Origin: Allokutzneria sp. A3M-2-11 16
GTDB lineage: Bacteria; Actinomycetota; Actinomycetes; Mycobacteriales; Pseudonocardiaceae
NCBI RefSeq assembly: GCF_024213555.1
Contig: NZ_JANAVO010000006.1
Location: 62,001 to 126,000, forward strand
Reading direction: 5' to 3'
Length of the DNA stretch: 64,000 nt
Both the position numbers and the translations under genes were made by a program. Position 1 is the stretch's first letter, and every line of letters begins with the position of its first letter. Shown here piece by piece: positions 1 to 64,000 of the stretch. The notes beneath the pieces are model-generated. The model was not told the DNA's origin. It searched no databases and saw only the letters and a program-made list of their open reading frames with translations.

Positions 1-1503
1 CTGGTCGTAGCGCAGGTGCACCTCGGTCCTGGTGACCGCGGTGGACCACTTGCACGACCAGTCACCGAACACGTCCACCCCGGGGTTCATCCCCTCCAGG
101 TGGGCCAGCGCGGGGGCGGGCAGCAGCGCGCACGCGTTCACCCTGGCCAGCGACTCGGGCGGGAAGTCCTTGGCGCGCCGGGGAATCGGGCCCTGCCGGA
201 GGACGTCGCGCACCGTCTCCACCGCGACGTCGGCGACCTCGCACAGGTTCCTGGGGGAGTTGGCCAGCTTCGCCGACACCCGCACGCCGTAGGTCTCGTC
301 CACCCGCACCAGGCGGTTGCACTCGGTCTCGCCAGACGGCGCCTCCAGGACGTCGAACGGGTTGCCCGCGATGACGCGCCACTCCTTCTGGCCCGTCTGC
401 GACGCCCGCTTCACCAGCTGCACCTCGACGTCGAGCTTCTCCTCCCGGCCCACGTCGATCAGGACGTCGCAGCGGTTGAAGTTGCCGTAGTCGGTCTTGA
501 GCTCCGGCGGCCCGAAGTCGCGGAACACCGACAGCCTGATCAGCGAGCACGGATCGGCCGTGCGCTCCTCGCCGACCAGGCCCTCGGTCGCGACCGGGCT
601 CGAATTCTGTTGTGCCACAAGGAAAATCGTTGCCGCGACGAGGATGAAGGCCGCCGCCGCCCTGACCGGCAACCGCCGCCGCGCCCGCGGGGGCTTCGGG
701 ACCTCGGGCTCCCAGTCGCCGACGATCTCCCTGAGCTGCCGCCGCACCTCGTCGGCGGTCGGCCGCCTCCTCGGGTTGCGCTCCAGCATCCGCGTGATCA
801 ACAGGGCGAGCGGACCCGCGTTGGCCATCGGCTCGGTCCGGCCCTCGCGGGCGCGCGCCACCACCTCGGCCACCTCGCCGGTGCCGAACGGCGGGGTTCC
901 CTCCAGCGCGGTGAACAGCGTCGCCCCGAGCGAGAACACGTCCGAGGCCCCGGTGGCCGCGCGGCCCGCCGCCACCTCCGGCGCCATGAACGCCGGGGTC
1001 CCGGTGACCCGGCCGTCGTCGGTGCCGGTCACCTCGCACCAGATGGAGATGCCGAAGTCGGTCAGCTTCGCCAGATCGTCCCCGGTGACCAGGATGTTGC
1101 CCGGCTTGACGTCTCGGTGCACGATCTTCCTGGCGTGCACGGCCGCCAGCGCCGCGGCGATCTGCACACCGATCCGGGCCACCCGGTGCGGCGGCAGCGT
1201 CCCGTGCTCCGCGAGGATCTTGTCGAGGCTGTCGGTCGGCAGGTGCTCCATCACCAGCCAGCACTCGTCGCCGTCGATCGTGTCGAACACCGAGATCGCG
1301 TTCGGGTGCTGCACCTGGGCCGCGTTCTCGGCCTCCCGCCGGAACTGCGCGCGATCGGCCGCGCTCGCCATCGTGTGCGGGCGCTTGAGCGCCACGGTCC
1401 GCTTGAGCTTGCGGTCGAACGCGGTCCAGACGAGCCCGCCCGCGCCGCCACCCCTGGCGTCCTCGAGCTGGTACCGCCCGCCGACCACGTCTCCCGTCCG
1501 CAC
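1..1503 (-). CDS. Membrane Ser/Thr protein kinase (partial, C-terminus off the left edge)
   Basis: Reading from a GTG at 1503, the protein opens with VVGGRYQLEDA, a glycine loop at about residues 18-23 and the ATP-binding Lys40 (VALK). Catalytic HRDVKPGN follows at about 128-134, DFG at 149-151 and APE at about 175, so this is an intact PknB-type cytoplasmic kinase domain. A single hydrophobic span (FILVAATIFLVA, about 283-297) is followed by an extracytoplasmic domain of at least 200 residues with several cysteines. The frame has no stop before base 1, so the 3' end is missing. The extracellular part is presumably the sensor, and I do not recognise its fold; it has no visible PASTA repeats. 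The gene is divergent from the CoaD-like gene with 33 bp between starts. Kinase assignment is from motifs; ligand and substrates are unknown. Confidence 0.93.
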   Translation of the reverse strand, partial: MRTGDVVGGRYQLEDARGGGAGGLVWTAFDRKLKRTVALKRPHTMASAADRAQFRREAENAAQVQHPNAISVFDTIDGDECWLVMEHLPTDSLDKILAEHGTLPPHRVARIGVQIAAALAAVHARKIVHRDVKPGNILVTGDDLAKLTDFGISIWCEVTGTDDGRVTGTPAFMAPEVAAGRAATGASDVFSLGATLFTALEGTPPFGTGEVAEVVARAREGRTEPMANAGPLALLITRMLERNPRRRPTADEVRRQLREIVGDWEPEVPKPPRARRRLPVRAAAAFILVAATIFLVAQQNSSPVATEGLVGEERTADPCSLIRLSVFRDFGPPELKTDYGNFNRCDVLIDVGREEKLDVEVQLVKRASQTGQKEWRVIAGNPFDVLEAPSGETECNRLVRVDETYGVRVSAKLANSPRNLCEVADVAVETVRDVLRQGPIPRRAKDFPPESLARVNACALLPAPALAHLEGMNPGVDVFGDWSCKWSTAVTRTEVHLRYDQ

Positions 1504-1536
1504 TCTGCGTAGCTTAGCTGTGACTATGCTCGCCCA

Positions 1537-1977
1537 GTGAGCTCACGTGGGCTGCTGGCGGTGTGCGCGGGTTCCTTCGATCCCGTGACGCCCGGCCACC
1601 TGGACGTGATCACCCGGGCCACCGCCCTGTTCGGCGAGGTGATCGCCCTGGTGGCGGTGAACCCGGCCAAGGCGGGGCGCCACCCGGTTCCCCGGCGGCT
1701 GGCGATGCTGCGGGAGGTCGCCGGTGACCGGTTCGGCGTCGACTCCTGGGACGGCCTGCTCGTCGACTACTGCCGCAAGGTCGGCGCGGACGTGATCGTG
1801 CGCGGGATCCGGACCCGCGCCGACCTCGCCCAGGAGCTGGCCATGGCGGAGATGAACCTCGCCGTCGGTGGGGTCCGCACGATCTTCCTGCCGACCTCGC
1901 CGGGGCTGGGGCACGTGTCGTCGACCCTGGTCACGGAACTGGGGGACTCCGATGGCGGAGTGACCGCGCCGGCTTGA
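1537..1977 (+). CDS. coaD: CoaD-like nucleotidyltransferase (short pantetheine-phosphate adenylyltransferase homologue)
   Basis: The 146-residue protein has the nucleotidyltransferase signature GSFDPVTPGHLDVI at residues 12-25 and the family blocks GLLVDYC and VIVRGIRTRADL...ELAMAEMN. These place it with phosphopantetheine adenylyltransferase, which makes dephospho-CoA from ATP and 4'-phosphopantetheine. The C-terminal block reads VSSTLVTEL, where the family normally has SSSLV(R/K)E, so the usual basic residue is Thr. The protein also stops about 12-15 residues early. It could be a working but short CoaD or a divergent paralogue with another nucleotidyl-transfer role. The start is GTG. Its stop lies 11 bases before the ATG of the next gene. 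Confidence 0.8.
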   Translation: MSSRGLLAVCAGSFDPVTPGHLDVITRATALFGEVIALVAVNPAKAGRHPVPRRLAMLREVAGDRFGVDSWDGLLVDYCRKVGADVIVRGIRTRADLAQELAMAEMNLAVGGVRTIFLPTSPGLGHVSSTLVTELGDSDGGVTAPA

Positions 1978-1988
1978 TCATTGCGCCC

Positions 1989-2582
1989 ATGACCTTCGTC
2001 GAGGCGTTCAGCATCCTCATCGCGGTCGTCGGCCCGCCGAAGATCCTGCTGGCCTTCGTCAGCGACACCGAGGACTCCGACGCCCGCCGCCGCTGGCGCG
2101 TCGCGCTGACCACCACGGCGATCGCGCTCGGCACCGGCCTGTTCGTGATCGTGGCCGGGCGCCTGCTCGTCCAGGTGTTCCACATCAGCGGGGGTGCGCT
2201 GGTGCTGGCGAGCGGGGTCATCCTGTTCGTGCACGCGCTCGACCTGGTGCTCGACCGCGGGCACGGGCCGCACGTCGACCGCACCGGCGGCACGCACGAG
2301 CTGGCCACCGCCTACTACGCCAACCCCGTCGCGGTGGCCTACCTCTTCCTGATGGCCGACGCGAGCACCCTGCCGTCGAGCTTCGTGCTCGCGGGCGCCT
2401 TCGCCGCCGTCATCGCGCTCGACCTCGTGGCGATCCTGGTGCTCGGCATCCTGCTGCGCTACGTGAAGATGACCTACGCGTGGGTACTGGTCCGCATCCT
2501 CGGCGTGCTCCTCGCCGCGCTCGGCGTGGACCTGATCATCAACGGCCTCGAACAACTCCACATCATCGGCGAGGTCACCTGA
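1989..2582 (+). CDS. MarC-family integral membrane protein
   Basis: The 197-residue protein is almost entirely hydrophobic, with about six membrane segments. It has the MarC/UPF0056 layout: N-terminal FVEAFSILIAVVGPPKILLAF, a central polar loop (RGHGPHVDRTGGTHE), and closing helices ending DLIINGLEQL. MarC proteins are inner-membrane proteins of uncertain function; the old link with multiple antibiotic resistance is not supported experimentally. I chose the ATG at 1989; a TTG at 1974 overlapping the upstream stop is an alternative. It may be co-transcribed with the CoaD-like gene. A hairpin repeat element begins immediately after its stop. Confidence 0.8.
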   Translation: MTFVEAFSILIAVVGPPKILLAFVSDTEDSDARRRWRVALTTTAIALGTGLFVIVAGRLLVQVFHISGGALVLASGVILFVHALDLVLDRGHGPHVDRTGGTHELATAYYANPVAVAYLFLMADASTLPSSFVLAGAFAAVIALDLVAILVLGILLRYVKMTYAWVLVRILGVLLAALGVDLIINGLEQLHIIGEVT

Positions 2583-2647
2583 TCCCGTTTCGTACTCTTG
2601 TCCGCGAAGAGAGCGCTCCCATAGACGGCTAAGAGTACGAAACGGGA
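2583..2647 (+). repeat. GTTTCGTACTC hairpin repeat, copy A
   Basis: Inverted repeat with outer arms CCCGTTTCGTACTC and GAGTACGAAACGGG and a centre containing GAGCGCTC. It sits between the convergent MarC and AraC-type genes, directly after the MarC stop. This is the most diverged copy: the inner arms are poorly paired and the longer flanking modules of copies D-F are absent. It may act as a bidirectional transcription end. Confidence 0.9.
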
Positions 2648-2670
2648 AACCCGGTGGGGGTATGTGGAGG

Positions 2671-3675
2671 TCAGCCGGCGATGCGCGCGGCGTCGGCGCG
2701 CTCGTGGAACGACCGCCGGTACGTGGTCGGTGACACCCCGACGATCCGGGCGAAGTGCGCGCGCAGGCTGACCGCTCCGCCGAACCCGCACGTGTCCGCG
2801 ATCCAGCCGATGGGCCGGTCGCTGGTCTCCAGGAACTGCTGAGCCCGCCGCACGCGTTGCTGCAACAACCAGCGCAGCGGCGACATCCCGAGCGACTCGG
2901 CGAACCGGCGCTCGACGGTGCGCACGCTGACGTTGGCCCGCGCGGCCAGGTCCGCGTTGGACAGCGGCAGGTGCAGGTGCTCGTCGGCCCAGGCCAGCAG
3001 TGCGGCGAGCCAGTCCTCGCGGATCGCCGGTGCGGCCGGGCGGTGGTACTGGGACTGCCCGCCGTCCCGGTGCGGCGGAGTGACCAGGACGCGGGCCAGT
3101 TCGGCGGCCACCGCGGCACCGTGGTCGACCCGCACCACGTGCAGGCAGGCGTCGATCCCCGCGACCGTCCCCGCGGAGGTGATCACGTTGGCGTCCTCGA
3201 CGTAGAGCACGGTCGGGTCGACTCGAACGGAGGGATAGCGGCTGCTCAGCTCGTCCGCGTGCAGCCAGTGGGTGGTGGCCCGGCGCCCGTCGAGCACCCC
3301 GGCCGCGGCCAGGACGAAGGCGCCGGAACAGATCGACAGGATGCGGATGCCGCGTTCGTGGGCCTCCCGGACCACCTCCACCAACTCCGCGGGCGGTGCG
3401 TCGTGCACGTTCTCGCAGGCCGGGACGACGAGGGTGTCCGTCGCGTCGAGGTCCCACCCGGCGTCGGCGTCGGCGAGGGTGAACCCCGGGCTCAGCCGCA
3501 CCGGCCCGGGCCCGACCGGCACGACCGGCACGACCGGCACGACCGGCACGACCGAGAACCGGTACCACGGATCGGCCAGGTGCGGCCGGTCCACGCCGAA
3601 GACCTGGCACGGGACCGCCGCCTCGAAGATCGGCATGCAGTCCGTGACCGCCATGACGACGCGATGGGCACGCAT
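2671..3675 (-). CDS. GlxA-type AraC-family transcriptional regulator (DJ-1/PfpI + AraC HTH)
   Basis: The 334-residue protein has an N-terminal class-I glutamine-amidotransferase/DJ-1-like domain (about residues 5-190, nucleophile-elbow-like SICSGAFVLAAAG) and a C-terminal double HTH AraC domain (about 220-320; LSNADLAARANVSVRTVERRF and CGFGGAVSLRAHF). This matches the GlxA/FtrA regulator family, where the DJ-1-like domain is usually a non-catalytic sensor. Residues around 42-54 read VVPVVPVVPVVPV, encoded by a 9-bp tandem repeat. The divergent neighbour (saccharopine-reductase-like plus MFS) is a plausible target. Confidence 0.9.
   Translation of the reverse strand: MRAHRVVMAVTDCMPIFEAAVPCQVFGVDRPHLADPWYRFSVVPVVPVVPVVPVGPGPVRLSPGFTLADADAGWDLDATDTLVVPACENVHDAPPAELVEVVREAHERGIRILSICSGAFVLAAAGVLDGRRATTHWLHADELSSRYPSVRVDPTVLYVEDANVITSAGTVAGIDACLHVVRVDHGAAVAAELARVLVTPPHRDGGQSQYHRPAAPAIREDWLAALLAWADEHLHLPLSNADLAARANVSVRTVERRFAESLGMSPLRWLLQQRVRRAQQFLETSDRPIGWIADTCGFGGAVSLRAHFARIVGVSPTTYRRSFHERADAARIAG
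3513..3554. repeat. 9-bp tandem repeat inside the AraC/GlxA regulator
   Basis: The unit cgaccggca occurs four times in perfect tandem, followed by a partial fifth. Because the unit is three codons long, copy-number change keeps the frame and adds or removes Val-Val-Pro triplets in the sensor domain. Confidence 0.95.
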
Positions 3676-3837
3676 GACGCGAACCTAGCGCACGGTGACG
3701 CCCCGCCCGCTGTTCTCCCACACCCCTGACCAGCAAACTCATCCCCATCACCCCCCCGCACGATCCCAAGATCAACGTCGCATTTGGGAATGGGTGTCGG
3801 AGAGCGTGCGGGATCGAAGGACGATGGAGGAGAAGTG

Positions 3838-4854
3838 ATGGAGAAGCCGGTGATCGCGGTGTTCGGCGCGTACGGGCACACGGCCCGGTTCGTGACGGCG
3901 GAGCTGCTCGAACGCGGGTGGACGCCCGTCCTGTCCGGGCGCGACGCGGCGAAGCTGGCCGAGGTCGCGGGAGACCTGGAGTGGCGGGTCGCCTCGGCCG
4001 ACGACCCCGCCTCGCTGGACCGCGCGCTGGCGGGTGCCGACGCGGTGGTCAACTGCGCCGGGCCGTTCGCGGAGACCGCGCCACCGCTGATCGAGGCCGC
4101 CCTGCGCGCGGGGATCCACTACCTCGACGTCACCGGCGAGACACTGGTCGCGATCGACACTTTCACCACCTACCGCGAGGACCCCAGGGTCAAGGAGGCG
4201 GGCATCGTCGTGGCGCCGGTGATGGCGTTCTACGGCGCGCTGGGCGATCTGCTCGCCACCTCCGCGATGGGTGACTGGACGAGCGCCGACGAGATCTCGG
4301 TCGCGGTCGCCCTCGACAGCTGGCACCCGACCCGCGGCACCCTGCTGGCCGGTGCGCGCCGGGCCGGGCGGCGAGTCGTCTTCTCCGACAACCACCTGCG
4401 GGTCGTCCCCGGTGACGTGCCGCAGCCGAAGTCGATGTGGACGTTCCCCGCGCCGTTCGGGACCCAGGAGGTCGTGGGGGAGTTCTCCACCACCGACGTG
4501 ATCACCATCGCCCAGCACCTGGACACGCCGCGGCTCAACACCTTCCTGAACACCGCGCCGTTGAAGGACCTCGGCGCGCCGTCGCCGGAAGGACCGCGAG
4601 CCGCCGACGCGAGCGGTCGCTCCGCTCAGGTATTCGTCGTCGAGGTCGTCGTGCGGCGCGGCGACGAGGAGCGGCGGGTGTCCGCGCGCGGGCGCGACAT
4701 TTACGCCTTCACCGCGCCGATCGTGGTCGAGGCCGCATCGCGGATCTTGTCCGGCGACGCCAAGGCGACCGGTACGGTCACCGCGGGGGAGCTTTTCGAC
4801 GCCGAGGACTTCCTGCGCTCGCTGCCGCTGGAGGATCTCTCGCTAGGGGGATGA
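3838..4854 (+). CDS. Saccharopine dehydrogenase-like NAD(P)-binding oxidoreductase
   Basis: The 338-residue protein begins MEKPVIAVFGAYGHTARFV, a Rossmann nucleotide-binding start. It continues with the saccharopine-reductase-family blocks DAVVNCAGPF and GIHYLDVTGE, which are typical of the trans-acting enoyl-reductase/saccharopine-reductase-like group. The ATG at 3838 is preceded by GGAGGAGAAG, a better ribosome site than the upstream in-frame start at 3784. The stop overlaps the ATG of the MFS gene (ATGA at 4851-4854), so the two are translationally coupled. The substrate is unknown; coupling to an exporter suggests it modifies something exported. Confidence 0.85.
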   Translation: MEKPVIAVFGAYGHTARFVTAELLERGWTPVLSGRDAAKLAEVAGDLEWRVASADDPASLDRALAGADAVVNCAGPFAETAPPLIEAALRAGIHYLDVTGETLVAIDTFTTYREDPRVKEAGIVVAPVMAFYGALGDLLATSAMGDWTSADEISVAVALDSWHPTRGTLLAGARRAGRRVVFSDNHLRVVPGDVPQPKSMWTFPAPFGTQEVVGEFSTTDVITIAQHLDTPRLNTFLNTAPLKDLGAPSPEGPRAADASGRSAQVFVVEVVVRRGDEERRVSARGRDIYAFTAPIVVEAASRILSGDAKATGTVTAGELFDAEDFLRSLPLEDLSLGG

Positions 4855-6074
4855 CGAACATTCGCGTGGTCGACCAACCGGGGTTCGCCCGGTTCTGGGC
4901 CGCCGACACCGTGTCGCTGGTCGGCACGTACGTGACCACGCTGGCCCTTCAGGTGCTCGCCGTCGTGCACCTGAAGGCATCCGCCACCGAACTCGGCGTT
5001 CTCGGTGCCGCGCGCTGGGTTCCGTACCTGCTGTTCGGCCTGGTCGCCGGTGTGCTGGTGGACCGGCGTCGCCGCCGTCCGCTCCTGGTCGGCACGGATC
5101 TCGCCCGAGCGGTGGTGCTCGGGCTGATCCCGTTGCTGAGCTGGGTGGGTCTGCTCGACATGCCGACGCTCGTCGCGCTGGTGACCGTGTTCGGGGCGCT
5201 GTCGCTGGTCTACGACGCGGCGCACCAGTCGTTCCTGCCGCAGCTGGTCCCGACCGCGCTGCTCACCACCGCCAACGCGCGGATGGAGCAGACTCGGGCG
5301 GTCGCTCAAACCGTCGGACCGATGATCGCCGGTTGGCTGGTCAAAGTGGTCAGCGCCCCGGTGGCGATCGTCGTCGACGCCGTCTCCTACCTCGTTTCCG
5401 GGCTTGTGCTCGCCACGGTGCGCACCCGGGAACGGCTCGAACCCGTGGAGTCGCGCAATCTTCGCCGCGAGCTGTGGGAGGGGGTGTCGTGGGTGTACCG
5501 GCACCCGACGCTCTCCCCGCTCACGGTCACCTCCCACGTGTGGTTCGTGTGCACCGGCATGGTCGGCACCGTCTCGACGTTCTTCGTGCTCGGCGAACTC
5601 GGCTTCGACGCGGCCGCGCTCGGTGTCACCTACGCGGTGGGAGGCGTCGGCGGTGTCCTCGGTGCCTCGCTGTCCGACCGCGCGGGCCGGTGGCTGGGCG
5701 TCGCCCCCGTCCTCGTCATCGGCCGCTGGCTCACCCCGGTGGCCTACGCGCTGATCCCGTTGGCGACCAACGGAACCACCGGCCTCCTGCTGCTCTGCGC
5801 CGCGCAGTTCCTCTTCGGGTTCTCCCTCGGCCTGGACGGGCCGGTCGAGATGGGCTACCGGCAGACCGTGATCCCGGACCGCCTGCTGGGCAGGGCGAAC
5901 GCGACGATGCGCTCGCTGAACCGGGGCATGATCGTGATCGGCGCGCCGCTGGGCGGTGTGCTGGCCGACAGCCTGGGGAACCGGGCCGCGCTGTGGATCG
6001 CCGTCGTCGGCCTGGTGGGTCAGGCGGCAGCCTTCTCCCGCACGGTCAACCGTCCACAGTGGAAATACGATTGA
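4851..6074 (+). CDS. MFS transporter (MefE/EntS-like)
   Basis: The 407-residue protein has about 11-12 membrane segments. The conserved loop after helix 2 (GVLVDRRRRRPLL) and the region QTVGPMIAGWLVKVVSAPVAIVVDAVSYLVSG are typical of the MefE/EntS-like MFS drug and siderophore exporters. It overlaps the upstream reductase stop by four bases. Its 3' end lies 5 bp from the convergent FAD monooxygenase. The substrate cannot be read from sequence. Confidence 0.88.
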   Translation: MTNIRVVDQPGFARFWAADTVSLVGTYVTTLALQVLAVVHLKASATELGVLGAARWVPYLLFGLVAGVLVDRRRRRPLLVGTDLARAVVLGLIPLLSWVGLLDMPTLVALVTVFGALSLVYDAAHQSFLPQLVPTALLTTANARMEQTRAVAQTVGPMIAGWLVKVVSAPVAIVVDAVSYLVSGLVLATVRTRERLEPVESRNLRRELWEGVSWVYRHPTLSPLTVTSHVWFVCTGMVGTVSTFFVLGELGFDAAALGVTYAVGGVGGVLGASLSDRAGRWLGVAPVLVIGRWLTPVAYALIPLATNGTTGLLLLCAAQFLFGFSLGLDGPVEMGYRQTVIPDRLLGRANATMRSLNRGMIVIGAPLGGVLADSLGNRAALWIAVVGLVGQAAAFSRTVNRPQWKYD

Positions 6075-6079
6075 CCGCG

Positions 6080-7240
6080 TCAGCGGTTCGCGCGCTCGAC
6101 GGAGCGTCGGATGAGGCCGCGCAGCCCGGGGAGCCGGATGGCGCGGATCATCAGGTCGTTCGCGAACACGTGGGCCTTGGTCGGCGGCGCGAACTGGATC
6201 ATTCCCTTGCGCGCCAACGCCTGCCGTTTGGCAACTTCGGGGCGGAGCTGTGCCTCCCAGCCAGCCAGCGCTGTTGTCACGTCGTGTTCCTCCAAGGCGG
6301 CGCCGAGCTGGTCGGCTCCGGTGAGCGCGAGCGCCGCGCCGTAGCCCGCGAACAACGTGACGCACCAGGCGGCGTCGCCGAGCAACACGACCCGGCCCCG
6401 GCTCCAGGTGTCCATCGCGACCTGGCTGACCGAGTCGAAGTACGCGGCGCTCGGGTCGGCCGCCACTTGGCGAAGCGCGTCGGGCACACCCCCGCCCAGA
6501 TCCCCGAAAGCGCCGGAGAGGGCCTGCGCGGGTCCCTTCGCCAGCTCCGCGGGATCGGTGCTGCGATAGGTGAAGAACGCGCATGAGCGCCCGGGGCCGA
6601 GGTTCATCACCGCCGCGGTGCGTCCCGGGCCGATGAACGTGGTGCCCGCACCTTCCGGGACGTCCCGCGGAACCCGGTCGAGCGGGAACGCCCCCACCAG
6701 GTGGTGCATGTCCACGCGGAACTCCGATTCCGGGCCGAACACGACCTCACGGACGCCGGAGTGCAGGCCATCGGCGCCGACGAGGAGATCGGCTCGCCCG
6801 GAGGTGCCATCGCTGAGCCCGACCTCGACCCCGTCTGCGTCCTGGGTGACGGTGCGAACGGTCGTGCCGAACCGGATCTCGACGAGCTCGTGCACCGCCT
6901 CGTACAGCACGGACTCCAGGTCACCGCGGAACACGGTGAGCGCCCGCGACCCCACTGCCGCCTGCGCGAGCTCGGCGGGCACCGTGAACTTCCGCCGTCC
7001 GTCCGCCTTCACCAGGATCGACGTGAACATCCCCAGGTCTCGCGGGACGAGCGCGGGCAGCAGGCCCAGGCGCTCCGCGGCGTCGTAGCCGTGTCCGACC
7101 AGGTTCACCAGGTAGCCGCTGCTGCGGCGGGCCGGGGCGCGCTCGACCACGAGCACCTGCCAGCCGGACCGGTGCAACCGCAGTGCGGTGGCCAATCCGG
7201 CGATCCCGGCTCCCACGACGACCGCTCGACTGTCCGTCAC
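6080..7240 (-). CDS. FAD-dependent monooxygenase (PHBH/TetX-like)
   Basis: The 386-residue protein has the FAD Rossmann motif GAGIAGLATALRLHRSGW at residues 10-27, a DG-type motif (LLVGADGLHSGVR) and the second FAD-binding GD motif (RVVLLGDAAWCV). This order defines group A flavoprotein aromatic hydroxylases, which use NAD(P)H and O2. The close divergent TetR gene and two operator-like palindromes suggest repression by that TetR, with inducer release by a substrate or xenobiotic. Detoxification or tailoring is possible; the substrate is unknown. Confidence 0.9.
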   Translation of the reverse strand: MTDSRAVVVGAGIAGLATALRLHRSGWQVLVVERAPARRSSGYLVNLVGHGYDAAERLGLLPALVPRDLGMFTSILVKADGRRKFTVPAELAQAAVGSRALTVFRGDLESVLYEAVHELVEIRFGTTVRTVTQDADGVEVGLSDGTSGRADLLVGADGLHSGVREVVFGPESEFRVDMHHLVGAFPLDRVPRDVPEGAGTTFIGPGRTAAVMNLGPGRSCAFFTYRSTDPAELAKGPAQALSGAFGDLGGGVPDALRQVAADPSAAYFDSVSQVAMDTWSRGRVVLLGDAAWCVTLFAGYGAALALTGADQLGAALEEHDVTTALAGWEAQLRPEVAKRQALARKGMIQFAPPTKAHVFANDLMIRAIRLPGLRGLIRRSVERANR

Positions 7241-7253
7241 TGTCGCTCCTCAG

Positions 7254-7296
7254 GTATGAACGTGCGTTCAAACTGAGTATGAACACGTGCTCATAC
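7254..7296. promoter_or_regulatory. Twin TetR operators between monooxygenase and tetR
   Basis: Two related palindromes lie in the 83-bp divergent gap. The first contains TGAACG-TG-CGTTCA (7258-7271) within GTATGAACGTGCGTTCAAAC. The second is GTATGAACACGTGCTCATAC at 7277-7296. Both start GTATGAAC, so they look like repeated sites for one dimeric regulator, most simply the adjacent TetR protein. Confidence 0.75.
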
Positions 7297-7323
7297 TGCG
7301 CGCAAGTCCCGTAGACTCGGCGC

Positions 7324-7929
7324 GTGCCCAGAGGTGTCGCCATCCCGGAGGTCCGGCAGCAGCTGTTCGCCGCCGTGGAGCGGGTGATCGCTCGGGACGG
7401 GCCGGGCAAGCTCAGCGGCCGGTCCGTCACGGCCGAAGCCGGGGTCGCGACCGGACTGCTGCACGCGCACTTCGCCGACCTCGACGGCTTCCTGGCCGCC
7501 TACGCCGTCGACCGCGCCTTCCTGGTCTCCGCCGGAGCCGGGGCGCTGGCCGACCGCGCCGGAACGGGCGGCGTCGTGGAGAACCTGTGTGACGCGATCA
7601 CCGCGACACCGCTGCACGCCGTCGGCACATTGGCCAAACTCCTTGTCGCACGGCCGGAACTGGCCGAACGCGTGCACGCCGTGCTCGGCGACGAGACAGC
7701 CGGTCTCGACGCCGTCGAGCGCTCCGTCGCCGCCTACCTCGCGGCCGAGCAGCGGCTGGGCCGGGTCGCCGCGACCGCCGAGCCGGAAGCGGTGGCCCTC
7801 GCCATCGTCGGCGCGTTCCACCACCTCGTGCTCACCGGCGAAGCGGACGTGCGCGCGCGGCTCCAGTCGGTGATCGTCGCGCTCGTCGGCTACAAGAGGT
7901 CGAACACGTTGGGCAGGCCCAAGCCGTAG
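7324..7929 (+). CDS. TetR-family transcriptional regulator
   Basis: This 201-residue protein has an N-terminal TetR HTH (about residues 8-55; SGRSVTAEAGVATGLLHAHFADLDGFLAAY) and an all-helical ligand-binding C-terminal region. It is divergent from the FAD monooxygenase, with twin palindromes between them, and probably represses both itself and that gene. Its 3' end overlaps the convergent Tat-signal oxidoreductase by 40 bp, so the last residues (KRSNTLGRPKP) are encoded antisense to that gene's C-terminus. Confidence 0.88.
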   Translation: MPRGVAIPEVRQQLFAAVERVIARDGPGKLSGRSVTAEAGVATGLLHAHFADLDGFLAAYAVDRAFLVSAGAGALADRAGTGGVVENLCDAITATPLHAVGTLAKLLVARPELAERVHAVLGDETAGLDAVERSVAAYLAAEQRLGRVAATAEPEAVALAIVGAFHHLVLTGEADVRARLQSVIVALVGYKRSNTLGRPKP

Positions 7930-9653
7930 TTCACGCCGTCCTGGATCTTGAGGAGCTCGAACTCCGGCGGCCGGTACAGCGTCTGGACCTCGCACCGCGG
8001 CTTCGCCGAACCCGCCGCGTCGAGCAGGGCGTTCACGGCCTCCCGCGCCGCCTCGTTCGCGCCCTCCATGGTGGCCAGGTCGATGTCGTTGCGCACGTAG
8101 TCCGCGGCGAGGAAGTAGTTGGGAATCCTCGTCTTCGCGGTGGGACGGTTGGCCCACGTGCCGACCGGGTGGACCAGCAGGGGTTCGTCGTTCCTGGTGC
8201 CGCCGGGGGAGCCGATGTCGGTGATCGCCGGGTCGAGGTGCCACTTGTCCGGCACGGCGGCCGGGAGCACCGGCCGCCCGGTGTCGTTGAGGCTCGCCTT
8301 CATCTGCGCCCAGACCTCCTGGACGATCTCCTCGCGGGTGCACTTGTTGGTGGGCTTGCCGAAGAGGATGCCGGGCTTGGTCCACTCGGAGATGTCCGCC
8401 GACAGGCAGTCCTTGGTGGTGCCGTCGCCGTAGTCGCGGGCGAAGTCCCGCCCGGCCCAGAACCTGGCCTGGCACACCGAGGTGATCGACCACGGCGTGT
8501 CGATGTAGTTGGCGTGCCCGAGGATGTCCGCGCCGCGCGAGGGCAGGTAGAACTGCAACCCGTTCATCCAGTCGGTGCGCAGGTTGCGGGCCCTGGCCAG
8601 TTGCGGGTCCGCGGCCAGCATCTGCGGACTCCACAGCCGCACCGCGCGCTCGATGGGCACCGCGCAGACGAACCAGTCGGCGGCGACCTGGCGGAGAGCG
8701 CCCTGTCGGTCGCGGATGCCCGCCGTGGCGATGCGGCCGTCGCGGTACTCCAGTCCCTCCACCGTCGAGCCGACTTCGAACCGGACGCCGAGACCGCTCA
8801 GGTGGCGCACCCACGGATCGATCCACGCCTCGTTGGTGGGGGCGTTGAGCGCCCAGCCCAAAGCGCCGCCGAGGGGACCGCCCTGCCGCCCCATGACGGT
8901 GTAGAGGATCGCCTCCATCATCCGGCCGATGGTGTTCGTGCTGGCCTGTTCCGCTTTGGTGGCAACGACATTGCGGGTGACGCCGATCGCCAGCAGCCGC
9001 CGGAACTCCTCGGACTGCTGGTTGGCGCGCACGTAGTCCCACCACGCCGTGCGCTCCCACTGCCCGGCGCGGCGCGCGTTGCAGCTGGTGAGGTACACCA
9101 GGACGCGGTTGGCGAAGAACGCGGCCTCGTGCGCGGGCAGGTGCAGGACCGTTTCCAGGAAGCCGCGCGCCGCGCGCAGCAGCGTCTCCGGGTTGAGCAC
9201 CGGGATGTCCAGGCGCGTGGGGGCGAGGATGTCCTCCCGTCCGCCGCTGCGGGCGAGCAGCAACGTGGAGAACGGAACGAGGTTGTCGAAGGTGCCGTTC
9301 TTGTTGCCGGGGAACGGGATTCGTCGCATCGTGTCCGGCAGGTTCTTGTAGAACCCGCCGAAGAAGCGGAAGCCGTGCTCGCCCGGCAGGTCCGCCCGGC
9401 CACCGGTTCCGGTGCCGGGAACGGGAATGCTCCGCGCCTTGCCGCCGAGCGCCTTGCGTTCGTAGACGGTCACGGCGAACCCGCGCTCGGCGAGCTCGTG
9501 CGCGGCGGACAGTCCGGCGACCCCGCCGCCGAGCACGGCCACGGTGGCTCCGGCCGCCGAGGCGGTCGGGGTGAGCCCGAGCCCGGCCAGGCTCGCGCCG
9601 CTGATCAGCAGTCGTCGGCGGGACAGGACGGATCGCGTCGGTTCCCCGGTCAC
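7890..9653 (-). CDS. Tat-exported FAD-dependent amine oxidase/phytoene-dehydrogenase-like protein
   Basis: The 587-residue protein starts at a GTG preceded by GGAGGGGG. The N-terminus carries a twin-arginine signal (SRRRLLISGASLAGLG...ASA, residues about 11-35), so the enzyme is predicted to be exported folded with FAD bound. The dinucleotide motif GGGVAGLSAAHELAERG follows at about 40-56, and the region HGFRFFGGFYKNLPDTM matches the hydroxysqualene dehydroxylase/phytoene desaturase-type NAD(P)-binding FAD oxidoreductases. The substrate is not predictable; amine, sterol-like or carotenoid-like substrates are all possible. Confidence 0.87.
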   Translation of the reverse strand: MTGEPTRSVLSRRRLLISGASLAGLGLTPTASAAGATVAVLGGGVAGLSAAHELAERGFAVTVYERKALGGKARSIPVPGTGTGGRADLPGEHGFRFFGGFYKNLPDTMRRIPFPGNKNGTFDNLVPFSTLLLARSGGREDILAPTRLDIPVLNPETLLRAARGFLETVLHLPAHEAAFFANRVLVYLTSCNARRAGQWERTAWWDYVRANQQSEEFRRLLAIGVTRNVVATKAEQASTNTIGRMMEAILYTVMGRQGGPLGGALGWALNAPTNEAWIDPWVRHLSGLGVRFEVGSTVEGLEYRDGRIATAGIRDRQGALRQVAADWFVCAVPIERAVRLWSPQMLAADPQLARARNLRTDWMNGLQFYLPSRGADILGHANYIDTPWSITSVCQARFWAGRDFARDYGDGTTKDCLSADISEWTKPGILFGKPTNKCTREEIVQEVWAQMKASLNDTGRPVLPAAVPDKWHLDPAITDIGSPGGTRNDEPLLVHPVGTWANRPTAKTRIPNYFLAADYVRNDIDLATMEGANEAAREAVNALLDAAGSAKPRCEVQTLYRPPEFELLKIQDGVNYGLGLPNVFDLL

Positions 9654-9747
9654 CGAAACCCCCTCCAGGCAGACGGTGAGCCCCACCGATCTTGACGGCG
9701 GCACCCCCGGCAGGGATAGCGCCGTTCGGGCCCTCGCGCCACTTGGC

Positions 9748-9768
9748 ATATATCGGAGGCCGATATAT
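9748..9768. promoter_or_regulatory. PadR-type operator overlapping a promoter
   Basis: A perfect inverted repeat has arms ATATATCGG and CCGATATAT separated by AGG, 11 bases before the ATG of the next gene. Palindromes of this ATAT...ATAT type are bound by PadR regulators, and the gene downstream belongs to a family often paired with padR. The right arm also makes a plausible -10, implying a very short leader. No padR gene is in this window, so the regulator must be elsewhere. Confidence 0.65.
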
Positions 9769-9779
9769 AGTCCTCGACC

Positions 9780-10802
9780 ATGAGCAGGTTGGAACGGCGT
9801 TACCGCAGGATGCTCGCGGTCCTGCCGCGGTGGTACCGGGCGGAGCGCGAGGAAGAGATGGTCGCGGCGTTCCTGGAGGACGTGGACCGGGACCCGGACG
9901 CGGACGTGCGGCTCAACTTCGGCTGGCCGGGCTGGGGTGAGTTCGGCAGCCTGCTCGCGTTGTCGGCGCGCACGCGCTGGCCCGGCACGACCGGCAGCCC
10001 GCGCGCGTTGGTCAAGGGGCAGGTCGTCCGCCTCATCGCGCTGATGGGGATGGTGGTCCTCTCGGGGGTGGCGCTGGTGCACCGGCTGTTGGAGCTCTTC
10101 CCGGAACTGTTCGGTTTCCGGCACGAGCACGCGAACGCGGTGACCGCGGCTCCGCGGGGATTCGACTGGTTCGACCTCGTCTGGCTGGCCTACCACGGCG
10201 CGGCACTGCTCTGCTTCGTCGCGTTGCTCCACGGCGCGTACCGGGTGGCGAAGGTGGCAGCGGCCATGGTGCTGCTGTTCCTGGCCGGGATGGCTGTCGA
10301 GCTGGTGCTGTCGCCGGACGCCTCCGGGGTCCTGTACTCGCTGGTGTACACCCTGAACTGCTTCCTGTACCTGCTGTGCGTTTTCGCCGGGTTCCACTCC
10401 GATGCGCCGCCGATGCGGGCACGGTGGTGGCTGGGGGCGTTGGTCGTCTACGTCGTGTCGGTGATCGGCATGACGTGGACGCCCGACGTGATCAACCACG
10501 TGGCCATGATGCTCGTGGCGGTGGCCTTCGTCGTCGGCTACCACCTGAAGTGGTGGCGGGCGTCCGCCTCGGCGTTGCTCGCCGGAGCGGTCTTCGTCGC
10601 GACGATCGTGGCCGAGCGGATCGCTTTCGTCGTCTACGACCTCAGCGGCGAGATGGAACCGGTCATCGGAACGGGGCTCGCCATCACCGAGGACGTCGGG
10701 CTCGTGGTGCTGGTGGTGTGGCTGTGGGTTCAGGCGGTGAAGCTGCTGCCCCCGCGGTCGGCGGTGAAGTCCTCGATCGCGGCGAGCCAGCCCTCTGGCT
10801 GA
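9780..10802 (+). CDS. Multi-pass membrane protein of unknown function
   Basis: The 340-residue protein has a soluble N-terminus (MSRLERRYRRMLAVLPRWYR, a motif common in actinobacterial proteins encoded next to PadR regulators) and about eight hydrophobic segments from residue 85 on. I do not recognise a catalytic motif. An ATATATCGG palindrome directly upstream suggests repressor control. The last 73 bp overlap the convergent alpha/beta-hydrolase gene, and the final residues (SAVKSSIAASQPSG) are encoded in that overlap. Confidence 0.8.
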   Translation: MSRLERRYRRMLAVLPRWYRAEREEEMVAAFLEDVDRDPDADVRLNFGWPGWGEFGSLLALSARTRWPGTTGSPRALVKGQVVRLIALMGMVVLSGVALVHRLLELFPELFGFRHEHANAVTAAPRGFDWFDLVWLAYHGAALLCFVALLHGAYRVAKVAAAMVLLFLAGMAVELVLSPDASGVLYSLVYTLNCFLYLLCVFAGFHSDAPPMRARWWLGALVVYVVSVIGMTWTPDVINHVAMMLVAVAFVVGYHLKWWRASASALLAGAVFVATIVAERIAFVVYDLSGEMEPVIGTGLAITEDVGLVVLVVWLWVQAVKLLPPRSAVKSSIAASQPSG

Positions 10803-11611
10803 TCGACGTGCGCCATGTGCCCGGCCTCGTCGAGGACCACGGCACGGGCGGAGGGGATCAGCGCCGCGGCCCGCTCGGCCAGGGCCGCCGGGAAGACCAT
10901 GTCCTGGCGGCCCTGCACGAGCAGCACCGGGATGTCCAGCGCTGCCAGGCGTTTCGCGGCGTCCTCGCACCGGGGTGAGGGCAACGTGCCCGCCCGCCAC
11001 GGCCGCAGCCACTCCGCGGAGAACCGCACCGCCTCCAGGCGTCGCAGGTAACCGGGCAGGGCCTCCGGCCGCCACACGTTCGCGGGCGCTCCGGCCACGG
11101 CCGCGGCCCTGGTCAGCTCCGGGCCGGACAGCTCCGGATCCGACCACACCGCGGCTTCGGCGGCCATGCGCTCTTCTCGCTCCGGCCAGCGGGAGAAGGC
11201 GTCGGCCGGGACCGGCAGGACGGAGCTGGAAGCGATGATCAGCCGCCGCACCCGGTCCGGCGCGGCCAGCGCAAGGCGTTGGGCGATCAAGCCGCCGTAG
11301 GAGAACCCGAGCACGTCGGCCCGTGCGACGCCGAGCGCGTCCAGCAACGCGACCAGGTCGGCCACGACGGCGTCCGGGGTGTACTGGCCGTCGTCCAGCC
11401 CGCTGCTGGACCGGCCGCATCCGCGCAGGTCCGGCATGATCAGCCGAGACCTCCCGGCCAGCTCCGCCAAGGGATCGCGCAGGTAGCTGTGGTCCCAGTC
11501 GGGGCCGCCGTGGACCACCAGCAACGCGCGGTCGGCGGGGCCCTCGGTCCGCGCGACGAACAGCGCCACATCGGGATCGGTGGCGACCCGCACGACATCC
11601 TCGGAGAACAC
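10730..11611 (-). CDS. Alpha/beta-fold hydrolase (proline iminopeptidase-like)
   Basis: The 293-residue protein has the oxyanion-hole region LLVVHGGPDWDHSYL at about 30-44, the nucleophile elbow GFSYGG at about 100-105 and a late DEAGHMAHVDQP block carrying the catalytic His. HGGP and GxSxGG together point to the proline iminopeptidase/epoxide hydrolase branch. There is no signal peptide, so it is cytoplasmic. The start is GTG at 11611. It overlaps the convergent membrane-protein gene by 73 bp. Substrate unknown. Confidence 0.88.
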   Translation of the reverse strand: MFSEDVVRVATDPDVALFVARTEGPADRALLVVHGGPDWDHSYLRDPLAELAGRSRLIMPDLRGCGRSSSGLDDGQYTPDAVVADLVALLDALGVARADVLGFSYGGLIAQRLALAAPDRVRRLIIASSSVLPVPADAFSRWPEREERMAAEAAVWSDPELSGPELTRAAAVAGAPANVWRPEALPGYLRRLEAVRFSAEWLRPWRAGTLPSPRCEDAAKRLAALDIPVLLVQGRQDMVFPAALAERAAALIPSARAVVLDEAGHMAHVDQPEGWLAAIEDFTADRGGSSFTA

Positions 11612-11625
11612 GCGCCCAGTCTTCC

Positions 11626-12093
11626 ATGATCACGATCTTCGCCACGCGGTCTTGCCCCGCCGGAGGCGGAGACGCTTCACTGGCAGGCATGCGACGATCC
11701 CGCCTGCCGATCCCGGCGGCGTTCGGCTTCCCGCTCGGCGCGGCGCTCGCACTGATCGTGACCAGCGTCCTCATCGCCATCGGAGCGGCGCCGCTGTCGT
11801 TCATCGCGATGGTCGTCGTCGTGGACAGCATCGCCGTGCTGTCCACCTACCGGGCAGCCCTGCCGACCGTGGCCGTCTGCTGGGCGTTGCACAGCACCTT
11901 CATGATCGGCGAGTACGGGGTGCTCACCATCAGCCCCGAGACCGGCAACAACGCGCTCGTGCTGACCCTGTGCGCCATCACCGCACTGGCGTTCGCGTCG
12001 ACCTTGCGTCCGAACCACAAGCTCCTGCACCGGCGTTGGTATCACCCGCGGGCTTGGCGGATTCCCGAGCAGCGCACCAGATCGAGGTGGTAG
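11626..12093 (+). CDS. Small membrane protein
   Basis: This 155-residue reading frame has three to four hydrophobic segments (LGAALALIVTSVLIAIGAA, LSFIAMVVVVDSIAVLST, ALVLTLCAITALAFAS). An internal ATG at 11689 (MRRSRLPIP) with basic residues before the first helix is a more natural start. I do not recognise the family. Its last 50 bp run antisense to what looks like a decayed protein-coding tail on the other strand, so the C-terminus may be secondary. Confidence 0.6.
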   Translation: MITIFATRSCPAGGGDASLAGMRRSRLPIPAAFGFPLGAALALIVTSVLIAIGAAPLSFIAMVVVVDSIAVLSTYRAALPTVAVCWALHSTFMIGEYGVLTISPETGNNALVLTLCAITALAFASTLRPNHKLLHRRWYHPRAWRIPEQRTRSRW

Positions 12094-12180
12094 CGGTCGT
12101 AGTCCTCGAAGCTCGCCACACGGCCGAAACCGAGGCGCGGCAGGACGGCGACGCCATCGGAGGGCTCGAAGGATGTGGAA
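12042..12180 (-). pseudogene. Possible C-terminal remnant of an acetyltransferase-like gene
   Basis: The minus strand reads VLPRLGFGRVASFEDYDRYH followed by LDLVR and a stop at 12042. The composition and the LGFGRVASFEDYDRYHLDLV pattern resemble the C-terminal strand pair of small GNAT-type proteins. Upstream, the frame runs into the antisense of the methyltransferase and loses any protein-like character, so only a tail remains. Identity is uncertain. Confidence 0.3.
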
Positions 12181-12182
12181 CC

Positions 12183-12920
12183 GTGATCTACGACGAGATC
12201 GGCACGGGATACGCGCTGGGACGGCGCACCGACCCGCGGTGGATGAAGGCCATCGTCGCAGCGCTCGGCGACGCGCGGTCGATCGTCGACGTGGGCGCGG
12301 GCACGGGCTCCTACGAGCCCGCTGGTCGAACGGTGCTCGCCGTCGAGCCCTCCGGCGAAATGATTCGCCAACGACCACACGGCGCCGCTCCCGCCGTTCG
12401 CGCGGTGGCCGAGGCTTTGCCGATCGGCGACAACACTTTCGACGCCGCGCTGGCTGTGCTGACCGTCCACCACTGGACCGACTGGCGGCGCGGGCTCGCC
12501 GAACTGCGACGAACTGCGCCGCGTCGAGTCGTCCTCGCCTATGACACGCAGTTGCACGCCGAGTTCTGGTTTGTCCGGGAGTACGTGCCGGAAATCGCCG
12601 ATCTGGAACTCGGCAGGCCCTCGGCACCCGACATCGCGAACGAACTGGGCGCGGACAGCGTCACGCCCCTGCCGCTGCCCTGGGACTTCACCGACGGGGT
12701 TTTCCCCGCTTACTGGCGCCGCCCGGCCGCCTACCTCGATCCGCGCGTCCGCCGCTCCTGCTCGGCACTCGCGCAGACAGACCCCGATGCCGTCGAACGG
12801 GGTGTCCGCAGACTGCGCGAAGACCTCGAAACCGGCCGCTGGCACGACAATCACCGAGATCTCCTCGAACTCGGCCACTGGGACGCGGGCTTCCGCCTCA
12901 TATGCTCGGGAGCATGCTGA
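12183..12920 (+). CDS. SAM-dependent class I methyltransferase
   Basis: The 245-residue protein has motif I SIVDVGAGTGSYEPAG (about residues 35-50), the acidic end of strand 2 (VLAVEPSGEMIRQ), and a motif IV region (FDAALAVLTVHHWTDWRRGLAEL) typical of UbiE/Methyltransf_11 enzymes. The GTG start at 12183 follows GAAGGA. The methyl acceptor is unknown. The 3' end overlaps the start of the next, secreted protein gene by up to 19 bp. Confidence 0.88.
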   Translation: MIYDEIGTGYALGRRTDPRWMKAIVAALGDARSIVDVGAGTGSYEPAGRTVLAVEPSGEMIRQRPHGAAPAVRAVAEALPIGDNTFDAALAVLTVHHWTDWRRGLAELRRTAPRRVVLAYDTQLHAEFWFVREYVPEIADLELGRPSAPDIANELGADSVTPLPLPWDFTDGVFPAYWRRPAAYLDPRVRRSCSALAQTDPDAVERGVRRLREDLETGRWHDNHRDLLELGHWDAGFRLICSGAC

Positions 12921-13843
12921 TTCGTCGGATGTCGCGGATGTTCGTGGCCGTGGCCGTGGCCCTCGCGGTCTCCCTCCTCGGGAGCCTCACGAGTACGGCG
13001 GCGGAAGCGTTTCCCGGGCGCCAGCTGCTGTTCTACAACCACGCCTACGGGGTGTTCGACCGCGAGACCGCCGACGCGGTCGAGCATTCGGCGTACCTGC
13101 GGACCTTCGCGAACTTCCAGGTCCGCACGACCACCGGCGCGGGCGGGTCGAAGTGGACCGGGCGGTACCTGATGGGCCGGGAGACCTACCTCGAAGTCTT
13201 CGGCGTCGGCGACCTGCCCGGCCAGGACGGGACCATCGGGCGCGCCGGGCTCGCCGTCTCGGCCGAGCGCGCCGGGGATCTGCCGACCGTGCTGAATCGC
13301 TTGCGGGATCAGGGAATCACCGATCCGGTGGTGTTCAGGCAGACCCGGGACTTCGGCGACGGCGTGCCGATGCCGTGGTTCGACGGCGTCTTCACCAGCG
13401 CCCAGTACGACGCCTTCGGCGCCTGGGGGATGGAGTACCGGCCGGAGTACTTCGCCGACCCGCGGAGCAAGACCGAACCGGCCGCGTTCCCCGGCGACGT
13501 CGGCCGGGAGCGCTACCTCTCCGACGACTACGCGAAGCACCTGATGCGCGACGTGACCGGCGTCCGGATCGCGATCACCGAACGCGACCTCGCCAACACC
13601 GTTCCGCTGCTGCGGGCCGGAGGGTTCGTCCCGCACCCCGTCGCGGGCGGCGGCATCGTCGCGCAGCGTGGCGGGACCACGATCCGGCTGGAGGTCGCCG
13701 CACGGGAGGAGGTGGGTTTGCGGCAGGTCGAGATGTCGCTCAACCGCGCCGTGGCGCATCGCCACGAGGAGCGGCTCGGCCGGTCCACGCTCGTGGTCGG
13801 GCCCGGCCCGCGTGCCGTCTGGGCGTTCGACCCCAGGCGGTGA
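12902..13843 (+). CDS. Secreted protein of unknown function (DUF5829-like)
   Basis: The 313-residue protein has a Sec signal peptide (RRMSRMFVAVAVALAVSLLGSLTSTAAEA, cleavage near residue 35). The mature part starts FPGRQLLFYNHAYGVFDRETADAVEHSAYL and resembles the actinobacterial DUF5829 group; I recall this only by pattern. The two internal halves (about 40-160 and about 215-300) have a glyoxalase/VOC-like feel, but I see no convincing metal triad. An ATG at 12914 is an alternative start. It overlaps the methyltransferase 3' end, suggesting co-transcription. Confidence 0.72.
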   Translation: MLGSMLIRRMSRMFVAVAVALAVSLLGSLTSTAAEAFPGRQLLFYNHAYGVFDRETADAVEHSAYLRTFANFQVRTTTGAGGSKWTGRYLMGRETYLEVFGVGDLPGQDGTIGRAGLAVSAERAGDLPTVLNRLRDQGITDPVVFRQTRDFGDGVPMPWFDGVFTSAQYDAFGAWGMEYRPEYFADPRSKTEPAAFPGDVGRERYLSDDYAKHLMRDVTGVRIAITERDLANTVPLLRAGGFVPHPVAGGGIVAQRGGTTIRLEVAAREEVGLRQVEMSLNRAVAHRHEERLGRSTLVVGPGPRAVWAFDPRR

Positions 13844-13919
13844 CCGGCCTCGTGTGGCCCTCCCGCACACTCATGTTGTTCACTCTGTGCGCACGGTTGG
13901 ACGGGGACGGAGTTGGCGG

Positions 13920-15146
13920 ATGGGCGACACCCGAAGCTCGGGGATGCGGTTGCGCGTGCTGGAGACGATCACCGACAGCGCGCTCAGGGAGCTCGAGCTG
14001 GAGAAGTTGTTCGAGGTGCTGCTGTCGCGGGTGCGCGAACTGTTCGAGGTCGACACCGTCACGGTCCTGCTGGTGGACCACAGCGGTGAACAGCTGGTGG
14101 CGCGGGCGACCTGCGGCCTGGAGGAGGAGGTCTTCCAGGGCGTCCGGGTCCGGGTCGGCACGGGTTTCGCCGGCCGGGTCGCCGAGCGCCGGGAGGCGGT
14201 GCTGATCGAGCACGTCGACGAGTCCACGGTGGTCAACCCGCTGCTGTGGGAGCGGGGCCTGCGGGTCCTGCTGGGCGTGCCGATGGTGGCCCACCAGGGC
14301 GATCTGACCGGCGTCCTGCACGTCGGCAGCATGGTGCCCCGCCACTTCAGCGAGGAGGAGATCAGCCTGCTCCAGCTCGTCGCGGACCGGCTCGCGATGG
14401 CGGCGCACGCGTACCGCTCGCGGTCGGAACAGGCCGCCGCGGCGATGCTCCAGGACAGCCTCCTGCCCGCGCGCCTGCCCGACTTCGAGGGCTGGCAGCT
14501 GGCCGCGCGCTACGTCCCCGGCGCCGGCAGCGGCGTCGGCGGTGACTGGTACGACGTGTTCAGCCTGCCGGACGGGCGCATCGGGCTGGTGATCGGCGAC
14601 GTGGTCGGCAGCGGGTTGGCCGCCGCGATCGTGATGGGACGCCTGCGCAGCGCGCTGCGCGCCTATGCCCTGGAGTTCGGCGACCCGGCGCTGGTGCTGG
14701 GCAAGCTCGACCGCAAGGCCAGCCACTTCGAGGACCGCACCATGGCCACGGTCACCTACGCGATCATCGATCCGGTGGCCGGGCGGGTGGAGCTGGCCCT
14801 CGCCGGTCACCTGCCCCCCGTTCTCGCCGAACCCGGGGAGGAGACCAGGTTCGTCAAGGCCAGGGTCGGTCCGCCGGTCGGCTACAACCTGGCGGTCACC
14901 GGCCGCGAGAACGCCGTGGTCGACGTGCCGCCCGGCGGGCTGCTCTCGCTGTACACCGACGGGCTGGTGGAGCGGCGCGGGCAGGACCTGGACAGCCGCC
15001 TGGAGCTGCTGCGCGGCGTCGTGTCCCCGGCCCCGGCGGAGACGACCTGCGTCCGGATCATGGCGGCGCTGGTGGGGGATCAGCCCTCCAGCGACGACAT
15101 CGCGGTACTGGTCATCCGCCGCGACCCTCCGGCCGCCGCAACCTAG
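13920..15146 (+). CDS. GAF-domain PP2C-type Ser/Thr phosphatase (RsbU/SpoIIE-like)
   Basis: The 408-residue protein has an N-terminal GAF domain (about 15-165; FEVLLSRVRELFEVDTVTVLL and VGTGFAGRVAERREAV) and a C-terminal SpoIIE-type PP2C domain (about 190-400). Metal-binding motifs GVGGDWYDVF, IGDVVGSG and SSDDIAVLV are all present, so it should be an active Mn/Mg-dependent phosphatase. Such proteins dephosphorylate anti-sigma antagonists in partner-switching stress pathways. No anti-sigma or antagonist gene is adjacent. The ATG at 13920 follows GGACGGAG. The stop codon lies inside the conserved left flank of hairpin repeat copy B. Confidence 0.92.
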   Translation: MGDTRSSGMRLRVLETITDSALRELELEKLFEVLLSRVRELFEVDTVTVLLVDHSGEQLVARATCGLEEEVFQGVRVRVGTGFAGRVAERREAVLIEHVDESTVVNPLLWERGLRVLLGVPMVAHQGDLTGVLHVGSMVPRHFSEEEISLLQLVADRLAMAAHAYRSRSEQAAAAMLQDSLLPARLPDFEGWQLAARYVPGAGSGVGGDWYDVFSLPDGRIGLVIGDVVGSGLAAAIVMGRLRSALRAYALEFGDPALVLGKLDRKASHFEDRTMATVTYAIIDPVAGRVELALAGHLPPVLAEPGEETRFVKARVGPPVGYNLAVTGRENAVVDVPPGGLLSLYTDGLVERRGQDLDSRLELLRGVVSPAPAETTCVRIMAALVGDQPSSDDIAVLVIRRDPPAAAT

Positions 15147-15151
15147 AGAGC

Positions 15152-15213
15152 CCCGTTTCGTACTCATAACGGGAAAAAGAGCGCTCCCAAATCCCGGCAA
15201 GAGTACGAAACGG
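15152..15213 (+). repeat. GTTTCGTACTC hairpin repeat, copy B
   Basis: Outer arms CCCGTTTCGTACTC / GAGTACGAAACGG flank a centre with AAAGAGCGCTCCC. The left flank (ggccgccgcaacctagaga, 15131-15149) matches the flank of copy D and supplies the TAG stop of the upstream PP2C gene. A right flank (agatct...ccacctcagc...ggatg) also resembles copy D. It lies in a 203-bp gap between convergent genes, together with copy C. Confidence 0.93.
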
Positions 15214-15277
15214 AAGATCTCTAGCCACCTCAGCACAGGATGGGGGTGGTGCGCGTGGACGAGGCGGCGGCGCTTAT

Positions 15278-15338
15278 CCCGTTTCGTACTCATAGCGGGC
15301 TTTGAGCGCTGCCGAACCCGTTATGAGTACGAAACGGG
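15278..15338. repeat. GTTTCGTACTC hairpin repeat, copy C
   Basis: This is one of the best-paired copies. Arms of about 22 bases (CCCGTTTCGTACTCATAGCGGG and its near-complement, one mismatch in the stem) enclose a short loop containing GAGCGCT. It is 64 bp after copy B and just before the 3' end of the convergent hypothetical gene, so the two convergent genes each have a hairpin near their stop. Confidence 0.93.
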
Positions 15339-15349
15339 GTCCGGGACCA

Positions 15350-16234
15350 CTAGGGGACGAGTCGGTGGAAGACGTCGGCGAACCCGTCGTCGACGTGCAC
15401 CTCGATCGTCTGCTCGTCTTCGTCGTGCTTGGTCAGCTGCTGGAACACGCCGTCGTGCCACCAGTAGACGTACGGGGTGATGGGACCGACCTCGTCGGCG
15501 AAACCGTTGAGCGCCATGCTCGCCATCGTGTTGAGCGACACGATGATGCTCTCGTCGCGCGGCACGTGGTACAGCAGCTGGTTGCGGAACGGCATCGCGA
15601 CGAGCACTCCGTTCGGCAGCTCGCGCTCGCCGGTCGTGCGCTGGACGACCTCGTCGAGGACGAGCGCGGTGGAAGCCAGGTACACCGAGCCCATCAGGAC
15701 CTGGACGCCCTCGTACTCCGTGTGCTCATCGGGGACCACGCGGCGCAGGTTGCGCAGGCCCGCCTCGCGCAGGACCTCCAGGCCGTGCCGCCGGACGTGG
15801 TCGTCGTTGAACGTCGACACGGTGTCCGGCAGGTCCAGCGCCAGCAGCTCCCGCACACCGGGGAAGGGCTCGCGGCCGTAGCTCAGCCAGTCCACGGGCG
15901 GTAACCCGGCGGCGTCGTAGAGCCGGAGGTAGGTGCGGTCCAGCAGGTCCTCGGTGGGCACGTCGAACTTGTCCGGCCCGCGCATCGCGGCCTGCATGGT
16001 CGAGAGGTGGCGCTCGACCACCCCGGGCCAGTCCTTCACGGGGAGGTCGCTCACGCTGCGGGACAACGAATCCAGGCCGTACTCGTTGTCGTCGGAGTCC
16101 ACCACGTGATCGGCGTGGACCGTCACGTCGCGCCCGGCTCGGCTCATGGTGCTCTTCACCAGAACGCGGAGCATCCGCGCCTGGTTCACCGTCAACGCGG
16201 GCAGGGCCTGGTCTCTGTCGTTGTTCCTCAGCAC
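15350..16234 (-). CDS. Cytoplasmic protein of unknown function
   Basis: The 294-residue protein has no signal peptide or membrane segment. It is acidic and ends YVYWWHDGVFQQLTKHDEDEQTIEVHVDDGFADVFHRLVP. The central part (VLVAMPFRNQLLYHVPRDESIIVSLNTMA) has a faint resemblance to DUF1444-type proteins, but not enough to name it. The start codon is 58 bp after the end of the dgdA-like gene on the same strand, so they may share a transcript. The gene ends next to hairpin repeat C. Confidence 0.78.
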   Translation of the reverse strand: MLRNNDRDQALPALTVNQARMLRVLVKSTMSRAGRDVTVHADHVVDSDDNEYGLDSLSRSVSDLPVKDWPGVVERHLSTMQAAMRGPDKFDVPTEDLLDRTYLRLYDAAGLPPVDWLSYGREPFPGVRELLALDLPDTVSTFNDDHVRRHGLEVLREAGLRNLRRVVPDEHTEYEGVQVLMGSVYLASTALVLDEVVQRTTGERELPNGVLVAMPFRNQLLYHVPRDESIIVSLNTMASMALNGFADEVGPITPYVYWWHDGVFQQLTKHDEDEQTIEVHVDDGFADVFHRLVP

Positions 16235-16292
16235 CCAGTGACCCTAAGTCGCTCGTTGTCCGCACACGGTCGTTTCGGCCACAGCCGGAGTG

Positions 16293-17609
<1,317 letters not shown>

Positions 17610-17612
17610 CTA

Positions 17613-17625
17613 GGTCGGGCCGACC
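17613..17625. promoter_or_regulatory. Palindrome between dgdA-like and lysR genes
   Basis: GGTCGGGCCGACC is a perfect 13-bp palindrome, 13 bp upstream of the decarboxylase start and about 65 bp upstream of the LysR start. It is a candidate LysR binding site controlling the divergent pair. Confidence 0.4.
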
Positions 17626-17689
17626 GTGCGGGTCCATCGATGATTTATGCTCAGCCTGTTCGGAAGAGCCGATCAATCCGGAGTCTGGC

Positions 17690-18610
17690 GTGCTCAGTCC
17701 GTGGCGCCTGCGCCTGCTGGTCCAGCTGGAGAGCCTGGGCACCGTCCGCGCCGTCGCCGAGGCGCTGGCGATGAGCCCGTCCTCGGTGTCCCAGCAACTG
17801 TCCGTGTTGCAACAGGAAGCACGCGCGACCCTGCTGGAGCACCACGGGCGGCGGGTGACCCTGACACCGGCCGGGCTGCGCCTCGCCGCGCACGCGCGGG
17901 AGATCCTGCGCGCGATCGAGGCGGCCGAGACGGATCTGACCGAGCGGCGCACCGAACCGGTCGGCGAGGTGCGGGTCGCGGCCTTCTCCAGCGCCCTGCG
18001 GGCGGTCGTCCTGCCCGTCGCGGCCGAGCTGGGCCGGACGCACCCGCGGCTGCGGATCACGGTGACCGAGCTGGAACCGCACGACAGCCTGCGGATGCTC
18101 CGCCGAGGGGAGGTCGACCTCGCCGTGGTCTACGACTTCGCGGACGGCTGGCTCCCCGTCGACCCGCAGGTCCGGTATGTGCCGTTGGGTAGCGACCCGG
18201 TCGTTCTCGTTCTCCCACAAGGACATCCGCATGCCGAGGAGGACGCACCGGAGCTGGGTGGGATGGAGTCGGGTGGGATCGAGCTGGGCGCGATGGCGGG
18301 GGAGCGGTGGGCGATGGACCGGCCCACGTGCTACCTGTCGGACCTCGTGCTGCGGCGCTGCCGCCAGGCCGGGTTCGAACCGGAGATCGCCGGGCACTAC
18401 GGCAGCTATCCGTTGCTGCTCGACCACGTCCGGCTCGGGCTGGCCGTCGCCGCCCTTCCGGCGCTGGCCGTGGACGCGCGCGACGGGGTGGTGGTCCGGC
18501 CGATCGTGCCCAGCCTGACCAGGATCATCCGGGCCGCACTGCCCGCCGGTCCGGTGCCGGCCGCTGCGGTCGAACTCGTTCTGGAGCGGCTCCGCGCCCA
18601 CGGCGTCTGA
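17690..18610 (+). CDS. LysR-family transcriptional regulator (DgdR-like position)
   Basis: The 306-residue protein has an N-terminal winged HTH (about 2-62; LGTVRAVAEALAMSPSSVSQQLSVLQQE) and a periplasmic-binding-protein-like effector domain (from about 90; GEVRVAAFSSALRAVVLPVAAEL). It is divergent from the dialkylglycine decarboxylase gene, so it probably regulates that enzyme in response to a dialkylated amino acid. The start is GTG at 17690. The 3' end is 6 bp from the convergent kinase gene. Confidence 0.88.
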   Translation: MLSPWRLRLLVQLESLGTVRAVAEALAMSPSSVSQQLSVLQQEARATLLEHHGRRVTLTPAGLRLAAHAREILRAIEAAETDLTERRTEPVGEVRVAAFSSALRAVVLPVAAELGRTHPRLRITVTELEPHDSLRMLRRGEVDLAVVYDFADGWLPVDPQVRYVPLGSDPVVLVLPQGHPHAEEDAPELGGMESGGIELGAMAGERWAMDRPTCYLSDLVLRRCRQAGFEPEIAGHYGSYPLLLDHVRLGLAVAALPALAVDARDGVVVRPIVPSLTRIIRAALPAGPVPAAAVELVLERLRAHGV

Positions 18611-18616
18611 GGACGA

Positions 18617-19882
18617 TCACGGGTCTCGTTTGGGGTCCCCCTTGTCTCCCGGCCCCGGCTTCTTGCCGCCGCCGTCACCGCCGCCGCCCTTGCCGCCGTT
18701 GTCCGGGGGGTGCTTCGGCTTCCTGTCCTTGGGCGGTGGCTCCGGTTGGGGGTGCGGTACGACAAGCACATCGCGGGTGGTCGGCACCGGTGCCTGCCCG
18801 GTGGTCGGAGTGCCTGGCGGTACCGGCTGGCCGGGTTGGGTGGTCCGGGTGATCGGCACCGCCGGTGGTGGTCGCGGCACCGTCGTTGTCGTGGGCTCGG
18901 CGGGCTTGCCGTTCTCCGAGCGCGGAGAGGTGGAGTCCAGCACGGTCGACGGGAAGAGCAGCACCGCCGCGGCCACCGCCGCTCCGCCTGCCACCAGGTA
19001 GGCGGGCCGGACGCGGGCGCGGCGACGTCGGCCGATCGGTTCGGTGATCGGCTCGGGAGCGGCGGCCGGCGCGATCGTGATCTTGGGGCTGCCGCCCGCC
19101 GCGGCTTCTCGCAGCAGCTCCGCGCAGGTGGCCCCCGCGGGCCGCTGCGCGGGGTGTTCGGCGAGCATCGCCTTGAGGACTCTGGCCACAGCGTCGGGGA
19201 TCGCGTCCGGCACGAACGGGGCGCGGTTGAGCTTGGCGACGGCCGCGGCCGACTCGGGCCCGTCGAACTCCACGTGCCCGGTCAACGCCTCCAGCAGCAC
19301 CAGCCCGAGCGCGTAGACGTCCGCCGCGGCCGTCGCCTCCGCGCTCTGGATCTGCTCGGGGGCGGTGTAGGCGATCGTGCCCATGAACTGGCCGCCCCTG
19401 GTCAGCCGCCGGGCGCCCGAGGGCAGCGCGACGCCGAAGTCGGCGAGGTAGGGGATCTCGCCCCGGCCGAGCAGGATGTTCGAGGGCTTGATGTCGCGGT
19501 GCACGACGCCGCTGGCGTGGACGTGGGCGAGGGCGTCGGCGACGACCGCGCCGACCTCGCACACCCAGGTGGCCTCCAGGGCGCCCCAGTCGAGCTTGTC
19601 CGCGAGCGTCTTGCCCTCGATCAGCCGCATCACCAGGTAGTCCCGGCCGTTGTCGGTGCCCGCGTCGTAGACCGTGACGAGGTTCGGGTGGTGCAGCCCC
19701 GCCGACAGCTGGCACTCGGCCAGGAACCGCGCGCGGTCCACCGACCCCGAGCCGCCGCGGAAGATCTTCACCGCGACGTCCCGGCCCAGGATGGTGTCGA
19801 CGGCGCGGAAGACGTCCGCCATACCGCCCTGGCCGAGCAGCACGCCGAGCTCGTACCGGCCGTCCAGCGTGGTCAACGACAT
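18617..19882 (-). CDS. Membrane Ser/Thr protein kinase with Pro-rich extracellular tail
   Basis: The 421-residue protein has a PknB-type kinase domain from residue 5: glycine loop LLGQGGMADVFRA, VAVKIF (ATP Lys), VVHRDIKPSNIL (catalytic Asp), ADFGVAL, and the activation segment GTIAYTAPEQ. After about residue 260 comes a basic juxtamembrane stretch (IGRRRRARVRPAY) and one membrane helix (LVAGGAAVAAAVLLFPS). The external tail of about 130 residues is rich in Pro, Thr, Lys and Gly and looks disordered. The tail may sit in the cell wall rather than form a folded sensor. The gene is divergent from the GH27 gene. Confidence 0.93.
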   Translation of the reverse strand: MSLTTLDGRYELGVLLGQGGMADVFRAVDTILGRDVAVKIFRGGSGSVDRARFLAECQLSAGLHHPNLVTVYDAGTDNGRDYLVMRLIEGKTLADKLDWGALEATWVCEVGAVVADALAHVHASGVVHRDIKPSNILLGRGEIPYLADFGVALPSGARRLTRGGQFMGTIAYTAPEQIQSAEATAAADVYALGLVLLEALTGHVEFDGPESAAAVAKLNRAPFVPDAIPDAVARVLKAMLAEHPAQRPAGATCAELLREAAAGGSPKITIAPAAAPEPITEPIGRRRRARVRPAYLVAGGAAVAAAVLLFPSTVLDSTSPRSENGKPAEPTTTTVPRPPPAVPITRTTQPGQPVPPGTPTTGQAPVPTTRDVLVVPHPQPEPPPKDRKPKHPPDNGGKGGGGDGGGKKPGPGDKGDPKRDP

Positions 19883-20029
19883 GAAAACGATGATGCCCTC
19901 GCCTCCGCCGCGCGAAACCCACTTTGCCGGTCCACTTTCCTGGCCCGTTCGGACCAATCGCCGTCGCCGGGCTGATTTCTTCGATGTACGTGTTCCCCCT
20001 GCCTCGCGGCAGCAGCACAGTGGGTCGCT

Positions 20030-21952
20030 GTGCGAGCTCTCCTCATGATCGCCGTCGTCCTCGTCAGCACCGCGACCGCCGTCGGTCCCGTCGCCGCCGC
20101 GCCAGCACCGGCTCCACCAGGCGCGACGCGGCTCGCGACGCCGCCGATGGGGTGGAACCACTGGAACCACTTCCGCTGCCGCATCGACGAGAAGATCGTG
20201 CGGGAGACCGCGGACGCCATGGTGCGCACGGGCCTGCGCGACGCCGGATACCGCTATGTCAACGTCGACGACTGCTGGGAGGCCGAGAGCCGGGACGCCG
20301 CAGGTCGGCTGCGGGCGCATCCGGTGACTTTTCCCGGCGGTATCAAGGCGTTGGCCGACTACGTGCACGAACGCGGCCTCAGGTTCGGCATCTACACCGC
20401 CGCGGGCGACAAGACCTGCGAGGGGCGGCCGGGCAGCGGCGGGCACTACGCCCGGGATGCCGCCACGTTCGCGGAGTGGGGCGTGGACTACGTGAAGCTG
20501 GACTGGTGCGGCGCCAAGGGCGATCCGCACCGGCTGACCTCCGAGTTCCGCGCGGCGCTCGACGCGACGGGTCGATCGGTCACTCTCGCGGTCTCGCGGC
20601 ACGGCGCGCCGTGGCGGTGGCCGGACCGGCCCGCCGACCTGTGGCGGACCTCCGCCGACATCGACGACAACTGGCACTCCGTGCTGCGCAACGCCCAGGA
20701 GCAGGCCGGGCTCTCCGGGGCGGCCGGTGCCGGGCGCGGGTGGAACGACCCGGACATGCTCCAGGTCGGCAACGGCGGCATGAGCGCGGAGGAGTACCGC
20801 GCCCACTTCAGCCTCTGGGCGATCACCGGGGCGCCGCTGTTGATGGGCAACGACATCCGCTCGATCGACAAGGCGACGCTGGACGTCCTCGGCAACCGCG
20901 AGGTGATCGCGGTGGACCAGGACGCGCTCGGCCGCCCGGGAGATCGGCTGCGCGGCGACGGCACCCGCGAGGTGTGGGCGCGCGGGCTGGCGGGCGGCGA
21001 TGTCGCGGTGGCGCTGTTCAACCGCGGTCCGTACACGACGGAGATCCGGACGAGCGCGGCGGAACTCGGTCTGCCGTTCGCCCATCGGTACGCGGTGCGG
21101 GATCTGTGGCTGCATGGCCCCAGCATGACCCGGGGTGAGATCGCGGCAAGCGTTCCGCCGCACGGGGTGGCCCTGCTACGCGTGTCGGCAGGTGCGGCCG
21201 GACTCGAGGAGAGGGTCACCCTGTCCGGTGATGCGTCGTTCGTCGAACCCGGCAAGAAGACTGTCGTTCGAGTGAATCTGCGCGGTGGAACGACATTCGG
21301 TGTGCGAGCACCGGAGGGCTGGCTCGTCCGCAAGACCGGTGTGGCGCGCTTCGAGATCACCGCGCCCGCGAATTCGGTTGCTGGCAAGGAAAGTCTTACG
21401 CTGTCGGCGAAACACCGGGGCCGGTGGATCACCGTCGCGCACACCGTGGTGATCGCGCCGCCCCCGCCGCGAGGCGTCCTGGCGCTCTCCGACCATCCCA
21501 GGGTGGAGGCCGAAAACGGCTGGTACCTGCCGATGAAGGTGAACCGCTCGTTCGGCCCGGACGACTTCTGCGCGGACTGCCCGGGTGGCCCGTTGTCCTT
21601 GGCGGGCAAGCGATTTGACAAGGGGCTGGGTACGTACGCATCCTCGCAGGCGAGCTACTACCTCGGCGGGATGTGCCGGAGCTTCGCCGCGACGGTCGGC
21701 GTCGACGACGAAGTGCTCGGCATGACGTGGCCCCGCCCGCACAACGCGGTCGGCACGGCCGCGTTCTCCATCTACGCGGACGGGCGCCGGGTGTACGACA
21801 GCGGAATCCGGACAGTCGGCGGGCCGCCGGGCGAGGTCGACCTGGACGTCCGCGGCGTGCGGGAACTGAGGCTGGTGAACCACAGCGCGGGCGACGGAAA
21901 CTTCGCCGACCACGCTGACTGGGCGGGCATGCGCGTGGAATGCGCGAACTGA
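20030..21952 (+). CDS. Secreted GH27 alpha-galactosidase with NPCBM domain
   Basis: The 640-residue protein has a Sec signal (residues 1-24, ending VAAAPA) and a GH27 TIM barrel starting TPPMGWNHWNHFRC. The catalytic nucleophile is D158 in YVKLDWC. The acid/base is D210 in DLWRTSADIDDNW, and GWNDPDMLQVG follows. After the barrel and its C-terminal sandwich (to about 390) lies a NEW3-like beta domain (about 400-485), then an NPCBM galactose-binding-like module (about 495-640). GH27 enzymes release terminal alpha-galactose or alpha-N-acetylgalactosamine. The NPCBM module and the GH84 gene 13 bp downstream suggest the target is a host-type or glycoprotein glycan. Confidence 0.93.
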   Translation: MRALLMIAVVLVSTATAVGPVAAAPAPAPPGATRLATPPMGWNHWNHFRCRIDEKIVRETADAMVRTGLRDAGYRYVNVDDCWEAESRDAAGRLRAHPVTFPGGIKALADYVHERGLRFGIYTAAGDKTCEGRPGSGGHYARDAATFAEWGVDYVKLDWCGAKGDPHRLTSEFRAALDATGRSVTLAVSRHGAPWRWPDRPADLWRTSADIDDNWHSVLRNAQEQAGLSGAAGAGRGWNDPDMLQVGNGGMSAEEYRAHFSLWAITGAPLLMGNDIRSIDKATLDVLGNREVIAVDQDALGRPGDRLRGDGTREVWARGLAGGDVAVALFNRGPYTTEIRTSAAELGLPFAHRYAVRDLWLHGPSMTRGEIAASVPPHGVALLRVSAGAAGLEERVTLSGDASFVEPGKKTVVRVNLRGGTTFGVRAPEGWLVRKTGVARFEITAPANSVAGKESLTLSAKHRGRWITVAHTVVIAPPPPRGVLALSDHPRVEAENGWYLPMKVNRSFGPDDFCADCPGGPLSLAGKRFDKGLGTYASSQASYYLGGMCRSFAATVGVDDEVLGMTWPRPHNAVGTAAFSIYADGRRVYDSGIRTVGGPPGEVDLDVRGVRELRLVNHSAGDGNFADHADWAGMRVECAN

Positions 21953-21965
21953 GAGGAGGCCGGAC

Positions 21966-24575
21966 ATGCGGGTGTTCTGCGCACTGCTGCTGGTGCTCGG
22001 GCTGGTCTCCGTCGCCCCGCGGGCAGCCGCGGCGCCGGTGCCGGAACTGCTGCCCGCGCCGCAGTCGATCACCTCGGACGGCGCCGCGCTGCCGTTGCCG
22101 CGCGTGGTCTCGCTGATCGCGGCTCCCGGCGCCGACCCGACCGAGGTCGAACAGGTGCTGCGGGCGGCGGGAGTGCGGGAGATTCGGCGCGGTGGCCGGG
22201 CGCCGTTGACGGTGTGGCTGGGCGGAATCGGGGCGACCGAGGAGCTGCGGCGGATCGGTGTCGCCGGTCCGGAAGGGCTCGCGACCGGGGGATACGTGGT
22301 CGCGTCCCGCCCCGGCAGGCTCGTCCTGTCCGGTGTGGACGGTGAGGGCGGGCGCAACGCGGCGCAGACGCTGCGCGGCCTGCTGGCAGGGCGGGGGTGG
22401 CTGCCGTCCGTCACCGTCCGGGACTGGCCCGCGATGTCGTGGCGCGGCGTGGTGGAAGGCTTTTACGGTCCACCGTGGACGGTGGAGGACCGGTTGCGGC
22501 AGATTGACCTCGCCGCCTCGCGCAAGATGAACGTCTATGTCTACGCGCCGAAGGACGACCCCTACCACCGCGAGCGGTGGCGGGAGCCCTATCCGGCGGC
22601 CAAGCTCGCCGAACTCGGCCGGGTGATCGACCGGTCCCGCGCGCGCCACGTGGACTTCCTGTTCTCGATCTCCCCGGGTGAGGACGTCTGCCACTCGGCG
22701 CCCGCCGAGCTGACGGCGCTGGTCAGCAAGGCACAAGCATTGTGGGACAAGGGAACCCGTGATTTCGCGCTGTTCTTCGACGATATCACCGGGCAGCTGC
22801 GCTGCGCCGAGGACCGGGCCCGCTTCGGCGCCGACCCCGCGCCGCTCGCCGCCGCCCAGGCCCACCTGCTGACCGAGTTCGGCAAGGCGTTCCCCGACGC
22901 CGCGCGGCTGGTCACGGTGCCCACGGAGTACACCGGCACGGCGGGCTCGGTCTACCAGCGGCGCTTCGGTGAACTCGTCCCGGCTCGGGCGCAGGTGTTC
23001 TGGACGGGACCACAGGTGGTGTCGCCGAAGGTGAGCACCGCGGACGCGACCAAGGCGCGGGCGGTGTTCGGCCGCGATCTGCTGCTGTGGGACAACTACC
23101 CGGTCAACGACTTCGAGCCGCGGGCGTTGTTCCTCGGCCCGTTGTCCGGTCGGGACGGCGGCCTGCCGGCCGGGGGAGTCGTCGGCCTCACCGCCAACCC
23201 GATGCCCGAGGCGGAACCCTCGGGGATCGCGCTCGCGACCGCGGCCGACTACGCCTGGAACCCGGTGGGGTACCGGCCGGACCGCTCCTGGGCGATCGCG
23301 CTGCGCGAGATCGGCGGCAAGGCGGCCGACGCGCTGCGGGTGTTCGCCGACGCCGCGTACGGCTCGGAGCTCAACCCCACCGAGGCGCCGGAGCTGACCA
23401 GGCGGATCGACGCGTTCTGGGCGGAGCACGCCCGAGGCACGCCGGGTCCGGCGACCAAGGCGCTCATCGAGCGGTTCACCGCGATGGCCGCCGCGCCGGA
23501 CGTCCTTCGGGAACGCATGGGCAATCCGGGTTTCGTGCGCCAGGCCGAACCGTGGCTGACGAAGCTGCGCTCCTACGGACTCACCGGCGCGGCCGCCGTC
23601 GCCGGTCTGGCGGCGGAGCTGCGCGGAGACGTCACCGAGGCGTGGCGCCACCGGGTGGCGGCGGACCGGGCGGCGGAGGCGATCAGCGCCAACCCCGCCC
23701 TGCTGGCAACGGAGGTGATACGCCCGTTCCTCGACCGCACGCGACAGGCCAGCGGTCTGGTCCGGCTGGAGGCAGCCGGGTCGACCCTCACCGCGACCGT
23801 GCGCGCACCCGTCGCCAAGGTCGAGTTCTGGGCGGCGGACAGGCTGATCGGTCACGCCGACAAGGCGCCGTACCGGTTCGAGTGGCGTGACGCCCCTACC
23901 GCGCGCCACGTCCTGACCGCACGCGCGATCGCGGCCAACGGCGAGGCGATCACCTCCGTGCCGGTCCGGCTCACCGTGGGCGCGCCCGCCCCCGCGCTGC
24001 TCGTGGTCGGTCAGCCCGGCGCCGACGCGGCCGTCGCCGACCGGCTCGAACGGCTCGGCCATCCCGTTGTGGTGAAGCAGGCCGCGGCGACGACATCGGC
24101 CGACGCCGAGGGCAAGGCGCTGGTGGTGATCTCCTCGACCGTGGCCTCCGGCGAGGTGAACACGAAGTTCCGCGACGTGGCCGTTCCCGTGCTGACGTGG
24201 GAGGCGTTCGTCCTCGACGATCTCGGGATGGCGCAGGACACCGGCGAGACCTGGCGCACCGAGCGCATCGGCGTCACCGATCCGGGTTCACCCCTGGCCG
24301 CCGGGCTGACCGGAGAGCCCACTGTCTACAAAGGACCCAATCGCGTGCGGTGGGGAGCACCTGCCCCCACTGCGGTGCGCGCCGCGCACAAGGTGGGCGA
24401 ACCACACCGGGCCACGATCTTCGGCTATCCGGCCGGGGCTCCGATGCTCGGCATGAAGGCACCCGCGGCCCGGGTCGGACTGTTCCTGAGCGACGACGGG
24501 CTCGACCCCGATGTGATCAGCGCGGACGGGCTGAAGCTCTTCGACGCCGCCGTGCGCTGGCTGGTCCCGCCCTGA
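21966..24575 (+). CDS. Secreted GH84 beta-N-acetylglucosaminidase, multidomain
   Basis: The 869-residue protein has a signal peptide (to about residue 23). A GH20b/GH84 N-terminal domain (about 28-150) leads to the GH84 catalytic barrel starting GVVEGFYGPPWTVEDR at about 160. The paired catalytic acids are D272 and D273 in FFDDI, followed by VTVPTEYTG and LLWDNYPVND. A helical region runs to about 600, then an Ig-like module (KVEFWAADRLIGHADKAPYRFEW, about 612-660) and a C-terminal amidotransferase-like fold (ALLVVGQPGADAAVADRLERLG onward). GH84 enzymes use substrate-assisted retaining hydrolysis of beta-GlcNAc. It is transcribed with the GH27 gene. The last 59 bp overlap the convergent reductase gene. 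Confidence 0.92.
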   Translation: MRVFCALLLVLGLVSVAPRAAAAPVPELLPAPQSITSDGAALPLPRVVSLIAAPGADPTEVEQVLRAAGVREIRRGGRAPLTVWLGGIGATEELRRIGVAGPEGLATGGYVVASRPGRLVLSGVDGEGGRNAAQTLRGLLAGRGWLPSVTVRDWPAMSWRGVVEGFYGPPWTVEDRLRQIDLAASRKMNVYVYAPKDDPYHRERWREPYPAAKLAELGRVIDRSRARHVDFLFSISPGEDVCHSAPAELTALVSKAQALWDKGTRDFALFFDDITGQLRCAEDRARFGADPAPLAAAQAHLLTEFGKAFPDAARLVTVPTEYTGTAGSVYQRRFGELVPARAQVFWTGPQVVSPKVSTADATKARAVFGRDLLLWDNYPVNDFEPRALFLGPLSGRDGGLPAGGVVGLTANPMPEAEPSGIALATAADYAWNPVGYRPDRSWAIALREIGGKAADALRVFADAAYGSELNPTEAPELTRRIDAFWAEHARGTPGPATKALIERFTAMAAAPDVLRERMGNPGFVRQAEPWLTKLRSYGLTGAAAVAGLAAELRGDVTEAWRHRVAADRAAEAISANPALLATEVIRPFLDRTRQASGLVRLEAAGSTLTATVRAPVAKVEFWAADRLIGHADKAPYRFEWRDAPTARHVLTARAIAANGEAITSVPVRLTVGAPAPALLVVGQPGADAAVADRLERLGHPVVVKQAAATTSADAEGKALVVISSTVASGEVNTKFRDVAVPVLTWEAFVLDDLGMAQDTGETWRTERIGVTDPGSPLAAGLTGEPTVYKGPNRVRWGAPAPTAVRAAHKVGEPHRATIFGYPAGAPMLGMKAPAARVGLFLSDDGLDPDVISADGLKLFDAAVRWLVPP

Positions 24576-25503
24576 CGCCTCGCGAGATCTCCAGGACCGC
24601 CTTGCCGTGCAGGCGGCGTTCGACCAGGGCCGCCACCGCGTCGTCGACGTCCTTCCAGCTGCCGCGCCAGGTGACCTGCGGGTCGAGTGCGCCCGTGTGG
24701 ACCTGGTCGGCGAGCCAGGTCATGTCCGGGCCGAGGCCGGGGCAGTCGAGCAGGAAGAAGGTGACGATCGTCCGCTCGTGGGCGCCCATGCCTTCGAGGG
24801 CGTTGAGCGGGAAGTGCTCGGGCTGGCCGGAGGAGCGGCCGATGGCGACGAGCGTGCCGTGCTCTGCGAGGTGGGCGTGCGCCTGGACGAGATGGGGGCC
24901 GCCGACCATGTCCAGCACTCCGTGCACCGGGGCCTGGAGTTCTTCGGGGCCCGCGATGACCTCGTGCGCGCCGAGGGCGTGCAGGCTTTCGCCGTGCCGG
25001 GCCGGATCGCTGGTGGTGGCGATGACGTGGGCGCCACCACGCCGGGCGAGCTGGACGGCGTAGCGGCCGACCCCGCCGGTCGCGCCGGTGATCAGCACGC
25101 GGCGGCCGAGGAGCGGCCCCACGCGGTGCAGGCCGCGGAGCGCGCTGAGGCCCGCGACGGGGATGGTGCTCATCGCCCCGTGATCGGCATCGGTGGGGAG
25201 GACACCGATCAGCGCGGTGTCCACGGCGCGCAGCTCGGCCCACGCGCCCGCCATGGCGAGCGTGACGACGGGGGTGCCCACGGGCGGGCCGGAGCCGTCC
25301 GCCGCCTGTTCGATCACGCCGGTCGCGTCCCAGCCGAGGACGGCGCCGTCCTCGGCCTCGGCGATGAGGAACTTGACCTCGCCGGAGTTCAGCGAGGTGG
25401 CGGTGACGCGGACCAGCGCCTCGTTCGGCGCGGGGACGGGATCGGGGGCCGCGCCGAGGCGGAGGCCGGTGGGGGTGGAGTGGTCGACGACCAACGCGTG
25501 CAC
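24517..25503 (-). CDS. Zinc-independent MDR-family NADPH:quinone reductase-like oxidoreductase
   Basis: The 328-residue protein has a GroES-like N-terminal domain ([21 protein letters not shown], then [11 protein letters not shown]) and a nucleotide-binding domain with [28 protein letters not shown]. No zinc-ligand cysteines are visible, so it belongs with quinone/crotonyl-CoA reductase-like members. It is divergent from a TetR gene with the palindrome GCCACTGAGTGGC between them, so it is probably the repressed target. Its Arg-rich last residues ([12 protein letters not shown]) come from sequence antisense to the GH84 end and are probably not functional. Confidence 0.88.
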
Positions 25504-25520
25504 GAGAACCTCCAGAAAGT

Positions 25521-25533
25521 GCCACTGAGTGGC
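25521..25533. promoter_or_regulatory. TetR operator candidate
   Basis: GCCACTGAGTGGC is a perfect palindrome 18 bp upstream of the reductase start and 45 bp upstream of the tetR start. It is centred in the divergent gap where the TetR protein would repress the reductase. Confidence 0.65.
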
Positions 25534-25577
25534 AAAAGCGTATCAGCGGCTTTTGGCGCGCCGCTACACTCGGGCCG

Positions 25578-26216
25578 ATGAGCACCGCCGACGCCCGCCT
25601 GCCGCTGCGTGAGCGCAAGAAGCAGCGCACCCGCGAAGCCCTGATCGCGGCCGCGCTGCGGCTCTTCGACGAACAGGGCTTCGCGGCGACGACGCTGGAC
25701 CAGCTCTGCGACTCGGTCGAGGTCTCCAAACGAACGTTCTTCCGCACCTTCACCAGCAAGGAGGACGTGGCCACGGCCCCGCTGCACGACCTGTGGACGC
25801 TCTTCCTGGAGGAGCTGGGCGGGCTGGAGCCGACGGGCGAGACGCTGATGGAGTTCCTGCACGGCGCCCTGGCGGCCGCGCTGCGCCGGATGACCGATCC
25901 GCGCTGGCCGGAGCACGCGCTGCTCTCCCAGCGCCTCGGCGACGGGAACCCCTCGATCGAGGCGCACTGCCTCTACTTCTGCGACAGCACCACGACGACG
26001 GCGGCCTCGATCCTGCGCGAGCGCCTCGCCCTTCCGGATGATCTTCCCGTCCTGCTCGCGCTCGACCTCCTCGTCGCGGCCTTCCACCGCGCGCGCGACA
26101 GGTGGGGCGGCGCGCCGGGACCGGCCACCCGTGACGGCCTCGCCGCCTGCCTGGCCGAAGCCGTCGCCGCGCTGCCCGTCGCCTTCAACACCAAAGCTAC
26201 CTCGATTGCCATCTAA
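25578..26216 (+). CDS. TetR-family transcriptional regulator
   Basis: The 212-residue protein has a standard TetR HTH at about 12-60 ([20 protein letters not shown] and [17 protein letters not shown]). The C-terminal domain matches the TetR group that usually controls an adjacent reductase or efflux gene. It is divergent from the quinone-reductase-like gene across the palindrome GCCACTGAGTGGC. It lies only 24 bp upstream of arsR but has its own promoter region, so a link with the arsenic genes is not implied. Confidence 0.9.
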
Positions 26217-26219
26217 ATA

Positions 26220-26245
26220 GACATCTGTCAATGTAGACACATGTC
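26220..26245. promoter_or_regulatory. ArsR operator candidate
   Basis: Two copies of GACA-NN-TGTC (GACATCTGTC at 26220-26229 and GACACATGTC at 26236-26245) lie 16 bp apart, the second covering the arsR ATG. Paired half-sites at the start of an arsR gene are what a self-repressing ArsR would use. Confidence 0.55.
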
Positions 26246-26585
26246 GAAGCAGGTGGACAAGTGCTCCACGTCGCTGGCGCGCGAGCCGTTGACCGAGGAC
26301 CGCGCGGGTGAGTTGGCGCGGACGTTCAAGGCGTTGGCGGACCCGGTTCGGCTGCGGTTGCTGTCGTTGATCGCCTCGCACGAGGGCGGCGAGGCGTGCG
26401 TGTGCGACCTGGGGGACGCTTTCGAGCTGACCGGGCCGACGATCTCCCACCACCTGAAGGTGTTGCGCGAGGCCGGGTTGGTGACCAGCGAGCGGCGCGG
26501 TACGTGGATCTACTACCGCGCGTCGATCGAAGTGCTGGCGCGGTTGTCGGCCGTACTGGTGCCCGGCGAGGACCGGGCGGCATGA
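26241..26585 (+). CDS. arsR: Arsenical-responsive repressor ArsR
   Basis: The 114-residue protein has a winged HTH of the ArsR/SmtB type (ALADPVRLRLLSLIAS, then LTGPTISHHLKVLREAGLV, then RRGTWIYYR). C53 and C55 sit in EACVCDLGDAF, the helix position used by classical As(III)-binding ArsR proteins (ELCVCDL), and C8 may be a third ligand. It should repress its own operon until arsenite binds. It overlaps acr3 by ATGA, so the two are translationally coupled. Confidence 0.93.
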   Translation: MSKQVDKCSTSLAREPLTEDRAGELARTFKALADPVRLRLLSLIASHEGGEACVCDLGDAFELTGPTISHHLKVLREAGLVTSERRGTWIYYRASIEVLARLSAVLVPGEDRAA

Positions 26586-27658
26586 GCACGACCACGGAGT
26601 CCGTTCCGGCCGCGGGCGTGGCCGGGAAGCTGTCGGCGCTGGACCGGTTTCTGCCCGTGTGGATCGGCGCGGCGATGGTCGCCGGTCTGCTGGCCGGGCG
26701 GTGGGTTCCCGGGCTGGACAACGGGTTGAACGCGGTGACGGTGGACGGGATCTCGCTGCCGATCGCGATCGGCCTGTTGGTGATGATGTACCCGGTGCTG
26801 GCCAAGGTCCGCTACGACCGGCTGGACACCGTCACCCGGGACCGGCGGCTGCTGTGGTCCTCGCTGGCGCTGAACTGGGTGCTCGGCCCGGCGCTGATGT
26901 TCGGGCTCGCGTGGGCGCTGCTGCCGGACCTGCCCGCCTACCGGACCGGGTTGATCATCGTCGGGCTTGCCCGCTGCATCGCCATGGTGATCATCTGGAA
27001 TGACCTGGCGTGCGGGGACCGGGAGGCCGCGGCGGTGCTGGTCGCACTGAACTCGGTGTTCCAGGTGCTGGCCTTCGGCCTGCTGGGCTGGTTCTACCTG
27101 GCGGTGCTGCCCGGCTGGCTCGGGTTGCCGCAGGGCGGCCTGGCGGTGTCGGGGTGGCAGATCGCCAAGAGCGTGCTGATCTTCCTCGGCATCCCGTTGC
27201 TGGCCGGGTACCTGACGCGCCGTCTGGGGGAGAAGGCCAGGGGTCGCGACTGGTACGAGACGAGGTTCCTGCCGAAGGTGGGACCGGTCGCGCTGTACGG
27301 GCTGCTGTTCACCATCGTGGTGCTCTTCGCCTTGCAGGGCGAGCAGATCACCAGCCGCCCATGGGACGTCGTCCGGATCGCGGTGCCGCTACTGGCCTAC
27401 TTCGCGTTGATGTGGGCCGGTTCCTACGCCCTCGGCGCGGCACTGGGCCTGGGTTATGAGCGCACCACGACACTGGCGTTCACCGCGGCGGGCAACAACT
27501 TCGAGCTCGCGATCGCGGTTGCCATCGCGACCTTCGGCGCCACCAGCGGCGAAGCCCTGGCGGGGGTGGTCGGTCCGCTGATCGAGGTGCCGGTGCTCGT
27601 CGGCCTGGTCTACGTCTCCCTGGCGCTGCGCCGCCGCTTCACCGTCGTGTCTCGCTGA
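26582..27658 (+). CDS. acr3: Arsenite efflux permease Acr3
   Basis: The 358-residue protein has ten membrane segments and the Acr3 hallmarks: LPIAIGLLVMMYPVLAKVRYD, the transmembrane cysteine block GLARCIAMVIIWNDLACGD, and FTAAGNNFELAIAVAIATFG. Acr3 (BASS superfamily) extrudes As(III) using the proton-motive force. The start ATG overlaps the arsR stop. A 16-bp gap separates it from arsC, so the three genes form one operon. Confidence 0.95.
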   Translation: MSTTTESVPAAGVAGKLSALDRFLPVWIGAAMVAGLLAGRWVPGLDNGLNAVTVDGISLPIAIGLLVMMYPVLAKVRYDRLDTVTRDRRLLWSSLALNWVLGPALMFGLAWALLPDLPAYRTGLIIVGLARCIAMVIIWNDLACGDREAAAVLVALNSVFQVLAFGLLGWFYLAVLPGWLGLPQGGLAVSGWQIAKSVLIFLGIPLLAGYLTRRLGEKARGRDWYETRFLPKVGPVALYGLLFTIVVLFALQGEQITSRPWDVVRIAVPLLAYFALMWAGSYALGAALGLGYERTTTLAFTAAGNNFELAIAVAIATFGATSGEALAGVVGPLIEVPVLVGLVYVSLALRRRFTVVSR

Positions 27659-27674
27659 CAACCGAGGAGTCACC

Positions 27675-28073
27675 GTGTCCGCTGTTCCCGAGGTGTTGTT
27701 CGTCTGCGTGCACAACGCGGGCCGCTCGCAGATGGCCGCCGCGCTGCTGCACCACCACGCCCAGGGCCGGGTGCTGGTCCGCTCGGCCGGTTCCGCTCCG
27801 GCGGAGTCGGTCAACCCGGCGGTGGTGGAGGTGATGGCCGAACTCGGGCTGGACCTGTCCGGAGAGTGCCCGAAACTGTTGAGCACCGAGGCTGTGCGCG
27901 CGGCCGATGTGGTGATCACGATGGGCTGCGGTGACGCCTGCCCCGTCTTCCCCGGCAAGCGCTACCTCGACTGGCAGTTGGAGGACCCGGCGGGCAAACC
28001 GGTGGAGCAGGTGCGGCCGATCCGCGAGGAGATCGACCGCCGCGTGCGCGCGCTGCTCGCCGAACTCGCTTAG
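27675..28073 (+). CDS. arsC: Arsenate reductase ArsC (low-molecular-weight phosphatase fold)
   Basis: The 132-residue protein has the P-loop VCVHNAGRSQMA (catalytic C11, R17) and further cysteines C65, C85 and C89 (GLDLSGECPK and MGCGDACPVFPGKRYLDW). This is the thioredoxin- or mycothiol-coupled ArsC type that reduces As(V) to As(III) for export by Acr3. The sequence does not settle which thiol system is used; an actinomycete would have mycothiol. The start is GTG with GAGGAG upstream. A hairpin repeat follows the gene. Confidence 0.92.
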   Translation: MSAVPEVLFVCVHNAGRSQMAAALLHHHAQGRVLVRSAGSAPAESVNPAVVEVMAELGLDLSGECPKLLSTEAVRAADVVITMGCGDACPVFPGKRYLDWQLEDPAGKPVEQVRPIREEIDRRVRALLAELA

Positions 28074-28106
28074 GGCTTGTCCCGCATGGCATCCAAGCAC
28101 CCCACC

Positions 28107-28275
28107 CACCAAGTAAGCTGTGCCTATGCGCCCCAACCGCCCCCGCACCCAACGCGAGGCGGCCGCAACCTAGAGATCTCCCGTTTCGTACTCATAGCGG
28201 GGAAGAGAGCGCTCCCAAATCCCGGCAAGAGTACGAAACGGAAGATCTTGGCGGCCTCAGCGGGGGATGAGGGTG
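28107..28275 (+). repeat. GTTTCGTACTC hairpin repeat, copy D with conserved flanks
   Basis: The core hairpin is 28180-28241. Left module 28107-28179 (includes aagtaagctgtgcctatgcg and aacgcgaggcggcc) and right module 28242-28275 (cggcctcagcgggggatgag) both recur around copy E in reverse orientation and partly around B and F. The whole unit of about 169 bp therefore behaves as one element, not just a terminator hairpin. It separates the convergent arsC and ArsO-like genes. Confidence 0.9.
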
Positions 28276-28301
28276 TGAGGCGGATGTGTGTGGGACGCGG
28301 C

Positions 28302-29336
28302 TTAGTGGGCTAGTAGGCGGGGAACGGCGTAGCGGGCGTCGCGGGCGACTCCGCGCAACGTTGCCGAGGAGAGGCTGCGTTGCCACTCCAGGCCGACGTA
28401 CCCCAAGCCCGGATGCGTCGTGGACAGACCGCGTCGCTGGAGCGGCCTGCCCTGAGCGTCGAGTGCGCCCAGAGTGGTGAGGTACGACAGATCGGGCTTG
28501 TAGCCGGTGGCCAGGATGATCGTGTCCACGCGCTCGCGGGTGCCATCGGGCCAGGTGACCCGAGTGCCGTCGACGGCGGTGAACATGCGCCGTTGGTCTG
28601 GGGCTCCGGAGGTCAGCGCCGCGCGGTAGCGGCCGTGATCGAGCACCGGCTGATGTGGCGGGTTGCGCAACAGGTGCCCGATCGGGACGGTGTCGATGCC
28701 GGTCACGGTGGACCAGAAGTGCACGTCCCGGCCGAGAGGCCGCTGCGGGACGAACCGCACCGGGCTGCGGGTCGCCAGGGTGACTCGGGCGTGGGCGGCG
28801 AGTTCGACGCCGACCTGCACCGCGGTGTTCCCCGCGCCGACCACCACGACCCGCTGTCCCGTGAACGGCGTGGGCTCCCGGTAGTCCGCGGAGTGCAGGA
28901 GGGTGCCGGTGAACGATCGCAGATTCGGTCGGTTGGGGCGGCCGAACGAGCCGGTGGCCGCGACCAAGACGCGCGTTCCCAGTTCGGTGCCATCGGCGAG
29001 CCGGACCCGAAACCCTGTCCCGTCACGGTGGACGGCCTCGACGCGGTGGCCCGTGCGGATGTCCACGGCGAGGTGCTTGGCGTAGCGGCGCAAGTAGTCG
29101 ACGACCTCGTCGCGGCGCGGGTAGCGCGCCGGATCACCGGGGAAAGCCAGACCCGGCAGACCGCTGTAGCGGGCTGGGGAGAACAGGGTGAGGCTGTCGT
29201 AGTAGGACGGCCACGACCCCACCGCCTCCGATTTGGCTTCCAGCACAACAGGTTCGCGACCGGCGCGGCGCAGCGCGTGAGCGGTGGCGAGCCCGGCTTG
29301 CCCGCCGCCGATGACGAGAGCGTCGATGTCGGTCAC
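28302..29336 (-). CDS. ArsO-like flavin monooxygenase
   Basis: The 344-residue protein has an N-terminal FAD motif (ALVIGGGQAGLATAHALRRAG), an NADPH motif (VVVVGAGNTAVQVGVELAAHA), and ILATGYKPDLSYL near the end. These fit the flavin-containing/ArsO-like monooxygenases often found in actinobacterial ars islands. The GTG start overlaps the stop of the upstream flavoprotein gene by four bases (GTGA), so the pair is translationally coupled. The substrate is inferred from context (an organic or trivalent arsenical), not shown by sequence. The stop lies at the outer edge of repeat copy D. Confidence 0.85.
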   Translation of the reverse strand: MTDIDALVIGGGQAGLATAHALRRAGREPVVLEAKSEAVGSWPSYYDSLTLFSPARYSGLPGLAFPGDPARYPRRDEVVDYLRRYAKHLAVDIRTGHRVEAVHRDGTGFRVRLADGTELGTRVLVAATGSFGRPNRPNLRSFTGTLLHSADYREPTPFTGQRVVVVGAGNTAVQVGVELAAHARVTLATRSPVRFVPQRPLGRDVHFWSTVTGIDTVPIGHLLRNPPHQPVLDHGRYRAALTSGAPDQRRMFTAVDGTRVTWPDGTRERVDTIILATGYKPDLSYLTTLGALDAQGRPLQRRGLSTTHPGLGYVGLEWQRSLSSATLRGVARDARYAVPRLLAH

Positions 29337-30601
29337 CGGACACCACAGCAGGCGCCGTCCTGGTCCTCGGCGGGCGCGTCGAAGACACCGGAACCGCCGC
29401 AGACCCCGGTTTCCGGCAGCACCAGTTCCACCCGCTCCGCGGATTCCCGATCCCCGGCCAGCGCGGCGGCGATCGAGCGGACCTGCTCGTACCCGGTGAG
29501 CGCCAGGAACGTCGGCGCGCGGCCGTAGCTCTTCATCCCGGCCAGGAACACGTTCGGCTCCGGGTGCGCCAGCTCCTTCACCCCGTGCGGGTAGACGGTG
29601 CCGCACGAGTGCACGTTCGGATCGATCAGCGGCGCCAGTCCCACCGGCGCCTGCAACGTCGCGTCCAAGGCGAGGCGAACCTCGGACAGCCACGACAGGT
29701 CCGGGCGGAACCCGGCCAGCACCACCACCTCGTCGACCGCCTCGATGCGCTGACCCTCCGACGACACCAGCACTACGCGGTCGTTCTCATCGCGGGCGAC
29801 GGCCTCGGTGCGGAACCCGGTGACGACGCGGATCTGGCCGGACTCCACCGCGGCTTTCGCCCGCAGGCCGAGCGCGCCGCGAGCCGGAAGCTGATCGGCC
29901 TCGCCGCCACCGAACACCGCCCCGACCGCGCCCCGCCGCAACAGCCAGGTGACCCTCGTCGACGGCTCCCGCTCGGCGAAGGCGACCAGCGCGGTCAGCG
30001 CCGAGTGCCCGCTGCCCGCCACCACCACGTGCCTGCCCGCGTATCGCCCGACGACGGTCAGGTCGGGGACCCGGTAGGCGATCCGGTCCGCCGCCTCGGT
30101 TTCGCCGATCGCGGGCAGACCGTCCCCGCCCAGTGGATTGGGCGAGGTCCACGTGCCGGAAGCGTCGATCACCGCACGGGCGGTGATCCGCTCCTGGCGG
30201 CCATCGGCGGTGCGCACGTGCACGGTCAGCGGCTCGGACTCGCGCCCGGCGTCGACCACCCGGTCCCGGCCGCGCCGCGCGACCCCCACCACCTCGGCGC
30301 CGAACCGGACGCGGTCGCCGAGCACCCGCGCCAACGGCGCCAGGTACGACTCCGCCCACTCCGCCCCCGTCGGATAGCCGTCCGCGGGCGGCTGTTGCCA
30401 GCCCTCCGCCTCCAGCAACCGGCGCGCGGCCGGTGCCACCAGCTCGGACCAGCGGGAGAACAACCGCACGTGGTGCCACTGCGCCACCGCCGCTCCGGCC
30501 CGGTCGCCCCGCTCCAGCACCAGCGGCTCCAGTCCCCGTTCGACCAGCTCCGCGGCGGCGGCCAGCCCCACCGGCCCCGCTCCGACGACCACGATGGACA
30601 T
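29333..30601 (-). CDS. FAD/NAD(P)-binding oxidoreductase of the arsenic island, cysteine-rich tail
   Basis: The 422-residue protein has an FAD motif (SIVVVGAGPVGLAAAAELVERG), an NAD(P) motif (HVVVAGSGHSALTALVAFAERE) and the late block FLAGMKSYGRAPTFLALTGYEQ. It belongs to the flavoprotein monooxygenase/thioredoxin-reductase-like group seen beside ArsR-type genes. Its C-terminus has a CG pair and a CC pair (VCGGSG, then ACCGVR), which could relay electrons or bind As(III). The ATG at 30601 follows AAAGGTG; a GTG at 30610 is less likely. It is divergent from the ArsR-GNAT fusion across a large operator. Confidence 0.85.
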   Translation of the reverse strand: MSIVVVGAGPVGLAAAAELVERGLEPLVLERGDRAGAAVAQWHHVRLFSRWSELVAPAARRLLEAEGWQQPPADGYPTGAEWAESYLAPLARVLGDRVRFGAEVVGVARRGRDRVVDAGRESEPLTVHVRTADGRQERITARAVIDASGTWTSPNPLGGDGLPAIGETEAADRIAYRVPDLTVVGRYAGRHVVVAGSGHSALTALVAFAEREPSTRVTWLLRRGAVGAVFGGGEADQLPARGALGLRAKAAVESGQIRVVTGFRTEAVARDENDRVVLVSSEGQRIEAVDEVVVLAGFRPDLSWLSEVRLALDATLQAPVGLAPLIDPNVHSCGTVYPHGVKELAHPEPNVFLAGMKSYGRAPTFLALTGYEQVRSIAAALAGDRESAERVELVLPETGVCGGSGVFDAPAEDQDGACCGVR

Positions 30602-30620
30602 GCCCGACACCTTTCATCGA

Positions 30621-30690
30621 TCCGGCTCGATTGATGAGCCGGACAGTATCGACTCGCGTCGATGAAGGCAACCATCGATGCGAGTCGATA
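30621..30690. promoter_or_regulatory. Divergent ars operator and promoters
   Basis: Two inverted repeats fill the divergent gap. One has arms TCCGGCTC / GAGCCGGA (30621-30643). The other has arms starting TATCGACTCGC and ending GCGAGTCGATA, extended by GTCGATG/CATCGA inside (30647-30690). A -10-like TATACT at 30689-30694 serves the ArsR-GNAT gene, and a GATACT on the other strand serves the flavoprotein operon. Binding by the ArsR domain would block both. Confidence 0.7.
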
Positions 30691-30701
30691 TACTCGGCGC
30701 C

Positions 30702-31541
30702 ATGCCGATCGCGCTGCCCCAGGCCCAGGTCCTGCCCGCCACGGAGGCCGCAACCTACGCCGACTGGTTCGCCTGCCTCGCCGAGCCCGTCCGCGTCCGC
30801 CTGCTGCACGCCGTGGCCACCAGCCCGAAGGGCATCACCGTCGGCGCGCTCACCCAGGTCCTGGGCACCAGCCAGTCCACGACCTCCCACCACGTGCGCA
30901 AACTCGCCGACGTCGGGTTCGTCCACCTGCGCAAGGAGGGCACCGCCACCATCGTCACGGTCAACGAGGCGTGCTGCGCCGGGCTGCCGCACGCCGCCGA
31001 CGCCGTCATGGGGCTGCTCGCCCAGCGCCCCTGCTGCCCGGACGACGTGCCCGCCGACGTCACCGTGCGCGCCCTCGAACCCGGCGACTGGGCCGCGGTG
31101 CGCCGCATCTACGCCGAAGGCATCGCCACCGGGATCGCCACGTTCGAGACCGCCGTGCCCAGTCGCGCCAGCCTCGACGCGAAATGGCTGCCCGATCACC
31201 GCTGGGTCGCCGAGCGCGACGGCGAGGTCGTCGGCTGGACCGCCGCCTGCCCGGCCTCGACGCGCGAGTGCTACGCCGGAGTCGCCGAGACCTCCGTTTA
31301 CGTCGGTGCCGGGCAGCGTGGCCGGGGGATCGGCAAAGCCTTGCTGCGCAAGCAAGTCCTGGCCGCCGACGATGCCGGGCTCTGGACCCTGCAAACCTCG
31401 ATCTTCACCGAGAACCGCGCCAGCGTCTCCCTGCACCACGCCGCCGGTTACCGCACCGTCGGCATCCGCGAACGCGTCGCCCAGCTCAACGGGGCCTGGC
31501 ACGACACCGTTCTCATCGAACGCCGCTCACCGGTCCGATGA
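30702..31541 (+). CDS. ArsR-GNAT fusion (ArsR repressor fused to ArsN-like acetyltransferase)
   Basis: Residues about 15-105 form an ArsR winged HTH (CLAEPVRVRLLHAVATS, then GTSQSTTSHHVRKLADVGFV). It is followed by two CC pairs (NEACCAGLPHAA, then RPCCPDD) that could bind a trivalent arsenical. From about 115 on is a phosphinothricin-acetyltransferase-like GNAT domain (VRALEPGDWAAVRRIYAEGI, acetyl-CoA loop GQRGRGIGKALL, and FTENRASVSLHHAAGYRTVG). The ArsN/PAT group is known to acetylate amino-acid analogues such as phosphinothricin and arsinothricin. I start at the ATG at 30702, which fits leaderless transcription from TATACT; an ATG at 30678 is in frame. Confidence 0.88.
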   Translation: MPIALPQAQVLPATEAATYADWFACLAEPVRVRLLHAVATSPKGITVGALTQVLGTSQSTTSHHVRKLADVGFVHLRKEGTATIVTVNEACCAGLPHAADAVMGLLAQRPCCPDDVPADVTVRALEPGDWAAVRRIYAEGIATGIATFETAVPSRASLDAKWLPDHRWVAERDGEVVGWTAACPASTRECYAGVAETSVYVGAGQRGRGIGKALLRKQVLAADDAGLWTLQTSIFTENRASVSLHHAAGYRTVGIRERVAQLNGAWHDTVLIERRSPVR

Positions 31542-31548
31542 GCCGTGG

Positions 31549-32148
31549 TCAGGGGAGTTCGTAGACCTGGCCGGTCTGGGCGCCCTCGACGGAGCGGACG
31601 TATGCCTGGGCGACGTCGGCGACGTTCACGGGCGGCATCCCCGGGAAGTAGTCGCCGTAGTCGGCAAGGCTCTCGGTGAAGACGGTGGGGCTGATCGCGT
31701 TGATGCGCCGCGGTGCGATCTCGATGGCCGCCGCGCGGACGAACGCCTCGACCGCGCCGTTGGCCATCGAAGCCGCGGCGCCGGTCGGGACCGGTTCACG
31801 GCTGAGCACGCCGGTGATCAACGTGAACGAGCCGCGCTCGGCGACGTGCGGAATGCCTTGGCGCACAAGCTCGATCTGGCTCAGCACCTTGCCGCGGAAG
31901 CCCGCGAGGTAGTCCTCGGGCGCCAGGTCGGCGAGCGGCTTGAACGGGACGTCACCCGCGGCGCTGACCACGGCGTCCACCGGACCGGCCGCCGCGTAGA
32001 GCGCCGCGACCCCGGCCGGGTCGGTGATGTCGTGGCGCAGGTCCCCGGCACTGCGGCCGACCGTGCGAACCTCGTGCCCGCGGCCGGACAGGGCCTTGTG
32101 CACGGCCGTGCCGAGCTTCCCGGTCGCGCCGATCAACAGAATTCTCAT
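31549..32148 (-). CDS. Short-chain dehydrogenase/reductase
   Basis: The 199-residue protein begins MRILLIGATGKLGTAVHKAL, a Rossmann GxxGxxG start. It has NAD(P)-site blocks DAVVSAAGDVPF and RINAISPTVFTES. The usual catalytic YxxxK is replaced in position by SMANGAVEAFVR, so the classical Tyr is missing, as in other short SDR family members of this size. It is divergent from the LysR gene with a 69-bp gap, making it a likely target. Its 3' end is 7 bp from the ArsR-GNAT gene. Confidence 0.85.
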   Translation of the reverse strand: MRILLIGATGKLGTAVHKALSGRGHEVRTVGRSAGDLRHDITDPAGVAALYAAAGPVDAVVSAAGDVPFKPLADLAPEDYLAGFRGKVLSQIELVRQGIPHVAERGSFTLITGVLSREPVPTGAAASMANGAVEAFVRAAAIEIAPRRINAISPTVFTESLADYGDYFPGMPPVNVADVAQAYVRSVEGAQTGQVYELP

Positions 32149-32217
32149 GGGCGCGACACTAGAACGGGCCGCTTCGCGAGTGAAATGCCGTTTCTACGGT
32201 GTTTATGCTTGGTGGTT

Positions 32218-33099
32218 ATGAATGTTGAGGTGCGGCACCTGAAGGCGCTCGCGGCGATCGGCGACGAGGGCACGATCACCGACGCCGCCCTCGCGCTGCG
32301 CGTCAGCCAGCCCGCGCTCTCGCGCACATTGGACCAGCTGGAGCGCCGTCTCGGCACTCGCCTGGTCGAGCGCACCACGCGGAGCCTCGCGCTGACCGCG
32401 GCGGGGAAACGCCTGTGGGAGCACGCGCACCGCATCCTCAACCAGCTCGACGACGCGCTCGCGGAGGCATCGGCGGACGCCGCGCCGCGTCCGCTGCGGG
32501 CCGCCTTCGCCTGGGCGATGCTCGGCAAGCACACCGTGCCGTTGCTGCGGGCCTGGCGCGAGCGGTGGCCGGAGGTCCCGGTCGAGGTGCGGCGCGTCGA
32601 CGATCCCGAAGGCGCGCTGCGGCGGGGCGAGGCGGACGTGGCGTTCCTGCGGAGCGAGCCCAGTGCGGAGTTCGCCCACTTCGCGTTGACGCGGGAACAG
32701 CGGATGGTCGCCGTCCCCGAGCAGCACCCGTTGGCGGACAAGGATGTCGTGTTCCTGGCCGACCTCGTCGACGAGCCGGTCGTGCTGTGCTCGACCGCGG
32801 CGACGTCCGGGGCCGAGCTGTGGCCGGAAACCGCGCGGCCGCACGTCTTCCAGGTTCCGGGTGTCTACGAGTGGCTGACCACGGTCGCCACCGGTGAGGC
32901 GGTCGGCGTGACCACCGAGGGCACCAGTCACAGCCATCCCCACCCCGGCGTCCACTACCTCGCGCTCGCCGACGCCGACCCGGTGACCGTTCACCTCGCC
33001 TGGCCGAGCGAGATCGTTCATCCCGCAACGAGCGAGTTCTGCGAGCTGGTCCGGCGACAGCTCACACCGTCCACGCGACAACCCCGTCCGGGCGGATGA
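32218..33099 (+). CDS. LysR-family transcriptional regulator
   Basis: The 293-residue protein starts MNVEVRHLKALAAIGDEGTI with a LysR HTH (AALALRVSQPALSRTLDQLERRLGTRLVERT). The effector domain (PRPLRAAFAWAMLGKHTVPLLRAW onward) resembles LysR proteins controlling a divergent SDR. The ATG at 32218 lies 69 bp from the SDR start. It probably regulates that gene in response to a small metabolite. Confidence 0.88.
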   Translation: MNVEVRHLKALAAIGDEGTITDAALALRVSQPALSRTLDQLERRLGTRLVERTTRSLALTAAGKRLWEHAHRILNQLDDALAEASADAAPRPLRAAFAWAMLGKHTVPLLRAWRERWPEVPVEVRRVDDPEGALRRGEADVAFLRSEPSAEFAHFALTREQRMVAVPEQHPLADKDVVFLADLVDEPVVLCSTAATSGAELWPETARPHVFQVPGVYEWLTTVATGEAVGVTTEGTSHSHPHPGVHYLALADADPVTVHLAWPSEIVHPATSEFCELVRRQLTPSTRQPRPGG

Positions 33100-33138
33100 G
33101 GGTCGGACCCTCGGCCGGCTTGAGTGCAAGATGTGCGC

Positions 33139-33546
33139 ATGCACTCGATCAGCACGGTGGCTAAGGCGTTCGGCGTGCCGGTCTCCACGCTGCGCTACTA
33201 CGACGATCTCGGCCTGCTCGCACCGGCGGAGCGCAGGGGGAACGTCCGGTACTACGGGCGCGCCGAGCTGGAGCGGCTGGCGTTGATCCAGCGGCTGCAC
33301 CACCAGGGGCTGGTCAGCCTCGCCGACACCGCCGAGCTGCTGGGCGACGGGTCGCGCGGCCGCGAGGTGCTGACCACCGCCGCGGGCGCGATCGCCGACC
33401 GCATCGCCGAGCTGACCTCCGCCCACCGCCTGCTCGAACACCTGTTGACCTGTCCCAACGCCGACCCGGTCCGGGACTGCACGACCATGCGCGCGGAGCT
33501 GGATGAGATCATCGACGCAGCTCTGGCCGACCAGGAGACCTCGTGA
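33139..33546 (+). CDS. MerR-family transcriptional regulator
   Basis: The 135-residue protein has the MerR winged HTH (ISTVAKAFGVPVSTLRYYDDLGLL and RYYGRAELERLALIQRL), a dimerisation coiled coil (about 80-105) and a short C-terminal tail with two cysteines (LLTCPNADPVRDCTTM). This could be a small-molecule or redox sensor. The ATG at 33139 is 15 bp inside an alternative in-frame start. Its stop overlaps the GTG of the LURP-one gene by four bases. Confidence 0.88.
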   Translation: MHSISTVAKAFGVPVSTLRYYDDLGLLAPAERRGNVRYYGRAELERLALIQRLHHQGLVSLADTAELLGDGSRGREVLTTAAGAIADRIAELTSAHRLLEHLLTCPNADPVRDCTTMRAELDEIIDAALADQETS

Positions 33547-34106
33547 CACTGCCCGGATTCGACTCACTGCTCGTGGAACAGCCCTGGAGCGCCTCTCGGC
33601 ACCTGTGGAGCACGCGCTACGAGTGTTCCGTGTACAGCGAACAGGGCGCCCTGCTGGCGACCGTCACCGAGCGCAAGAGGCTCCGACCGCTCCGGAAAGT
33701 CTTGCGTGCCACGGGTTTCTCCGGGCGCACGGTGTTCGATCTGGTTGTGGCGCAACAAGGGTTCCCGTTGCTGGCCATCCGGAAGGGCGTGGGGCGACCG
33801 CCGCTCGAAGTGACGCGACCGGACGGCGCGGCGCTCGGGTCGGTGCGGCAGGTCCGGCGTGGTGTCTACGCGTTGCTCGATCCGGCCGGGCAGCAGCTCT
33901 GCCTTTTGCACGAGGTCGTCACGTTCACCCCTGGCGCGATCGGCAAGCGGGACGGCCGCAGGGTGCGCCGCGATTCCCTTCGGCTGCAACCGAATCTTCC
34001 GGAGTCCGTTCGGTCTCTGGCGTTGGCCGCGTGCGTCGCGTATGACGTGGTGCGGGGAATCGGCACGAACCACACCAGCGGCGCGTTCGACTTCCCCACC
34101 GCCTGA
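33543..34106 (+). CDS. LURP-one-related/scramblase-like protein
   Basis: The 187-residue protein has no clear membrane segment in its N-terminal two thirds. Its beta-rich pattern (DSLLVEQPWSASRHLWSTRYECSVYSEQGALLATV...FDLVVAQQGFPLLAIRKG...GSVRQVRRGVYALLDPAGQQL) fits the tubby-like LURP-one/phospholipid-scramblase superfamily. Its function in bacteria is not known. It is translationally coupled to the MerR regulator (GTGA overlap), so the regulator may control it, perhaps at the membrane. Confidence 0.75.
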   Translation: MTLPGFDSLLVEQPWSASRHLWSTRYECSVYSEQGALLATVTERKRLRPLRKVLRATGFSGRTVFDLVVAQQGFPLLAIRKGVGRPPLEVTRPDGAALGSVRQVRRGVYALLDPAGQQLCLLHEVVTFTPGAIGKRDGRRVRRDSLRLQPNLPESVRSLALAACVAYDVVRGIGTNHTSGAFDFPTA

Positions 34107-34126
34107 GTCGACCCCGGGAGGCATTG

Positions 34127-35044
34127 ATGCGCCGTGCGTTCGGCATCGCCCTGCTCTTGCTGATGGCAGCCATGCCCGGCGCCTCCGCCGAATCGCCGCA
34201 CGGAGGGCAGGTGCGGACCGCGTCGGCCGCTTCGCCCGCACTCGGCGAGGACATCCGCTACACCGTCTACCTGCCGCGCGGCTACGACCGCGACACGGTG
34301 CGGCGCTTCCCGGTGCTGTACCTGCTGCACGGCCGGGGGGACACGATGACCGCGTGGACGCGGGTCAAGCCGGAGCTGGACCGCATGATCGCCCGCCGCG
34401 AGATCCCGCCGGTGCTCGCCGTCCTGCCGGACGCGCCCTGGAGCGGTCGGGGGAACTACTACGTCGACTCCGCCCACACCGGTGGCCGCCCGGTCGAGAC
34501 CGCGCTGACCCGGGACCTTGTGTCCCATGTGGACAGTACATATAGGACGGTCCGGCAGCGCGACGCGCGCCTGGTCGGCGGCTACTCGATGGGCGGAGCA
34601 GGAGCGCTGCGCTACGCGCTGGCCCATCAGGACACGTTCGGCCACGCCCTGGTGCTCTCGCCCGCCGTCTACACGCCGCTGCCGCCCGCCGAGTCCTCCG
34701 CGCGGGAGTTCGGGGCGTACGGCTCGGGGGAGCGGCTCTTCGACGAGCAGGTCTACCGGAGGCTGAACTACCCGGCGCTGCTGCCCCTGCTGCGCAAGGA
34801 GATCCCGACGCGGCTCTACATCGCGGTCGGCGACGACGAGTGGCCCAACCCCGATCCGGCCGAGGCCCGGCACGACATCGACTTCGAATCCGCGGCGCTC
34901 TACAACTCCGCACGGCGCGGACCTGGGGTAACGGCGGAGTTGCGAATCAGCAACGGCGGCCACGACTGGAAGGTGTGGACGCCCGCCTTCGCGGACGCGT
35001 TGCGGCACTTCGCACCGAGTCTGCGGTCCTCCTGCGGCTGTTAG
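34127..35044 (+). CDS. Secreted esterase (Esterase D/Fes-like)
   Basis: The 305-residue protein has a signal peptide (to about residue 22, GASA-ES). It has the esterase-family block RRFPVLYLLHGRGDTMTAW, the nucleophile elbow GGYSMGGAGALRYAL and the closing GGHDWKVWTPAF with the catalytic His. This is the S-formylglutathione hydrolase/antigen-85-like fold, so a secreted carboxylesterase, acyltransferase or feruloyl esterase role is possible. The ATG at 34127 is preceded by GGGAGG. Confidence 0.88.
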   Translation: MRRAFGIALLLLMAAMPGASAESPHGGQVRTASAASPALGEDIRYTVYLPRGYDRDTVRRFPVLYLLHGRGDTMTAWTRVKPELDRMIARREIPPVLAVLPDAPWSGRGNYYVDSAHTGGRPVETALTRDLVSHVDSTYRTVRQRDARLVGGYSMGGAGALRYALAHQDTFGHALVLSPAVYTPLPPAESSAREFGAYGSGERLFDEQVYRRLNYPALLPLLRKEIPTRLYIAVGDDEWPNPDPAEARHDIDFESAALYNSARRGPGVTAELRISNGGHDWKVWTPAFADALRHFAPSLRSSCGC

Positions 35045-35179
35045 GCCGCCTCGGTTCGGCCAATGGGCCGTGCCGGTGACACGCATTGTGCACGCACGAT
35101 CACGGAGCGCACCATGATCTTGCGTCGGCTTACCGACTGATAAGTAGGTGAGCCTCCCTTGGGCGGAGGGGGCACAACG

Positions 35180-35908
35180 ATGTTCTTGACAAGGTGGAGG
35201 ACCGGACGACTTCTGCTGGCGGTCATGGTGGCGACCGGGGTGCTGACGGGCGGGTCAGCCTCGGGAGCCGTTGCCGCACAACGAAATCCCGTGATCCTGG
35301 TGCACGGGTGGATGAGCAACTCGTGGTCGTTCCACGGGATGGTCGAGGTGCTGCGGGGGGCCGGGTACCCCGTCTACGCGATGGACCTGCCCGGCCAGGA
35401 CAACCTGGTCAACGCGCACGCGGTGGCGAGCCTGGTCGACGAGGTCGCCGAGCGGCACGGCAGCAAGGTGCACCTGGTGGGGCACAGCATGGGCGGGCTG
35501 TCGACCAGGCATTATCTCAAGTTCCTGGGCGGCGTCGGCCAGGTGGGCCACTATGTGTCCATGGGCTCACCCCAGTACGGCAGCAGAGAGGCCTGCCTGC
35601 TCCCGGACCTGCTCGGCGGGCAGATGTGCTTCTCCAGCCGCTTCCTGGCCGAGCTCAACACCGGGGACGACACGCCGGGGTCGGTGCGCTACACGACGAT
35701 CCGGAGCACGCTGGACGTCCCGGCCGAGGCCAACCGCCTCGACGGCGGTGCGTGCTTCCACGACATCCCCGATGTGCGGCACGCGGACGAGCCCTCGTCG
35801 CCGAAGTTCAGCGCGGCGGTCCTGATGACCATCGGTGGCATCTGCCCCGGTCGGTTCGTCGTGCTGCCACCATTGGGAGACAACGGAAACAGGAGGGGTA
35901 CACGATGA
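35180..35908 (+). CDS. Secreted lipase (alpha/beta hydrolase, LipA/EstA-like)
   Basis: The 242-residue protein has a signal peptide (FLTRWRTGRLLLAVMVATGVL...AVAA) and a small lipase core: NPVILVHGWMSNSWSF (oxyanion), VHLVGHSMGGLSTRHY (nucleophile Ser) and HYVSMGSPQYG. It resembles the minimal Bacillus LipA/EstA and cutinase-like triacylglycerol lipases, and four cysteines may form disulphides. The ATG at 35180 follows GGAGGGG. The stop overlaps the GH94-type gene start by four bases (ATGA), an odd coupling of a secreted lipase with a cytoplasmic sugar enzyme. Confidence 0.88.
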   Translation: MFLTRWRTGRLLLAVMVATGVLTGGSASGAVAAQRNPVILVHGWMSNSWSFHGMVEVLRGAGYPVYAMDLPGQDNLVNAHAVASLVDEVAERHGSKVHLVGHSMGGLSTRHYLKFLGGVGQVGHYVSMGSPQYGSREACLLPDLLGGQMCFSSRFLAELNTGDDTPGSVRYTTIRSTLDVPAEANRLDGGACFHDIPDVRHADEPSSPKFSAAVLMTIGGICPGRFVVLPPLGDNGNRRGTR

Positions 35909-38469
35909 CCGATGCCGAGCGCCACGGCGGGATCTTCGGCGACTGGACCGCGGACGAGGCGGGGCTGCCCGCGTTCGAGTACACCCTGGACCAGCGCACC
36001 GATCCCCGTGCGGAATGGGACACGCGGCTGACCGGCCCGTCCCGGCTGCACTGGCACCAGCTCGGCAACGACCGGATCGTGGCGATCTCCACGAACGAGG
36101 GCTGGACCCAGCTCTACTCCCACGAACGCGGGCCGCGCTGGATCAACAAGCACCGCGAGGGCGACGGGGCCTTCGCGGGCGGGGTGTCCTACCTGCGCGA
36201 CGACGAGACCGGCTCGGTGTGGTCGACGTTCCACGCCGACCTGCCCGAGGAAGCCGTGGTGCGCCGTGTGTTCGGTTGCGGCTACTACCGGATTGTCGTG
36301 CGGCACAACGACATCGAGCTGGACCGCATCGTGTTCGCGCCGTTCGGTGAAGGGCGGCTGCTCTGCTCCTACGTGGTCGTGCGCAACGTGGGCGAGACGA
36401 CGCGGCGGCTGCGGCACGGCGAGTACTGGGACGTGTGGCTGCACAACCTCGACCTGGCCACGATGGGGCTCAACCCGGAGAAGGCCAGGGAGAAGACGTC
36501 GGCCCAGGCCTACAACGGCTACCGGGCGAACTGGGACGACTCGATCGGTGGCCTGCTGGCGCGGCATCCCAAGGGCAAGCTGTCCCACGAAATCCCTTTC
36601 CCCGTGGGAAGAACCGCGCGCACGCAGCCCGACGTGGTCTGCGTTCCGGTCGGGACGGCCGTCGACGGCTGGACGGTCGAGCGTGCCGCGGTTTTCGGCG
36701 AAGGCGGCCGTGCGTGTCCTGACGGGCTGGTCGATCCGGCCCGTCAGGCGCACCCCGGCGGGCATCGGCAGGACGTGGCGTTCCTGCTCACCACCGACTT
36801 CGAGTTGGCGCCCGGTGCCGAGCAGGTGCTCGGATTCGGTTATGGCGCAACGCCTCCGGTGGAGACCGCCGAGGAGGTGCACCGGCTCGGCGACGATCCG
36901 GCGGCGCTGTTCGAATCGACCACGCACGCCTGGCGCAGCGTGGTGCCGAAGGTGGATTTCGGACGCGAGGGCTGGGTTTCCCGGGAGCTCGCGTGGAGCG
37001 CGTACTACCTGCGCTCCGGCGCGACCTACCACCACGGCTTCCGCGCGCACACGTTGTCCCAGGGCGGGGCTTACCAGTACCTCGGCGGCTTCAACGCCGG
37101 ACCGCGCAGCACCATGCAGAACGCGCTGTCGCAGGTGTGGCTCGCCCCGGAGATCGCCGCGGACGCGGCGCGTTTCACCATGTCGGAGACCACTCCGGAG
37201 GGCGAGATCGCCTACGCGGAGGTGGGCTCGGGGTCGTGGGAGCACATGCTGTGGTGCCCCTCCGACAACGACATGTGGCTGCTGTGGCTGATCTCCGAGT
37301 ACGTGCTGGCCACCAGGGACCGGGCGTTCCTGCGGCAGTCCGTGTCGTACTGGCCCGCGCCGTACACGCGGCCGGAACCGGTGTGGGAGCACTGCCTGCG
37401 CGCGGTCCACCACCTGCTCAACGACGTCGGGGTCGGCGAACACGGGCTGATCAAGATCAGGCTCGGCGACTGGAACGACATGGTGGTCAGCGAGTCCGGT
37501 GTGCCGATCGACCAGGTCTGGGAGGAAGGCGAGAGCACGCTCAACACCGCGATGGCCGTGCACGTGCTGCGGCGCTTCGCCGAGCTGGCCGAGTTCGCGG
37601 GGGAGCCCGCTGCGGCCGAGGACGCGCGCGCTCGCGCGGAGGGCTTCGCCGACGCGGTGCGCGCGTGCTGGCGCGGACGGCACCTCAACCGCGGCTGGAC
37701 CTCCACCGCGACCGAGGTCGGCCACAGCGACCTCTTCCTGGAACCGCAGCCGTGGGCGCTGATCACCGGCCTGCTCGACGCCGAGCAGCGGGCCACCCTG
37801 GTCGAGGAGATCGACACCAGGTGCGCGGACCCGTTGGCGGCGCGGGTGTTCGCCGACGGCGGGGAGGGGCGGACGCCCACGGTCGGCGGCGGCCAGTGGT
37901 ACGCGATCAACTCCACCCTGGCCTGGGGTCTGTCCACAGTGGACCGGGAGCGGGGCTGGCGGGAGTTCCTGTCCAACACCCTCGCCCACCACGCCGAGAC
38001 CTACCCGGAGACCTGGTTCGGCGTGTGGTCCGGCCCGGACAGCTACCTGCCGTCCAACGCCGACCGGCCGGGTGAGACCTGGTCCTCGCCGCTCGGGTTC
38101 TCGATGCAGGCGTGGCCGGTGCAGATCCTGTTCGCCCACTCCGAGCCGCTGAACGCCGCGCTGTGGCTGGCCGGGATCGAGCCGACCGCGCGGGGCCTGC
38201 GGATCGCGCCGCTGCTGCCCTTCGAGGGCTGGAGCTGGGACGGCGGCCTGCTCGCGATCTCCTACGCCGCCGACTCCGTGCGCGGCGAGCTCGGTGCGCT
38301 GGCGGCCGAGGTCGTCGAGATCGAGGTGGCGCTGCCGACCGCCCTGCGCGAGGGCTCCTTGACGGTGACCGTCAACGGTGTGAAGACGACAGCCCGCCAG
38401 TCCGGCGACACGGTCAGCTTCCGCCTCCCCGTGGGTCCCGGCCGCCGCACCCCCTTCGAGATCAGCTAG
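35905..38469 (+). CDS. GH94/GH36-type glycoside phosphorylase or hydrolase
   Basis: The 854-residue protein has an N-terminal beta-sandwich of the GT36/GH94 type (to about 300; GDRIV-like substrate loops and DVWLHNLDLATMGLNP). The helical (alpha/alpha)6 barrel contains WLLWLISEYV and GLIKIRLGDWNDMV, where the Asp of GDWND aligns with the catalytic acid of cellobiose and chitobiose phosphorylases. It has no signal peptide, so it is cytoplasmic, fitting phosphorolysis of an imported disaccharide. Substrate (beta-glucosyl or GlcNAc-linked) is not predictable from sequence alone. It starts at the ATG at 35905 with AGGAGGGG upstream. Confidence 0.85.
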   Translation: MTDAERHGGIFGDWTADEAGLPAFEYTLDQRTDPRAEWDTRLTGPSRLHWHQLGNDRIVAISTNEGWTQLYSHERGPRWINKHREGDGAFAGGVSYLRDDETGSVWSTFHADLPEEAVVRRVFGCGYYRIVVRHNDIELDRIVFAPFGEGRLLCSYVVVRNVGETTRRLRHGEYWDVWLHNLDLATMGLNPEKAREKTSAQAYNGYRANWDDSIGGLLARHPKGKLSHEIPFPVGRTARTQPDVVCVPVGTAVDGWTVERAAVFGEGGRACPDGLVDPARQAHPGGHRQDVAFLLTTDFELAPGAEQVLGFGYGATPPVETAEEVHRLGDDPAALFESTTHAWRSVVPKVDFGREGWVSRELAWSAYYLRSGATYHHGFRAHTLSQGGAYQYLGGFNAGPRSTMQNALSQVWLAPEIAADAARFTMSETTPEGEIAYAEVGSGSWEHMLWCPSDNDMWLLWLISEYVLATRDRAFLRQSVSYWPAPYTRPEPVWEHCLRAVHHLLNDVGVGEHGLIKIRLGDWNDMVVSESGVPIDQVWEEGESTLNTAMAVHVLRRFAELAEFAGEPAAAEDARARAEGFADAVRACWRGRHLNRGWTSTATEVGHSDLFLEPQPWALITGLLDAEQRATLVEEIDTRCADPLAARVFADGGEGRTPTVGGGQWYAINSTLAWGLSTVDRERGWREFLSNTLAHHAETYPETWFGVWSGPDSYLPSNADRPGETWSSPLGFSMQAWPVQILFAHSEPLNAALWLAGIEPTARGLRIAPLLPFEGWSWDGGLLAISYAADSVRGELGALAAEVVEIEVALPTALREGSLTVTVNGVKTTARQSGDTVSFRLPVGPGRRTPFEIS

Positions 38470-38480
38470 CCGCGCCCCGC

Positions 38481-38648
38481 CACCCTCATCCCGCGCTGAG
38501 GCCGCCAAAGAGCCCGTTTCGTACTCTTGCCGGGATTTGGGAGCGCTCTTTTTCCCGTTAAGAGTACGAAACGGGAGATCTCTAGGTTGAGGCCGCCTCG
38601 CGTTGGGTGTGGGGGCGGTTGGGGCGCATGGGGTCAGTTTACGTGGTG
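38481..38648 (-). repeat. GTTTCGTACTC hairpin repeat, copy E with conserved flanks (inverted)
   Basis: The core hairpin is 38513-38575. In reverse orientation the flanks match copy D: 38481-38512 equals D's right module and 38576-38648 equals D's left module (ctcgcgttgggtg, ggcggttggggcgcat, cagtttacgtggtg). It lies between the convergent GH94-type and terpene-synthase-like genes and nearly fills the 191-bp gap. Confidence 0.9.
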
Positions 38649-38660
38649 CGCGGGGCGCGG

Positions 38661-39521
38661 CTAATCGGTGCAGGGACAGGCGCAGCCCGGCGTGACGAGG
38701 TTGGCGGCCTCGGGGAGCGCGGGGTCGGGGTGCGCCTGCTGCCAGTCGTGGTGGCCGCGCATCCAGGAGCCGAGGCCGGTCACGTAGCGCTCCACCGCGT
38801 CGATCTCCGACTTGTCCAGCTCCAGGCCCGCCATCATCTCCGGCAGGTCCTCGCGGACGTGCTCGAAGGCCCGGATGTCCTCGCGGACCCGTTCGACGGT
38901 CTCCCGGTCATCGGCGCCGGAGGCCGACCACGCGGTCACCCGGCTGGTGATCCACCGCAGGCTGCGCAGCTGCGGGCTGTCGTGCGCGGTGAGCGGGAGT
39001 TCGCAGTCCAGCAACGACTCCAGCAGCACGGGCACCAGCTCGAAGTCGAGCCGCCCGCCGTGCAGGTGCGACACGGCGGAGGCGGTGAACGAGCGCGTGG
39101 CGCGAACGTCCCAGTCCCTCGTCATGCCCTCGCGCAGCTCCGACCAGAGCCCCGCCCACACGCACACGCCGTGGCTCGTGCCGCGCACGGCCCCCGCGGT
39201 GTGGCACGCCTCGACCAGGTCCTTGACGTGGTCGGCGGCCAGGCGCGGCTCGGTGGCGGCCAGGCGCGGCAGCTGGTCGCGCCAGACGAAGGCCCAGCCG
39301 AAGACGCGCATGGCCAGGTCGAGCCGGTCCGGCGCGGCGGCGGGCACGGCGCGCGCGGCCAGGGCCGGGATGTCGGCGTCGTCGTAGTCCCGGTACCAGG
39401 ACTCGGCAGGGGGGAGCAGGCCGATCGACCTCGCCCACCCCGGGTGGTCCTCCGAGACGGTGCTGCTGTGCGGGTTGACGGTCAGGTCGAAGGGGAGGGG
39501 GAAGTCAAGGGAAGTGAGCAT
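38661..39521 (-). CDS. Terpene-synthase-like protein with degenerate metal-binding motifs
   Basis: The 286-residue protein follows the bacterial class I terpene cyclase plan: LDFPLPFDLTVNPH and GWARSIGLL near the start, then FGWAFVWRDQLPR where family members have W(F/V)WDDxxD. CELP leads into helix H, and YVTGLGSWMRGHHDWQ is the usual C-terminal W-R-G-x-W block. The first Asp motif is WRDQLP (one Asp left). The NSE motif is replaced by AWSASGADDRET, and about 20 residues after it are missing. It ends TPGCACPCTD. I start at the ATG at 39521; a TTG at 39602 is in frame. It may be a non-ionising cyclase, a prenyl-binding protein or a pseudoenzyme. Confidence 0.75.
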   Translation of the reverse strand: MLTSLDFPLPFDLTVNPHSSTVSEDHPGWARSIGLLPPAESWYRDYDDADIPALAARAVPAAAPDRLDLAMRVFGWAFVWRDQLPRLAATEPRLAADHVKDLVEACHTAGAVRGTSHGVCVWAGLWSELREGMTRDWDVRATRSFTASAVSHLHGGRLDFELVPVLLESLLDCELPLTAHDSPQLRSLRWITSRVTAWSASGADDRETVERVREDIRAFEHVREDLPEMMAGLELDKSEIDAVERYVTGLGSWMRGHHDWQQAHPDPALPEAANLVTPGCACPCTD

Positions 39522-39612
39522 GGCGCTGCCGTTCTCGTGGTGAGCCGGGCGGAGTCCGCCGACCACCATCCCGCGTTCGCCACGCACCGCGAAAGCGGCC
39601 AATGAGGGGGTC

Positions 39613-40452
39613 TCAGCGCTGGTGGCGGCTGATGTTGCGCTCCAGCAGGGCGAAGGAGTCGGCGACCGTGATCGACTCCTCGGGCAGCCTGCCGTCGGAG
39701 TCGCGCAGGCGCGCCAGCTCGGCGTCGATCGCGCTGTGCGCCGCGAACAGGCACGGAGTGCTGTAGATCGCCACGTCCACGCCGACCTCGGCGAGTTCGG
39801 TCAGCGACAGCGCGGGCGAGCGACCACCGGCGATCTGGTTGAACAGCAACGGTTTCCCGCCGAGCACGGACTTGATCTCGCGCATCAGCCGCACGCTGGT
39901 CACGCCGTCCACCAGCACCACGTCGGCGTCGGTGGCGGCGAAGGCGGCCGCGCGGCGCAGGATCTCGTCCTCCTCCGTGGCGTCGGTGCGGGCGACCACC
40001 ACCAGGTCGGTCCGCGTGCGCAGCACCAGCTCCAGCTTCTCCAGGTACTGCTCCAGCGGGAGGATCTGCTTGTCCGCGGCCTGCCCGCACCGGCGCGGCC
40101 GCCGCTGGTCCTCCAGGATCACCCCGGAGGCGCCGAGCAGTTCGAGGTTGCCGATCACGTGGCAGGCGACCTCCGGGTCCACGTACCCGTCGTCGATGTC
40201 GACGAGCAGGTGCTTGTCCGGGAAGGCCAGCCGTAACCGCTGGACGAAGGCCACCATGTCCGGCCAGGCGATGTAGCCGATGTCCGGCAGCCCGTAGTAC
40301 GACGCGGCGAACCCGAAACCGGAGACGAAGAACCCGTCGTAGTGCCGCGCGGCGATGGAGGCGGAGAGCATGTCGAAGACGCCGATCAGCGGGGTGACCC
40401 CGGCCGAACGCACCTCGTCGCGCAGCGCGGACCCGTAGCGAGGAGAAGGCAT
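39613..40452 (-). CDS. Isocitrate lyase/PEP mutase-superfamily protein
   Basis: The 279-residue protein has the superfamily blocks GVFDMLSASIAARHYDGFFVSGFG, LLVDIDDGYVDPE (Mg-binding acids), SGVILEDQRRPRRCGQAADKQI, and VVVARTDATEEDEILRRAA. The RRCGQ loop has the Cys of the KRCGH-type lyases (isocitrate and methylisocitrate lyase) rather than the PEP-mutase EDKxxPK form. A C-C bond lyase, or phosphonopyruvate or oxaloacetate hydrolase, is therefore more likely than a mutase. It is upstream of the terpene-synthase-like gene on the same strand. Confidence 0.82.
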   Translation of the reverse strand: MPSPRYGSALRDEVRSAGVTPLIGVFDMLSASIAARHYDGFFVSGFGFAASYYGLPDIGYIAWPDMVAFVQRLRLAFPDKHLLVDIDDGYVDPEVACHVIGNLELLGASGVILEDQRRPRRCGQAADKQILPLEQYLEKLELVLRTRTDLVVVARTDATEEDEILRRAAAFAATDADVVLVDGVTSVRLMREIKSVLGGKPLLFNQIAGGRSPALSLTELAEVGVDVAIYSTPCLFAAHSAIDAELARLRDSDGRLPEESITVADSFALLERNISRHQR

Positions 40453-40522
40453 CTCCCGAACCTACGAACGCCCGCCGGGCGGCGTCGAGATGTCGAAGGT
40501 ATGGATCAAGATCACCAAATGG

Positions 40523-40915
40523 CTACTTGCGCTCCTCCAGGAACCGCTCGGCCAGCCGCTTCGGCGCGCGGTCCAGCCACGCCTCGGTCAGCAGTTCCTC
40601 CAGCGCGGCGGCGTCCACCCGGTCCAGCCGCACGAGCACCGAGGGGTAGCCGTCGAAGTGCGGCGTGGTGAAGCACGGACCGCCGGTCTCGGCGAGCAGG
40701 GCCTCCTTGGCACCGAGGTCCGGCACCCGCACCCCGAGGACCGGCCCGGTCGGCGCGGAGTCCCCGAGCGCCTCCAGGTCGGCCCGGCGCAGCGGCCGTT
40801 CCCAGGCGAACGCCTTGTCCTTCACCCGCCACGCGGGCGCGCTGTCGTAGGTGGGGCGCTCGGTCGTCTCCGGGAGCGCGAGTGCGATGCGGCGGACGTC
40901 GTCCCAGGTGGCCAT
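40523..40915 (-). CDS. MmcQ/YjbR-family protein
   Basis: The 130-residue protein starts MATWDDVRRIALALPETTERPTYDSAPAWRV and has the YjbR/MmcQ pattern, with CFTTPHFDGYPSVLVRL in the middle and a C-terminal helix ending LAERFLEERK. Members have a double-winged fold resembling DNA-binding proteins and are of unknown function. The ATG at 40915 is chosen over a TTG six bases upstream. It stands alone, 71 bp upstream of the lyase-like gene on the same strand. Confidence 0.88.
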   Translation of the reverse strand: MATWDDVRRIALALPETTERPTYDSAPAWRVKDKAFAWERPLRRADLEALGDSAPTGPVLGVRVPDLGAKEALLAETGGPCFTTPHFDGYPSVLVRLDRVDAAALEELLTEAWLDRAPKRLAERFLEERK

Positions 40916-41116
40916 GGCCAAGCGTAACGCGGACGCGGCTCCTGGCGCGGCAGCGCGAAGTGCTCGGCGATGGTCCTGGCGGCGGGCTCGGGCGCGACGG
41001 TGGCAGCACCGCGCCCCGTAGTCGATCCGGTTTCCGCGGGTTGACTAGGATCGGAGTTCTTGCCAGGTGTCGAGTGACACACAACGAAACACGACAAGCG
41101 ATCGGTATTACCGAGT

Positions 41117-42811
41117 GTGAGCCGCTTCAACCGCTTTCTGCCCGCCCTGGTCTACCTGCCGCTCGCCGTGTTCGTCTACCTCCACCTGTGGCGCAGCCCG
41201 GCGAACAACTACCTGACCTACAGCGGCCAGGACCAGAACATGTTCGAGTGGTTCTTCGCCTCGGCGGCGAAGGCGGTGACCGACTTCGGCAACCCGCTGC
41301 ACTCGGAGCTGCAGAACTACCCGCTCGGCGTGAACATGATGGCGAACACCGCCGTGCTCGGCATCGGTATCCCGCTCGCCCCGATCACGTTGCTGTTCGG
41401 CCCGACCGTCACCTGGACGGTGGTGCTCACCGGCGGGCTCGCGGGCACGGCCTGGGCCTGGTGCCACGTGATGACGAAGGAGTTCGGGTACTCGCGGGCG
41501 GGGGCGCTGATCGGCGGCGGGTTCTGCGGCTTCGCGCCCTCGGTGATCTCGCACGGCAACGGGCACCCGAACTTCGTCGCACTGTTCGTGCTGCCGTTCA
41601 TCGTCGCCCGCGCGCTGCGCATCGCCAGCGGAACGCGGCCGGTGCGCGACGGGGTGATCCTCGGGCTGCTGGTGACCTACCAGATCTTCATCGGCGAGGA
41701 ACCGTTGCTGCTGTGCATGGTCACGCTCGGCATCGCCCTGCTGGTGCACGCCGCGGTCCGGCCCGCCGAGGTCCGCCCGATGCTCGTGCCGCTGGCGAAG
41801 GGCTTCGGCGTCGCGGCCGGACTGTCCATTGTGGTCTGCGCGGTCCCGTTGTGGTGGCAGTTCTTCGGGCCGCAGAGCTACGCCTCACTGCGGCACGGCG
41901 GAGGCAACGACGTCGCCGCGCTCACCGCGTTCGCGACGCAGACCTTCGCGGGCAACAAGGTGGACGCGGCCGCGCTGTCGATGAACCGCACGGAGGAGAA
42001 CGCGTTCTTCGGCTGGCCGCTCGTCGTCTTCGTCGTCGTGCTGGCGATCGTCCTGTGGCGGGTGACGACGGCTCGGACGCTCGCGATCACCACGGCCGTG
42101 ATGGCCCTGCTGTCCTTCGGCGCCGTCGTGGTCGTCCACGGCACGGAGACGGTGCCGGGACCGTGGGCGCTGCTCGGCGGGCTGCCGCTGTTCGAGTCCG
42201 TGCTCCCGTCGCGGTTCGCGATGGCCTGCGTGCCGCTGATCGGGCTCCTGCTCGCGCTCGGCACGGACCTGCTGGCCGGAGCGGGCAGGCACCGCGTCCT
42301 GTGGTTCGGCACGATCGCCGCGGTGCTGCTGCCCCTGGCACCGACCCCGCTGCACACGATGGGCCGCCCCAACCCGCCGCAGTTCTTCGCCCAGGGGACC
42401 TGGCGGGACTACGTCGACGACGGCACGGTCGTCGTGGTCCCGCTGCCCGATCCGGGAGACGCCCGCGCGTTGTCGTGGCAGGCGAAGACCGGCATGGATT
42501 TCCGGCTCGCGGAAGGGTATTTCGTCGGGCCCATCGGACCGGAGCGCTTCGGTACCTACGGCGCGGTGCGCAGGCCGACGTCGGAGTTGCTGGCCAAGGT
42601 GCGCGACAGCGACGAACAGGTGGCGATCACCGAGGCTGATCGGCAGAACATGGTGCGGGACCTGCGGTACTGGGCGGCCGACGTGGTGGTGCTGGCTCCG
42701 GAGGAGCGGAGCGGGCGCGTGGGCAACGTCGTCGCCGAGTTGCTGGGGCGGAACTCGGTGTACGTGGGCGGCGTGTGGATCTGGGACGTGCGGACGCTCG
42801 TCCCGGCGTGA
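41117..42811 (+). CDS. Multi-pass membrane protein, GT-C-like
   Basis: The 564-residue protein has about ten to eleven hydrophobic helices. A large first loop contains TYSGQDQNMFEWFFASAAKA, an acidic motif position (QDQ) like the loop 1 of GT-C glycosyltransferases. A soluble C-terminal third (about 430-564; DDGTVVVVPLPDP) follows. It is probably a membrane transferase or a related DUF2029-like protein using a lipid-linked sugar, but the donor-binding Asp pair is not certain. The start is GTG, with the palindrome TCGGTATTACCGA 2 bp upstream. Confidence 0.75.
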   Translation: MSRFNRFLPALVYLPLAVFVYLHLWRSPANNYLTYSGQDQNMFEWFFASAAKAVTDFGNPLHSELQNYPLGVNMMANTAVLGIGIPLAPITLLFGPTVTWTVVLTGGLAGTAWAWCHVMTKEFGYSRAGALIGGGFCGFAPSVISHGNGHPNFVALFVLPFIVARALRIASGTRPVRDGVILGLLVTYQIFIGEEPLLLCMVTLGIALLVHAAVRPAEVRPMLVPLAKGFGVAAGLSIVVCAVPLWWQFFGPQSYASLRHGGGNDVAALTAFATQTFAGNKVDAAALSMNRTEENAFFGWPLVVFVVVLAIVLWRVTTARTLAITTAVMALLSFGAVVVVHGTETVPGPWALLGGLPLFESVLPSRFAMACVPLIGLLLALGTDLLAGAGRHRVLWFGTIAAVLLPLAPTPLHTMGRPNPPQFFAQGTWRDYVDDGTVVVVPLPDPGDARALSWQAKTGMDFRLAEGYFVGPIGPERFGTYGAVRRPTSELLAKVRDSDEQVAITEADRQNMVRDLRYWAADVVVLAPEERSGRVGNVVAELLGRNSVYVGGVWIWDVRTLVPA

Positions 42812-42902
42812 CGCAGATCTCTTCCCGCGCTGAATCCTTCGACGCGCTCGCCGCCTCTTGTAGGGGCCGGGACACGCCCGGCGCAGGAGGAGGTCGCGGG
42901 AC

Positions 42903-43451
42903 GTGGCGGAAGCCGGTTGGCCCCGGGAGCCGTTGATCGCCGCCGCCCAGGGCGGGGACCCGGTCGCGATCGCGGCCCTCGTGTCGGGTTCGCACCCGCA
43001 CGTGCGGCGCTTCGCGCGTTCGCTGTGCGCCTCGCCGGAGGACGCGGAGGACTCCGCGCAGGAAGCGCTGATCATCCTGTACCGCAACATCGGGACGCTG
43101 CGGGCTTCCGGTGCCCTCGCGTCCTGGATGTTCCGGATCGTGCGCAACCTGTGCCTGCGCCAGGCCGCCCGTGCGTGGCGCGGCGACGACCTGGCCCGTC
43201 CGGGTTCCGTCGTCTCGGCCGAGGATGACGTGATGCAGCGGCTGGAGGCCCGACGGGTCGCCGCGGCGATCGCCGAGCTCCCCGCCGACCAGCGCCGCGT
43301 CCTGATCATGCGGGACATCCAGGGCTATCCGGGCCGGGTGGTCGCCGATGAGCTCGGCCTGAGCGTGCCCGCGATGAAGTCCCGGCTGCACCGGGCCCGC
43401 GCGACGGTCCGCCTCCTGCTCGACACCTCGCAAGGAGAACCTGATGCTTGA
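42903..43451 (+). CDS. ECF-type RNA polymerase sigma factor
   Basis: The 182-residue protein has sigma region 2 (VRRFARSLCASPEDAEDSAQEALIILYRNI, then ALASWMFRIVRNLCLR) and region 4 (ELPADQRRVLIMRDIQGYPGRVVADELGLSVPAMKSRLHRARATVR). The GTG start has a strong AGGAGGAGG site. The gene overlaps the peroxiredoxin start by 8 bp, so the two are coupled. No anti-sigma gene is adjacent, so control may be through the redox-active partner or at expression level. Confidence 0.92.
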   Translation: MAEAGWPREPLIAAAQGGDPVAIAALVSGSHPHVRRFARSLCASPEDAEDSAQEALIILYRNIGTLRASGALASWMFRIVRNLCLRQAARAWRGDDLARPGSVVSAEDDVMQRLEARRVAAAIAELPADQRRVLIMRDIQGYPGRVVADELGLSVPAMKSRLHRARATVRLLLDTSQGEPDA

Positions 43452-43911
43452 GATCGGCTCCACCGCTCCCGACATCGAGCTGGAGGACACCGCCGGGCGC
43501 GCCGTCCGCCTCGCCGACTACCGGGGCAGCGACAACGTGCTGCTCTACTTCATGCGCTCGACCAGCTGCGCCATCTGCGGCAGCCACGTCAAGGACCTCG
43601 CCCGGCACGCCGCGGAGCTGACCGCCGCCGGGGTGCGCGTCCTGATCGCCGTCCCCGAGGGACGATCCGAGGCCGCGGCCTGGAAGGCCAAGCGCGGCCT
43701 GCCGTTCCAGGTGGTCACCGGCCAGAGCGGCACCCCGCACGAGGCCGTCGGGCTGATGAGGAAGGTCTTCGGCTCGATGCAGCAGTCCGGCAGCCTGCTG
43801 ATCGACCGGGACGGCGTCGTCCGCCACGCCCACGGGGCGACCGTGCCCGTCAACAGCTACGACAAGAAGGGGATCACCAAAGCCGTCACGGAGCTGCCCG
43901 CCGGGGCCTGA
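43444..43911 (+). CDS. AhpC/TSA-type peroxiredoxin
   Basis: The 155-residue thioredoxin-fold protein has the redox block MRSTSCAICGSHVKDLA with C42 and C45 (CxxC rather than the single peroxidatic Cys of PxxxTxxC enzymes) and the conserved LLIDRDGVVRHAH. It may reduce hydroperoxides or act as a thiol oxidoreductase. It is translationally coupled to the ECF sigma gene, suggesting that the sigma factor reports thiol state or that the peroxiredoxin is its target. Confidence 0.88.
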   Translation: MLEIGSTAPDIELEDTAGRAVRLADYRGSDNVLLYFMRSTSCAICGSHVKDLARHAAELTAAGVRVLIAVPEGRSEAAAWKAKRGLPFQVVTGQSGTPHEAVGLMRKVFGSMQQSGSLLIDRDGVVRHAHGATVPVNSYDKKGITKAVTELPAGA

Positions 43912-43921
43912 TACTGGGCTG

Positions 43922-45317
43922 ATGCGCAACGAGCTGTCGGGGCCGGTCGCGGGCCACAGCGTGCAGGCGGGGTCGATCCACGGTGACGTGCACTTCCACC
44001 GCGTCCCCGCTGAGCCTGTGGTGCCGTGGGCCGGACGGGCACCTGCACGCGAACCTGCGCGGCTTCGATGCCAAGACCGCGTTGTACCGCAGCCTGGTGG
44101 CACGCCGGTCGGTGCTCGTGGTCCTCGACAACGCGCGTGACGCCGAGCAGGTCCGGCCTTTGCTGCCCGGTGGCTCCGGTTGCCTGACCCTGATCACCAG
44201 CCGGGAGCGGCTGACCGGTCTCGCGGCGCACGACTGGTGGAGGTCGGGCTGCTCGCCGACGCTGGCGCTGTCTGTCGTCGCCGCCCGCGCGGTGGAGCGA
44301 CCGACGTTCTCGTTGCGGGATCTGGTCGCACAGCTCGACGAGGAGGCGCGACGCCTGGACGCGTTCGAGGACGGTGAGCTGCGCGCGGTGCTGTCCTGGT
44401 CCTATCGCGCGCTGAAGCCGCAGGCCGCGCGCCTGTTTCGCTTGCTGGGCAACCATCCTGGGCCGGACATCGGAGTACTCGCCGCTGCCAGCCTGGCGGC
44501 GACGGCGGTGCCGGGAGCCCGCGCCATCCTCGCCGAGTTGTCTCGCGCGGGACTGTTGCAGGAATGGCGCCCCCGCCTCCCGCGCTGCGTGACGCGCTTT
44601 CCTGCGCAGGCGAGGGCATCGGGAAGATCGGGTGTTCGTGCACCGGAAGGCGGTCGCTGCCGCTGTCGAGTCCGGGAATCGCCAGGAGGAGGCCCGTTCC
44701 GGGCGGTTGCTCGGGCACGCCTACCGCAAGATGAGCGATCCACGCACCGCGATCGGCGAGCTGACCCTGGCGTTGGAGATCTTTCGGCAGCTCGGCGACC
44801 GTGAGGGCGAGATCCTGTCCCGCCTCGCCATCGGCCGCGTTCACGAGGTGCACCGGCAGTACCCGGAAGCCCTCGCGCACGCGCGCAGTGCCTTCGCTCT
44901 CTTGGACCCCGCGACCGGTCGGCCCGCGCGTGCGGACGCCCTCAACGCGCTGGGCTGGTTCACCGCCCTGTGGCTCGTCCGAAACCGCCCACGGTCACTG
45001 CGTCGCAGCTCTTTCGCTGTACCGGGAGCTTGGTTTCCTTGAGGGGCAAGCGGATGCGCTGCTCGGTGTCGGATATGCCGCCCACCGCCTCGGCCGCACC
45101 GAGGAGGCGATCGCGCACTACGCGGAGTCGTTGCGGTTGGACCAGGAACTGGGCGACCTGTACTACGAGGCGTTCGCACGGGAGTACTTGGGCGATGCCC
45201 ACCATTCTCTGGGACATCAAGCCGATGCCGCGCAAGAATGGCAGAACGCCTGTGCGATCTACGCGTCACTCGGCCACCCCGACGCATCGCGTGTTCAGCA
45301 GAAGGCGTGTCTTACCG
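43922..45317 (+). pseudogene. Decayed NB-ARC/TPR regulatory protein gene
   Basis: Pieces of one ancestral protein appear in different frames. MRNELSGPVAGHSVQAGSIHGD at 43922 is the typical actinobacterial NB-ARC start. PDGHLHANLRGFDAKTALYR, SVLVVLDNARDAEQVRPLLPG and LTLITSRERLTGL are NB-ARC segments, but the P-loop itself is deleted. TPR-like repeats follow (RQLGDREGEILSRLAIGRVH, then a frame change to GQADALLGVGYAAHRLGRTEEAIAHY). At least three frame changes and two internal deletions are needed. The 3' end abuts the DUF222-HNH gene. The intact relatives are STAND ATPase regulators. Confidence 0.82.
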
Positions 45318-46454
45318 CTAGAAGGGGGCGGGTTCGTCGATCTGCACCGGTTCCGCGATGGGCTCGGCTTCGGTTTCGGCGGTCTTCCCGTTCGGTGTCG
45401 TCCACACGTGCCGCCCGTCCGGGAGGTTCTCGCACTTCCAGTTGGATTCGTGCTTCATGCGGTGGTGGCGCCTGCATTTGGGGCGGAGGTTGGTGATGGT
45501 GGTGTTGGTGCCGTTGAAGGGGCAGCAGTGATCGAGGTCGCAGCGGTGTGCGGGCCTGTTGCAGCCGATGGCGGTGCAGGTGGGGTAGCGGGCGTGGATC
45601 AGCTCTCGTTGTTTGGCTGAGGGCCGGTAGGTGGTCACGTCCTCGGCGATCCCGGTGACCGGGTCGGTGAGGATGCGTTTCCAGATCCCGTTCGCCGCCA
45701 CGTCACGGGCGATCTTGGCGGGCAACGGTCCGTATCCGTGCAGGATGGCGGGCTCGTTGCTCAGGCCGAGGAAGGAACCCATCGGCATGGTCAAGTAGAC
45801 GGTCACCTGGCCTTGCGGGGCATTGGTTTCCTTACCCATCAACAGATCCATGGTGACGTCGGCCCGCTTCTGGTCCAAGGTGCGGTGATCCTTGGGCAGG
45901 GCTTTGGCGATGCGGTCGATGCGGTCGTAGATCAGGGATGCCTGCAGGGCGGGGAAGAACATCCGCAGCAGGCACATGCCGTCGTCTTGGGGGATCTTCT
46001 CCACCAACCTCTGCTTGCGCTTCTCCTTATGGCGGCGTTCGGCAGCCTCGGGATCGAGCTTGTCGATGAACCGCACCGCATGCTTGCGAGTCGCGGTGTA
46101 GTTGTGCGTTTCGGCGAAGGCGAGGAAGTCCTGCTCGGCGATCGCTGCGTGCACCGCCGACAGGGTGGAGAGGAGGTCGACGATCATCAATGCTTTGCCC
46201 TCGTCGACGCGGCCTTCGGCCAGCGCCCGCAACACCACCGGGCGACCAGTCAAATCCTCTGCGCGTTGCAACAGCCGGGCGGCCTTCGTCTTCGAGACCG
46301 CCAACAAGCGCATGAGGATTTCCTCGGCGAACTCACGATCACATAGTTCAAGCTGAGCGACATACTCCATCAGCACGACCGCGAAGTCCGCCGAGGCTTT
46401 CCCCATCGCCGTGAAGTAGACCATCAGTTTATGGTCGGAATCTACAGGGAACAT
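45318..46454 (-). CDS. DUF222 / 13E12-type HNH endonuclease
   Basis: The 378-residue protein has a DUF222 helical domain (LMVYFTAMGKASADFAVVLM...KAARLLQRAEDLTGRPVVLRALAEGRVDEGKALMIVDLL) and a C-terminal HNH motif (CNRPAHRCDLDHCCPFNGTNTTITNLRPKCRRHHRMKH). Such proteins are widespread in actinobacteria in many copies and behave as mobile or parasitic nuclease genes; the function is not established. Its codon use is less GC-biased than its neighbours. It abuts the decayed NB-ARC gene and a low-complexity inverted-repeat region, consistent with an insertion. Confidence 0.9.
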   Translation of the reverse strand: MFPVDSDHKLMVYFTAMGKASADFAVVLMEYVAQLELCDREFAEEILMRLLAVSKTKAARLLQRAEDLTGRPVVLRALAEGRVDEGKALMIVDLLSTLSAVHAAIAEQDFLAFAETHNYTATRKHAVRFIDKLDPEAAERRHKEKRKQRLVEKIPQDDGMCLLRMFFPALQASLIYDRIDRIAKALPKDHRTLDQKRADVTMDLLMGKETNAPQGQVTVYLTMPMGSFLGLSNEPAILHGYGPLPAKIARDVAANGIWKRILTDPVTGIAEDVTTYRPSAKQRELIHARYPTCTAIGCNRPAHRCDLDHCCPFNGTNTTITNLRPKCRRHHRMKHESNWKCENLPDGRHVWTTPNGKTAETEAEPIAEPVQIDEPAPF

Positions 46455-46570
46455 GTCCCTATTCTATCGCACAATAATAGTGGATCATGGCTCTAAAGGA
46501 TGAATTGCCAGGCGCCCGAAAAGCCCGAAAACGCAACCCCAGCGAAAAGGTGAGGGCGGGCTGGGAATCG

Positions 46571-46689
46571 GGGTCGGCTTTACCTGGGGTGCGCGTGCCA
46601 TACGCTTATCGCGAGGGCCGGGGTTTCATCCCGTGCCCCCGGGAGGCCCAAGGGCGCGCGCAAGGGGCCCCCAGGTCAAGCCGACCCCC
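46571..46689. repeat. Imperfect long inverted repeat upstream of the DUF222-HNH gene
   Basis: Arms 46571-46599 (gggtcggctttacctggggt onward) and 46653-46689 (whose complement contains gggggtcggcttgacctggg) enclose about 50 bp. The 405-bp gap 46455-46859 otherwise holds short reiterated strings (aagctggaagcccag / aagctggaaacccag at about 46707-46743) and no convincing gene. It could be an element end or a structured RNA. Confidence 0.55.
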
Positions 46690-46859
46690 AGGCTGGTGCT
46701 GGCGCAAGCTGGAAGCCCAGCCACACAAGCTGGAAACCCAGCGAAGCCCAAAACCCCAAGCAGGAGCTTCGGCCCGGAGCGAACAGTGGCTGGAGACACG
46801 CTTGCCGCCCGCCGACCTGTCAACGAGGCTGACGTGATCAGAGCCTGAGGGGAAACACC

Positions 46860-48113
46860 GTGCAGCGCAGGATCGCATTCGCATCGTTCGCCGGGACGAC
46901 GATCGAATTTTATGATTTCTTTGTTTACGGCACGGCGGCGGCGCTGGTGTTCCCGTCGTTGTTCTTCCCGGCGCTGGGGGCGACGGCGGGGACGGTGGCG
47001 GCGTTCGCCTCGTTCGCGGTGGCCTTCGTGGCGAGGCCGCTGGGGGCGGCGTTGTTCGGCCACCTCGGGGATCGGTTGGGGCGCAAGCGGACCCTGACCT
47101 ACACGTTGCTGCTGATGGGCCTGTCGACGGTGGGTGTCGGGCTGTTGCCGGGCGCGGCGTCGATCGGGGTGGCGGCGCCGGTGATCCTGGTCGTTCTCCG
47201 CTTCCTGCAAGGGATCGCGGTGGGCGGCGAGTGGGGTGGCGCGGCGTTGCTGGCGGTCGAGCACTCCGAGCCGGGCAGCCGGGGGCGCTCGGGGATGTAC
47301 CCGCAGCTGGGGCCGGGGACGGCGTTCTTCCTGACCAGCGTGACGTTCCTGGTCAGCGGGCTGACGATGAGCCGGGAGTCCTTCCTCGCCTGGGGCTGGC
47401 GGATTCCGTTCCTGCTGAGCGTGGTGCTGATCGCAGTCGGGCTCTACGTGCGGCTGCGGATCGAGGAGACGCCGGTGTTCCGCGCGGCGGCACCGACGCG
47501 CAGTCTGCCGTTGCGGGCGGCGTTCGCGGCGCACGCGCGGCACATCCTGCTCGGCGGGGGAGCGCTGAGCGCGGCCTTCAGCCTGAACTACATCGGCACG
47601 GTCTACCTGACGAGCTACGGCACCACGGTGCTGCGCCTCTCGCAGCCGACGATGCTGCTGCTCGGGGTGATCGGCGGGGTCGTGCTGGTGGCGGCGACCG
47701 CTGCCGGGGCGCTGTACTCCGACCGGATCGGGCGGCGGCGGGTGATCCTCGGTGGGAACGTCGCTGCGGTGGTGTGCGGGCTGGTGGTGTTCCCGATCAT
47801 CGACAGCGGTTCGGTGGTGCTCGTCGGGGTCGGCCTGTGCCTGCTGCTGGTGATCGGCGGTGGAGTGCTGGGGCCCGCGGCGGCGTACATGGCCGAGCTG
47901 TTCGAGACCGGGCACCGGTACACGGCGGTCGGGTTGAGCTACAACCTCGCGACGGTGCTCGGCGGGGCGGTTCCCCCGTTGGTGGCGACCGCGTTGCAGG
48001 CGGCCTACGGCAGCATCGCGGTGGGGGTGCTCCTGTCGGCGTACGGGGTGCTGTCCGTGGTGTGCGGGCTCGCGCTGCCGGAGACCCGGGACCGGTCGCT
48101 GCGAGGGGAATAG
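46860..48113 (+). CDS. MFS metabolite:H+ symporter (MHS family)
   Basis: The 417-residue protein has 12 membrane helices and the MHS hallmarks: IEFYDFFVYGTAAALVFPSLFFP in helix 1, GHLGDRLGRKRTL after helix 2, and RFLQGIAVGGEWGGAALLAVE in helix 4. Family members (ProP, ShiA, KgtP) import zwitterions, shikimate or dicarboxylates with protons. The start is GTG at 46860. The substrate is not identifiable. It is followed by the Ddn-like gene on the same strand with a 57-bp gap. Confidence 0.9.
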   Translation: MQRRIAFASFAGTTIEFYDFFVYGTAAALVFPSLFFPALGATAGTVAAFASFAVAFVARPLGAALFGHLGDRLGRKRTLTYTLLLMGLSTVGVGLLPGAASIGVAAPVILVVLRFLQGIAVGGEWGGAALLAVEHSEPGSRGRSGMYPQLGPGTAFFLTSVTFLVSGLTMSRESFLAWGWRIPFLLSVVLIAVGLYVRLRIEETPVFRAAAPTRSLPLRAAFAAHARHILLGGGALSAAFSLNYIGTVYLTSYGTTVLRLSQPTMLLLGVIGGVVLVAATAAGALYSDRIGRRRVILGGNVAAVVCGLVVFPIIDSGSVVLVGVGLCLLLVIGGGVLGPAAAYMAELFETGHRYTAVGLSYNLATVLGGAVPPLVATALQAAYGSIAVGVLLSAYGVLSVVCGLALPETRDRSLRGE

Positions 48114-48170
48114 CGGTGATCTTCGTGGCGTTGCACCCGGGGCAGAAGCCTCGATGTTAGGAGCGATGCC

Positions 48171-48605
48171 ATGCCGTTGACCGGCGAGTACGAGCCCAGC
48201 CCCACCGAGTGGGTGCGCAAGCAGGTCGAGCAGTACGAGGGCTCGGGCGGCACCGAGGGCACGACGATGCGCGGGCTCCCGGTGATCATTCTGACCACGA
48301 AGGGCAACAAGTCCGGCAAGCTCCGCAAGACCCCGCTGATGCGCGTCGAGCACGACGGCTCCTACGCGGCGGTGGCCTCGCTCGGCGGTGCGCCGAAGCA
48401 CCCGGTCTGGTACTACAACGTGCTCACCGAGCCGAACGTGGAGCTGCGGGACGGCACCCGCGTCGGCGACTACGTGGCGCGCGAGGTGACCGGGGACGAG
48501 AAAGCGCGCTGGTGGGAGCGCGCGGTCGCGGCCTTCCCCGACTACGCCGACTACCAGGACAAGACCAACCGGGAGATCCCGGTCTTCGTGCTCGACCCAG
48601 CCTGA
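48171..48605 (+). CDS. F420H2-dependent quinone reductase-like protein (Ddn family)
   Basis: The 144-residue protein has the Ddn/FDOR split-barrel signature: [58 protein letters not shown]. Members use reduced F420 to reduce quinones or nitroaromatics. The [10 protein letters not shown] stretch is the F420-phosphate-binding region. It is cytoplasmic or membrane-associated and presumably redox-protective. It is alone apart from the MHS transporter upstream. Confidence 0.9.
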
Positions 48606-48726
48606 CGACGGCCTGACGACGGCCCGGTGGCGGTTGGTTCACGGCGGCGCGTCACCGATTCACGGGGCGTGACCGGCCGGGGGAGCGGCGCTAGCTTCGG
48701 ACTCCCCCGGCCGCCAAGGAGAAGTC

Positions 48727-49644
48727 GTGACCGCCCAGCAGGACGTCGGCGCCCAGCCGCGCGAGCGAACCCGGGTGCCGATCGCCGAGCTGCGCGGGAG
48801 CGACTCCCCCAGGCACGGCGGGGTGGACGAGGAGTTCGCGCGCCGCGTCGCCGAGCAGCCCGATCCGCTCCCGCCGATCCTGGTCTGCCGCTCCACCATG
48901 GCCGTGCTCGACGGCAGGCACCGGCTGCGCGCCGCGGAGCTGCGCGGTGAGGACAGCGTCGAGGTGGAGCTCTTCCACGGCGACCCGGACTCGGGTTTCC
49001 TGCTCGCCGTCCGCCGCAACACACTGTCCACAGTGGACCGCAAGGCGGCGGCGGTGCGGCTGGTCAGCACCTACCCGGAGTGGTCGGACCGGCGGATCGC
49101 CGCCGCGGCCGGGCTCTCCCCGAAGACCATCGCCGCGGCGCGGGCCGCCGCGCCCGTGCCCCGGCCCGGCAGCCGGATGGGCCTGGACGGCCGGGTCCGC
49201 CCGCTCGACCGGGTCACCGGCAGGCTCCGCGCGGCCGAACTGCTGGCCAGCGCGCCCGGCTCGTCCCTGCGCGAGGTGGCGGCGGCCGCCGGGATCAGCA
49301 TCGGCACCGCCAAGGACGTGCGGGAGCGGGTCCGGCTCGGCCAGAACCCGGTCGGCCCCCGGCACCGCGAGGAGGAGCCCGCCGCGGTCCAGGGCTTCAC
49401 CGACTCCCTCGACCTGCTGAACAACCTGCGCCGCGATCCGTCATTGCGCTGCTCGGAGGTGGGCCGGGGCGTGCTGCGGCTGCTCGGCGCGCACTTCCTG
49501 GACCGCCGCGAGTGGGAGCGCTTCGCCGAGGCGGTGCCGCGGCACTGCGCCAGGGGCATGGCCCAGATCGCCCGGCAGTGCGCGGAGGCGTGGAACGACT
49601 TCGCCGACCAGGTCGAGCGCCGGGCGGCTAGGGAGCGGCGGTGA
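48727..49644 (+). CDS. StrR-like ParB-fold transcriptional regulator
   Basis: The 305-residue protein has the ParB/sulfiredoxin N-terminal fold (VPIAELRGSDSPRHGGVDEEFARRV, LPPILVCRSTMAVLDGRHRLRAAEL). An HTH follows (YPEWSDRRIAAAAGLSPKTIAAAR) and a second HTH-like stretch (SSLREVAAAAGISIGTAKDVRERV). This is the plan of the StrR family of pathway activators (StrR, NovG, Tei15-type) in antibiotic clusters. The GTG start at 48727 follows AAGGAGAAG. No biosynthetic cluster is adjacent. The 3' end overlaps the convergent LysR gene by 17 bp. Confidence 0.85.
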   Translation: MTAQQDVGAQPRERTRVPIAELRGSDSPRHGGVDEEFARRVAEQPDPLPPILVCRSTMAVLDGRHRLRAAELRGEDSVEVELFHGDPDSGFLLAVRRNTLSTVDRKAAAVRLVSTYPEWSDRRIAAAAGLSPKTIAAARAAAPVPRPGSRMGLDGRVRPLDRVTGRLRAAELLASAPGSSLREVAAAAGISIGTAKDVRERVRLGQNPVGPRHREEEPAAVQGFTDSLDLLNNLRRDPSLRCSEVGRGVLRLLGAHFLDRREWERFAEAVPRHCARGMAQIARQCAEAWNDFADQVERRAARERR

Positions 49645-50526
49645 GCCGGTCCAGCAGCAGGGCCAGCGGCGGCCAGGTGCGGCGGCCCCGGCGGATCACC
49701 GCGTAGGAGCGCAGCCGCACCTCGGGTTCGGTGAGCGGGACGAGCCGGACACCGAGCCGGTGCGGGCGCTCGGCGGGCAGCAGGCCGACCCCGAGCCCGG
49801 CGACGATCAGCTCCTCCACCAGGTCCAGGTTGTCCGCCTTGTGCCGCACCACGGGACCGGAGCCCGCGAGCGAGGTGAGCACGCGCACCACGTCCTCGTC
49901 GGCGCGGTTGCGGGAGTTGCCGATCAGGTCGTGCTCGCGGAACGCCTCGAAGACCGCGAGCGAGTTCCCGGACACCCCGGCGGCCAGGTGCTCGGGGACG
50001 CCGAGGCCCCACGACGCCGTCCACAGTGGGATCGACTCCAGCGAGGCGTCCAGTGGTGCGGGCGCGAGGTTGTAGTCGTAGACCATCGCCAGGTCGATCT
50101 CGTCGGCCGCGAGCAGCGCGACGGCCTCGGCGGGCTCGTGCTCGTGCATGATCAACCGAACGCCGGGGTGGTCCTCGGCGAACTCCAGCACCAGCGGCAG
50201 CAGGGACCGGATGACCGCGGTCGCGAAGCCCGCCGTCCGCACGGTGCCAACGGGGTCGGTGCTGGGGTGCAGGTCGGCGCGCGCGCGGTCTCCACCGCGG
50301 CCAGGATCGTCACCGCGTGCTCGGCGAGCCGCCGCCCGGCGGGGGTCAGCCGGACCCTCCTGCCGTCCGGTTCCAGCAACCGCGCCCCGGCCTCGCGGGC
50401 CAGCACGGCGATCTGTTGGGAGACAGTCGACGTCGTGGTGCCGAGCGTGTCGGCGACCGCGCGCATCGACCCCAGCCGGGACAGTTCGAGCAGCAGCTGC
50501 AGCCGTCTGGTCTCCACCCCGTGCAT
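49628..50526 (-). pseudogene. LysR-family regulator with frameshift
   Basis: A LysR HTH (RLQLLLELSRLGSMRAVADTLGTTTSTVSQQIAVLAREAGARLLE) starts at GTG 50526. The effector domain (TAGFATAVIRSLLPLVLEFAEDHPGVRLIMHEHEPAEAVALL onward, to AP-stop at 49628) is intact but in another frame. The break is inside the run GCGCGCGCGC at about 50277-50287. Removing one GC unit joins ETARA to DLHPSTDPVGTVRTAG and restores a full 300-residue LysR protein. It is divergent from the EamA exporter, its likely target. It could be a sequencing error, a true pseudogene or a slippage switch. Confidence 0.85.
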
Positions 50527-50601
50527 TGTCCATAATCAGTGAATGGTTCGTCCACCTTTACGTGGTGGACGTGAACGGTTCTGGTTTCGTCTACTGACCG
50601 C

Positions 50602-51453
50602 ATGACCTCTTTCTCGACTCGTTCCGGTGCCGCGATGGCGCTGGTGGCGATGCTCTGCGTGCAGCTGGGGCTGGCCCTGTCGGTGGGCCTGTTCGACCGG
50701 ATCGGCCCGGACGGCGCCGCCTGGTTGCGGCTGGCCTGGGCGGGCGTGCTGCTGCTGGTCCTGGTCCGGCCGCGGCCGTCGAGCTTCAGCAGGCCCGCGC
50801 TGCTGGCGGGCATCGCCCTCGGCGCCGCGACGGCGGGGATGACCATGCTGTTCATGGCGGCGGTCGCGCGCATCCCGCTCGGCACCGCGAGCGCGCTGGA
50901 GTTCATCGGCCCGCTCGGAGTGGCCCTGGTCAGGGGGCGCGGTGGGCACAAGGCGTGGCCCGCGCTCGCCGCCGTGGGCGTGCTGTTGCTGACCGAGCCG
51001 TGGCACGGCGGAACGGACCTGGTCGGCGTCGCGTGCGCGCTCGGCGCGGCGGCCTGCTGGGCGGCCTACATCCTGCTCACGCAGAAGGTGGGGGACGAGG
51101 TCGCGGGAGTGCGCGGCCTGGCGATCTCGATGCCGACGGCCGCGGTGGTCGCGACGCTGTTCGGAGGACCTTCCTCGGTGGGGCTGCTGACCTGGGACCT
51201 GGTGTTCATCGGGCTGGGGCTGGCGTTGCTGCTGCCGGTGATCCCGTTCAGCCTGGAGATGCTCGCGTTGCGCAGGCTGAACACGTCGGCGTTCGGCACG
51301 CTGATGAGCCTTGAGCCGGTCATCGCGCTGGTCACCGGATTCGTTGTGCTGCACCAGGTTCCGAGCCTCACCGCGCTGGCCGGGGTCGGCTTCGTCGTCG
51401 TCGCGTGCATCGGTGCGGAGCGCACGGGCGATCGCGCTCCGGCGGTGGTGTGA
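50602..51453 (+). CDS. EamA/RhtA-type exporter (DMT superfamily)
   Basis: The 283-residue protein has ten membrane segments in two EamA repeats. Signature positions include [20 protein letters not shown] and [28 protein letters not shown], which match the RhtA-like amino-acid exporters. The ATG at 50602 is 76 bp from the start of the divergent, frameshifted LysR gene. In related pairs the LysR protein controls the exporter, so frameshift of the regulator may leave the exporter unregulated. Confidence 0.9.
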
Positions 51454-51481
51454 GGGGTCGCGGCCGGGGTAACCGCCAGGC

Positions 51482-52375
51482 GTGGACAGTGTCGTTGTGC
51501 TCGGCCAGATAGCCCGTGACCTGGTGCTCACCCTGGACGGCCTGCCGGAGCCGGGGAGCGGGGCGCCCGTGACCTCGCGGCGGGAACTGCTCGGCGGGAA
51601 GGGCGCCAACCAGGCGGTCGCGCTCGCGCAGCTCGGCGCGGAGGTCGCCCTGGTCGGCGCGGTCGGTGCGGACGAGGTCGGCGAAGACCTGCTGCGCCAA
51701 GCCATCGCGGACGGCATCGACGTGTCGGCGGTCGTGCGGCGCGGCGAGGACAGCGCGCTGATCGTCGACGTCCTCGAACCGGACAACAGGTGGCGCTACT
51801 TGGAGCACATTCCGCGGGAAACCCTTGTGGCGGAAGAAGATGTGCTCGCGGCGGAGAAGTTGATCTACGATGCGGGAACCGTGCTCGTGCAGTTGCAGCA
51901 GCCCGTCGCGACGTGCCTGACGGCGGCTCGGCTGGCGCGGACGGCCGGAGTGCGCGTGGTGCTGGACGGCGCACCACCGACGACCGGGACGCACGGGGCG
52001 GAACTGGTCGAGGAAGCGCACGTGATCCGTGCTGATGCCCGTGAAGCGGAGCAGTTGACGGGTTCGCGCCTCGACGACACCGACACCGCGTTCGCCGCCG
52101 CGCGAGAGGTGCTGCGGCGAGGGCCGGAACTGGTGGTCCTGGAGGTCTCCGGCCAGGGAAATATGTTTGCCACCAACGAGGACGAGTTTTTCGTGCCGTT
52201 GGCGGACGCGCCCGTCGTGGACACCACCGGCGCCGGGGACGCGTTGATCGCGGCGCTCGTGGTCGGCCTGCACCGCGGCGATCCGTTGCCGGAGATCGCC
52301 GCCGCCTCGGTGGCCGCCGCCGGGAAGACGGCGGGCCACCCCGGCGGGCGCCCTTCGCTGGCTAGTCGACGGTGA
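51482..52375 (+). CDS. PfkB-family carbohydrate kinase (ribokinase-like)
   Basis: The 297-residue protein starts SVVVLGQIARDLVL. It has the first PfkB signature GGKGANQAVALAQLGAEVALVGAVG, and the second VDTTGAGDALIAALVVGL with the catalytic Asp of GAGD. It phosphorylates a sugar or nucleoside with ATP; the order of blocks is closest to ribokinase. The start is GTG at 51482, 28 bp after the exporter. Its last 14 bp overlap the convergent reductase gene. Confidence 0.88.
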   Translation: MDSVVVLGQIARDLVLTLDGLPEPGSGAPVTSRRELLGGKGANQAVALAQLGAEVALVGAVGADEVGEDLLRQAIADGIDVSAVVRRGEDSALIVDVLEPDNRWRYLEHIPRETLVAEEDVLAAEKLIYDAGTVLVQLQQPVATCLTAARLARTAGVRVVLDGAPPTTGTHGAELVEEAHVIRADAREAEQLTGSRLDDTDTAFAAAREVLRRGPELVVLEVSGQGNMFATNEDEFFVPLADAPVVDTTGAGDALIAALVVGLHRGDPLPEIAAASVAAAGKTAGHPGGRPSLASRR

Positions 52376-53285
52376 GGACGATCTTGCCGCGGGTGCGCCC
52401 CTCCTGGTTGAGCTGCCACGCCCGCGCGGCCTCGGCCAGCGGCAGCGCCTGGTCCACGTGCACGGTCAGCTTCCCGGAGTCGGCCAGGTCGGCCAGTTCG
52501 GCGAGACCCGCGCTGTCCGGCCGCACCCACACGTAGTTGCCGCCCTTCGCGAGGACCTGAGCGTCCACAATGGACGCGATGCGGTCCGCCCGCCGCACCA
52601 GGGGCAGTGACTCCTCGACCGCGTCCCCGCCGACGAGGTCCAGCACCGCGTCGACCCCGTCCGGGGCGAGTTCGCGGACCCGCTCGACCAGCCCGGCGCC
52701 GTAGGTGACCGGCTCGGCGCCGAGCTCGCGGAGGAAGCCGTGGTTGCGCTCGCTCGCGGTGCCGATGACCCTGACGCCCCAGGCGAGCGCGATCTGGGTG
52801 GCCAGCGAGCCCACCCCGCCCGCCGCCGCGTGCACGAGCACGGTCTCGCCCGGCCGCACGTCGACGCGGCGCAACGACTGGTGCGCGGTCAGCCCGGCCA
52901 GCGGCACCCCGGCCGCCTGCTCCCACGACAGCGCCGAAGGCTTGCGGGCCAGCATCCGCACGTGCGCGGACACGAACTCCGCGTAGGCCCCGAGGTGCAC
53001 CTCGTCCTTGCGCACGTACCCGAAGACCTCGTCGCCCACCGAGAACTCCCCGGCGTCCAGGCCGACCCGCTCGACGACCCCGGCCACGTCCCACCCCGGG
53101 ACCACCGGGAACCGCGTCTCCATGAGCCCGTCCAGCGCCCCGGCCGCCAGCTTCCAGTCCACCGGGTTGACCCCGGCCGCCCGGACCCGGACCAGGACCT
53201 CACCGGGAGCGACCTTCGGCTCGGGCAGCTCGGCGAGCCGCAGTTGGTCGGGACCGCCGTACTCGGGCAACACGATCGCTCTCAT
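52362..53285 (-). CDS. NADP-dependent quinone oxidoreductase (MDR family)
   Basis: The 307-residue protein has a GroES-like domain (MRAIVLPEYGGPDQLRLAELPEPKVAPGEVLVRVRAAGVNPVDWKL, then VPGWDVAGVVERVG) and a nucleotide-binding domain (VLVHAAAGGVGSLATQIALAWGVRVIGTAS). It has no zinc ligands, consistent with NADPH:quinone reductase. The ATG at 53285 is the natural start. It is one of two MDR reductases in the window, both without zinc. It overlaps the PfkB kinase end by 14 bp. Confidence 0.9.
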   Translation of the reverse strand: MRAIVLPEYGGPDQLRLAELPEPKVAPGEVLVRVRAAGVNPVDWKLAAGALDGLMETRFPVVPGWDVAGVVERVGLDAGEFSVGDEVFGYVRKDEVHLGAYAEFVSAHVRMLARKPSALSWEQAAGVPLAGLTAHQSLRRVDVRPGETVLVHAAAGGVGSLATQIALAWGVRVIGTASERNHGFLRELGAEPVTYGAGLVERVRELAPDGVDAVLDLVGGDAVEESLPLVRRADRIASIVDAQVLAKGGNYVWVRPDSAGLAELADLADSGKLTVHVDQALPLAEAARAWQLNQEGRTRGKIVLTVD

Positions 53286-53326
53286 ACCGGGTGGAACAGG
53301 GGGGCGGCCCGCCTGGTTCCCGGGCC

Positions 53327-53833
53327 TCAGCCGCGGCGGTAGGCGGTCAGCTGCGCGCGCTCGTCCACGTGGCGCGTCGGCACGCCCAGGAAGATGTCCT
53401 TTGTGGACACCGGGCCGAACGCCAGGTTCAGCGTGTCCAGGCTGTAGTACCAGGGACCGCGCCCGGAGTACCTGGCCTGCCGGTAGGTGATCTGCCACCG
53501 CACCCACTCGCCGGGGCGCAGCCGCACCGCGGGCGGGCGACGCCGGATCGCACCGGGCATTCCGCGCGGTAGCAACATGATCCGCAGCAGACCATCGGCT
53601 TCCCGCAGCTGCACGTCGGCGCGGCTGGGCGGACCGTGCAGCACGGAGAACCGCGGTTCGAAGTCGTGTTCCCATTCCCGTTGCGTCACCGTGTGCACCA
53701 GGGGCGGGGTCGTGTCCGGTAGGGTGAAAGCCACCGGGAGGGCATTGCGCCGCGCGGCGTCCTCACCGCTGCGGGACTGCTTGGTCCACGACGTCCGCAC
53801 CCACTGCGCTGTCACATCGACGGTGGCGTTCAC
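53327..53833 (-). CDS. Hypothetical cytoplasmic protein
   Basis: The 168-residue protein has no signal peptide or membrane segment. The central part (RREWEHDFEPRFSVLHGPPSRADVQLREADGLLRIMLLPRGMPG, then RLRPGEWVRWQITYRQARYSGRGPWYYSLDTLNLAFG) is rich in aromatic and Arg residues and looks like a beta-rich fold. I do not recognise a family. The ribosome site is weak. It lies on the same strand as the quinone reductase with a 41-bp gap. Reasonable codon structure supports a real gene. Confidence 0.65.
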   Translation of the reverse strand: MNATVDVTAQWVRTSWTKQSRSGEDAARRNALPVAFTLPDTTPPLVHTVTQREWEHDFEPRFSVLHGPPSRADVQLREADGLLRIMLLPRGMPGAIRRRPPAVRLRPGEWVRWQITYRQARYSGRGPWYYSLDTLNLAFGPVSTKDIFLGVPTRHVDERAQLTAYRRG

Positions 53834-53975
53834 GGTCGCAGCATGCCAGGCCCCGCCGCAGGTGAGCGCGATTTTTTGCGGTCGCGGTGTTCAAGTGCGA
53901 CCGTGGGAAATGACCTTCCACTGTGCACAATGACCGGCCTCGACCCGTTGTTCCTCAGTTCGCCGGAGCACAATC

Positions 53976-54800
53976 ATGACGACCCCCGAGCCGATTCCCG
54001 TGCAGCAGACCGCTGACTGGGTCGCCGCGCGGCGCGCGATGGAGTACGAGGAACCCGAGCCGTTCATGCGCGACCCGCTCGCGGCGCTGCTCGTGCCCGC
54101 GGGGGCCAGGGCCGTGATCGTCGGCATGCACGGCAAGGGCATCTCCAGCAACGCCGCCGTCATCCGCGGCAGGCTCGGCGACGAGGCGGTGCTGCGCGCG
54201 GTCACCGAGGGTGGCAGGCAGGTAGTCAGCCTCGGCGCGGGCTCCGACACCCGCGCGTTCCGGCTGAACCTGCCCGCGGACCTCGCCTACTTCGAGGTCG
54301 ACCTGCCCGGCCAGCTCCAGGCGAAGTCCCGCCGCCTGGAGTCGTTCGCCCCGCGGTGCCGTTACGTGATCGTGGAGGCCGACCTCACCGAGAACTGGGT
54401 TCCCGCGCTCGTCGACGCCGGGTTCCGCGCGGACCTGCCGACGCTGTGGATCGTCGAGGGACTGCTCCAGCACCTGCCGCTGCCGATGTGCGACTGGGTG
54501 CTCGCGGGCCTCAGCGGGGCGTCGGCGCCGGGGTCCCGGTTCATCGGGGACGCCTTCGACGCGGAGTTCTTCACGAACCCGGGCAACGCGCCCGTCGTGG
54601 AGCTGGTGCGCTCCATCGGCCGGTCGCTGACCGCGATCGACGATCCCGGCGCGTGGCTCGCCGGGCACGGATGGTCGGCCCAGGTGCACCGGGCGGACCG
54701 GCTGGCCGACATGGGCCACCCGCTGCTCGACGAGCCGATCCCGGCGCGCCTGGCCGACGCCCAGCCCGGGTTGAACTACCTGTACGCCTCCTTCGGGTGA
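53976..54800 (+). CDS. Leucine-carboxyl-methyltransferase-like SAM-dependent methyltransferase
   Basis: The 274-residue protein has the PPM/LCMT family blocks: an early QQTADWVAARRAMEY, motif I QVVSLGAGSDTRAFRLN, YFEVDLPGQLQAKSRRL, and LWIVEGLLQHLP (post-II). The family carries out O- or carboxyl-methylation in actinobacterial natural-product or lipid modification. The ATG at 53976 has no strong ribosome site. Its substrate is unknown. It is followed after 254 bp by an MFS gene on the same strand. Confidence 0.87.
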   Translation: MTTPEPIPVQQTADWVAARRAMEYEEPEPFMRDPLAALLVPAGARAVIVGMHGKGISSNAAVIRGRLGDEAVLRAVTEGGRQVVSLGAGSDTRAFRLNLPADLAYFEVDLPGQLQAKSRRLESFAPRCRYVIVEADLTENWVPALVDAGFRADLPTLWIVEGLLQHLPLPMCDWVLAGLSGASAPGSRFIGDAFDAEFFTNPGNAPVVELVRSIGRSLTAIDDPGAWLAGHGWSAQVHRADRLADMGHPLLDEPIPARLADAQPGLNYLYASFG

Positions 54801-55054
54801 TCGTCGGCGGTTTCGTGCGTTGTCGTGCAGCAGGCCGAGGTCGCGAAGACCCTCGCCGGGCAGTGCGCGCGGTGCACGACCTCGCCTGCTGACGGCGACG
54901 CGGTCCCGCCTGATCGAGCAACGGTCATCGCCTTCTTTGGCAAATCGGGCCGATCGTCGCATTCAAGTAATTGGGCGCTCGGTGCGGGGAGGCTTCAGGT
55001 TGTAATCGATCCAGGAGCCTTGGAACAAGGCGTGAAGAGTTGCCGGGAGTTTTC

Positions 55055-56257
55055 GTGGTGGTGCTTCAACGTGCCCGGGTCCGGCCGCGGCTCGGGCGGC
55101 AGTTCCGAGCTCTGGCCACCTGTGAGGTCGTCTCGACGGTGGGCGACCAGCTCGCCAAGATCGGGGTGGCGACGCTGGTCTACGAGCGGACGGGATCGGC
55201 GGCGGCAGCGGCTGTGGCCTTCGCGGGCACCTACCTCCCCGCGCTCGTCGCCGGTCCCGTGCTGTCGCCGCTGGCCGACCGCTACCCGAGGCGCGGCGTC
55301 ATGGTGGTCTGCGCGGTGATCCAGGCCGCGGCGGCCGCGGCCATGGCCCTGCCGGGGCTCGGGGTCGCCGGTATCGCCGCCCTCGTCGTGGTGATCGCGG
55401 CCGCGACGGCGCCGTTCCGGGCGGCTCAGGCGGTCGTCGTGGACCAGGCAGTGCCGGAGGAGCGGCGGGCGGTCGCGCAGGGGCGGATCAGCATCGCCCG
55501 CGAGATCGGGCAGCTCGCCGGGTTCGGTGTCGCGGCCGTGGTCGTCAGCCTGGCCGGGCCGGTGTGGGCCCTGCTGCTCAACGCCGGGTCGTTCCTGGTC
55601 GTCGCGGTGCTGACGGCCGCCCTCGTCGATCGTTTCCCGCCACCCGCGTCCCCGCCGCGAGCCCAGGCCGGGCAGTCGTGGTCGGGCTGGCGGGAGGTGT
55701 GGCGGACGCCGAGGCTGCGCCGCCTGAACAGCCTCATGTTCATCGGGGCGCTGGCCGTGGCACCTGAGTCGATCATGGTGCCGCTGGTCGCCGAGTCCGG
55801 TGCGCCGTCCTGGTCCGTCGGCGTGCTGATGGCCGCCGACGTGGTCGGGTTCCTGCTGGGGGTGGCGCTGCTGGAGCGCGTCCGGGGCGAGGACACCCGG
55901 GTGTGGCTGGTGGGGCCGATGCTGGTGCTGTCGCTGGCACCGCTGGCGCTGTTCGCCTTCCACCCCGGCCCGGTGCTGATGGCGGTGGTGCTGCTGATCG
56001 GCGGCGTCGGCGCGGCCTACCTGCCGACCGTGCGGACCCTGGTGCTGCGCGTGGCCGAGCCGGATCGGCAGGCGCGGGCGATCGGCTGGACCCGGACCTC
56101 GTTGCGCGCGGGCCAGGGGGTGTCCGTGCTGGCCGTGGGGGTCCTCGCCGACGCCCTCGGTTCCGCAGCCTCGGCGGTGGGCGTGCTCGGCGCTGTCGGC
56201 GCAGCGGCCGCGATCGCGTGGACGGTCAAGGCGATCACGGCCGCGCCGCCTCAGTGA
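55055..56257 (+). CDS. MFS transporter
   Basis: The 400-residue protein has 11-12 membrane helices; LSPLADRYPRRGVMVV is the MFS loop after helix 2, and RISIAREIGQLAGFGVAAVVVSLAGPVWALLLNAGSFLVV is typical of the EntS/MefE-like exporters. Three consecutive in-frame GTG codons at 55055, 55058 and 55061 follow GGGAG, so the exact start is uncertain. The 254-bp gap upstream (54801-55054) shows no other gene. The substrate is unknown. Confidence 0.87.
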   Translation: MVVLQRARVRPRLGRQFRALATCEVVSTVGDQLAKIGVATLVYERTGSAAAAAVAFAGTYLPALVAGPVLSPLADRYPRRGVMVVCAVIQAAAAAAMALPGLGVAGIAALVVVIAAATAPFRAAQAVVVDQAVPEERRAVAQGRISIAREIGQLAGFGVAAVVVSLAGPVWALLLNAGSFLVVAVLTAALVDRFPPPASPPRAQAGQSWSGWREVWRTPRLRRLNSLMFIGALAVAPESIMVPLVAESGAPSWSVGVLMAADVVGFLLGVALLERVRGEDTRVWLVGPMLVLSLAPLALFAFHPGPVLMAVVLLIGGVGAAYLPTVRTLVLRVAEPDRQARAIGWTRTSLRAGQGVSVLAVGVLADALGSAASAVGVLGAVGAAAAIAWTVKAITAAPPQ

Positions 56258-56390
56258 TCGTGCGCTCAGTATTCGCGGTCGCGCATGCTTTCCTCCTTTC
56301 GTCGGCATTTCGATCTCCAGTATGTGTTTGTCGTGCGCCGGAGCGGTGTCACTGAAATGCGCGACGTGGTGGAAACAATTCTTATGCGGC

Positions 56391-56414
56391 GCAATGGCCA
56401 CATGTGGTCATTGC
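56391..56414. promoter_or_regulatory. 24-bp near-perfect palindrome
   Basis: Arms GCAATG-CCACA and TGTGG-CATTGC pair across the centre with a single mismatched position on each side (G against T). It lies in the 206-bp gap between the convergent MFS and hypothetical genes, in AT-richer sequence than the flanks. It could be a terminator stem or an operator for a regulator encoded elsewhere. Confidence 0.45.
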
Positions 56415-56467
56415 GGGATGAAGCCGCGCAGGAGGGCTCCGGTGATGACCGGCTGTGCGCGGCTCAT
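56408..56467 (-). other. Short coupled reading frame (19 codons)
   Basis: The ATG at 56467 overlaps the stop of the upstream 141-residue gene (ATGA) and encodes MSRAQPVITGALLRGFIPQ before a stop at 56408. The overlap is typical of coupled genes, so this may be the stub of a lost downstream gene or a true small peptide. Its 3' end runs into the 24-bp palindrome. Confidence 0.3.
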
Positions 56468-56889
56468 GTCTTCGGCGCTCGTGGTCCCGGACTGTGGGGC
56501 GGAAGCGTGAAGACGTCGTCACGAAGGCAGTTGCTCCGGGGGCCGGGCGCCAAGGGAGCCGGTTCGTTGATCACGACCTCCGCGCGCCACCCACCGACCG
56601 CCAGCCCGTTGGCGGCGTGATCGGAAAGCCGGTTCTCGGTTGTGTCGCCGAGCAGGCCGGCATCCTCGAGGATGACGTACAACGCGTCCGCGGCGCAGGT
56701 CACCATCCCGGCGGCCTCGGCGGCGCTCGTGTTCGGATTGAGTTGGCGGTAGATGCGTCGGGCGGCCGCCAGGAGACCGTCGGCATCGGTCACGGTGAAG
56801 TCGCGTCGCAGCCGCAAGGACAGGGACATCCCGTTGACAAGCGGATCGTCCCCCTCCACGAACACACTGTCATCGCCAGGCATGCGCAC
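56464..56889 (-). CDS. Hypothetical protein
   Basis: The 141-residue protein contains a helical middle (DADGLLAAARRIYRQLNPNTSAAEAAGMVTCAADALYVILEDAGLLG) and a compact C-terminal part (LSDHAANGLAVGGWRAEVVINEPAPL...CLRDDVFTLPPHSPGP). I do not recognise it. There is no signal peptide. The ATG at 56883 (MPGDDSVF) is an alternative start. The 222-bp gap after it, 56890-57111, holds no other gene that I can see. Confidence 0.55.
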   Translation of the reverse strand: MRMPGDDSVFVEGDDPLVNGMSLSLRLRRDFTVTDADGLLAAARRIYRQLNPNTSAAEAAGMVTCAADALYVILEDAGLLGDTTENRLSDHAANGLAVGGWRAEVVINEPAPLAPGPRSNCLRDDVFTLPPHSPGPRAPKT

Positions 56890-57111
56890 ACGGTATACAG
56901 CCCGCCGAATTCATGGTCTGCCGTTCGGTCAGGCCGGAGTACGACAACGGGCCGTCGTCGGTGAGCCGCGGACGATCACGCGATCGGGGTCCTCCGGGCC
57001 GACACCTCGGCCGCCGAAACTTCGGCAAGAAACTCGGTGGAAGTTGTCGAGAACCGGTGCCGCCCGTTCGTCACCCGGACGACACAACCCTTCCAACCAT
57101 GAGGAGCAACC

Positions 57112-57471
57112 ATGAAGTACGCGATGCTGATCTGCGGCGACGACCGCCAGTGGGCCGCGTTGTCCCCGGCTGACGAGGAGGACGTGATGAAGCAGGTCTA
57201 CGCGTGGTTCGAGCGGTGGCAGCCGACCGGCAAGGTCACCGAAGGCGGCATCGAGCTGCAGCCCCGGGACACGGCCAGGACGGTGCGCGCCGGCGCGAAC
57301 GGCGAACCGGTGATCACCGACGGGCCGTACCTGGAGCTCAAGGAGGTCGTCGGCTCGGTCCTCGTGCTGGAGTGCGACGACATCGACGAGGCCGTGCGGA
57401 TCGCGGCCACCTGGCCGCTCGCCCCGGGGGTGAGCGCGGTGGAGGTCCGTCCGGTGATGAGCCGCGAGTAA
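57112..57471 (+). CDS. YciI/DGPF-domain protein
   Basis: The 119-residue protein has the YCII-related pattern MKYAMLICGDDRQWAAL and the DGPF-like block VITDGPYLELKEVVGSVLVLECDDIDEAVRIAATWP. These small ferredoxin-like proteins are characteristic partners of ECF42-type sigma factors. One such sigma gene lies convergently 23 bp away, so the association is conserved but the usual same-strand order is not. The ATG at 57112 is preceded by GAGGAGC. Confidence 0.88.
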   Translation: MKYAMLICGDDRQWAALSPADEEDVMKQVYAWFERWQPTGKVTEGGIELQPRDTARTVRAGANGEPVITDGPYLELKEVVGSVLVLECDDIDEAVRIAATWPLAPGVSAVEVRPVMSRE

Positions 57472-57494
57472 GGGGCGGCGCCGGGGCGCCGGCC

Positions 57495-58721
57495 TCACCG
57501 TCGGCGCCTCAGCTCACCCACCCGGCGCGACATCAGCTCGCGCTCGGCCGGGTTCGTGGCCAGTTCCAGGGCCCGTTCCGCCGCCGCCAGGGCCTCGGCG
57601 GTCCGGTCGAGGGTGGTCAGCAGGTCGGCCCGGGCGGCGTGCCACAGGTGGTAACCGGCCAGCCGGTCCCCGAGCGCGTCGACCTCGTCCAGCGCTGGGG
57701 CCGGGCCTACCGCGAACCGCGTGGCCACCGCCCGGTTCAGCAGCACCACTGGCGACGGGTCCAGCGGGTACAGCCGGTCGTAGAGCGCTCGGACGTCGGC
57801 CCAGTTGGTGTCCTCGTAAGAGGCGGCCAGCGCGTGCAGCGCGGCGATGCCGGCCCGCGCCTGGTACGGCCCGGGCCGGCCCAGGCGCACCGCCGCCCGC
57901 AGCCGCAGCGCCGCACGTTCGATCGCCGCCGCGTCCCACAGCCGCCGGTCCTGCTGGTCGAGCAGCACGATGCGGCCCCACGAGTCGAACCGCGCGGCGG
58001 CGCGGGCGTGATGCAGCTCCAGCAACGCGGCAAGGCCGGCGACCTCCGGCTCGCGAGGCAGCAGCGCGGCGAGTTGGCGCGCCAGCTCGACCCCCTCGCG
58101 GGCCAGCTCTCGCCGCTGGGCCGACCGGCCACTGGACAGATAGCCCTCGTTGAACACCAGGTAGATCACCGCGAGCACGGCGGGCAACCGATCGGCGTAC
58201 TCGTGCGGCTGCGGCGGCTCGAACCCGATGCCGCGCTCCCGCAACTGGCGCTTGGCCCGAGACAGCCGCTGCGCCATCGTCGGCAGCGGCACCAGGAACG
58301 CGGCGGCGATCTCGGCCGTACTCAGACCGCCGGCGGCGTACAGCGTGAGCGCGACCTGGGTCGGCTCGGCGAGGTCCGGGTGGCAGCACGCGAAAATCAT
58401 GGCCAGCCGGTCGTCCGCGCACGGTTCCGGCGGTGGTTCCGCGGCCACCCGGGCCGCCTTCTCCCGGCCGACGGCGTCGCGGCGCAGCCGGTCCAGCGCC
58501 TTGCGCCAGCCCGTGGTGACCAGCCACCCGGTGGGGCTGTCCGGCACACCCTCGTCGGGCCAGCGCTTGAGCGCCTCGGTCAGCGCGTCCGACAGCGCCT
58601 CCTCCGCCCGGTCGAAGTCACCGAGCCGCCGGCTGAGCGCGCCCAGCATGCCGGCCGCGTCGGTCCGCCAGATCCGGTCGACCAGTTCGGCCACGTCGTT
58701 CACCGCACCATCGTGCAACAC
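57495..58721 (-). CDS. ECF42-type sigma factor with C-terminal TPR-like extension
   Basis: The 408-residue protein has sigma region 2 (LVDRIWRTDAAGMLGALSRRLGDFDRAEEALSDALTEALKRWPDEGVPDSPTGWL) and region 4 (LTLYAAGGLSTAEIAAAFLVPLPTMAQRLSRAKRQLRERG). A helical C-terminal domain of about 200 residues follows (DRLPAVLAVIYLVFNEGYLSS onward). That extension (DUF6596/TPR-like) is the ECF42 hallmark and is thought to replace an anti-sigma factor. The YciI-type partner gene is convergent and adjacent. A GTG at 58703 is an alternative start. Confidence 0.9.
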   Translation of the reverse strand: MLHDGAVNDVAELVDRIWRTDAAGMLGALSRRLGDFDRAEEALSDALTEALKRWPDEGVPDSPTGWLVTTGWRKALDRLRRDAVGREKAARVAAEPPPEPCADDRLAMIFACCHPDLAEPTQVALTLYAAGGLSTAEIAAAFLVPLPTMAQRLSRAKRQLRERGIGFEPPQPHEYADRLPAVLAVIYLVFNEGYLSSGRSAQRRELAREGVELARQLAALLPREPEVAGLAALLELHHARAAARFDSWGRIVLLDQQDRRLWDAAAIERAALRLRAAVRLGRPGPYQARAGIAALHALAASYEDTNWADVRALYDRLYPLDPSPVVLLNRAVATRFAVGPAPALDEVDALGDRLAGYHLWHAARADLLTTLDRTAEALAAAERALELATNPAERELMSRRVGELRRRR

Positions 58722-58843
58722 CCGCGGGACCGGGACATCTCCTGCCCCGTCGTGTCACAGAGATCATCGCCAAGGACGCAAAGCGATGAGGCGAGCGAAA
58801 ATCACGTTCGAACAGCTGCCGCATCGTTCGTGAGATTGCGACA

Positions 58844-61800
58844 TCAGCGGTAGTCACGGGACTCGCCGAGGCCCGCGAGGGCGAGGGGCTGGAGGCGGTC
58901 CGCGGTGAGGGTGGCCGCGCCGTCCACCTGCTGCACCACGCCGCGCACCAGGAGCGCCCGCGCGGTCATGGCTTTGCGGTAGCGGGCGATGATCCCCTTG
59001 GTGCACACCACGTTGGCCATCCCGGTCTCGTCCTCCACGTTGAGGAAGACCACCCCGCCCGCGGTCTGCGGCCGCTGCCGGTGGGTGACCGCGCCGCCGA
59101 CGAGCACCCGCGTCCCGTTGTCCACTGTGGACAGTTTGGCGGCGGGCAGCGCGCCGAGCCGGTCGAGGTGGGCGCGGACGAACTCCACCGGGTAGCGCCC
59201 CGGCGAGACCCCGGTCGCCCACACGTCGGAGACGGTCTCCTCGAACTCGGTCATGCCGGGCAGCGCCTGCGGGGCCGCGGTCCCGACGGTCGTCCCCGGC
59301 AGGTGGGACGGTCGCCGCGCCGCGACCACCCCCGCGGCCCAGAGCGCCTCCCGGCGGCCGATGCCGAAGCAGGCGAACGCGCCCCCGGTGGCCAGGGCCT
59401 CCACCTGGGCGGTGCTGAGCCGGACGCGCTCGGCCAGGTCGACCATGTCGGTGAACGGCCCGTGCGCCGCGCGTTCGGCGACGACGGCCTCGGCGAGGTC
59501 CTGGCCGATGGTGCGGACCGAGGCGAGGCCGAGCCGCACCGCCGGGGTGGGGTCGTCGGGGCCGAGGGGTTCCAGGGTGGCGTGCGCCAGGCTCGCGTTG
59601 ATCTCCGGGCGCCGCGCCACCACCCCGTGCCTGCGGGCGTCGGCCACCAGGGACTGCGGTGAGTAGAAGCCCATCGGCTGGGCGCGCAGCAGCGCGGCGC
59701 AGAACGCGGCGGGGTAGTAGTGCTTGATCCACGCGCTGGCGTAGACCAGGTGCGCGAAGGAGATCGAGTGCGACTCCGGGAACCCGTAGCCCGCGAAGGC
59801 CACGATCTGCGCGTAGATCCGGTTCGCCAGCTTCGTGCCGATCCCGTGCCGGGCCGCGGCGCCCTCCTGGAACCGGGCGCGCATCGCCTCGACCCTGGCG
59901 TAGGAGCGCTTCGAGCCGATGGCCTGGCGCAGCTCGTCGGCCTCGGTGGCGGTGAAGCCCGCGACGTCGATGGCCACCTGCATGAGCTGTTCCTGGAACA
60001 GCGGCACGCCGTAGGTCCTGCGCAGCGCCCCGCGCATGGACTCGTGCAGCGGGTCCGGGTCCTCCTCGCCCCGGCGGCGGCGGAGGTAGGGGTGCACCGA
60101 GCCGCCCTGGATCGGGCCGGGCCGGATCAGCGCGACCTCCACCACGAGATCGTGGAACTCCCTCGGCCGGAGCCGGGGCAGGGTGGCCATCTGCGCCCGG
60201 CTCTCCACCTGGAACACGCCGATGGTGTCTGCGCGGCAGAGCATGTCGTAGACCTCGGGGTCGGCCAGGTCCAGCCGCGCCAGGTCGACCTCGACGCCGT
60301 GGTGCTCGGCGATCAGGTCCACGGCGTAGTGCAGCGCGGAGAGCATGCCGAGGCCGAGCAGGTCGAACTTGACCAGGTCCATGGCGGCGCAGTCGTCCTT
60401 GTCCCACTGCACGACCGTGCGGCCGGGCATCCTGGCCCACTCCACCGGGCAGACCTCGCCGATCGGGGTGCCGGTGAGGATCATGCCGCCGGAGTGGATG
60501 CCCAGGTGCCGGGGCCGCCCCTGGAGCTCGGCGGCCAGCTCGCGGACCAGGTCGGGGATCTCCTCGTCGGCCTCGCCCGCGCTCGGGGCGAACCGGTCGG
60601 CCTTCTTGCTCCACGCGTCGGCCTGACCGGGGGAGTGGCCCAGGGCCTTGGCGACGTCCCGGATCGCCGAGCGGGCCCGGTAGGTGATCACGTTGGCGAC
60701 CTGGGCGGCGTGCTCGCGGCCGTAGGTGCCGTAGACGTGCTGGATGACCTCCTCGCGCCGGTCGGACTCGATGTCCAGGTCGATGTCGGGCGGGCCGTCC
60801 CGCGCCGTGGAGAGGAACCGTTCGAACAGCAGCTCCCACCGCACCGGGTCGACCTTGGTGACACCGAGGGCGTAGCACACCGCCGAGTTGGCCGCGGAGC
60901 CCCGGCCCTGGCAGAAGATGTCCTCCCGGCGGCAGAACTCCACGACGCGGTGCACCACCAGGAAGTAGCCCGCGAGGTCCTTGGCGGAGATCACGGCCAG
61001 TTCCCGCTCCAGCTGCGCGTGGGCGTGCGGGGCCTCGGTGAACGTCCCGTAGGCGGTGGTGGCGCCGAGGTGGACGAGCTCGCGGAGGTAGCTGTCCTCG
61101 TTGTGGCCCAAAGGAACCGGGTACGGCGGCAGTTCGGGTGCGACCAGCTTGAGGTCGAAGGCGCATTCCCGGCCGAGGGCCGCCGCGGTGCCGACCGCGC
61201 CGGGGTGGCGGGCGAACCGCCTGGCCATCTCCGCCCCGGAGCGCAGGTAGGCCATGGGCGCCGCGGGCAGCCAGCCGTCCATCTCCTCCAGCGGGAGCCG
61301 CGCCCGGATCGCCGCGACGGTGGCCGCCAGCCTGCCCTGGGCGGGCGTCGCGTAGTGCACGTTGTTGGTGGCCACCACGGGCAGCCGGAACCGCTCGGCG
61401 AGGTCGGCGAGCACGTCGTTGACCGTGCTGTCCACCGGCTGCGAGTGGTCGATCAGCTCCACCGCGACGTTGTCCCGCCCGAACAGCGCGATCAACCGGT
61501 CCAGCTCCCGCGCCGCCCCGTCGGCCCCCTCCTCCGCCAGCGCCGCCCGCACCGCGCCCTTGCGGCAGCCGGTGAGCACCAGCCACTCACCGCGGCCCGA
61601 CGCCGCCAGCTCCTCCAGGCGATAGGTCGGTTTTCCTTTCTCCCCTTCGGTTTTCAGGTTGTTCCCGGCATCGCGGAGGTGGGCCGCCGTGACCGCCCCG
61701 GCCAGCCGCCGGTACCCCTCCGCCCCGCGCGCCAGGACGAGCAGGTGCCGTCCGCCGGGGTCGGGCACCCCGGGACCGGCCTCGTGCAGGTCGAGGCTCA

Positions 61801-62125
61801 GCTCGGAGCCGTAGACGGTCCGCAACCCGGTCCCGCGGGCCGCCCCGGCCAGCCGCGCGGCGCCGGGGAAACCGTCGTGGTCGGTGATCGCCAGCGCCTC
61901 GATGCCCAGGCGCACCGCCTCCTCGACCAGGTCCTCCGGATCGGAGACGCCGTCGAGGAAGCTGTAGCTGGAATGGCAGTGCAGTTCCGCGTACGGCACA
62001 ACGGTTTCCGGCCGTCGCGCCGGAGGGCGGGAAGGTGGCTCGGCGGCCCGGCGCGGGTCGGTGGGGTGCCCGGAGAGCAGGCGCTCCAGCGCGCGCCAGG
62101 GGATGGCGGGATTGGTGAAGCCCAC
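58844..62125 (-). CDS. dnaE2: Error-prone DNA polymerase DnaE2
   Basis: The 1093-residue protein has an N-terminal PHP domain (YAELHCHSSYSFLDGVSDPEDLVEEA, ALAITDHDGFPGA) and the C-family polymerase palm with catalytic acids in GPPDIDLDIES and VKFDLLGLGML. Fingers and HhH regions (IRPGPIQGGSVHPYLRRR, GYGFPESHSISFAHLVYASAWIKHYYPAAF) and a C-terminal OB-fold (RVLVGGAVTHRQRPQTAGGVVFLNVEDETGMANVV) follow. It is the translesion, mutagenic DnaE2 type. The start is GTG with GGAGGTG upstream. A perfect LexA box lies 18 bp upstream of the start, so it is SOS-induced. Its usual partners imuA' and imuB are not here. Confidence 0.95.
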   Translation of the reverse strand: MGFTNPAIPWRALERLLSGHPTDPRRAAEPPSRPPARRPETVVPYAELHCHSSYSFLDGVSDPEDLVEEAVRLGIEALAITDHDGFPGAARLAGAARGTGLRTVYGSELSLDLHEAGPGVPDPGGRHLLVLARGAEGYRRLAGAVTAAHLRDAGNNLKTEGEKGKPTYRLEELAASGRGEWLVLTGCRKGAVRAALAEEGADGAARELDRLIALFGRDNVAVELIDHSQPVDSTVNDVLADLAERFRLPVVATNNVHYATPAQGRLAATVAAIRARLPLEEMDGWLPAAPMAYLRSGAEMARRFARHPGAVGTAAALGRECAFDLKLVAPELPPYPVPLGHNEDSYLRELVHLGATTAYGTFTEAPHAHAQLERELAVISAKDLAGYFLVVHRVVEFCRREDIFCQGRGSAANSAVCYALGVTKVDPVRWELLFERFLSTARDGPPDIDLDIESDRREEVIQHVYGTYGREHAAQVANVITYRARSAIRDVAKALGHSPGQADAWSKKADRFAPSAGEADEEIPDLVRELAAELQGRPRHLGIHSGGMILTGTPIGEVCPVEWARMPGRTVVQWDKDDCAAMDLVKFDLLGLGMLSALHYAVDLIAEHHGVEVDLARLDLADPEVYDMLCRADTIGVFQVESRAQMATLPRLRPREFHDLVVEVALIRPGPIQGGSVHPYLRRRRGEEDPDPLHESMRGALRRTYGVPLFQEQLMQVAIDVAGFTATEADELRQAIGSKRSYARVEAMRARFQEGAAARHGIGTKLANRIYAQIVAFAGYGFPESHSISFAHLVYASAWIKHYYPAAFCAALLRAQPMGFYSPQSLVADARRHGVVARRPEINASLAHATLEPLGPDDPTPAVRLGLASVRTIGQDLAEAVVAERAAHGPFTDMVDLAERVRLSTAQVEALATGGAFACFGIGRREALWAAGVVAARRPSHLPGTTVGTAAPQALPGMTEFEETVSDVWATGVSPGRYPVEFVRAHLDRLGALPAAKLSTVDNGTRVLVGGAVTHRQRPQTAGGVVFLNVEDETGMANVVCTKGIIARYRKAMTARALLVRGVVQQVDGAATLTADRLQPLALAGLGESRDYR

Positions 62126-62142
62126 GGCACCTCCACAGGGGA

Positions 62143-62158
62143 TCGAACATGTGTTCGA
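62143..62158. promoter_or_regulatory. LexA (SOS) box upstream of dnaE2
   Basis: TCGAACATGTGTTCGA is a perfect palindrome matching the actinobacterial/Gram-positive SOS box CGAACNNNNGTTCG. It sits 18 bp upstream of the dnaE2 start, in the promoter region. Confidence 0.93.
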
Positions 62159-62199
62159 TTCGGAGTGAAGCTCCTCGCCGCCGAGCAGTCAAGTTGATC

Positions 62200-62370
62200 T
62201 CAGGGCACGAACGTCAGCTCGGGGAACAGCGGGGACGAGCCGTCCAGCAGGCCGGTGTTCTTGCCGCGCAGGTGAAGGTCGAAGAACGCCGCCACATAAG
62301 CGCGTTGCGCGGCCACCGAACGCGCGGGGTCGACGGTGCCGATCGCGATCTCGCGTGCCAAACCCCGCCA
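62200..62370 (-). pseudogene. C-terminal remnant of an alpha/beta-hydrolase gene
   Basis: The minus strand encodes IGTVDPARSVAAQRAYVAAF then FDLHLRGKNTGLLDGSSPLFPELTFVP and a stop. This is a typical C-terminal end of secreted alpha/beta-hydrolases (polyester or dienelactone hydrolase-like). The upstream part, with the nucleophile and lid, is missing: the frame becomes non-protein-like before repeat copy F. It is a fragment of about 57 codons, too short to be functional. Confidence 0.65.
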
Positions 62371-62447
62371 TTCATTGCCCCAAGGGCATCTAGCCTGCGC
62401 CCTGCAAGCGACCCCGACGACCGTCCGCCCACCCCCCGCACTCTCCC

Positions 62448-62607
62448 CAAACATCCCCAGCGCAGCCCAAAATCCCGTTTCGTACTCAAAACGGGTTTTT
62501 GGAGCGCTCTTTTTCCCGTTATGAGTACGAAACGGGGTTCTCTAGACGGCGCGCGCGGGGGATGGGGTGTGCGGGCGCGTGGAGTGCATGGGCACAGTTT
62601 ACTTGGT
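62448..62607 (-). repeat. GTTTCGTACTC hairpin repeat, copy F with left flank (inverted)
   Basis: The core is 62474-62536 with 22-base stem arms and a loop containing GGAGCGCTC. The flank on the right side (62537-62607) matches the left module of copies D and E, including gcatgggcacagtttacttggtg. It lies between two gene remnants and is the only copy not between convergent intact genes. Confidence 0.9.
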
Positions 62608-62732
62608 GTGCGGAGTGCGAGGGACTTGAAGAAGGGCTTGGGCTCTGTGCGGTGCTGAGACGTCTCGTGGCCGCAGCCGCGGTCGTCGCCCTGACTCGGA
62701 GCTGGACCGGTGATTCTCGTAGCTGAGCCCGT

Positions 62733-63105
62733 TAATCGGGTTCTACGACGACGCCAAGCCCGTCACCCTGGAAAGCACCGGCTCGACATCGACTGCATCG
62801 CTTCCGGCAGCCGAACTTCTTGCGCGCCAACGACGGCAGGCTTCTGCTGACCTTGTGCGACCGGCATCGGCATCGGCCAGCGGACCACGGCGGCGCTGGG
62901 CGAGGACGTCCTCATGCTGGGGTACTGGGAGGCCATGCTCGATCCCACGGCACCGGAGCGGTGGGGCCTACCGCGGCGTCCGCATCGACCAAGAGAGGGC
63001 CTATGGCCGTTACGCCGCAACGCTTCCCGAGTACCTCGCCAAGGGGTCCGCGCAGAACTTCGACGAGCGACCGCGCTTCCCGCACCTAGGAATCGTGCAC
63101 GACTC
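62733..63105 (+). pseudogene. Frameshifted gene remnant of unknown family
   Basis: Protein-like segments follow one another in different frames: FYDDAKPVTLESTG, FRQPNFLRANDGRLLLTLCD, GQRTTAALGEDVLMLGYWEA then MLDPTAPERW, and GAYRGVRIDQERAYGRYAAT then LPEYLAKGSAQNFDERPRFPHLGIVHD. At least three frame changes separate them. I do not recognise the family. The segments are consistent with one intact ancestral protein of about 120 residues or more. Confidence 0.55.
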
Positions 63106-63475
63106 GCTGGGTCTTCGTGGCGGCAAAGGCTGCTAGCACTCCGAGACCGACGACGTCGATCCAGGCCACCCTGGTCAGCTCGGGGTTCACCGGCCCGCCG
63201 ATCAGTCCACAGAGGACAAACGAGCCGAAGCTCACCGCGTTCATGGTGATCGCCGCCGCGCGCAGGCGGGGCCGGAACGCGGCGACGGCCAGGGTGGTCC
63301 CGACGATGCCGAGCAGGATCGCCCGGTGCCGGAACAGCGTCTCCATATCGGCTCCGGCGATCTCGACGCCGTAGGTGGACCGCGCCAGGTCCAGGGAGAT
63401 CGCGCCGAGGGAGGGCGCGATGTTGATGAGCGCGGCCACGATGAGCAGCGCCTGGCCGATCCGTTCACGTCGCAT
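63086..63475 (-). CDS. Small 4-TM membrane protein
   Basis: The 129-residue protein has four predicted membrane helices (ALLIVAALINIAPSLGAISL, AILLGIVGTTLAVAAF, AITMNAVSFGSFVLCGLIGG, WIDVVGLGVLAAFAAT). It is a member of a small family of actinobacterial membrane proteins of unknown role. It is divergent from an AraC gene with an 18-bp gap, suggesting control by it. Its 3' end runs 20 bp into the upstream pseudogene region. Confidence 0.75.
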   Translation of the reverse strand: MRRERIGQALLIVAALINIAPSLGAISLDLARSTYGVEIAGADMETLFRHRAILLGIVGTTLAVAAFRPRLRAAAITMNAVSFGSFVLCGLIGGPVNPELTRVAWIDVVGLGVLAAFAATKTQRVVHDS

Positions 63476-63493
63476 TCTGCGATCATCTGTGGC

Positions 63494-64000
63494 GTGGACA
63501 CCGCCGCGCTTCCGGAAACGTGCTGTCCGACGCTGTGGTTGCGGCCGGGGCGGGCGGCCTACCTGGGGCCGTCGTTCCGGCTGGACACCCATTCCGGCTC
63601 CGTGCACTGCTTCGCGCTCGGTGTGGACGCGCCGTTCGTCCTGCGGTCCGCGGACACCGGGGAACGCCGTGTGCGCAGCGCGCTGATCACCGCGCGCACC
63701 CCGCACCACGTCATCGCCGGAGACGGCAGGATGCTGTTCTGCTACCTGGATCGGCTCGGGGAACTGCGCTCCGCCATGACCGAGCGGCACACGTCCGTCG
63801 ACTTCGGACACCGTGACGAAGATCAGCTCGCCCGTGATCCGCACAAGGCGTTGCGGGACCTCCTCGGCTCGGAGCCCGGGGAGGTCGACGAGCGCATCGC
63901 CAAGGCCGTTCTCCTCCTGCACGACCGCAATGCGAGCGCCGCTGACATCGCCGCCGCGGTGAACCTGTCCACATCGCGGTTCCTGCACCTGTTCTCGGCG
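63494..64000 (+). CDS. AraC-family transcriptional regulator (partial, C-terminus off the right edge)
   Basis: From the GTG at 63494, at least 169 residues are readable. The N-terminal part is a cupin-like sensor region (LWLRPGRAAYLGPSFRLDTHSGSVHCFALGVDAPFVLR). It leads into an AraC HTH beginning VDERIAKAVLLLHDRNASAADIAAAVNLSTSRFLHLFSA at the window end. It is divergent from the small membrane protein with an 18-bp gap, so they share a promoter region. The second HTH lies beyond base 64000. Confidence 0.85.
   Translation, partial: MDTAALPETCCPTLWLRPGRAAYLGPSFRLDTHSGSVHCFALGVDAPFVLRSADTGERRVRSALITARTPHHVIAGDGRMLFCYLDRLGELRSAMTERHTSVDFGHRDEDQLARDPHKALRDLLGSEPGEVDERIAKAVLLLHDRNASAADIAAAVNLSTSRFLHLFSA

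Follow-up and report, generated by a model that had tools for sequence, protein, structure and literature searches.

Correia/NEMIS-type repeats are small elements in which promoter modules are combined with terminator-like hairpins. Excerpts of PMC3733652 describe REP/BIME elements as GTAG- or CGTC-tagged palindromes of 20-40 bp that have been hypothesised to act in termination and in mRNA stability. Dyad motifs at gene 3' ends include GAATCCAT(N)23ATGGATTC in B. japonicum and the USS dyad terminators of H. influenzae (passages of PMC5217627). For Streptomyces, excerpts of PMC12207403 report terminators with just 3-4 U in the first 10 nt and transcript ends at a median of 66-76 nt from the CDS.

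The window analysed here, a stretch of 64,000 nucleotides from the genome of a soil bacterium of the genus Allokutzneria (G000), carries six copies of a hairpin which an earlier, sequence-only reading had grouped in one family. The family is real, and all six copies were located within one base of the coordinates first given. As that reading held, five of the six lie between convergent genes (in four convergent gaps), and the copy at 62474 lies in a tandem gap. The features are the following (window coordinates, strand, description):

2584..2646, no strand, hairpin copy 1, in the convergent gap 2583-2670
15152..15213, no strand, hairpin copy 2, first of a double in the convergent gap 15147-15349
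15278..15338, no strand, hairpin copy 3, second of the double in the convergent gap 15147-15349
28070..28088, plus strand, IS5-type terminal repeat TTAGGGCTTGTCCCGCATG bounding the copy 4 unit on the left, matching at 14/16 informative positions
28114..28173, plus strand, -10-like TAAGCT with a mini-ORF of leaderless type (15 codons, then TAG)
28180..28241, no strand, hairpin copy 4, in the convergent gap 28074-28301
28287..28305, minus strand, IS5-type terminal repeat CTAAGCCGCGTCCCACACA bounding the copy 4 unit on the right, matching at 13/16 positions
38513..38575, no strand, hairpin copy 5, in the convergent gap 38470-38660
38582..38641, minus strand, -10-like TAAACT with a mini-ORF (15 codons, then TAG)
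62390..62408, plus strand, IS5-type terminal repeat CTAGCCTGCGCCCTGCAAG, matching at 14/16 positions
62474..62536, no strand, hairpin copy 6, in a tandem gap
62542..62601, minus strand, -10-like TAAACT with a mini-ORF (15 codons, then TAG)

The constant part is a hairpin with the half-site GTTTCGTnCTC, and the Allokutzneria arms read GTTTCGTACTC. Within the window, a search for the 14-base arm at up to 3 mismatches gave 16 matches versus 4.8 expected (0/100 shuffles reach 16), and 12 of these matches are the arms of the six hairpins. All eight strand/copy combinations folded gave z values between -6.4 and -9.8, and no Rfam covariance model matched the window at gathering score. The family had been said to occupy essentially all real convergent gaps: this nearly describes the window, where four of the five accepted long gaps are occupied (the called gap 45042-45318, a probable gene-caller artefact, was left out of the count), but not the genome sample, where only 37 of the 132 convergent gaps of at least 61 bp hold a copy. 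The arm search of the window found no member of the family in the gap 56258-56463.

Exact-arm pairs number 256 in this genome, 51 in strain NRRL B-24872 (G002) and 1 in the sister genome (G001). Placement was studied in a sample of 2.03 Mb of G000 with 71 placeable copies, of which 41 are convergent, 27 tandem and 3 divergent. The sequence-only reading had named a distribution blind to gene orientation as the result that would speak against it; the copies are instead strongly oriented, with about 12 convergent ones expected from gap length (P about 3e-14) and divergent gaps depleted (about 22 expected). In tandem gaps, the upstream stop is the nearer gene boundary for 24 of the 27 copies. The G002 sample gave 12 convergent, 7 tandem and no divergent copies among the 19 placed. 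An unrelated repeat of G000 has the same convergent bias (16/24 loci), and REPs elsewhere are likewise biased to convergent gaps (excerpts of PMC3733652); thus, location alone proves no function. The three proposals of the earlier reading, a terminator lacking a U-tract, a REP/MITE-like element and a structured RNA at 3' ends, are each right in part, a terminator role not following from location. It overlooked the mobility of the element, the one-sided promoter/mini-ORF unit and a cousin family in another genus.

A stable hairpin is present after the stop codon, and at least 3 T in 10 nt are found on 67% of 142 hairpin sides versus 27% of gap 10-mers. No canonical U-tract was found (0/142 sides exceed 5 T in 10 nt), and a simple terminator scan restricted to loops of 3-8, run on positions 14000-29000, flagged none of the three window copies there. 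The inbound flanks have, on both strands, a C content of 0.45-0.50 and a G content of 0.19-0.24; after stops in element-free gaps, the values are 0.34-0.37 for C and 0.29-0.32 for G. C-rich, G-poor RNA suits Rho loading. The median distance from stop to hairpin is 65 nt for tandem and 76 nt for convergent copies, which would place ends located after the hairpin at a greater distance from the CDS than in Streptomyces. The hairpin copies look like two-way terminators, a role that we infer. The reading that we prefer, with a probability of roughly 0.55, is a REP/MITE-like hairpin that terminates transcription in both directions or protects 3' ends, and that owes part of its spread to IS5-type transposition. 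A copy transcribed from either side would fold into a long, stable hairpin downstream of the stop codon, which would end or protect the transcript. Overlapping stops of convergent pairs offer CTAG, and an insertion between such genes damages neither, which would explain the preference for these pairs. Where a unit bears a promoter, its hairpin probably stops the short transcript begun inside that unit.

The main competitor, which we consider rather unlikely although a serious one, is that these are purely selfish miniature transposons, useless to the host, whose transposase prefers CTAG/YTAR and whose other insertions were purged. The copies behave as mobile DNA, in line with this explanation and with the preferred reading alike. 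In the sister genome, none of the examined orthologous sites holds the element: the gap at the copy 1 site is only ~9 bp, unrelated sequence is found at the copy 4 site and in the gap matching that of copy 3, and 5.2 kb with IS5-family matches within is present at the copy 5 site; one element-free site has a single CTAG. IS5-like terminal repeats flank at least one side of 20/71 G000 copies and both sides of 6, versus 5/1576 control sides. Identical 4-bp flanks (CTAG, CTAA or TTAG) border five of the six two-ended copies, TTAG lies at both flanks of the copy 4 unit, and subfamily A copies with IS5-type ends have CTAG-like (YTAR) flanks. CTAG itself is rare (626 observed versus 5605 or 1724 expected) and mostly located outside gene bodies (401/626); 19/323 convergent pairs overlap on it, and it is found at 38/109 stops flanking hairpins versus 10.2% of all genes. 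The convergent bias of the unrelated repeat agrees with the selfish explanation as well. IS5-family elements of ~930 bp in G001 have ends close to those of subfamily A, and a similar-ended copy is also present in G002 (insertion sequences with such ends were found in both via PF13340). A parent insertion sequence sought by its ends was not found in the G000 sample; G000 has 2 DUF4096 matches only, one with an internal stop, and no matching ends were found around them.

The preferred reading is weakened in that IS5-type ends are present on a minority of copies (at threshold, 51/71 G000 and 19/20 G002 copies have none), which leaves the spread of most copies unexplained. Other observations fit purely selfish spread poorly. 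Copies without subfamily A/B linkers are equally biased (17/31 convergent), and so are those of G002, although an IS5-type end was found on 1/20 copies there. Moreover, the G000 arms are nearly all exact, whereas adjacent parts of subfamily A differ by ~20% between copies, and the half-site is common to another genus, where changes are compensated. Exact arms as a proof of selection in place are weakened by the many unpaired exact arms of G002, and the G000 copies may reflect a recent burst. A RAYT-driven REP was ruled out, the Y1 transposase (PF01797) being absent from all three genomes G000-G002 and detected in 5/14 control genomes.

The other genus (g10) carries 352 copies in 18 of 80 genomes, and therefore the palindrome predates the genus Allokutzneria. 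Its arms are GTTTCGTCCTC among the matches listed, and the variable position n of the half-site is A in Allokutzneria, C in g10 and G at one locus of a further genus (g30). Changes in the g10 inner stem come in compensating pairs. Among the matches listed, 69 copies (68 distinct, arms exact by selection) with 20 stem pairs gave 48 both-sided cells versus a shuffle maximum of 28, and 1318/1360 paired cells versus a shuffle maximum of 1288. A bolder version of the preferred reading, which we regard as tentative and improbable as a whole, is that the inverted pair GTTTCGTnCTC is a 3'-end signal read by sequence through a putative dedicated factor (a terminator protein or RNase), near-fixed per genus with a compensated switch at n, and brought to new gene ends by miniature transposons of IS5 type; the genome would then owe its terminators to a mobile element. 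No viral contig matched either hairpin pattern, and phage cargo was thus rejected; on plasmids, no copy was found with one g10 hairpin as query.

Still less probable is that two GTTTCGTnCTC half-sites form a dyad bound by a protein on DNA or RNA, such as a nucleoid or silencing protein or a dedicated 3'-end factor. In the alignment of 63 Allokutzneria copies, selected by exact arms, 13 outer pairs are fixed and two inner positions per half-site are nearly invariant, while inner pairs break freely, with no covariation beyond shuffles in the inner stem (90.2% paired versus 89.8%), a result that also speaks against the preferred reading. The inner arms CATAACGGG/CCCGTTATG, once described as shared by the copies, vary, with pairs broken in up to 27/63 copies. 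A relaxed search adds just two convincing near copies in 2.03 Mb. All this suits a protein site, but the hairpin matches of G002 span 48-62 nt, a spacer range larger than one helical turn, and G002 has 70 forward and 69 reverse exact arms versus 51 pairs (some of the arms lie where contigs end), which shows that exactness has exceptions.

The units could also be a multicopy micro-gene, with a leaderless promoter, a ~110-nt transcript, a 15-codon ORF and a hairpin terminator, and a peptide or small RNA as product, to which we give a small chance. A -10 box and start codon of leaderless type lie on one side only of 43/71 copies, mostly 52-56 nt from the hairpin, and stricter boxes were found at 36/71 copies versus 5/3292 control windows. 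Against this, the module is missing from 28/71 G000 and 14/23 G002 copies, and the mini-ORFs have no third-position excess (0.223/0.205/0.167 in A, 0.159/0.275/0.188 in B), on which ground a conserved micropeptide was rejected. The promoter-module search found 35 modules near a hairpin and 9 distant ones, all at 6 mismatches and treated as noise. A leader-peptide attenuator, suggested by a mini-ORF followed by a hairpin, was rejected as highly improbable, as the mini-ORFs of 18 tandem copies run 11 against and 7 with the gene and the 41 convergent copies have no downstream gene.

Among the matches listed from open-licence PMC papers, none describes the hairpin element, and the papers with arm-like strings look unrelated by title. 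Should the hairpins prove to end transcripts, a mobile element would be the source of hundreds of two-way terminators, and sister species in which a given gene pair occurs with or without it would offer a natural experiment on convergent-gene terminators. The family also provides a repeated, sequence-fixed 3' hairpin to study in GC-rich actinobacteria, in which termination is poorly understood owing to weak U-tracts.

Compared with the REP/BIME elements of the excerpts cited above, the hairpins are likewise high-copy palindromes near 3' ends, mainly in convergent and tandem gaps; they are longer (48-62 bp versus 20-40 bp), have no GTAG/CGTC tag in the 63-copy alignment with 10 nt of flank, and their hosts G000-G002 have no Y1 (RAYT-type) transposase. 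With IS5-family (IS427-like) MITEs they share the terminal repeats of subfamily A, the CTAG-like flanks and the 4-bp duplications, but most Allokutzneria copies have no recognisable IS5 ends. Correia/NEMIS-type repeats differ in sequence, host and ends, and the hairpins differ from uptake sequences in that single half-sites are almost missing from the G000 sample, where 2/148 exact arms have no partner and one of these is cut by a contig end. The Streptomyces GC-rich terminators share a long stable hairpin and a weak U-tract of 3-4 U in 10, whereas their transcript ends are nearer the CDS and the excerpts of PMC12207403 describe no single repeated sequence family. The dyads of B. japonicum and the USS differ in sequence but, in the passages of PMC5217627, are likewise fixed sequences that occur as inverted pairs close to the 3' ends of genes and have been put forward as terminators.

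A re-check of the window sequence confirmed the six hairpin copies described by the sequence-only reading (2583-2647, 15152-15213, 15278-15338, 28180-28241, 38513-38575 and 62474-62536). The copies are ~61-bp palindromes whose arms, CCGTTTCGTACTC and GAGTACGAAACGG, enclose a variable middle that frequently includes GAGCGCTC. By RNA folding, eight strand/copy combinations were 6.4 to 9.8 standard deviations under their shuffles; a covariance-model scan of the window found no Rfam family at gathering score, and a pattern search of viral contigs gave 0 matches to the hairpin. As judged from its sequence, the hairpin is most likely a bidirectional terminator or 3'-end protector, and the main rival explanation is a selfish miniature transposon; both may be true at once.

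Placement was assessed on 2.03 Mb of the window's genome, window included, in which a codon-based gene caller predicted 1,798 genes at a density of 0.89. The sample holds 73 exact copies, and 71 were classified after the exclusion of two at contig ends. The preference for convergent gene ends proposed from the window extended to this sample, with 41/71 copies in convergent, 27/71 in tandem and 3/71 in divergent gaps, compared with ~12, 36 and 22 expected by gap length (P ~3e-14 for the convergent excess, P ~1e-8 for the divergent deficit). Among gaps of at least 61 bp, 37/132 convergent, 27/436 tandem and 3/287 divergent ones were occupied. For 24 of the 27 copies in tandem gaps the upstream stop was closer than the next start, with median distances of 65 and 153 nt. 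In Allokutzneria sp. NRRL B-24872, where the 0.44 Mb sampled was picked mostly around hairpin copies, 12 copies were convergent, 7 tandem and 0 divergent, with 1 called within a gene and 3 at contig ends.

The convergent-gap bias is not peculiar to this family, since an unrelated palindromic repeat of the window's genome (GCGTCTTCAAGTA; GCGTCTTCAAGTAC...ACTTGAAGACGC) lies in convergent gaps at 16 of its 24 loci in the 2.03 Mb, and REPs of other bacteria are described in one source as lying chiefly between convergent and unidirectional genes (PMC3733652). At one site, this unrelated repeat fills the gap that holds a hairpin in NRRL B-24872. A third repeat motif, AATGA[CG]TCATTC, has 20 loci in the sample, 7 convergent and 9 tandem. 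Double units, with two hairpins 62-122 bp apart, occur at four places in the sample. Positions on contigs (C) of the window's genome are as follows:

C9:63978/64118, double hairpin unit
C9:77705/77887, double hairpin unit
C40:32526/32645, double hairpin unit
C40:77153/77279 (window 15152/15278), double hairpin unit
C1:6163, C1:82576, C1:124342, C1:146987 and about C11:219100, unrelated palindromic repeat GCGTCTTCAAGTAC...ACTTGAAGACGC, example loci
C2:7929, C4:94507 and C9:41702, repeat motif AATGA[CG]TCATTC, example loci

A promoter module (TAnnnT box, ~6-nt spacer, ATG or GTG) accompanies 43/71 copies, on a single side and never on both. It mostly lies 52-56 nt before the hairpin, with a stop usually 6-7 nt before it. 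Strict boxes were counted at 36/71 copies versus 5/3,292 control windows, and the module is present at 9/23 copies of NRRL B-24872. Between-copy comparison of the resulting mini-ORFs found no codon-position signal; among the 18 in tandem gaps, 7 run along the genes' direction and 11 are opposed to it.

The family is narrowly distributed. Copies with both arms exact number 256 in the window's genome (8.81 Mb, 43 contigs), 51 in NRRL B-24872, of the same genus, and 1 in a sister genome that is closer to the window's genome (~88% identity across aligned DNA); the remaining 387 of 390 family genomes hold 0. A 9-base-arm search of 397 genomes sampled from the order, NRRL B-24872 not among them, gave 258 copies in the window's genome, 1 in the sister and zero in the other 395. 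Copies lie at contig ends in NRRL B-24872 (C21, C33, C64, C312, C452) and at the right end of C40 in the window's genome; thus, the repeats probably broke the assemblies, and the copy counts are probably lower bounds. The sister's single exact copy (C1:7429507-7429555) follows the end of a gene, presumably a polyketide synthase gene, and may have arrived with a gene cluster.

Cousin hairpins were found with a covariance model built from 63 Allokutzneria copies and run on 60 relatives, with no more than 77 candidates per genome scored. Matches among these candidates numbered 77 in the window's genome, 76 in NRRL B-24872, 11 in the sister (one of them among the matches listed), and 60 and 3 in two relatives beyond Allokutzneria; 55/60 relatives had 0. 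Two hairpins of the former relative among the matches listed have arms GCGTTTCGTCCTC, and the locus of the latter has arms ACGTTTCGTGCTC. The pattern GTTTCGTnCTC-N14-44-GAGnACGAAAC occurs in 21/390 family genomes, namely three of the Allokutzneria genus and 18/80 of a second genus, g10; the 18 carry between 1 and 62 copies apiece, for a g10 total of 352. In a class-wide draw of 394 genomes, which did not cover g10, the window's genome was the sole match to the general pattern. The g10 arm is GTTTCGTCCTC in all 69 copies among the matches listed (69 of 352; 15/18 genomes). Across the 20 stem pairs of these copies (68 distinct), both-sided changes occur in 48 cells versus a shuffle mean of 17 and maximum of 28, and 1,318/1,360 cells are paired versus a shuffle maximum of 1,288; the shuffles leave relatedness among copies in place, and the count repeats an earlier one on 51 hand-picked copies. 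One g10 copy (L211) lies between convergent genes, flanked by their stops at 18 nt on one side and 15 nt on the other, and another (L215) lies in a tandem gap, 6 nt past a stop.

In the window's genome the arms are nearly constant. A relaxed arm search of the 2.03 Mb gave the 73 exact pairs and just 2 more convincing near copies, and unpaired sites resembling an arm at 2 or 3 mismatches were not above control level there. The stem alignment comprised 63 copies from the window's genome and NRRL B-24872, all chosen by exact arms (three were dropped by hand from 66 candidates that had distinct middles or belonged to NRRL B-24872). Choosing by exact arms fixes its 13 outer pairs, and whole-stem pairing was no better than in shuffled letters (90.2% versus 89.8%). 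Copies of subfamily A, a set whose arms and linker are constant by choice, differ by ~0.17-0.21 per site near the hairpin and by 0.10 in the middle. In NRRL B-24872, 70 forward arms and 69 reverse arms are exact, yet the pairs number 51, which counts against selection in place; some lone arms lie at contig ends and others are imperfect copies, one of them in the 0.44-Mb sample. The copy set of the window's genome may represent a recent burst.

Orthologous sites were compared between a stretch of C40 and 0.3 Mb of the sister genome. Eight copies fall in or next to aligned stretches, and no arm pair with at most 5 total mismatches was found in the 0.3 Mb; thus, the eight have no recognisable counterpart there. 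The sister has a ~9-bp gap at the window 2584 site, a bare CTAG on overlapping stops at C40:134422 (~240 bp in the window's genome), and unrelated sequence at the 15152/15278 and 28180 sites. For three NRRL B-24872 copies whose flanks could be aligned, the corresponding site in the window's genome lacks a hairpin, and one double unit of the window's genome has no copy in NRRL B-24872. At about C1:2253568-2254918 the sister carries a gene, which we take to encode an HNH-type repeat protein, where the gap in the window's genome is 3 bp; a similar gene adjoins an IS5 copy (L187:317-1435).

Subfamily A units of the window's genome (~235 bp) have ends CTAG-SCC-NN-GTCC-Y-GCAAG. The sister carries three ~930-bp elements (L187, L190 and L193) with a DUF4096 match, ends CTAG-GCCGTGTCCTGTAAGT and similar, and CTAG on either side:

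C1:2217709-2222959, L187, L190 and L193 (sister genome), IS5-family elements of ~930 bp, CTAG-flanked

Two frames of L187, the one scanned in full, match the IS5-family model NF033580, and the second frame also matches DDE_Tnp_1. DUF4096 matches number 12 in the sister (9 above cut-off) and 2 in each of the other genomes; one of the two in the window's genome carries an internal stop. By a 16-position test requiring YTAR, IS5-type ends were found on at least one side of 20/71 copies and on both sides of 6/71, compared with 5/1,576 control sides and 1/20 copies of NRRL B-24872. The 4-bp flanks of the two-ended copies are identical in five of six (CTAG, CTAA or TTAG), and the sixth has CTAG and TTAG. 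Available descriptions give a 4-bp target duplication, CA/TAG/A, for E. coli IS5 (PMC11677980) and 2- or 4-bp repeats for Paracoccus IS427-group elements of 832-865 bp (PMC3281130). L203 has IS5-type ends and lacks the promoter part. At L204 (C13:22700-23050) and L207 (C33:511400-511800) of the window's genome, back-to-back element pairs have a single CTAG or TTAG in common, as though one element had inserted at the other's target site.

CTAG is rare in the sample (626 sites versus 5,605 or 1,724 expected), and 401/626 sites lie outside gene bodies. Convergent pairs overlap on CTAG in 19/323 cases, and CTAG is at the stop of 38/109 genes ending at a hairpin element versus 10.2% overall, which is a straightforward explanation of why subfamily A favours convergent gaps. 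The bias outside this subfamily is not accounted for in this way, because copies without the linkers of subfamilies A or B are still convergent in 17/31 cases.

For termination, we count the stable hairpin, its 3'-end position, the compensating changes in g10, and an approach to the hairpin that is C-rich and G-poor on both strands; the absence of a U-tract counts against it. So does the stop-to-hairpin distance, which is longer than at Streptomyces transcript ends, whereas the T content after the stem is like that of Streptomyces terminators and counts in favour of termination.
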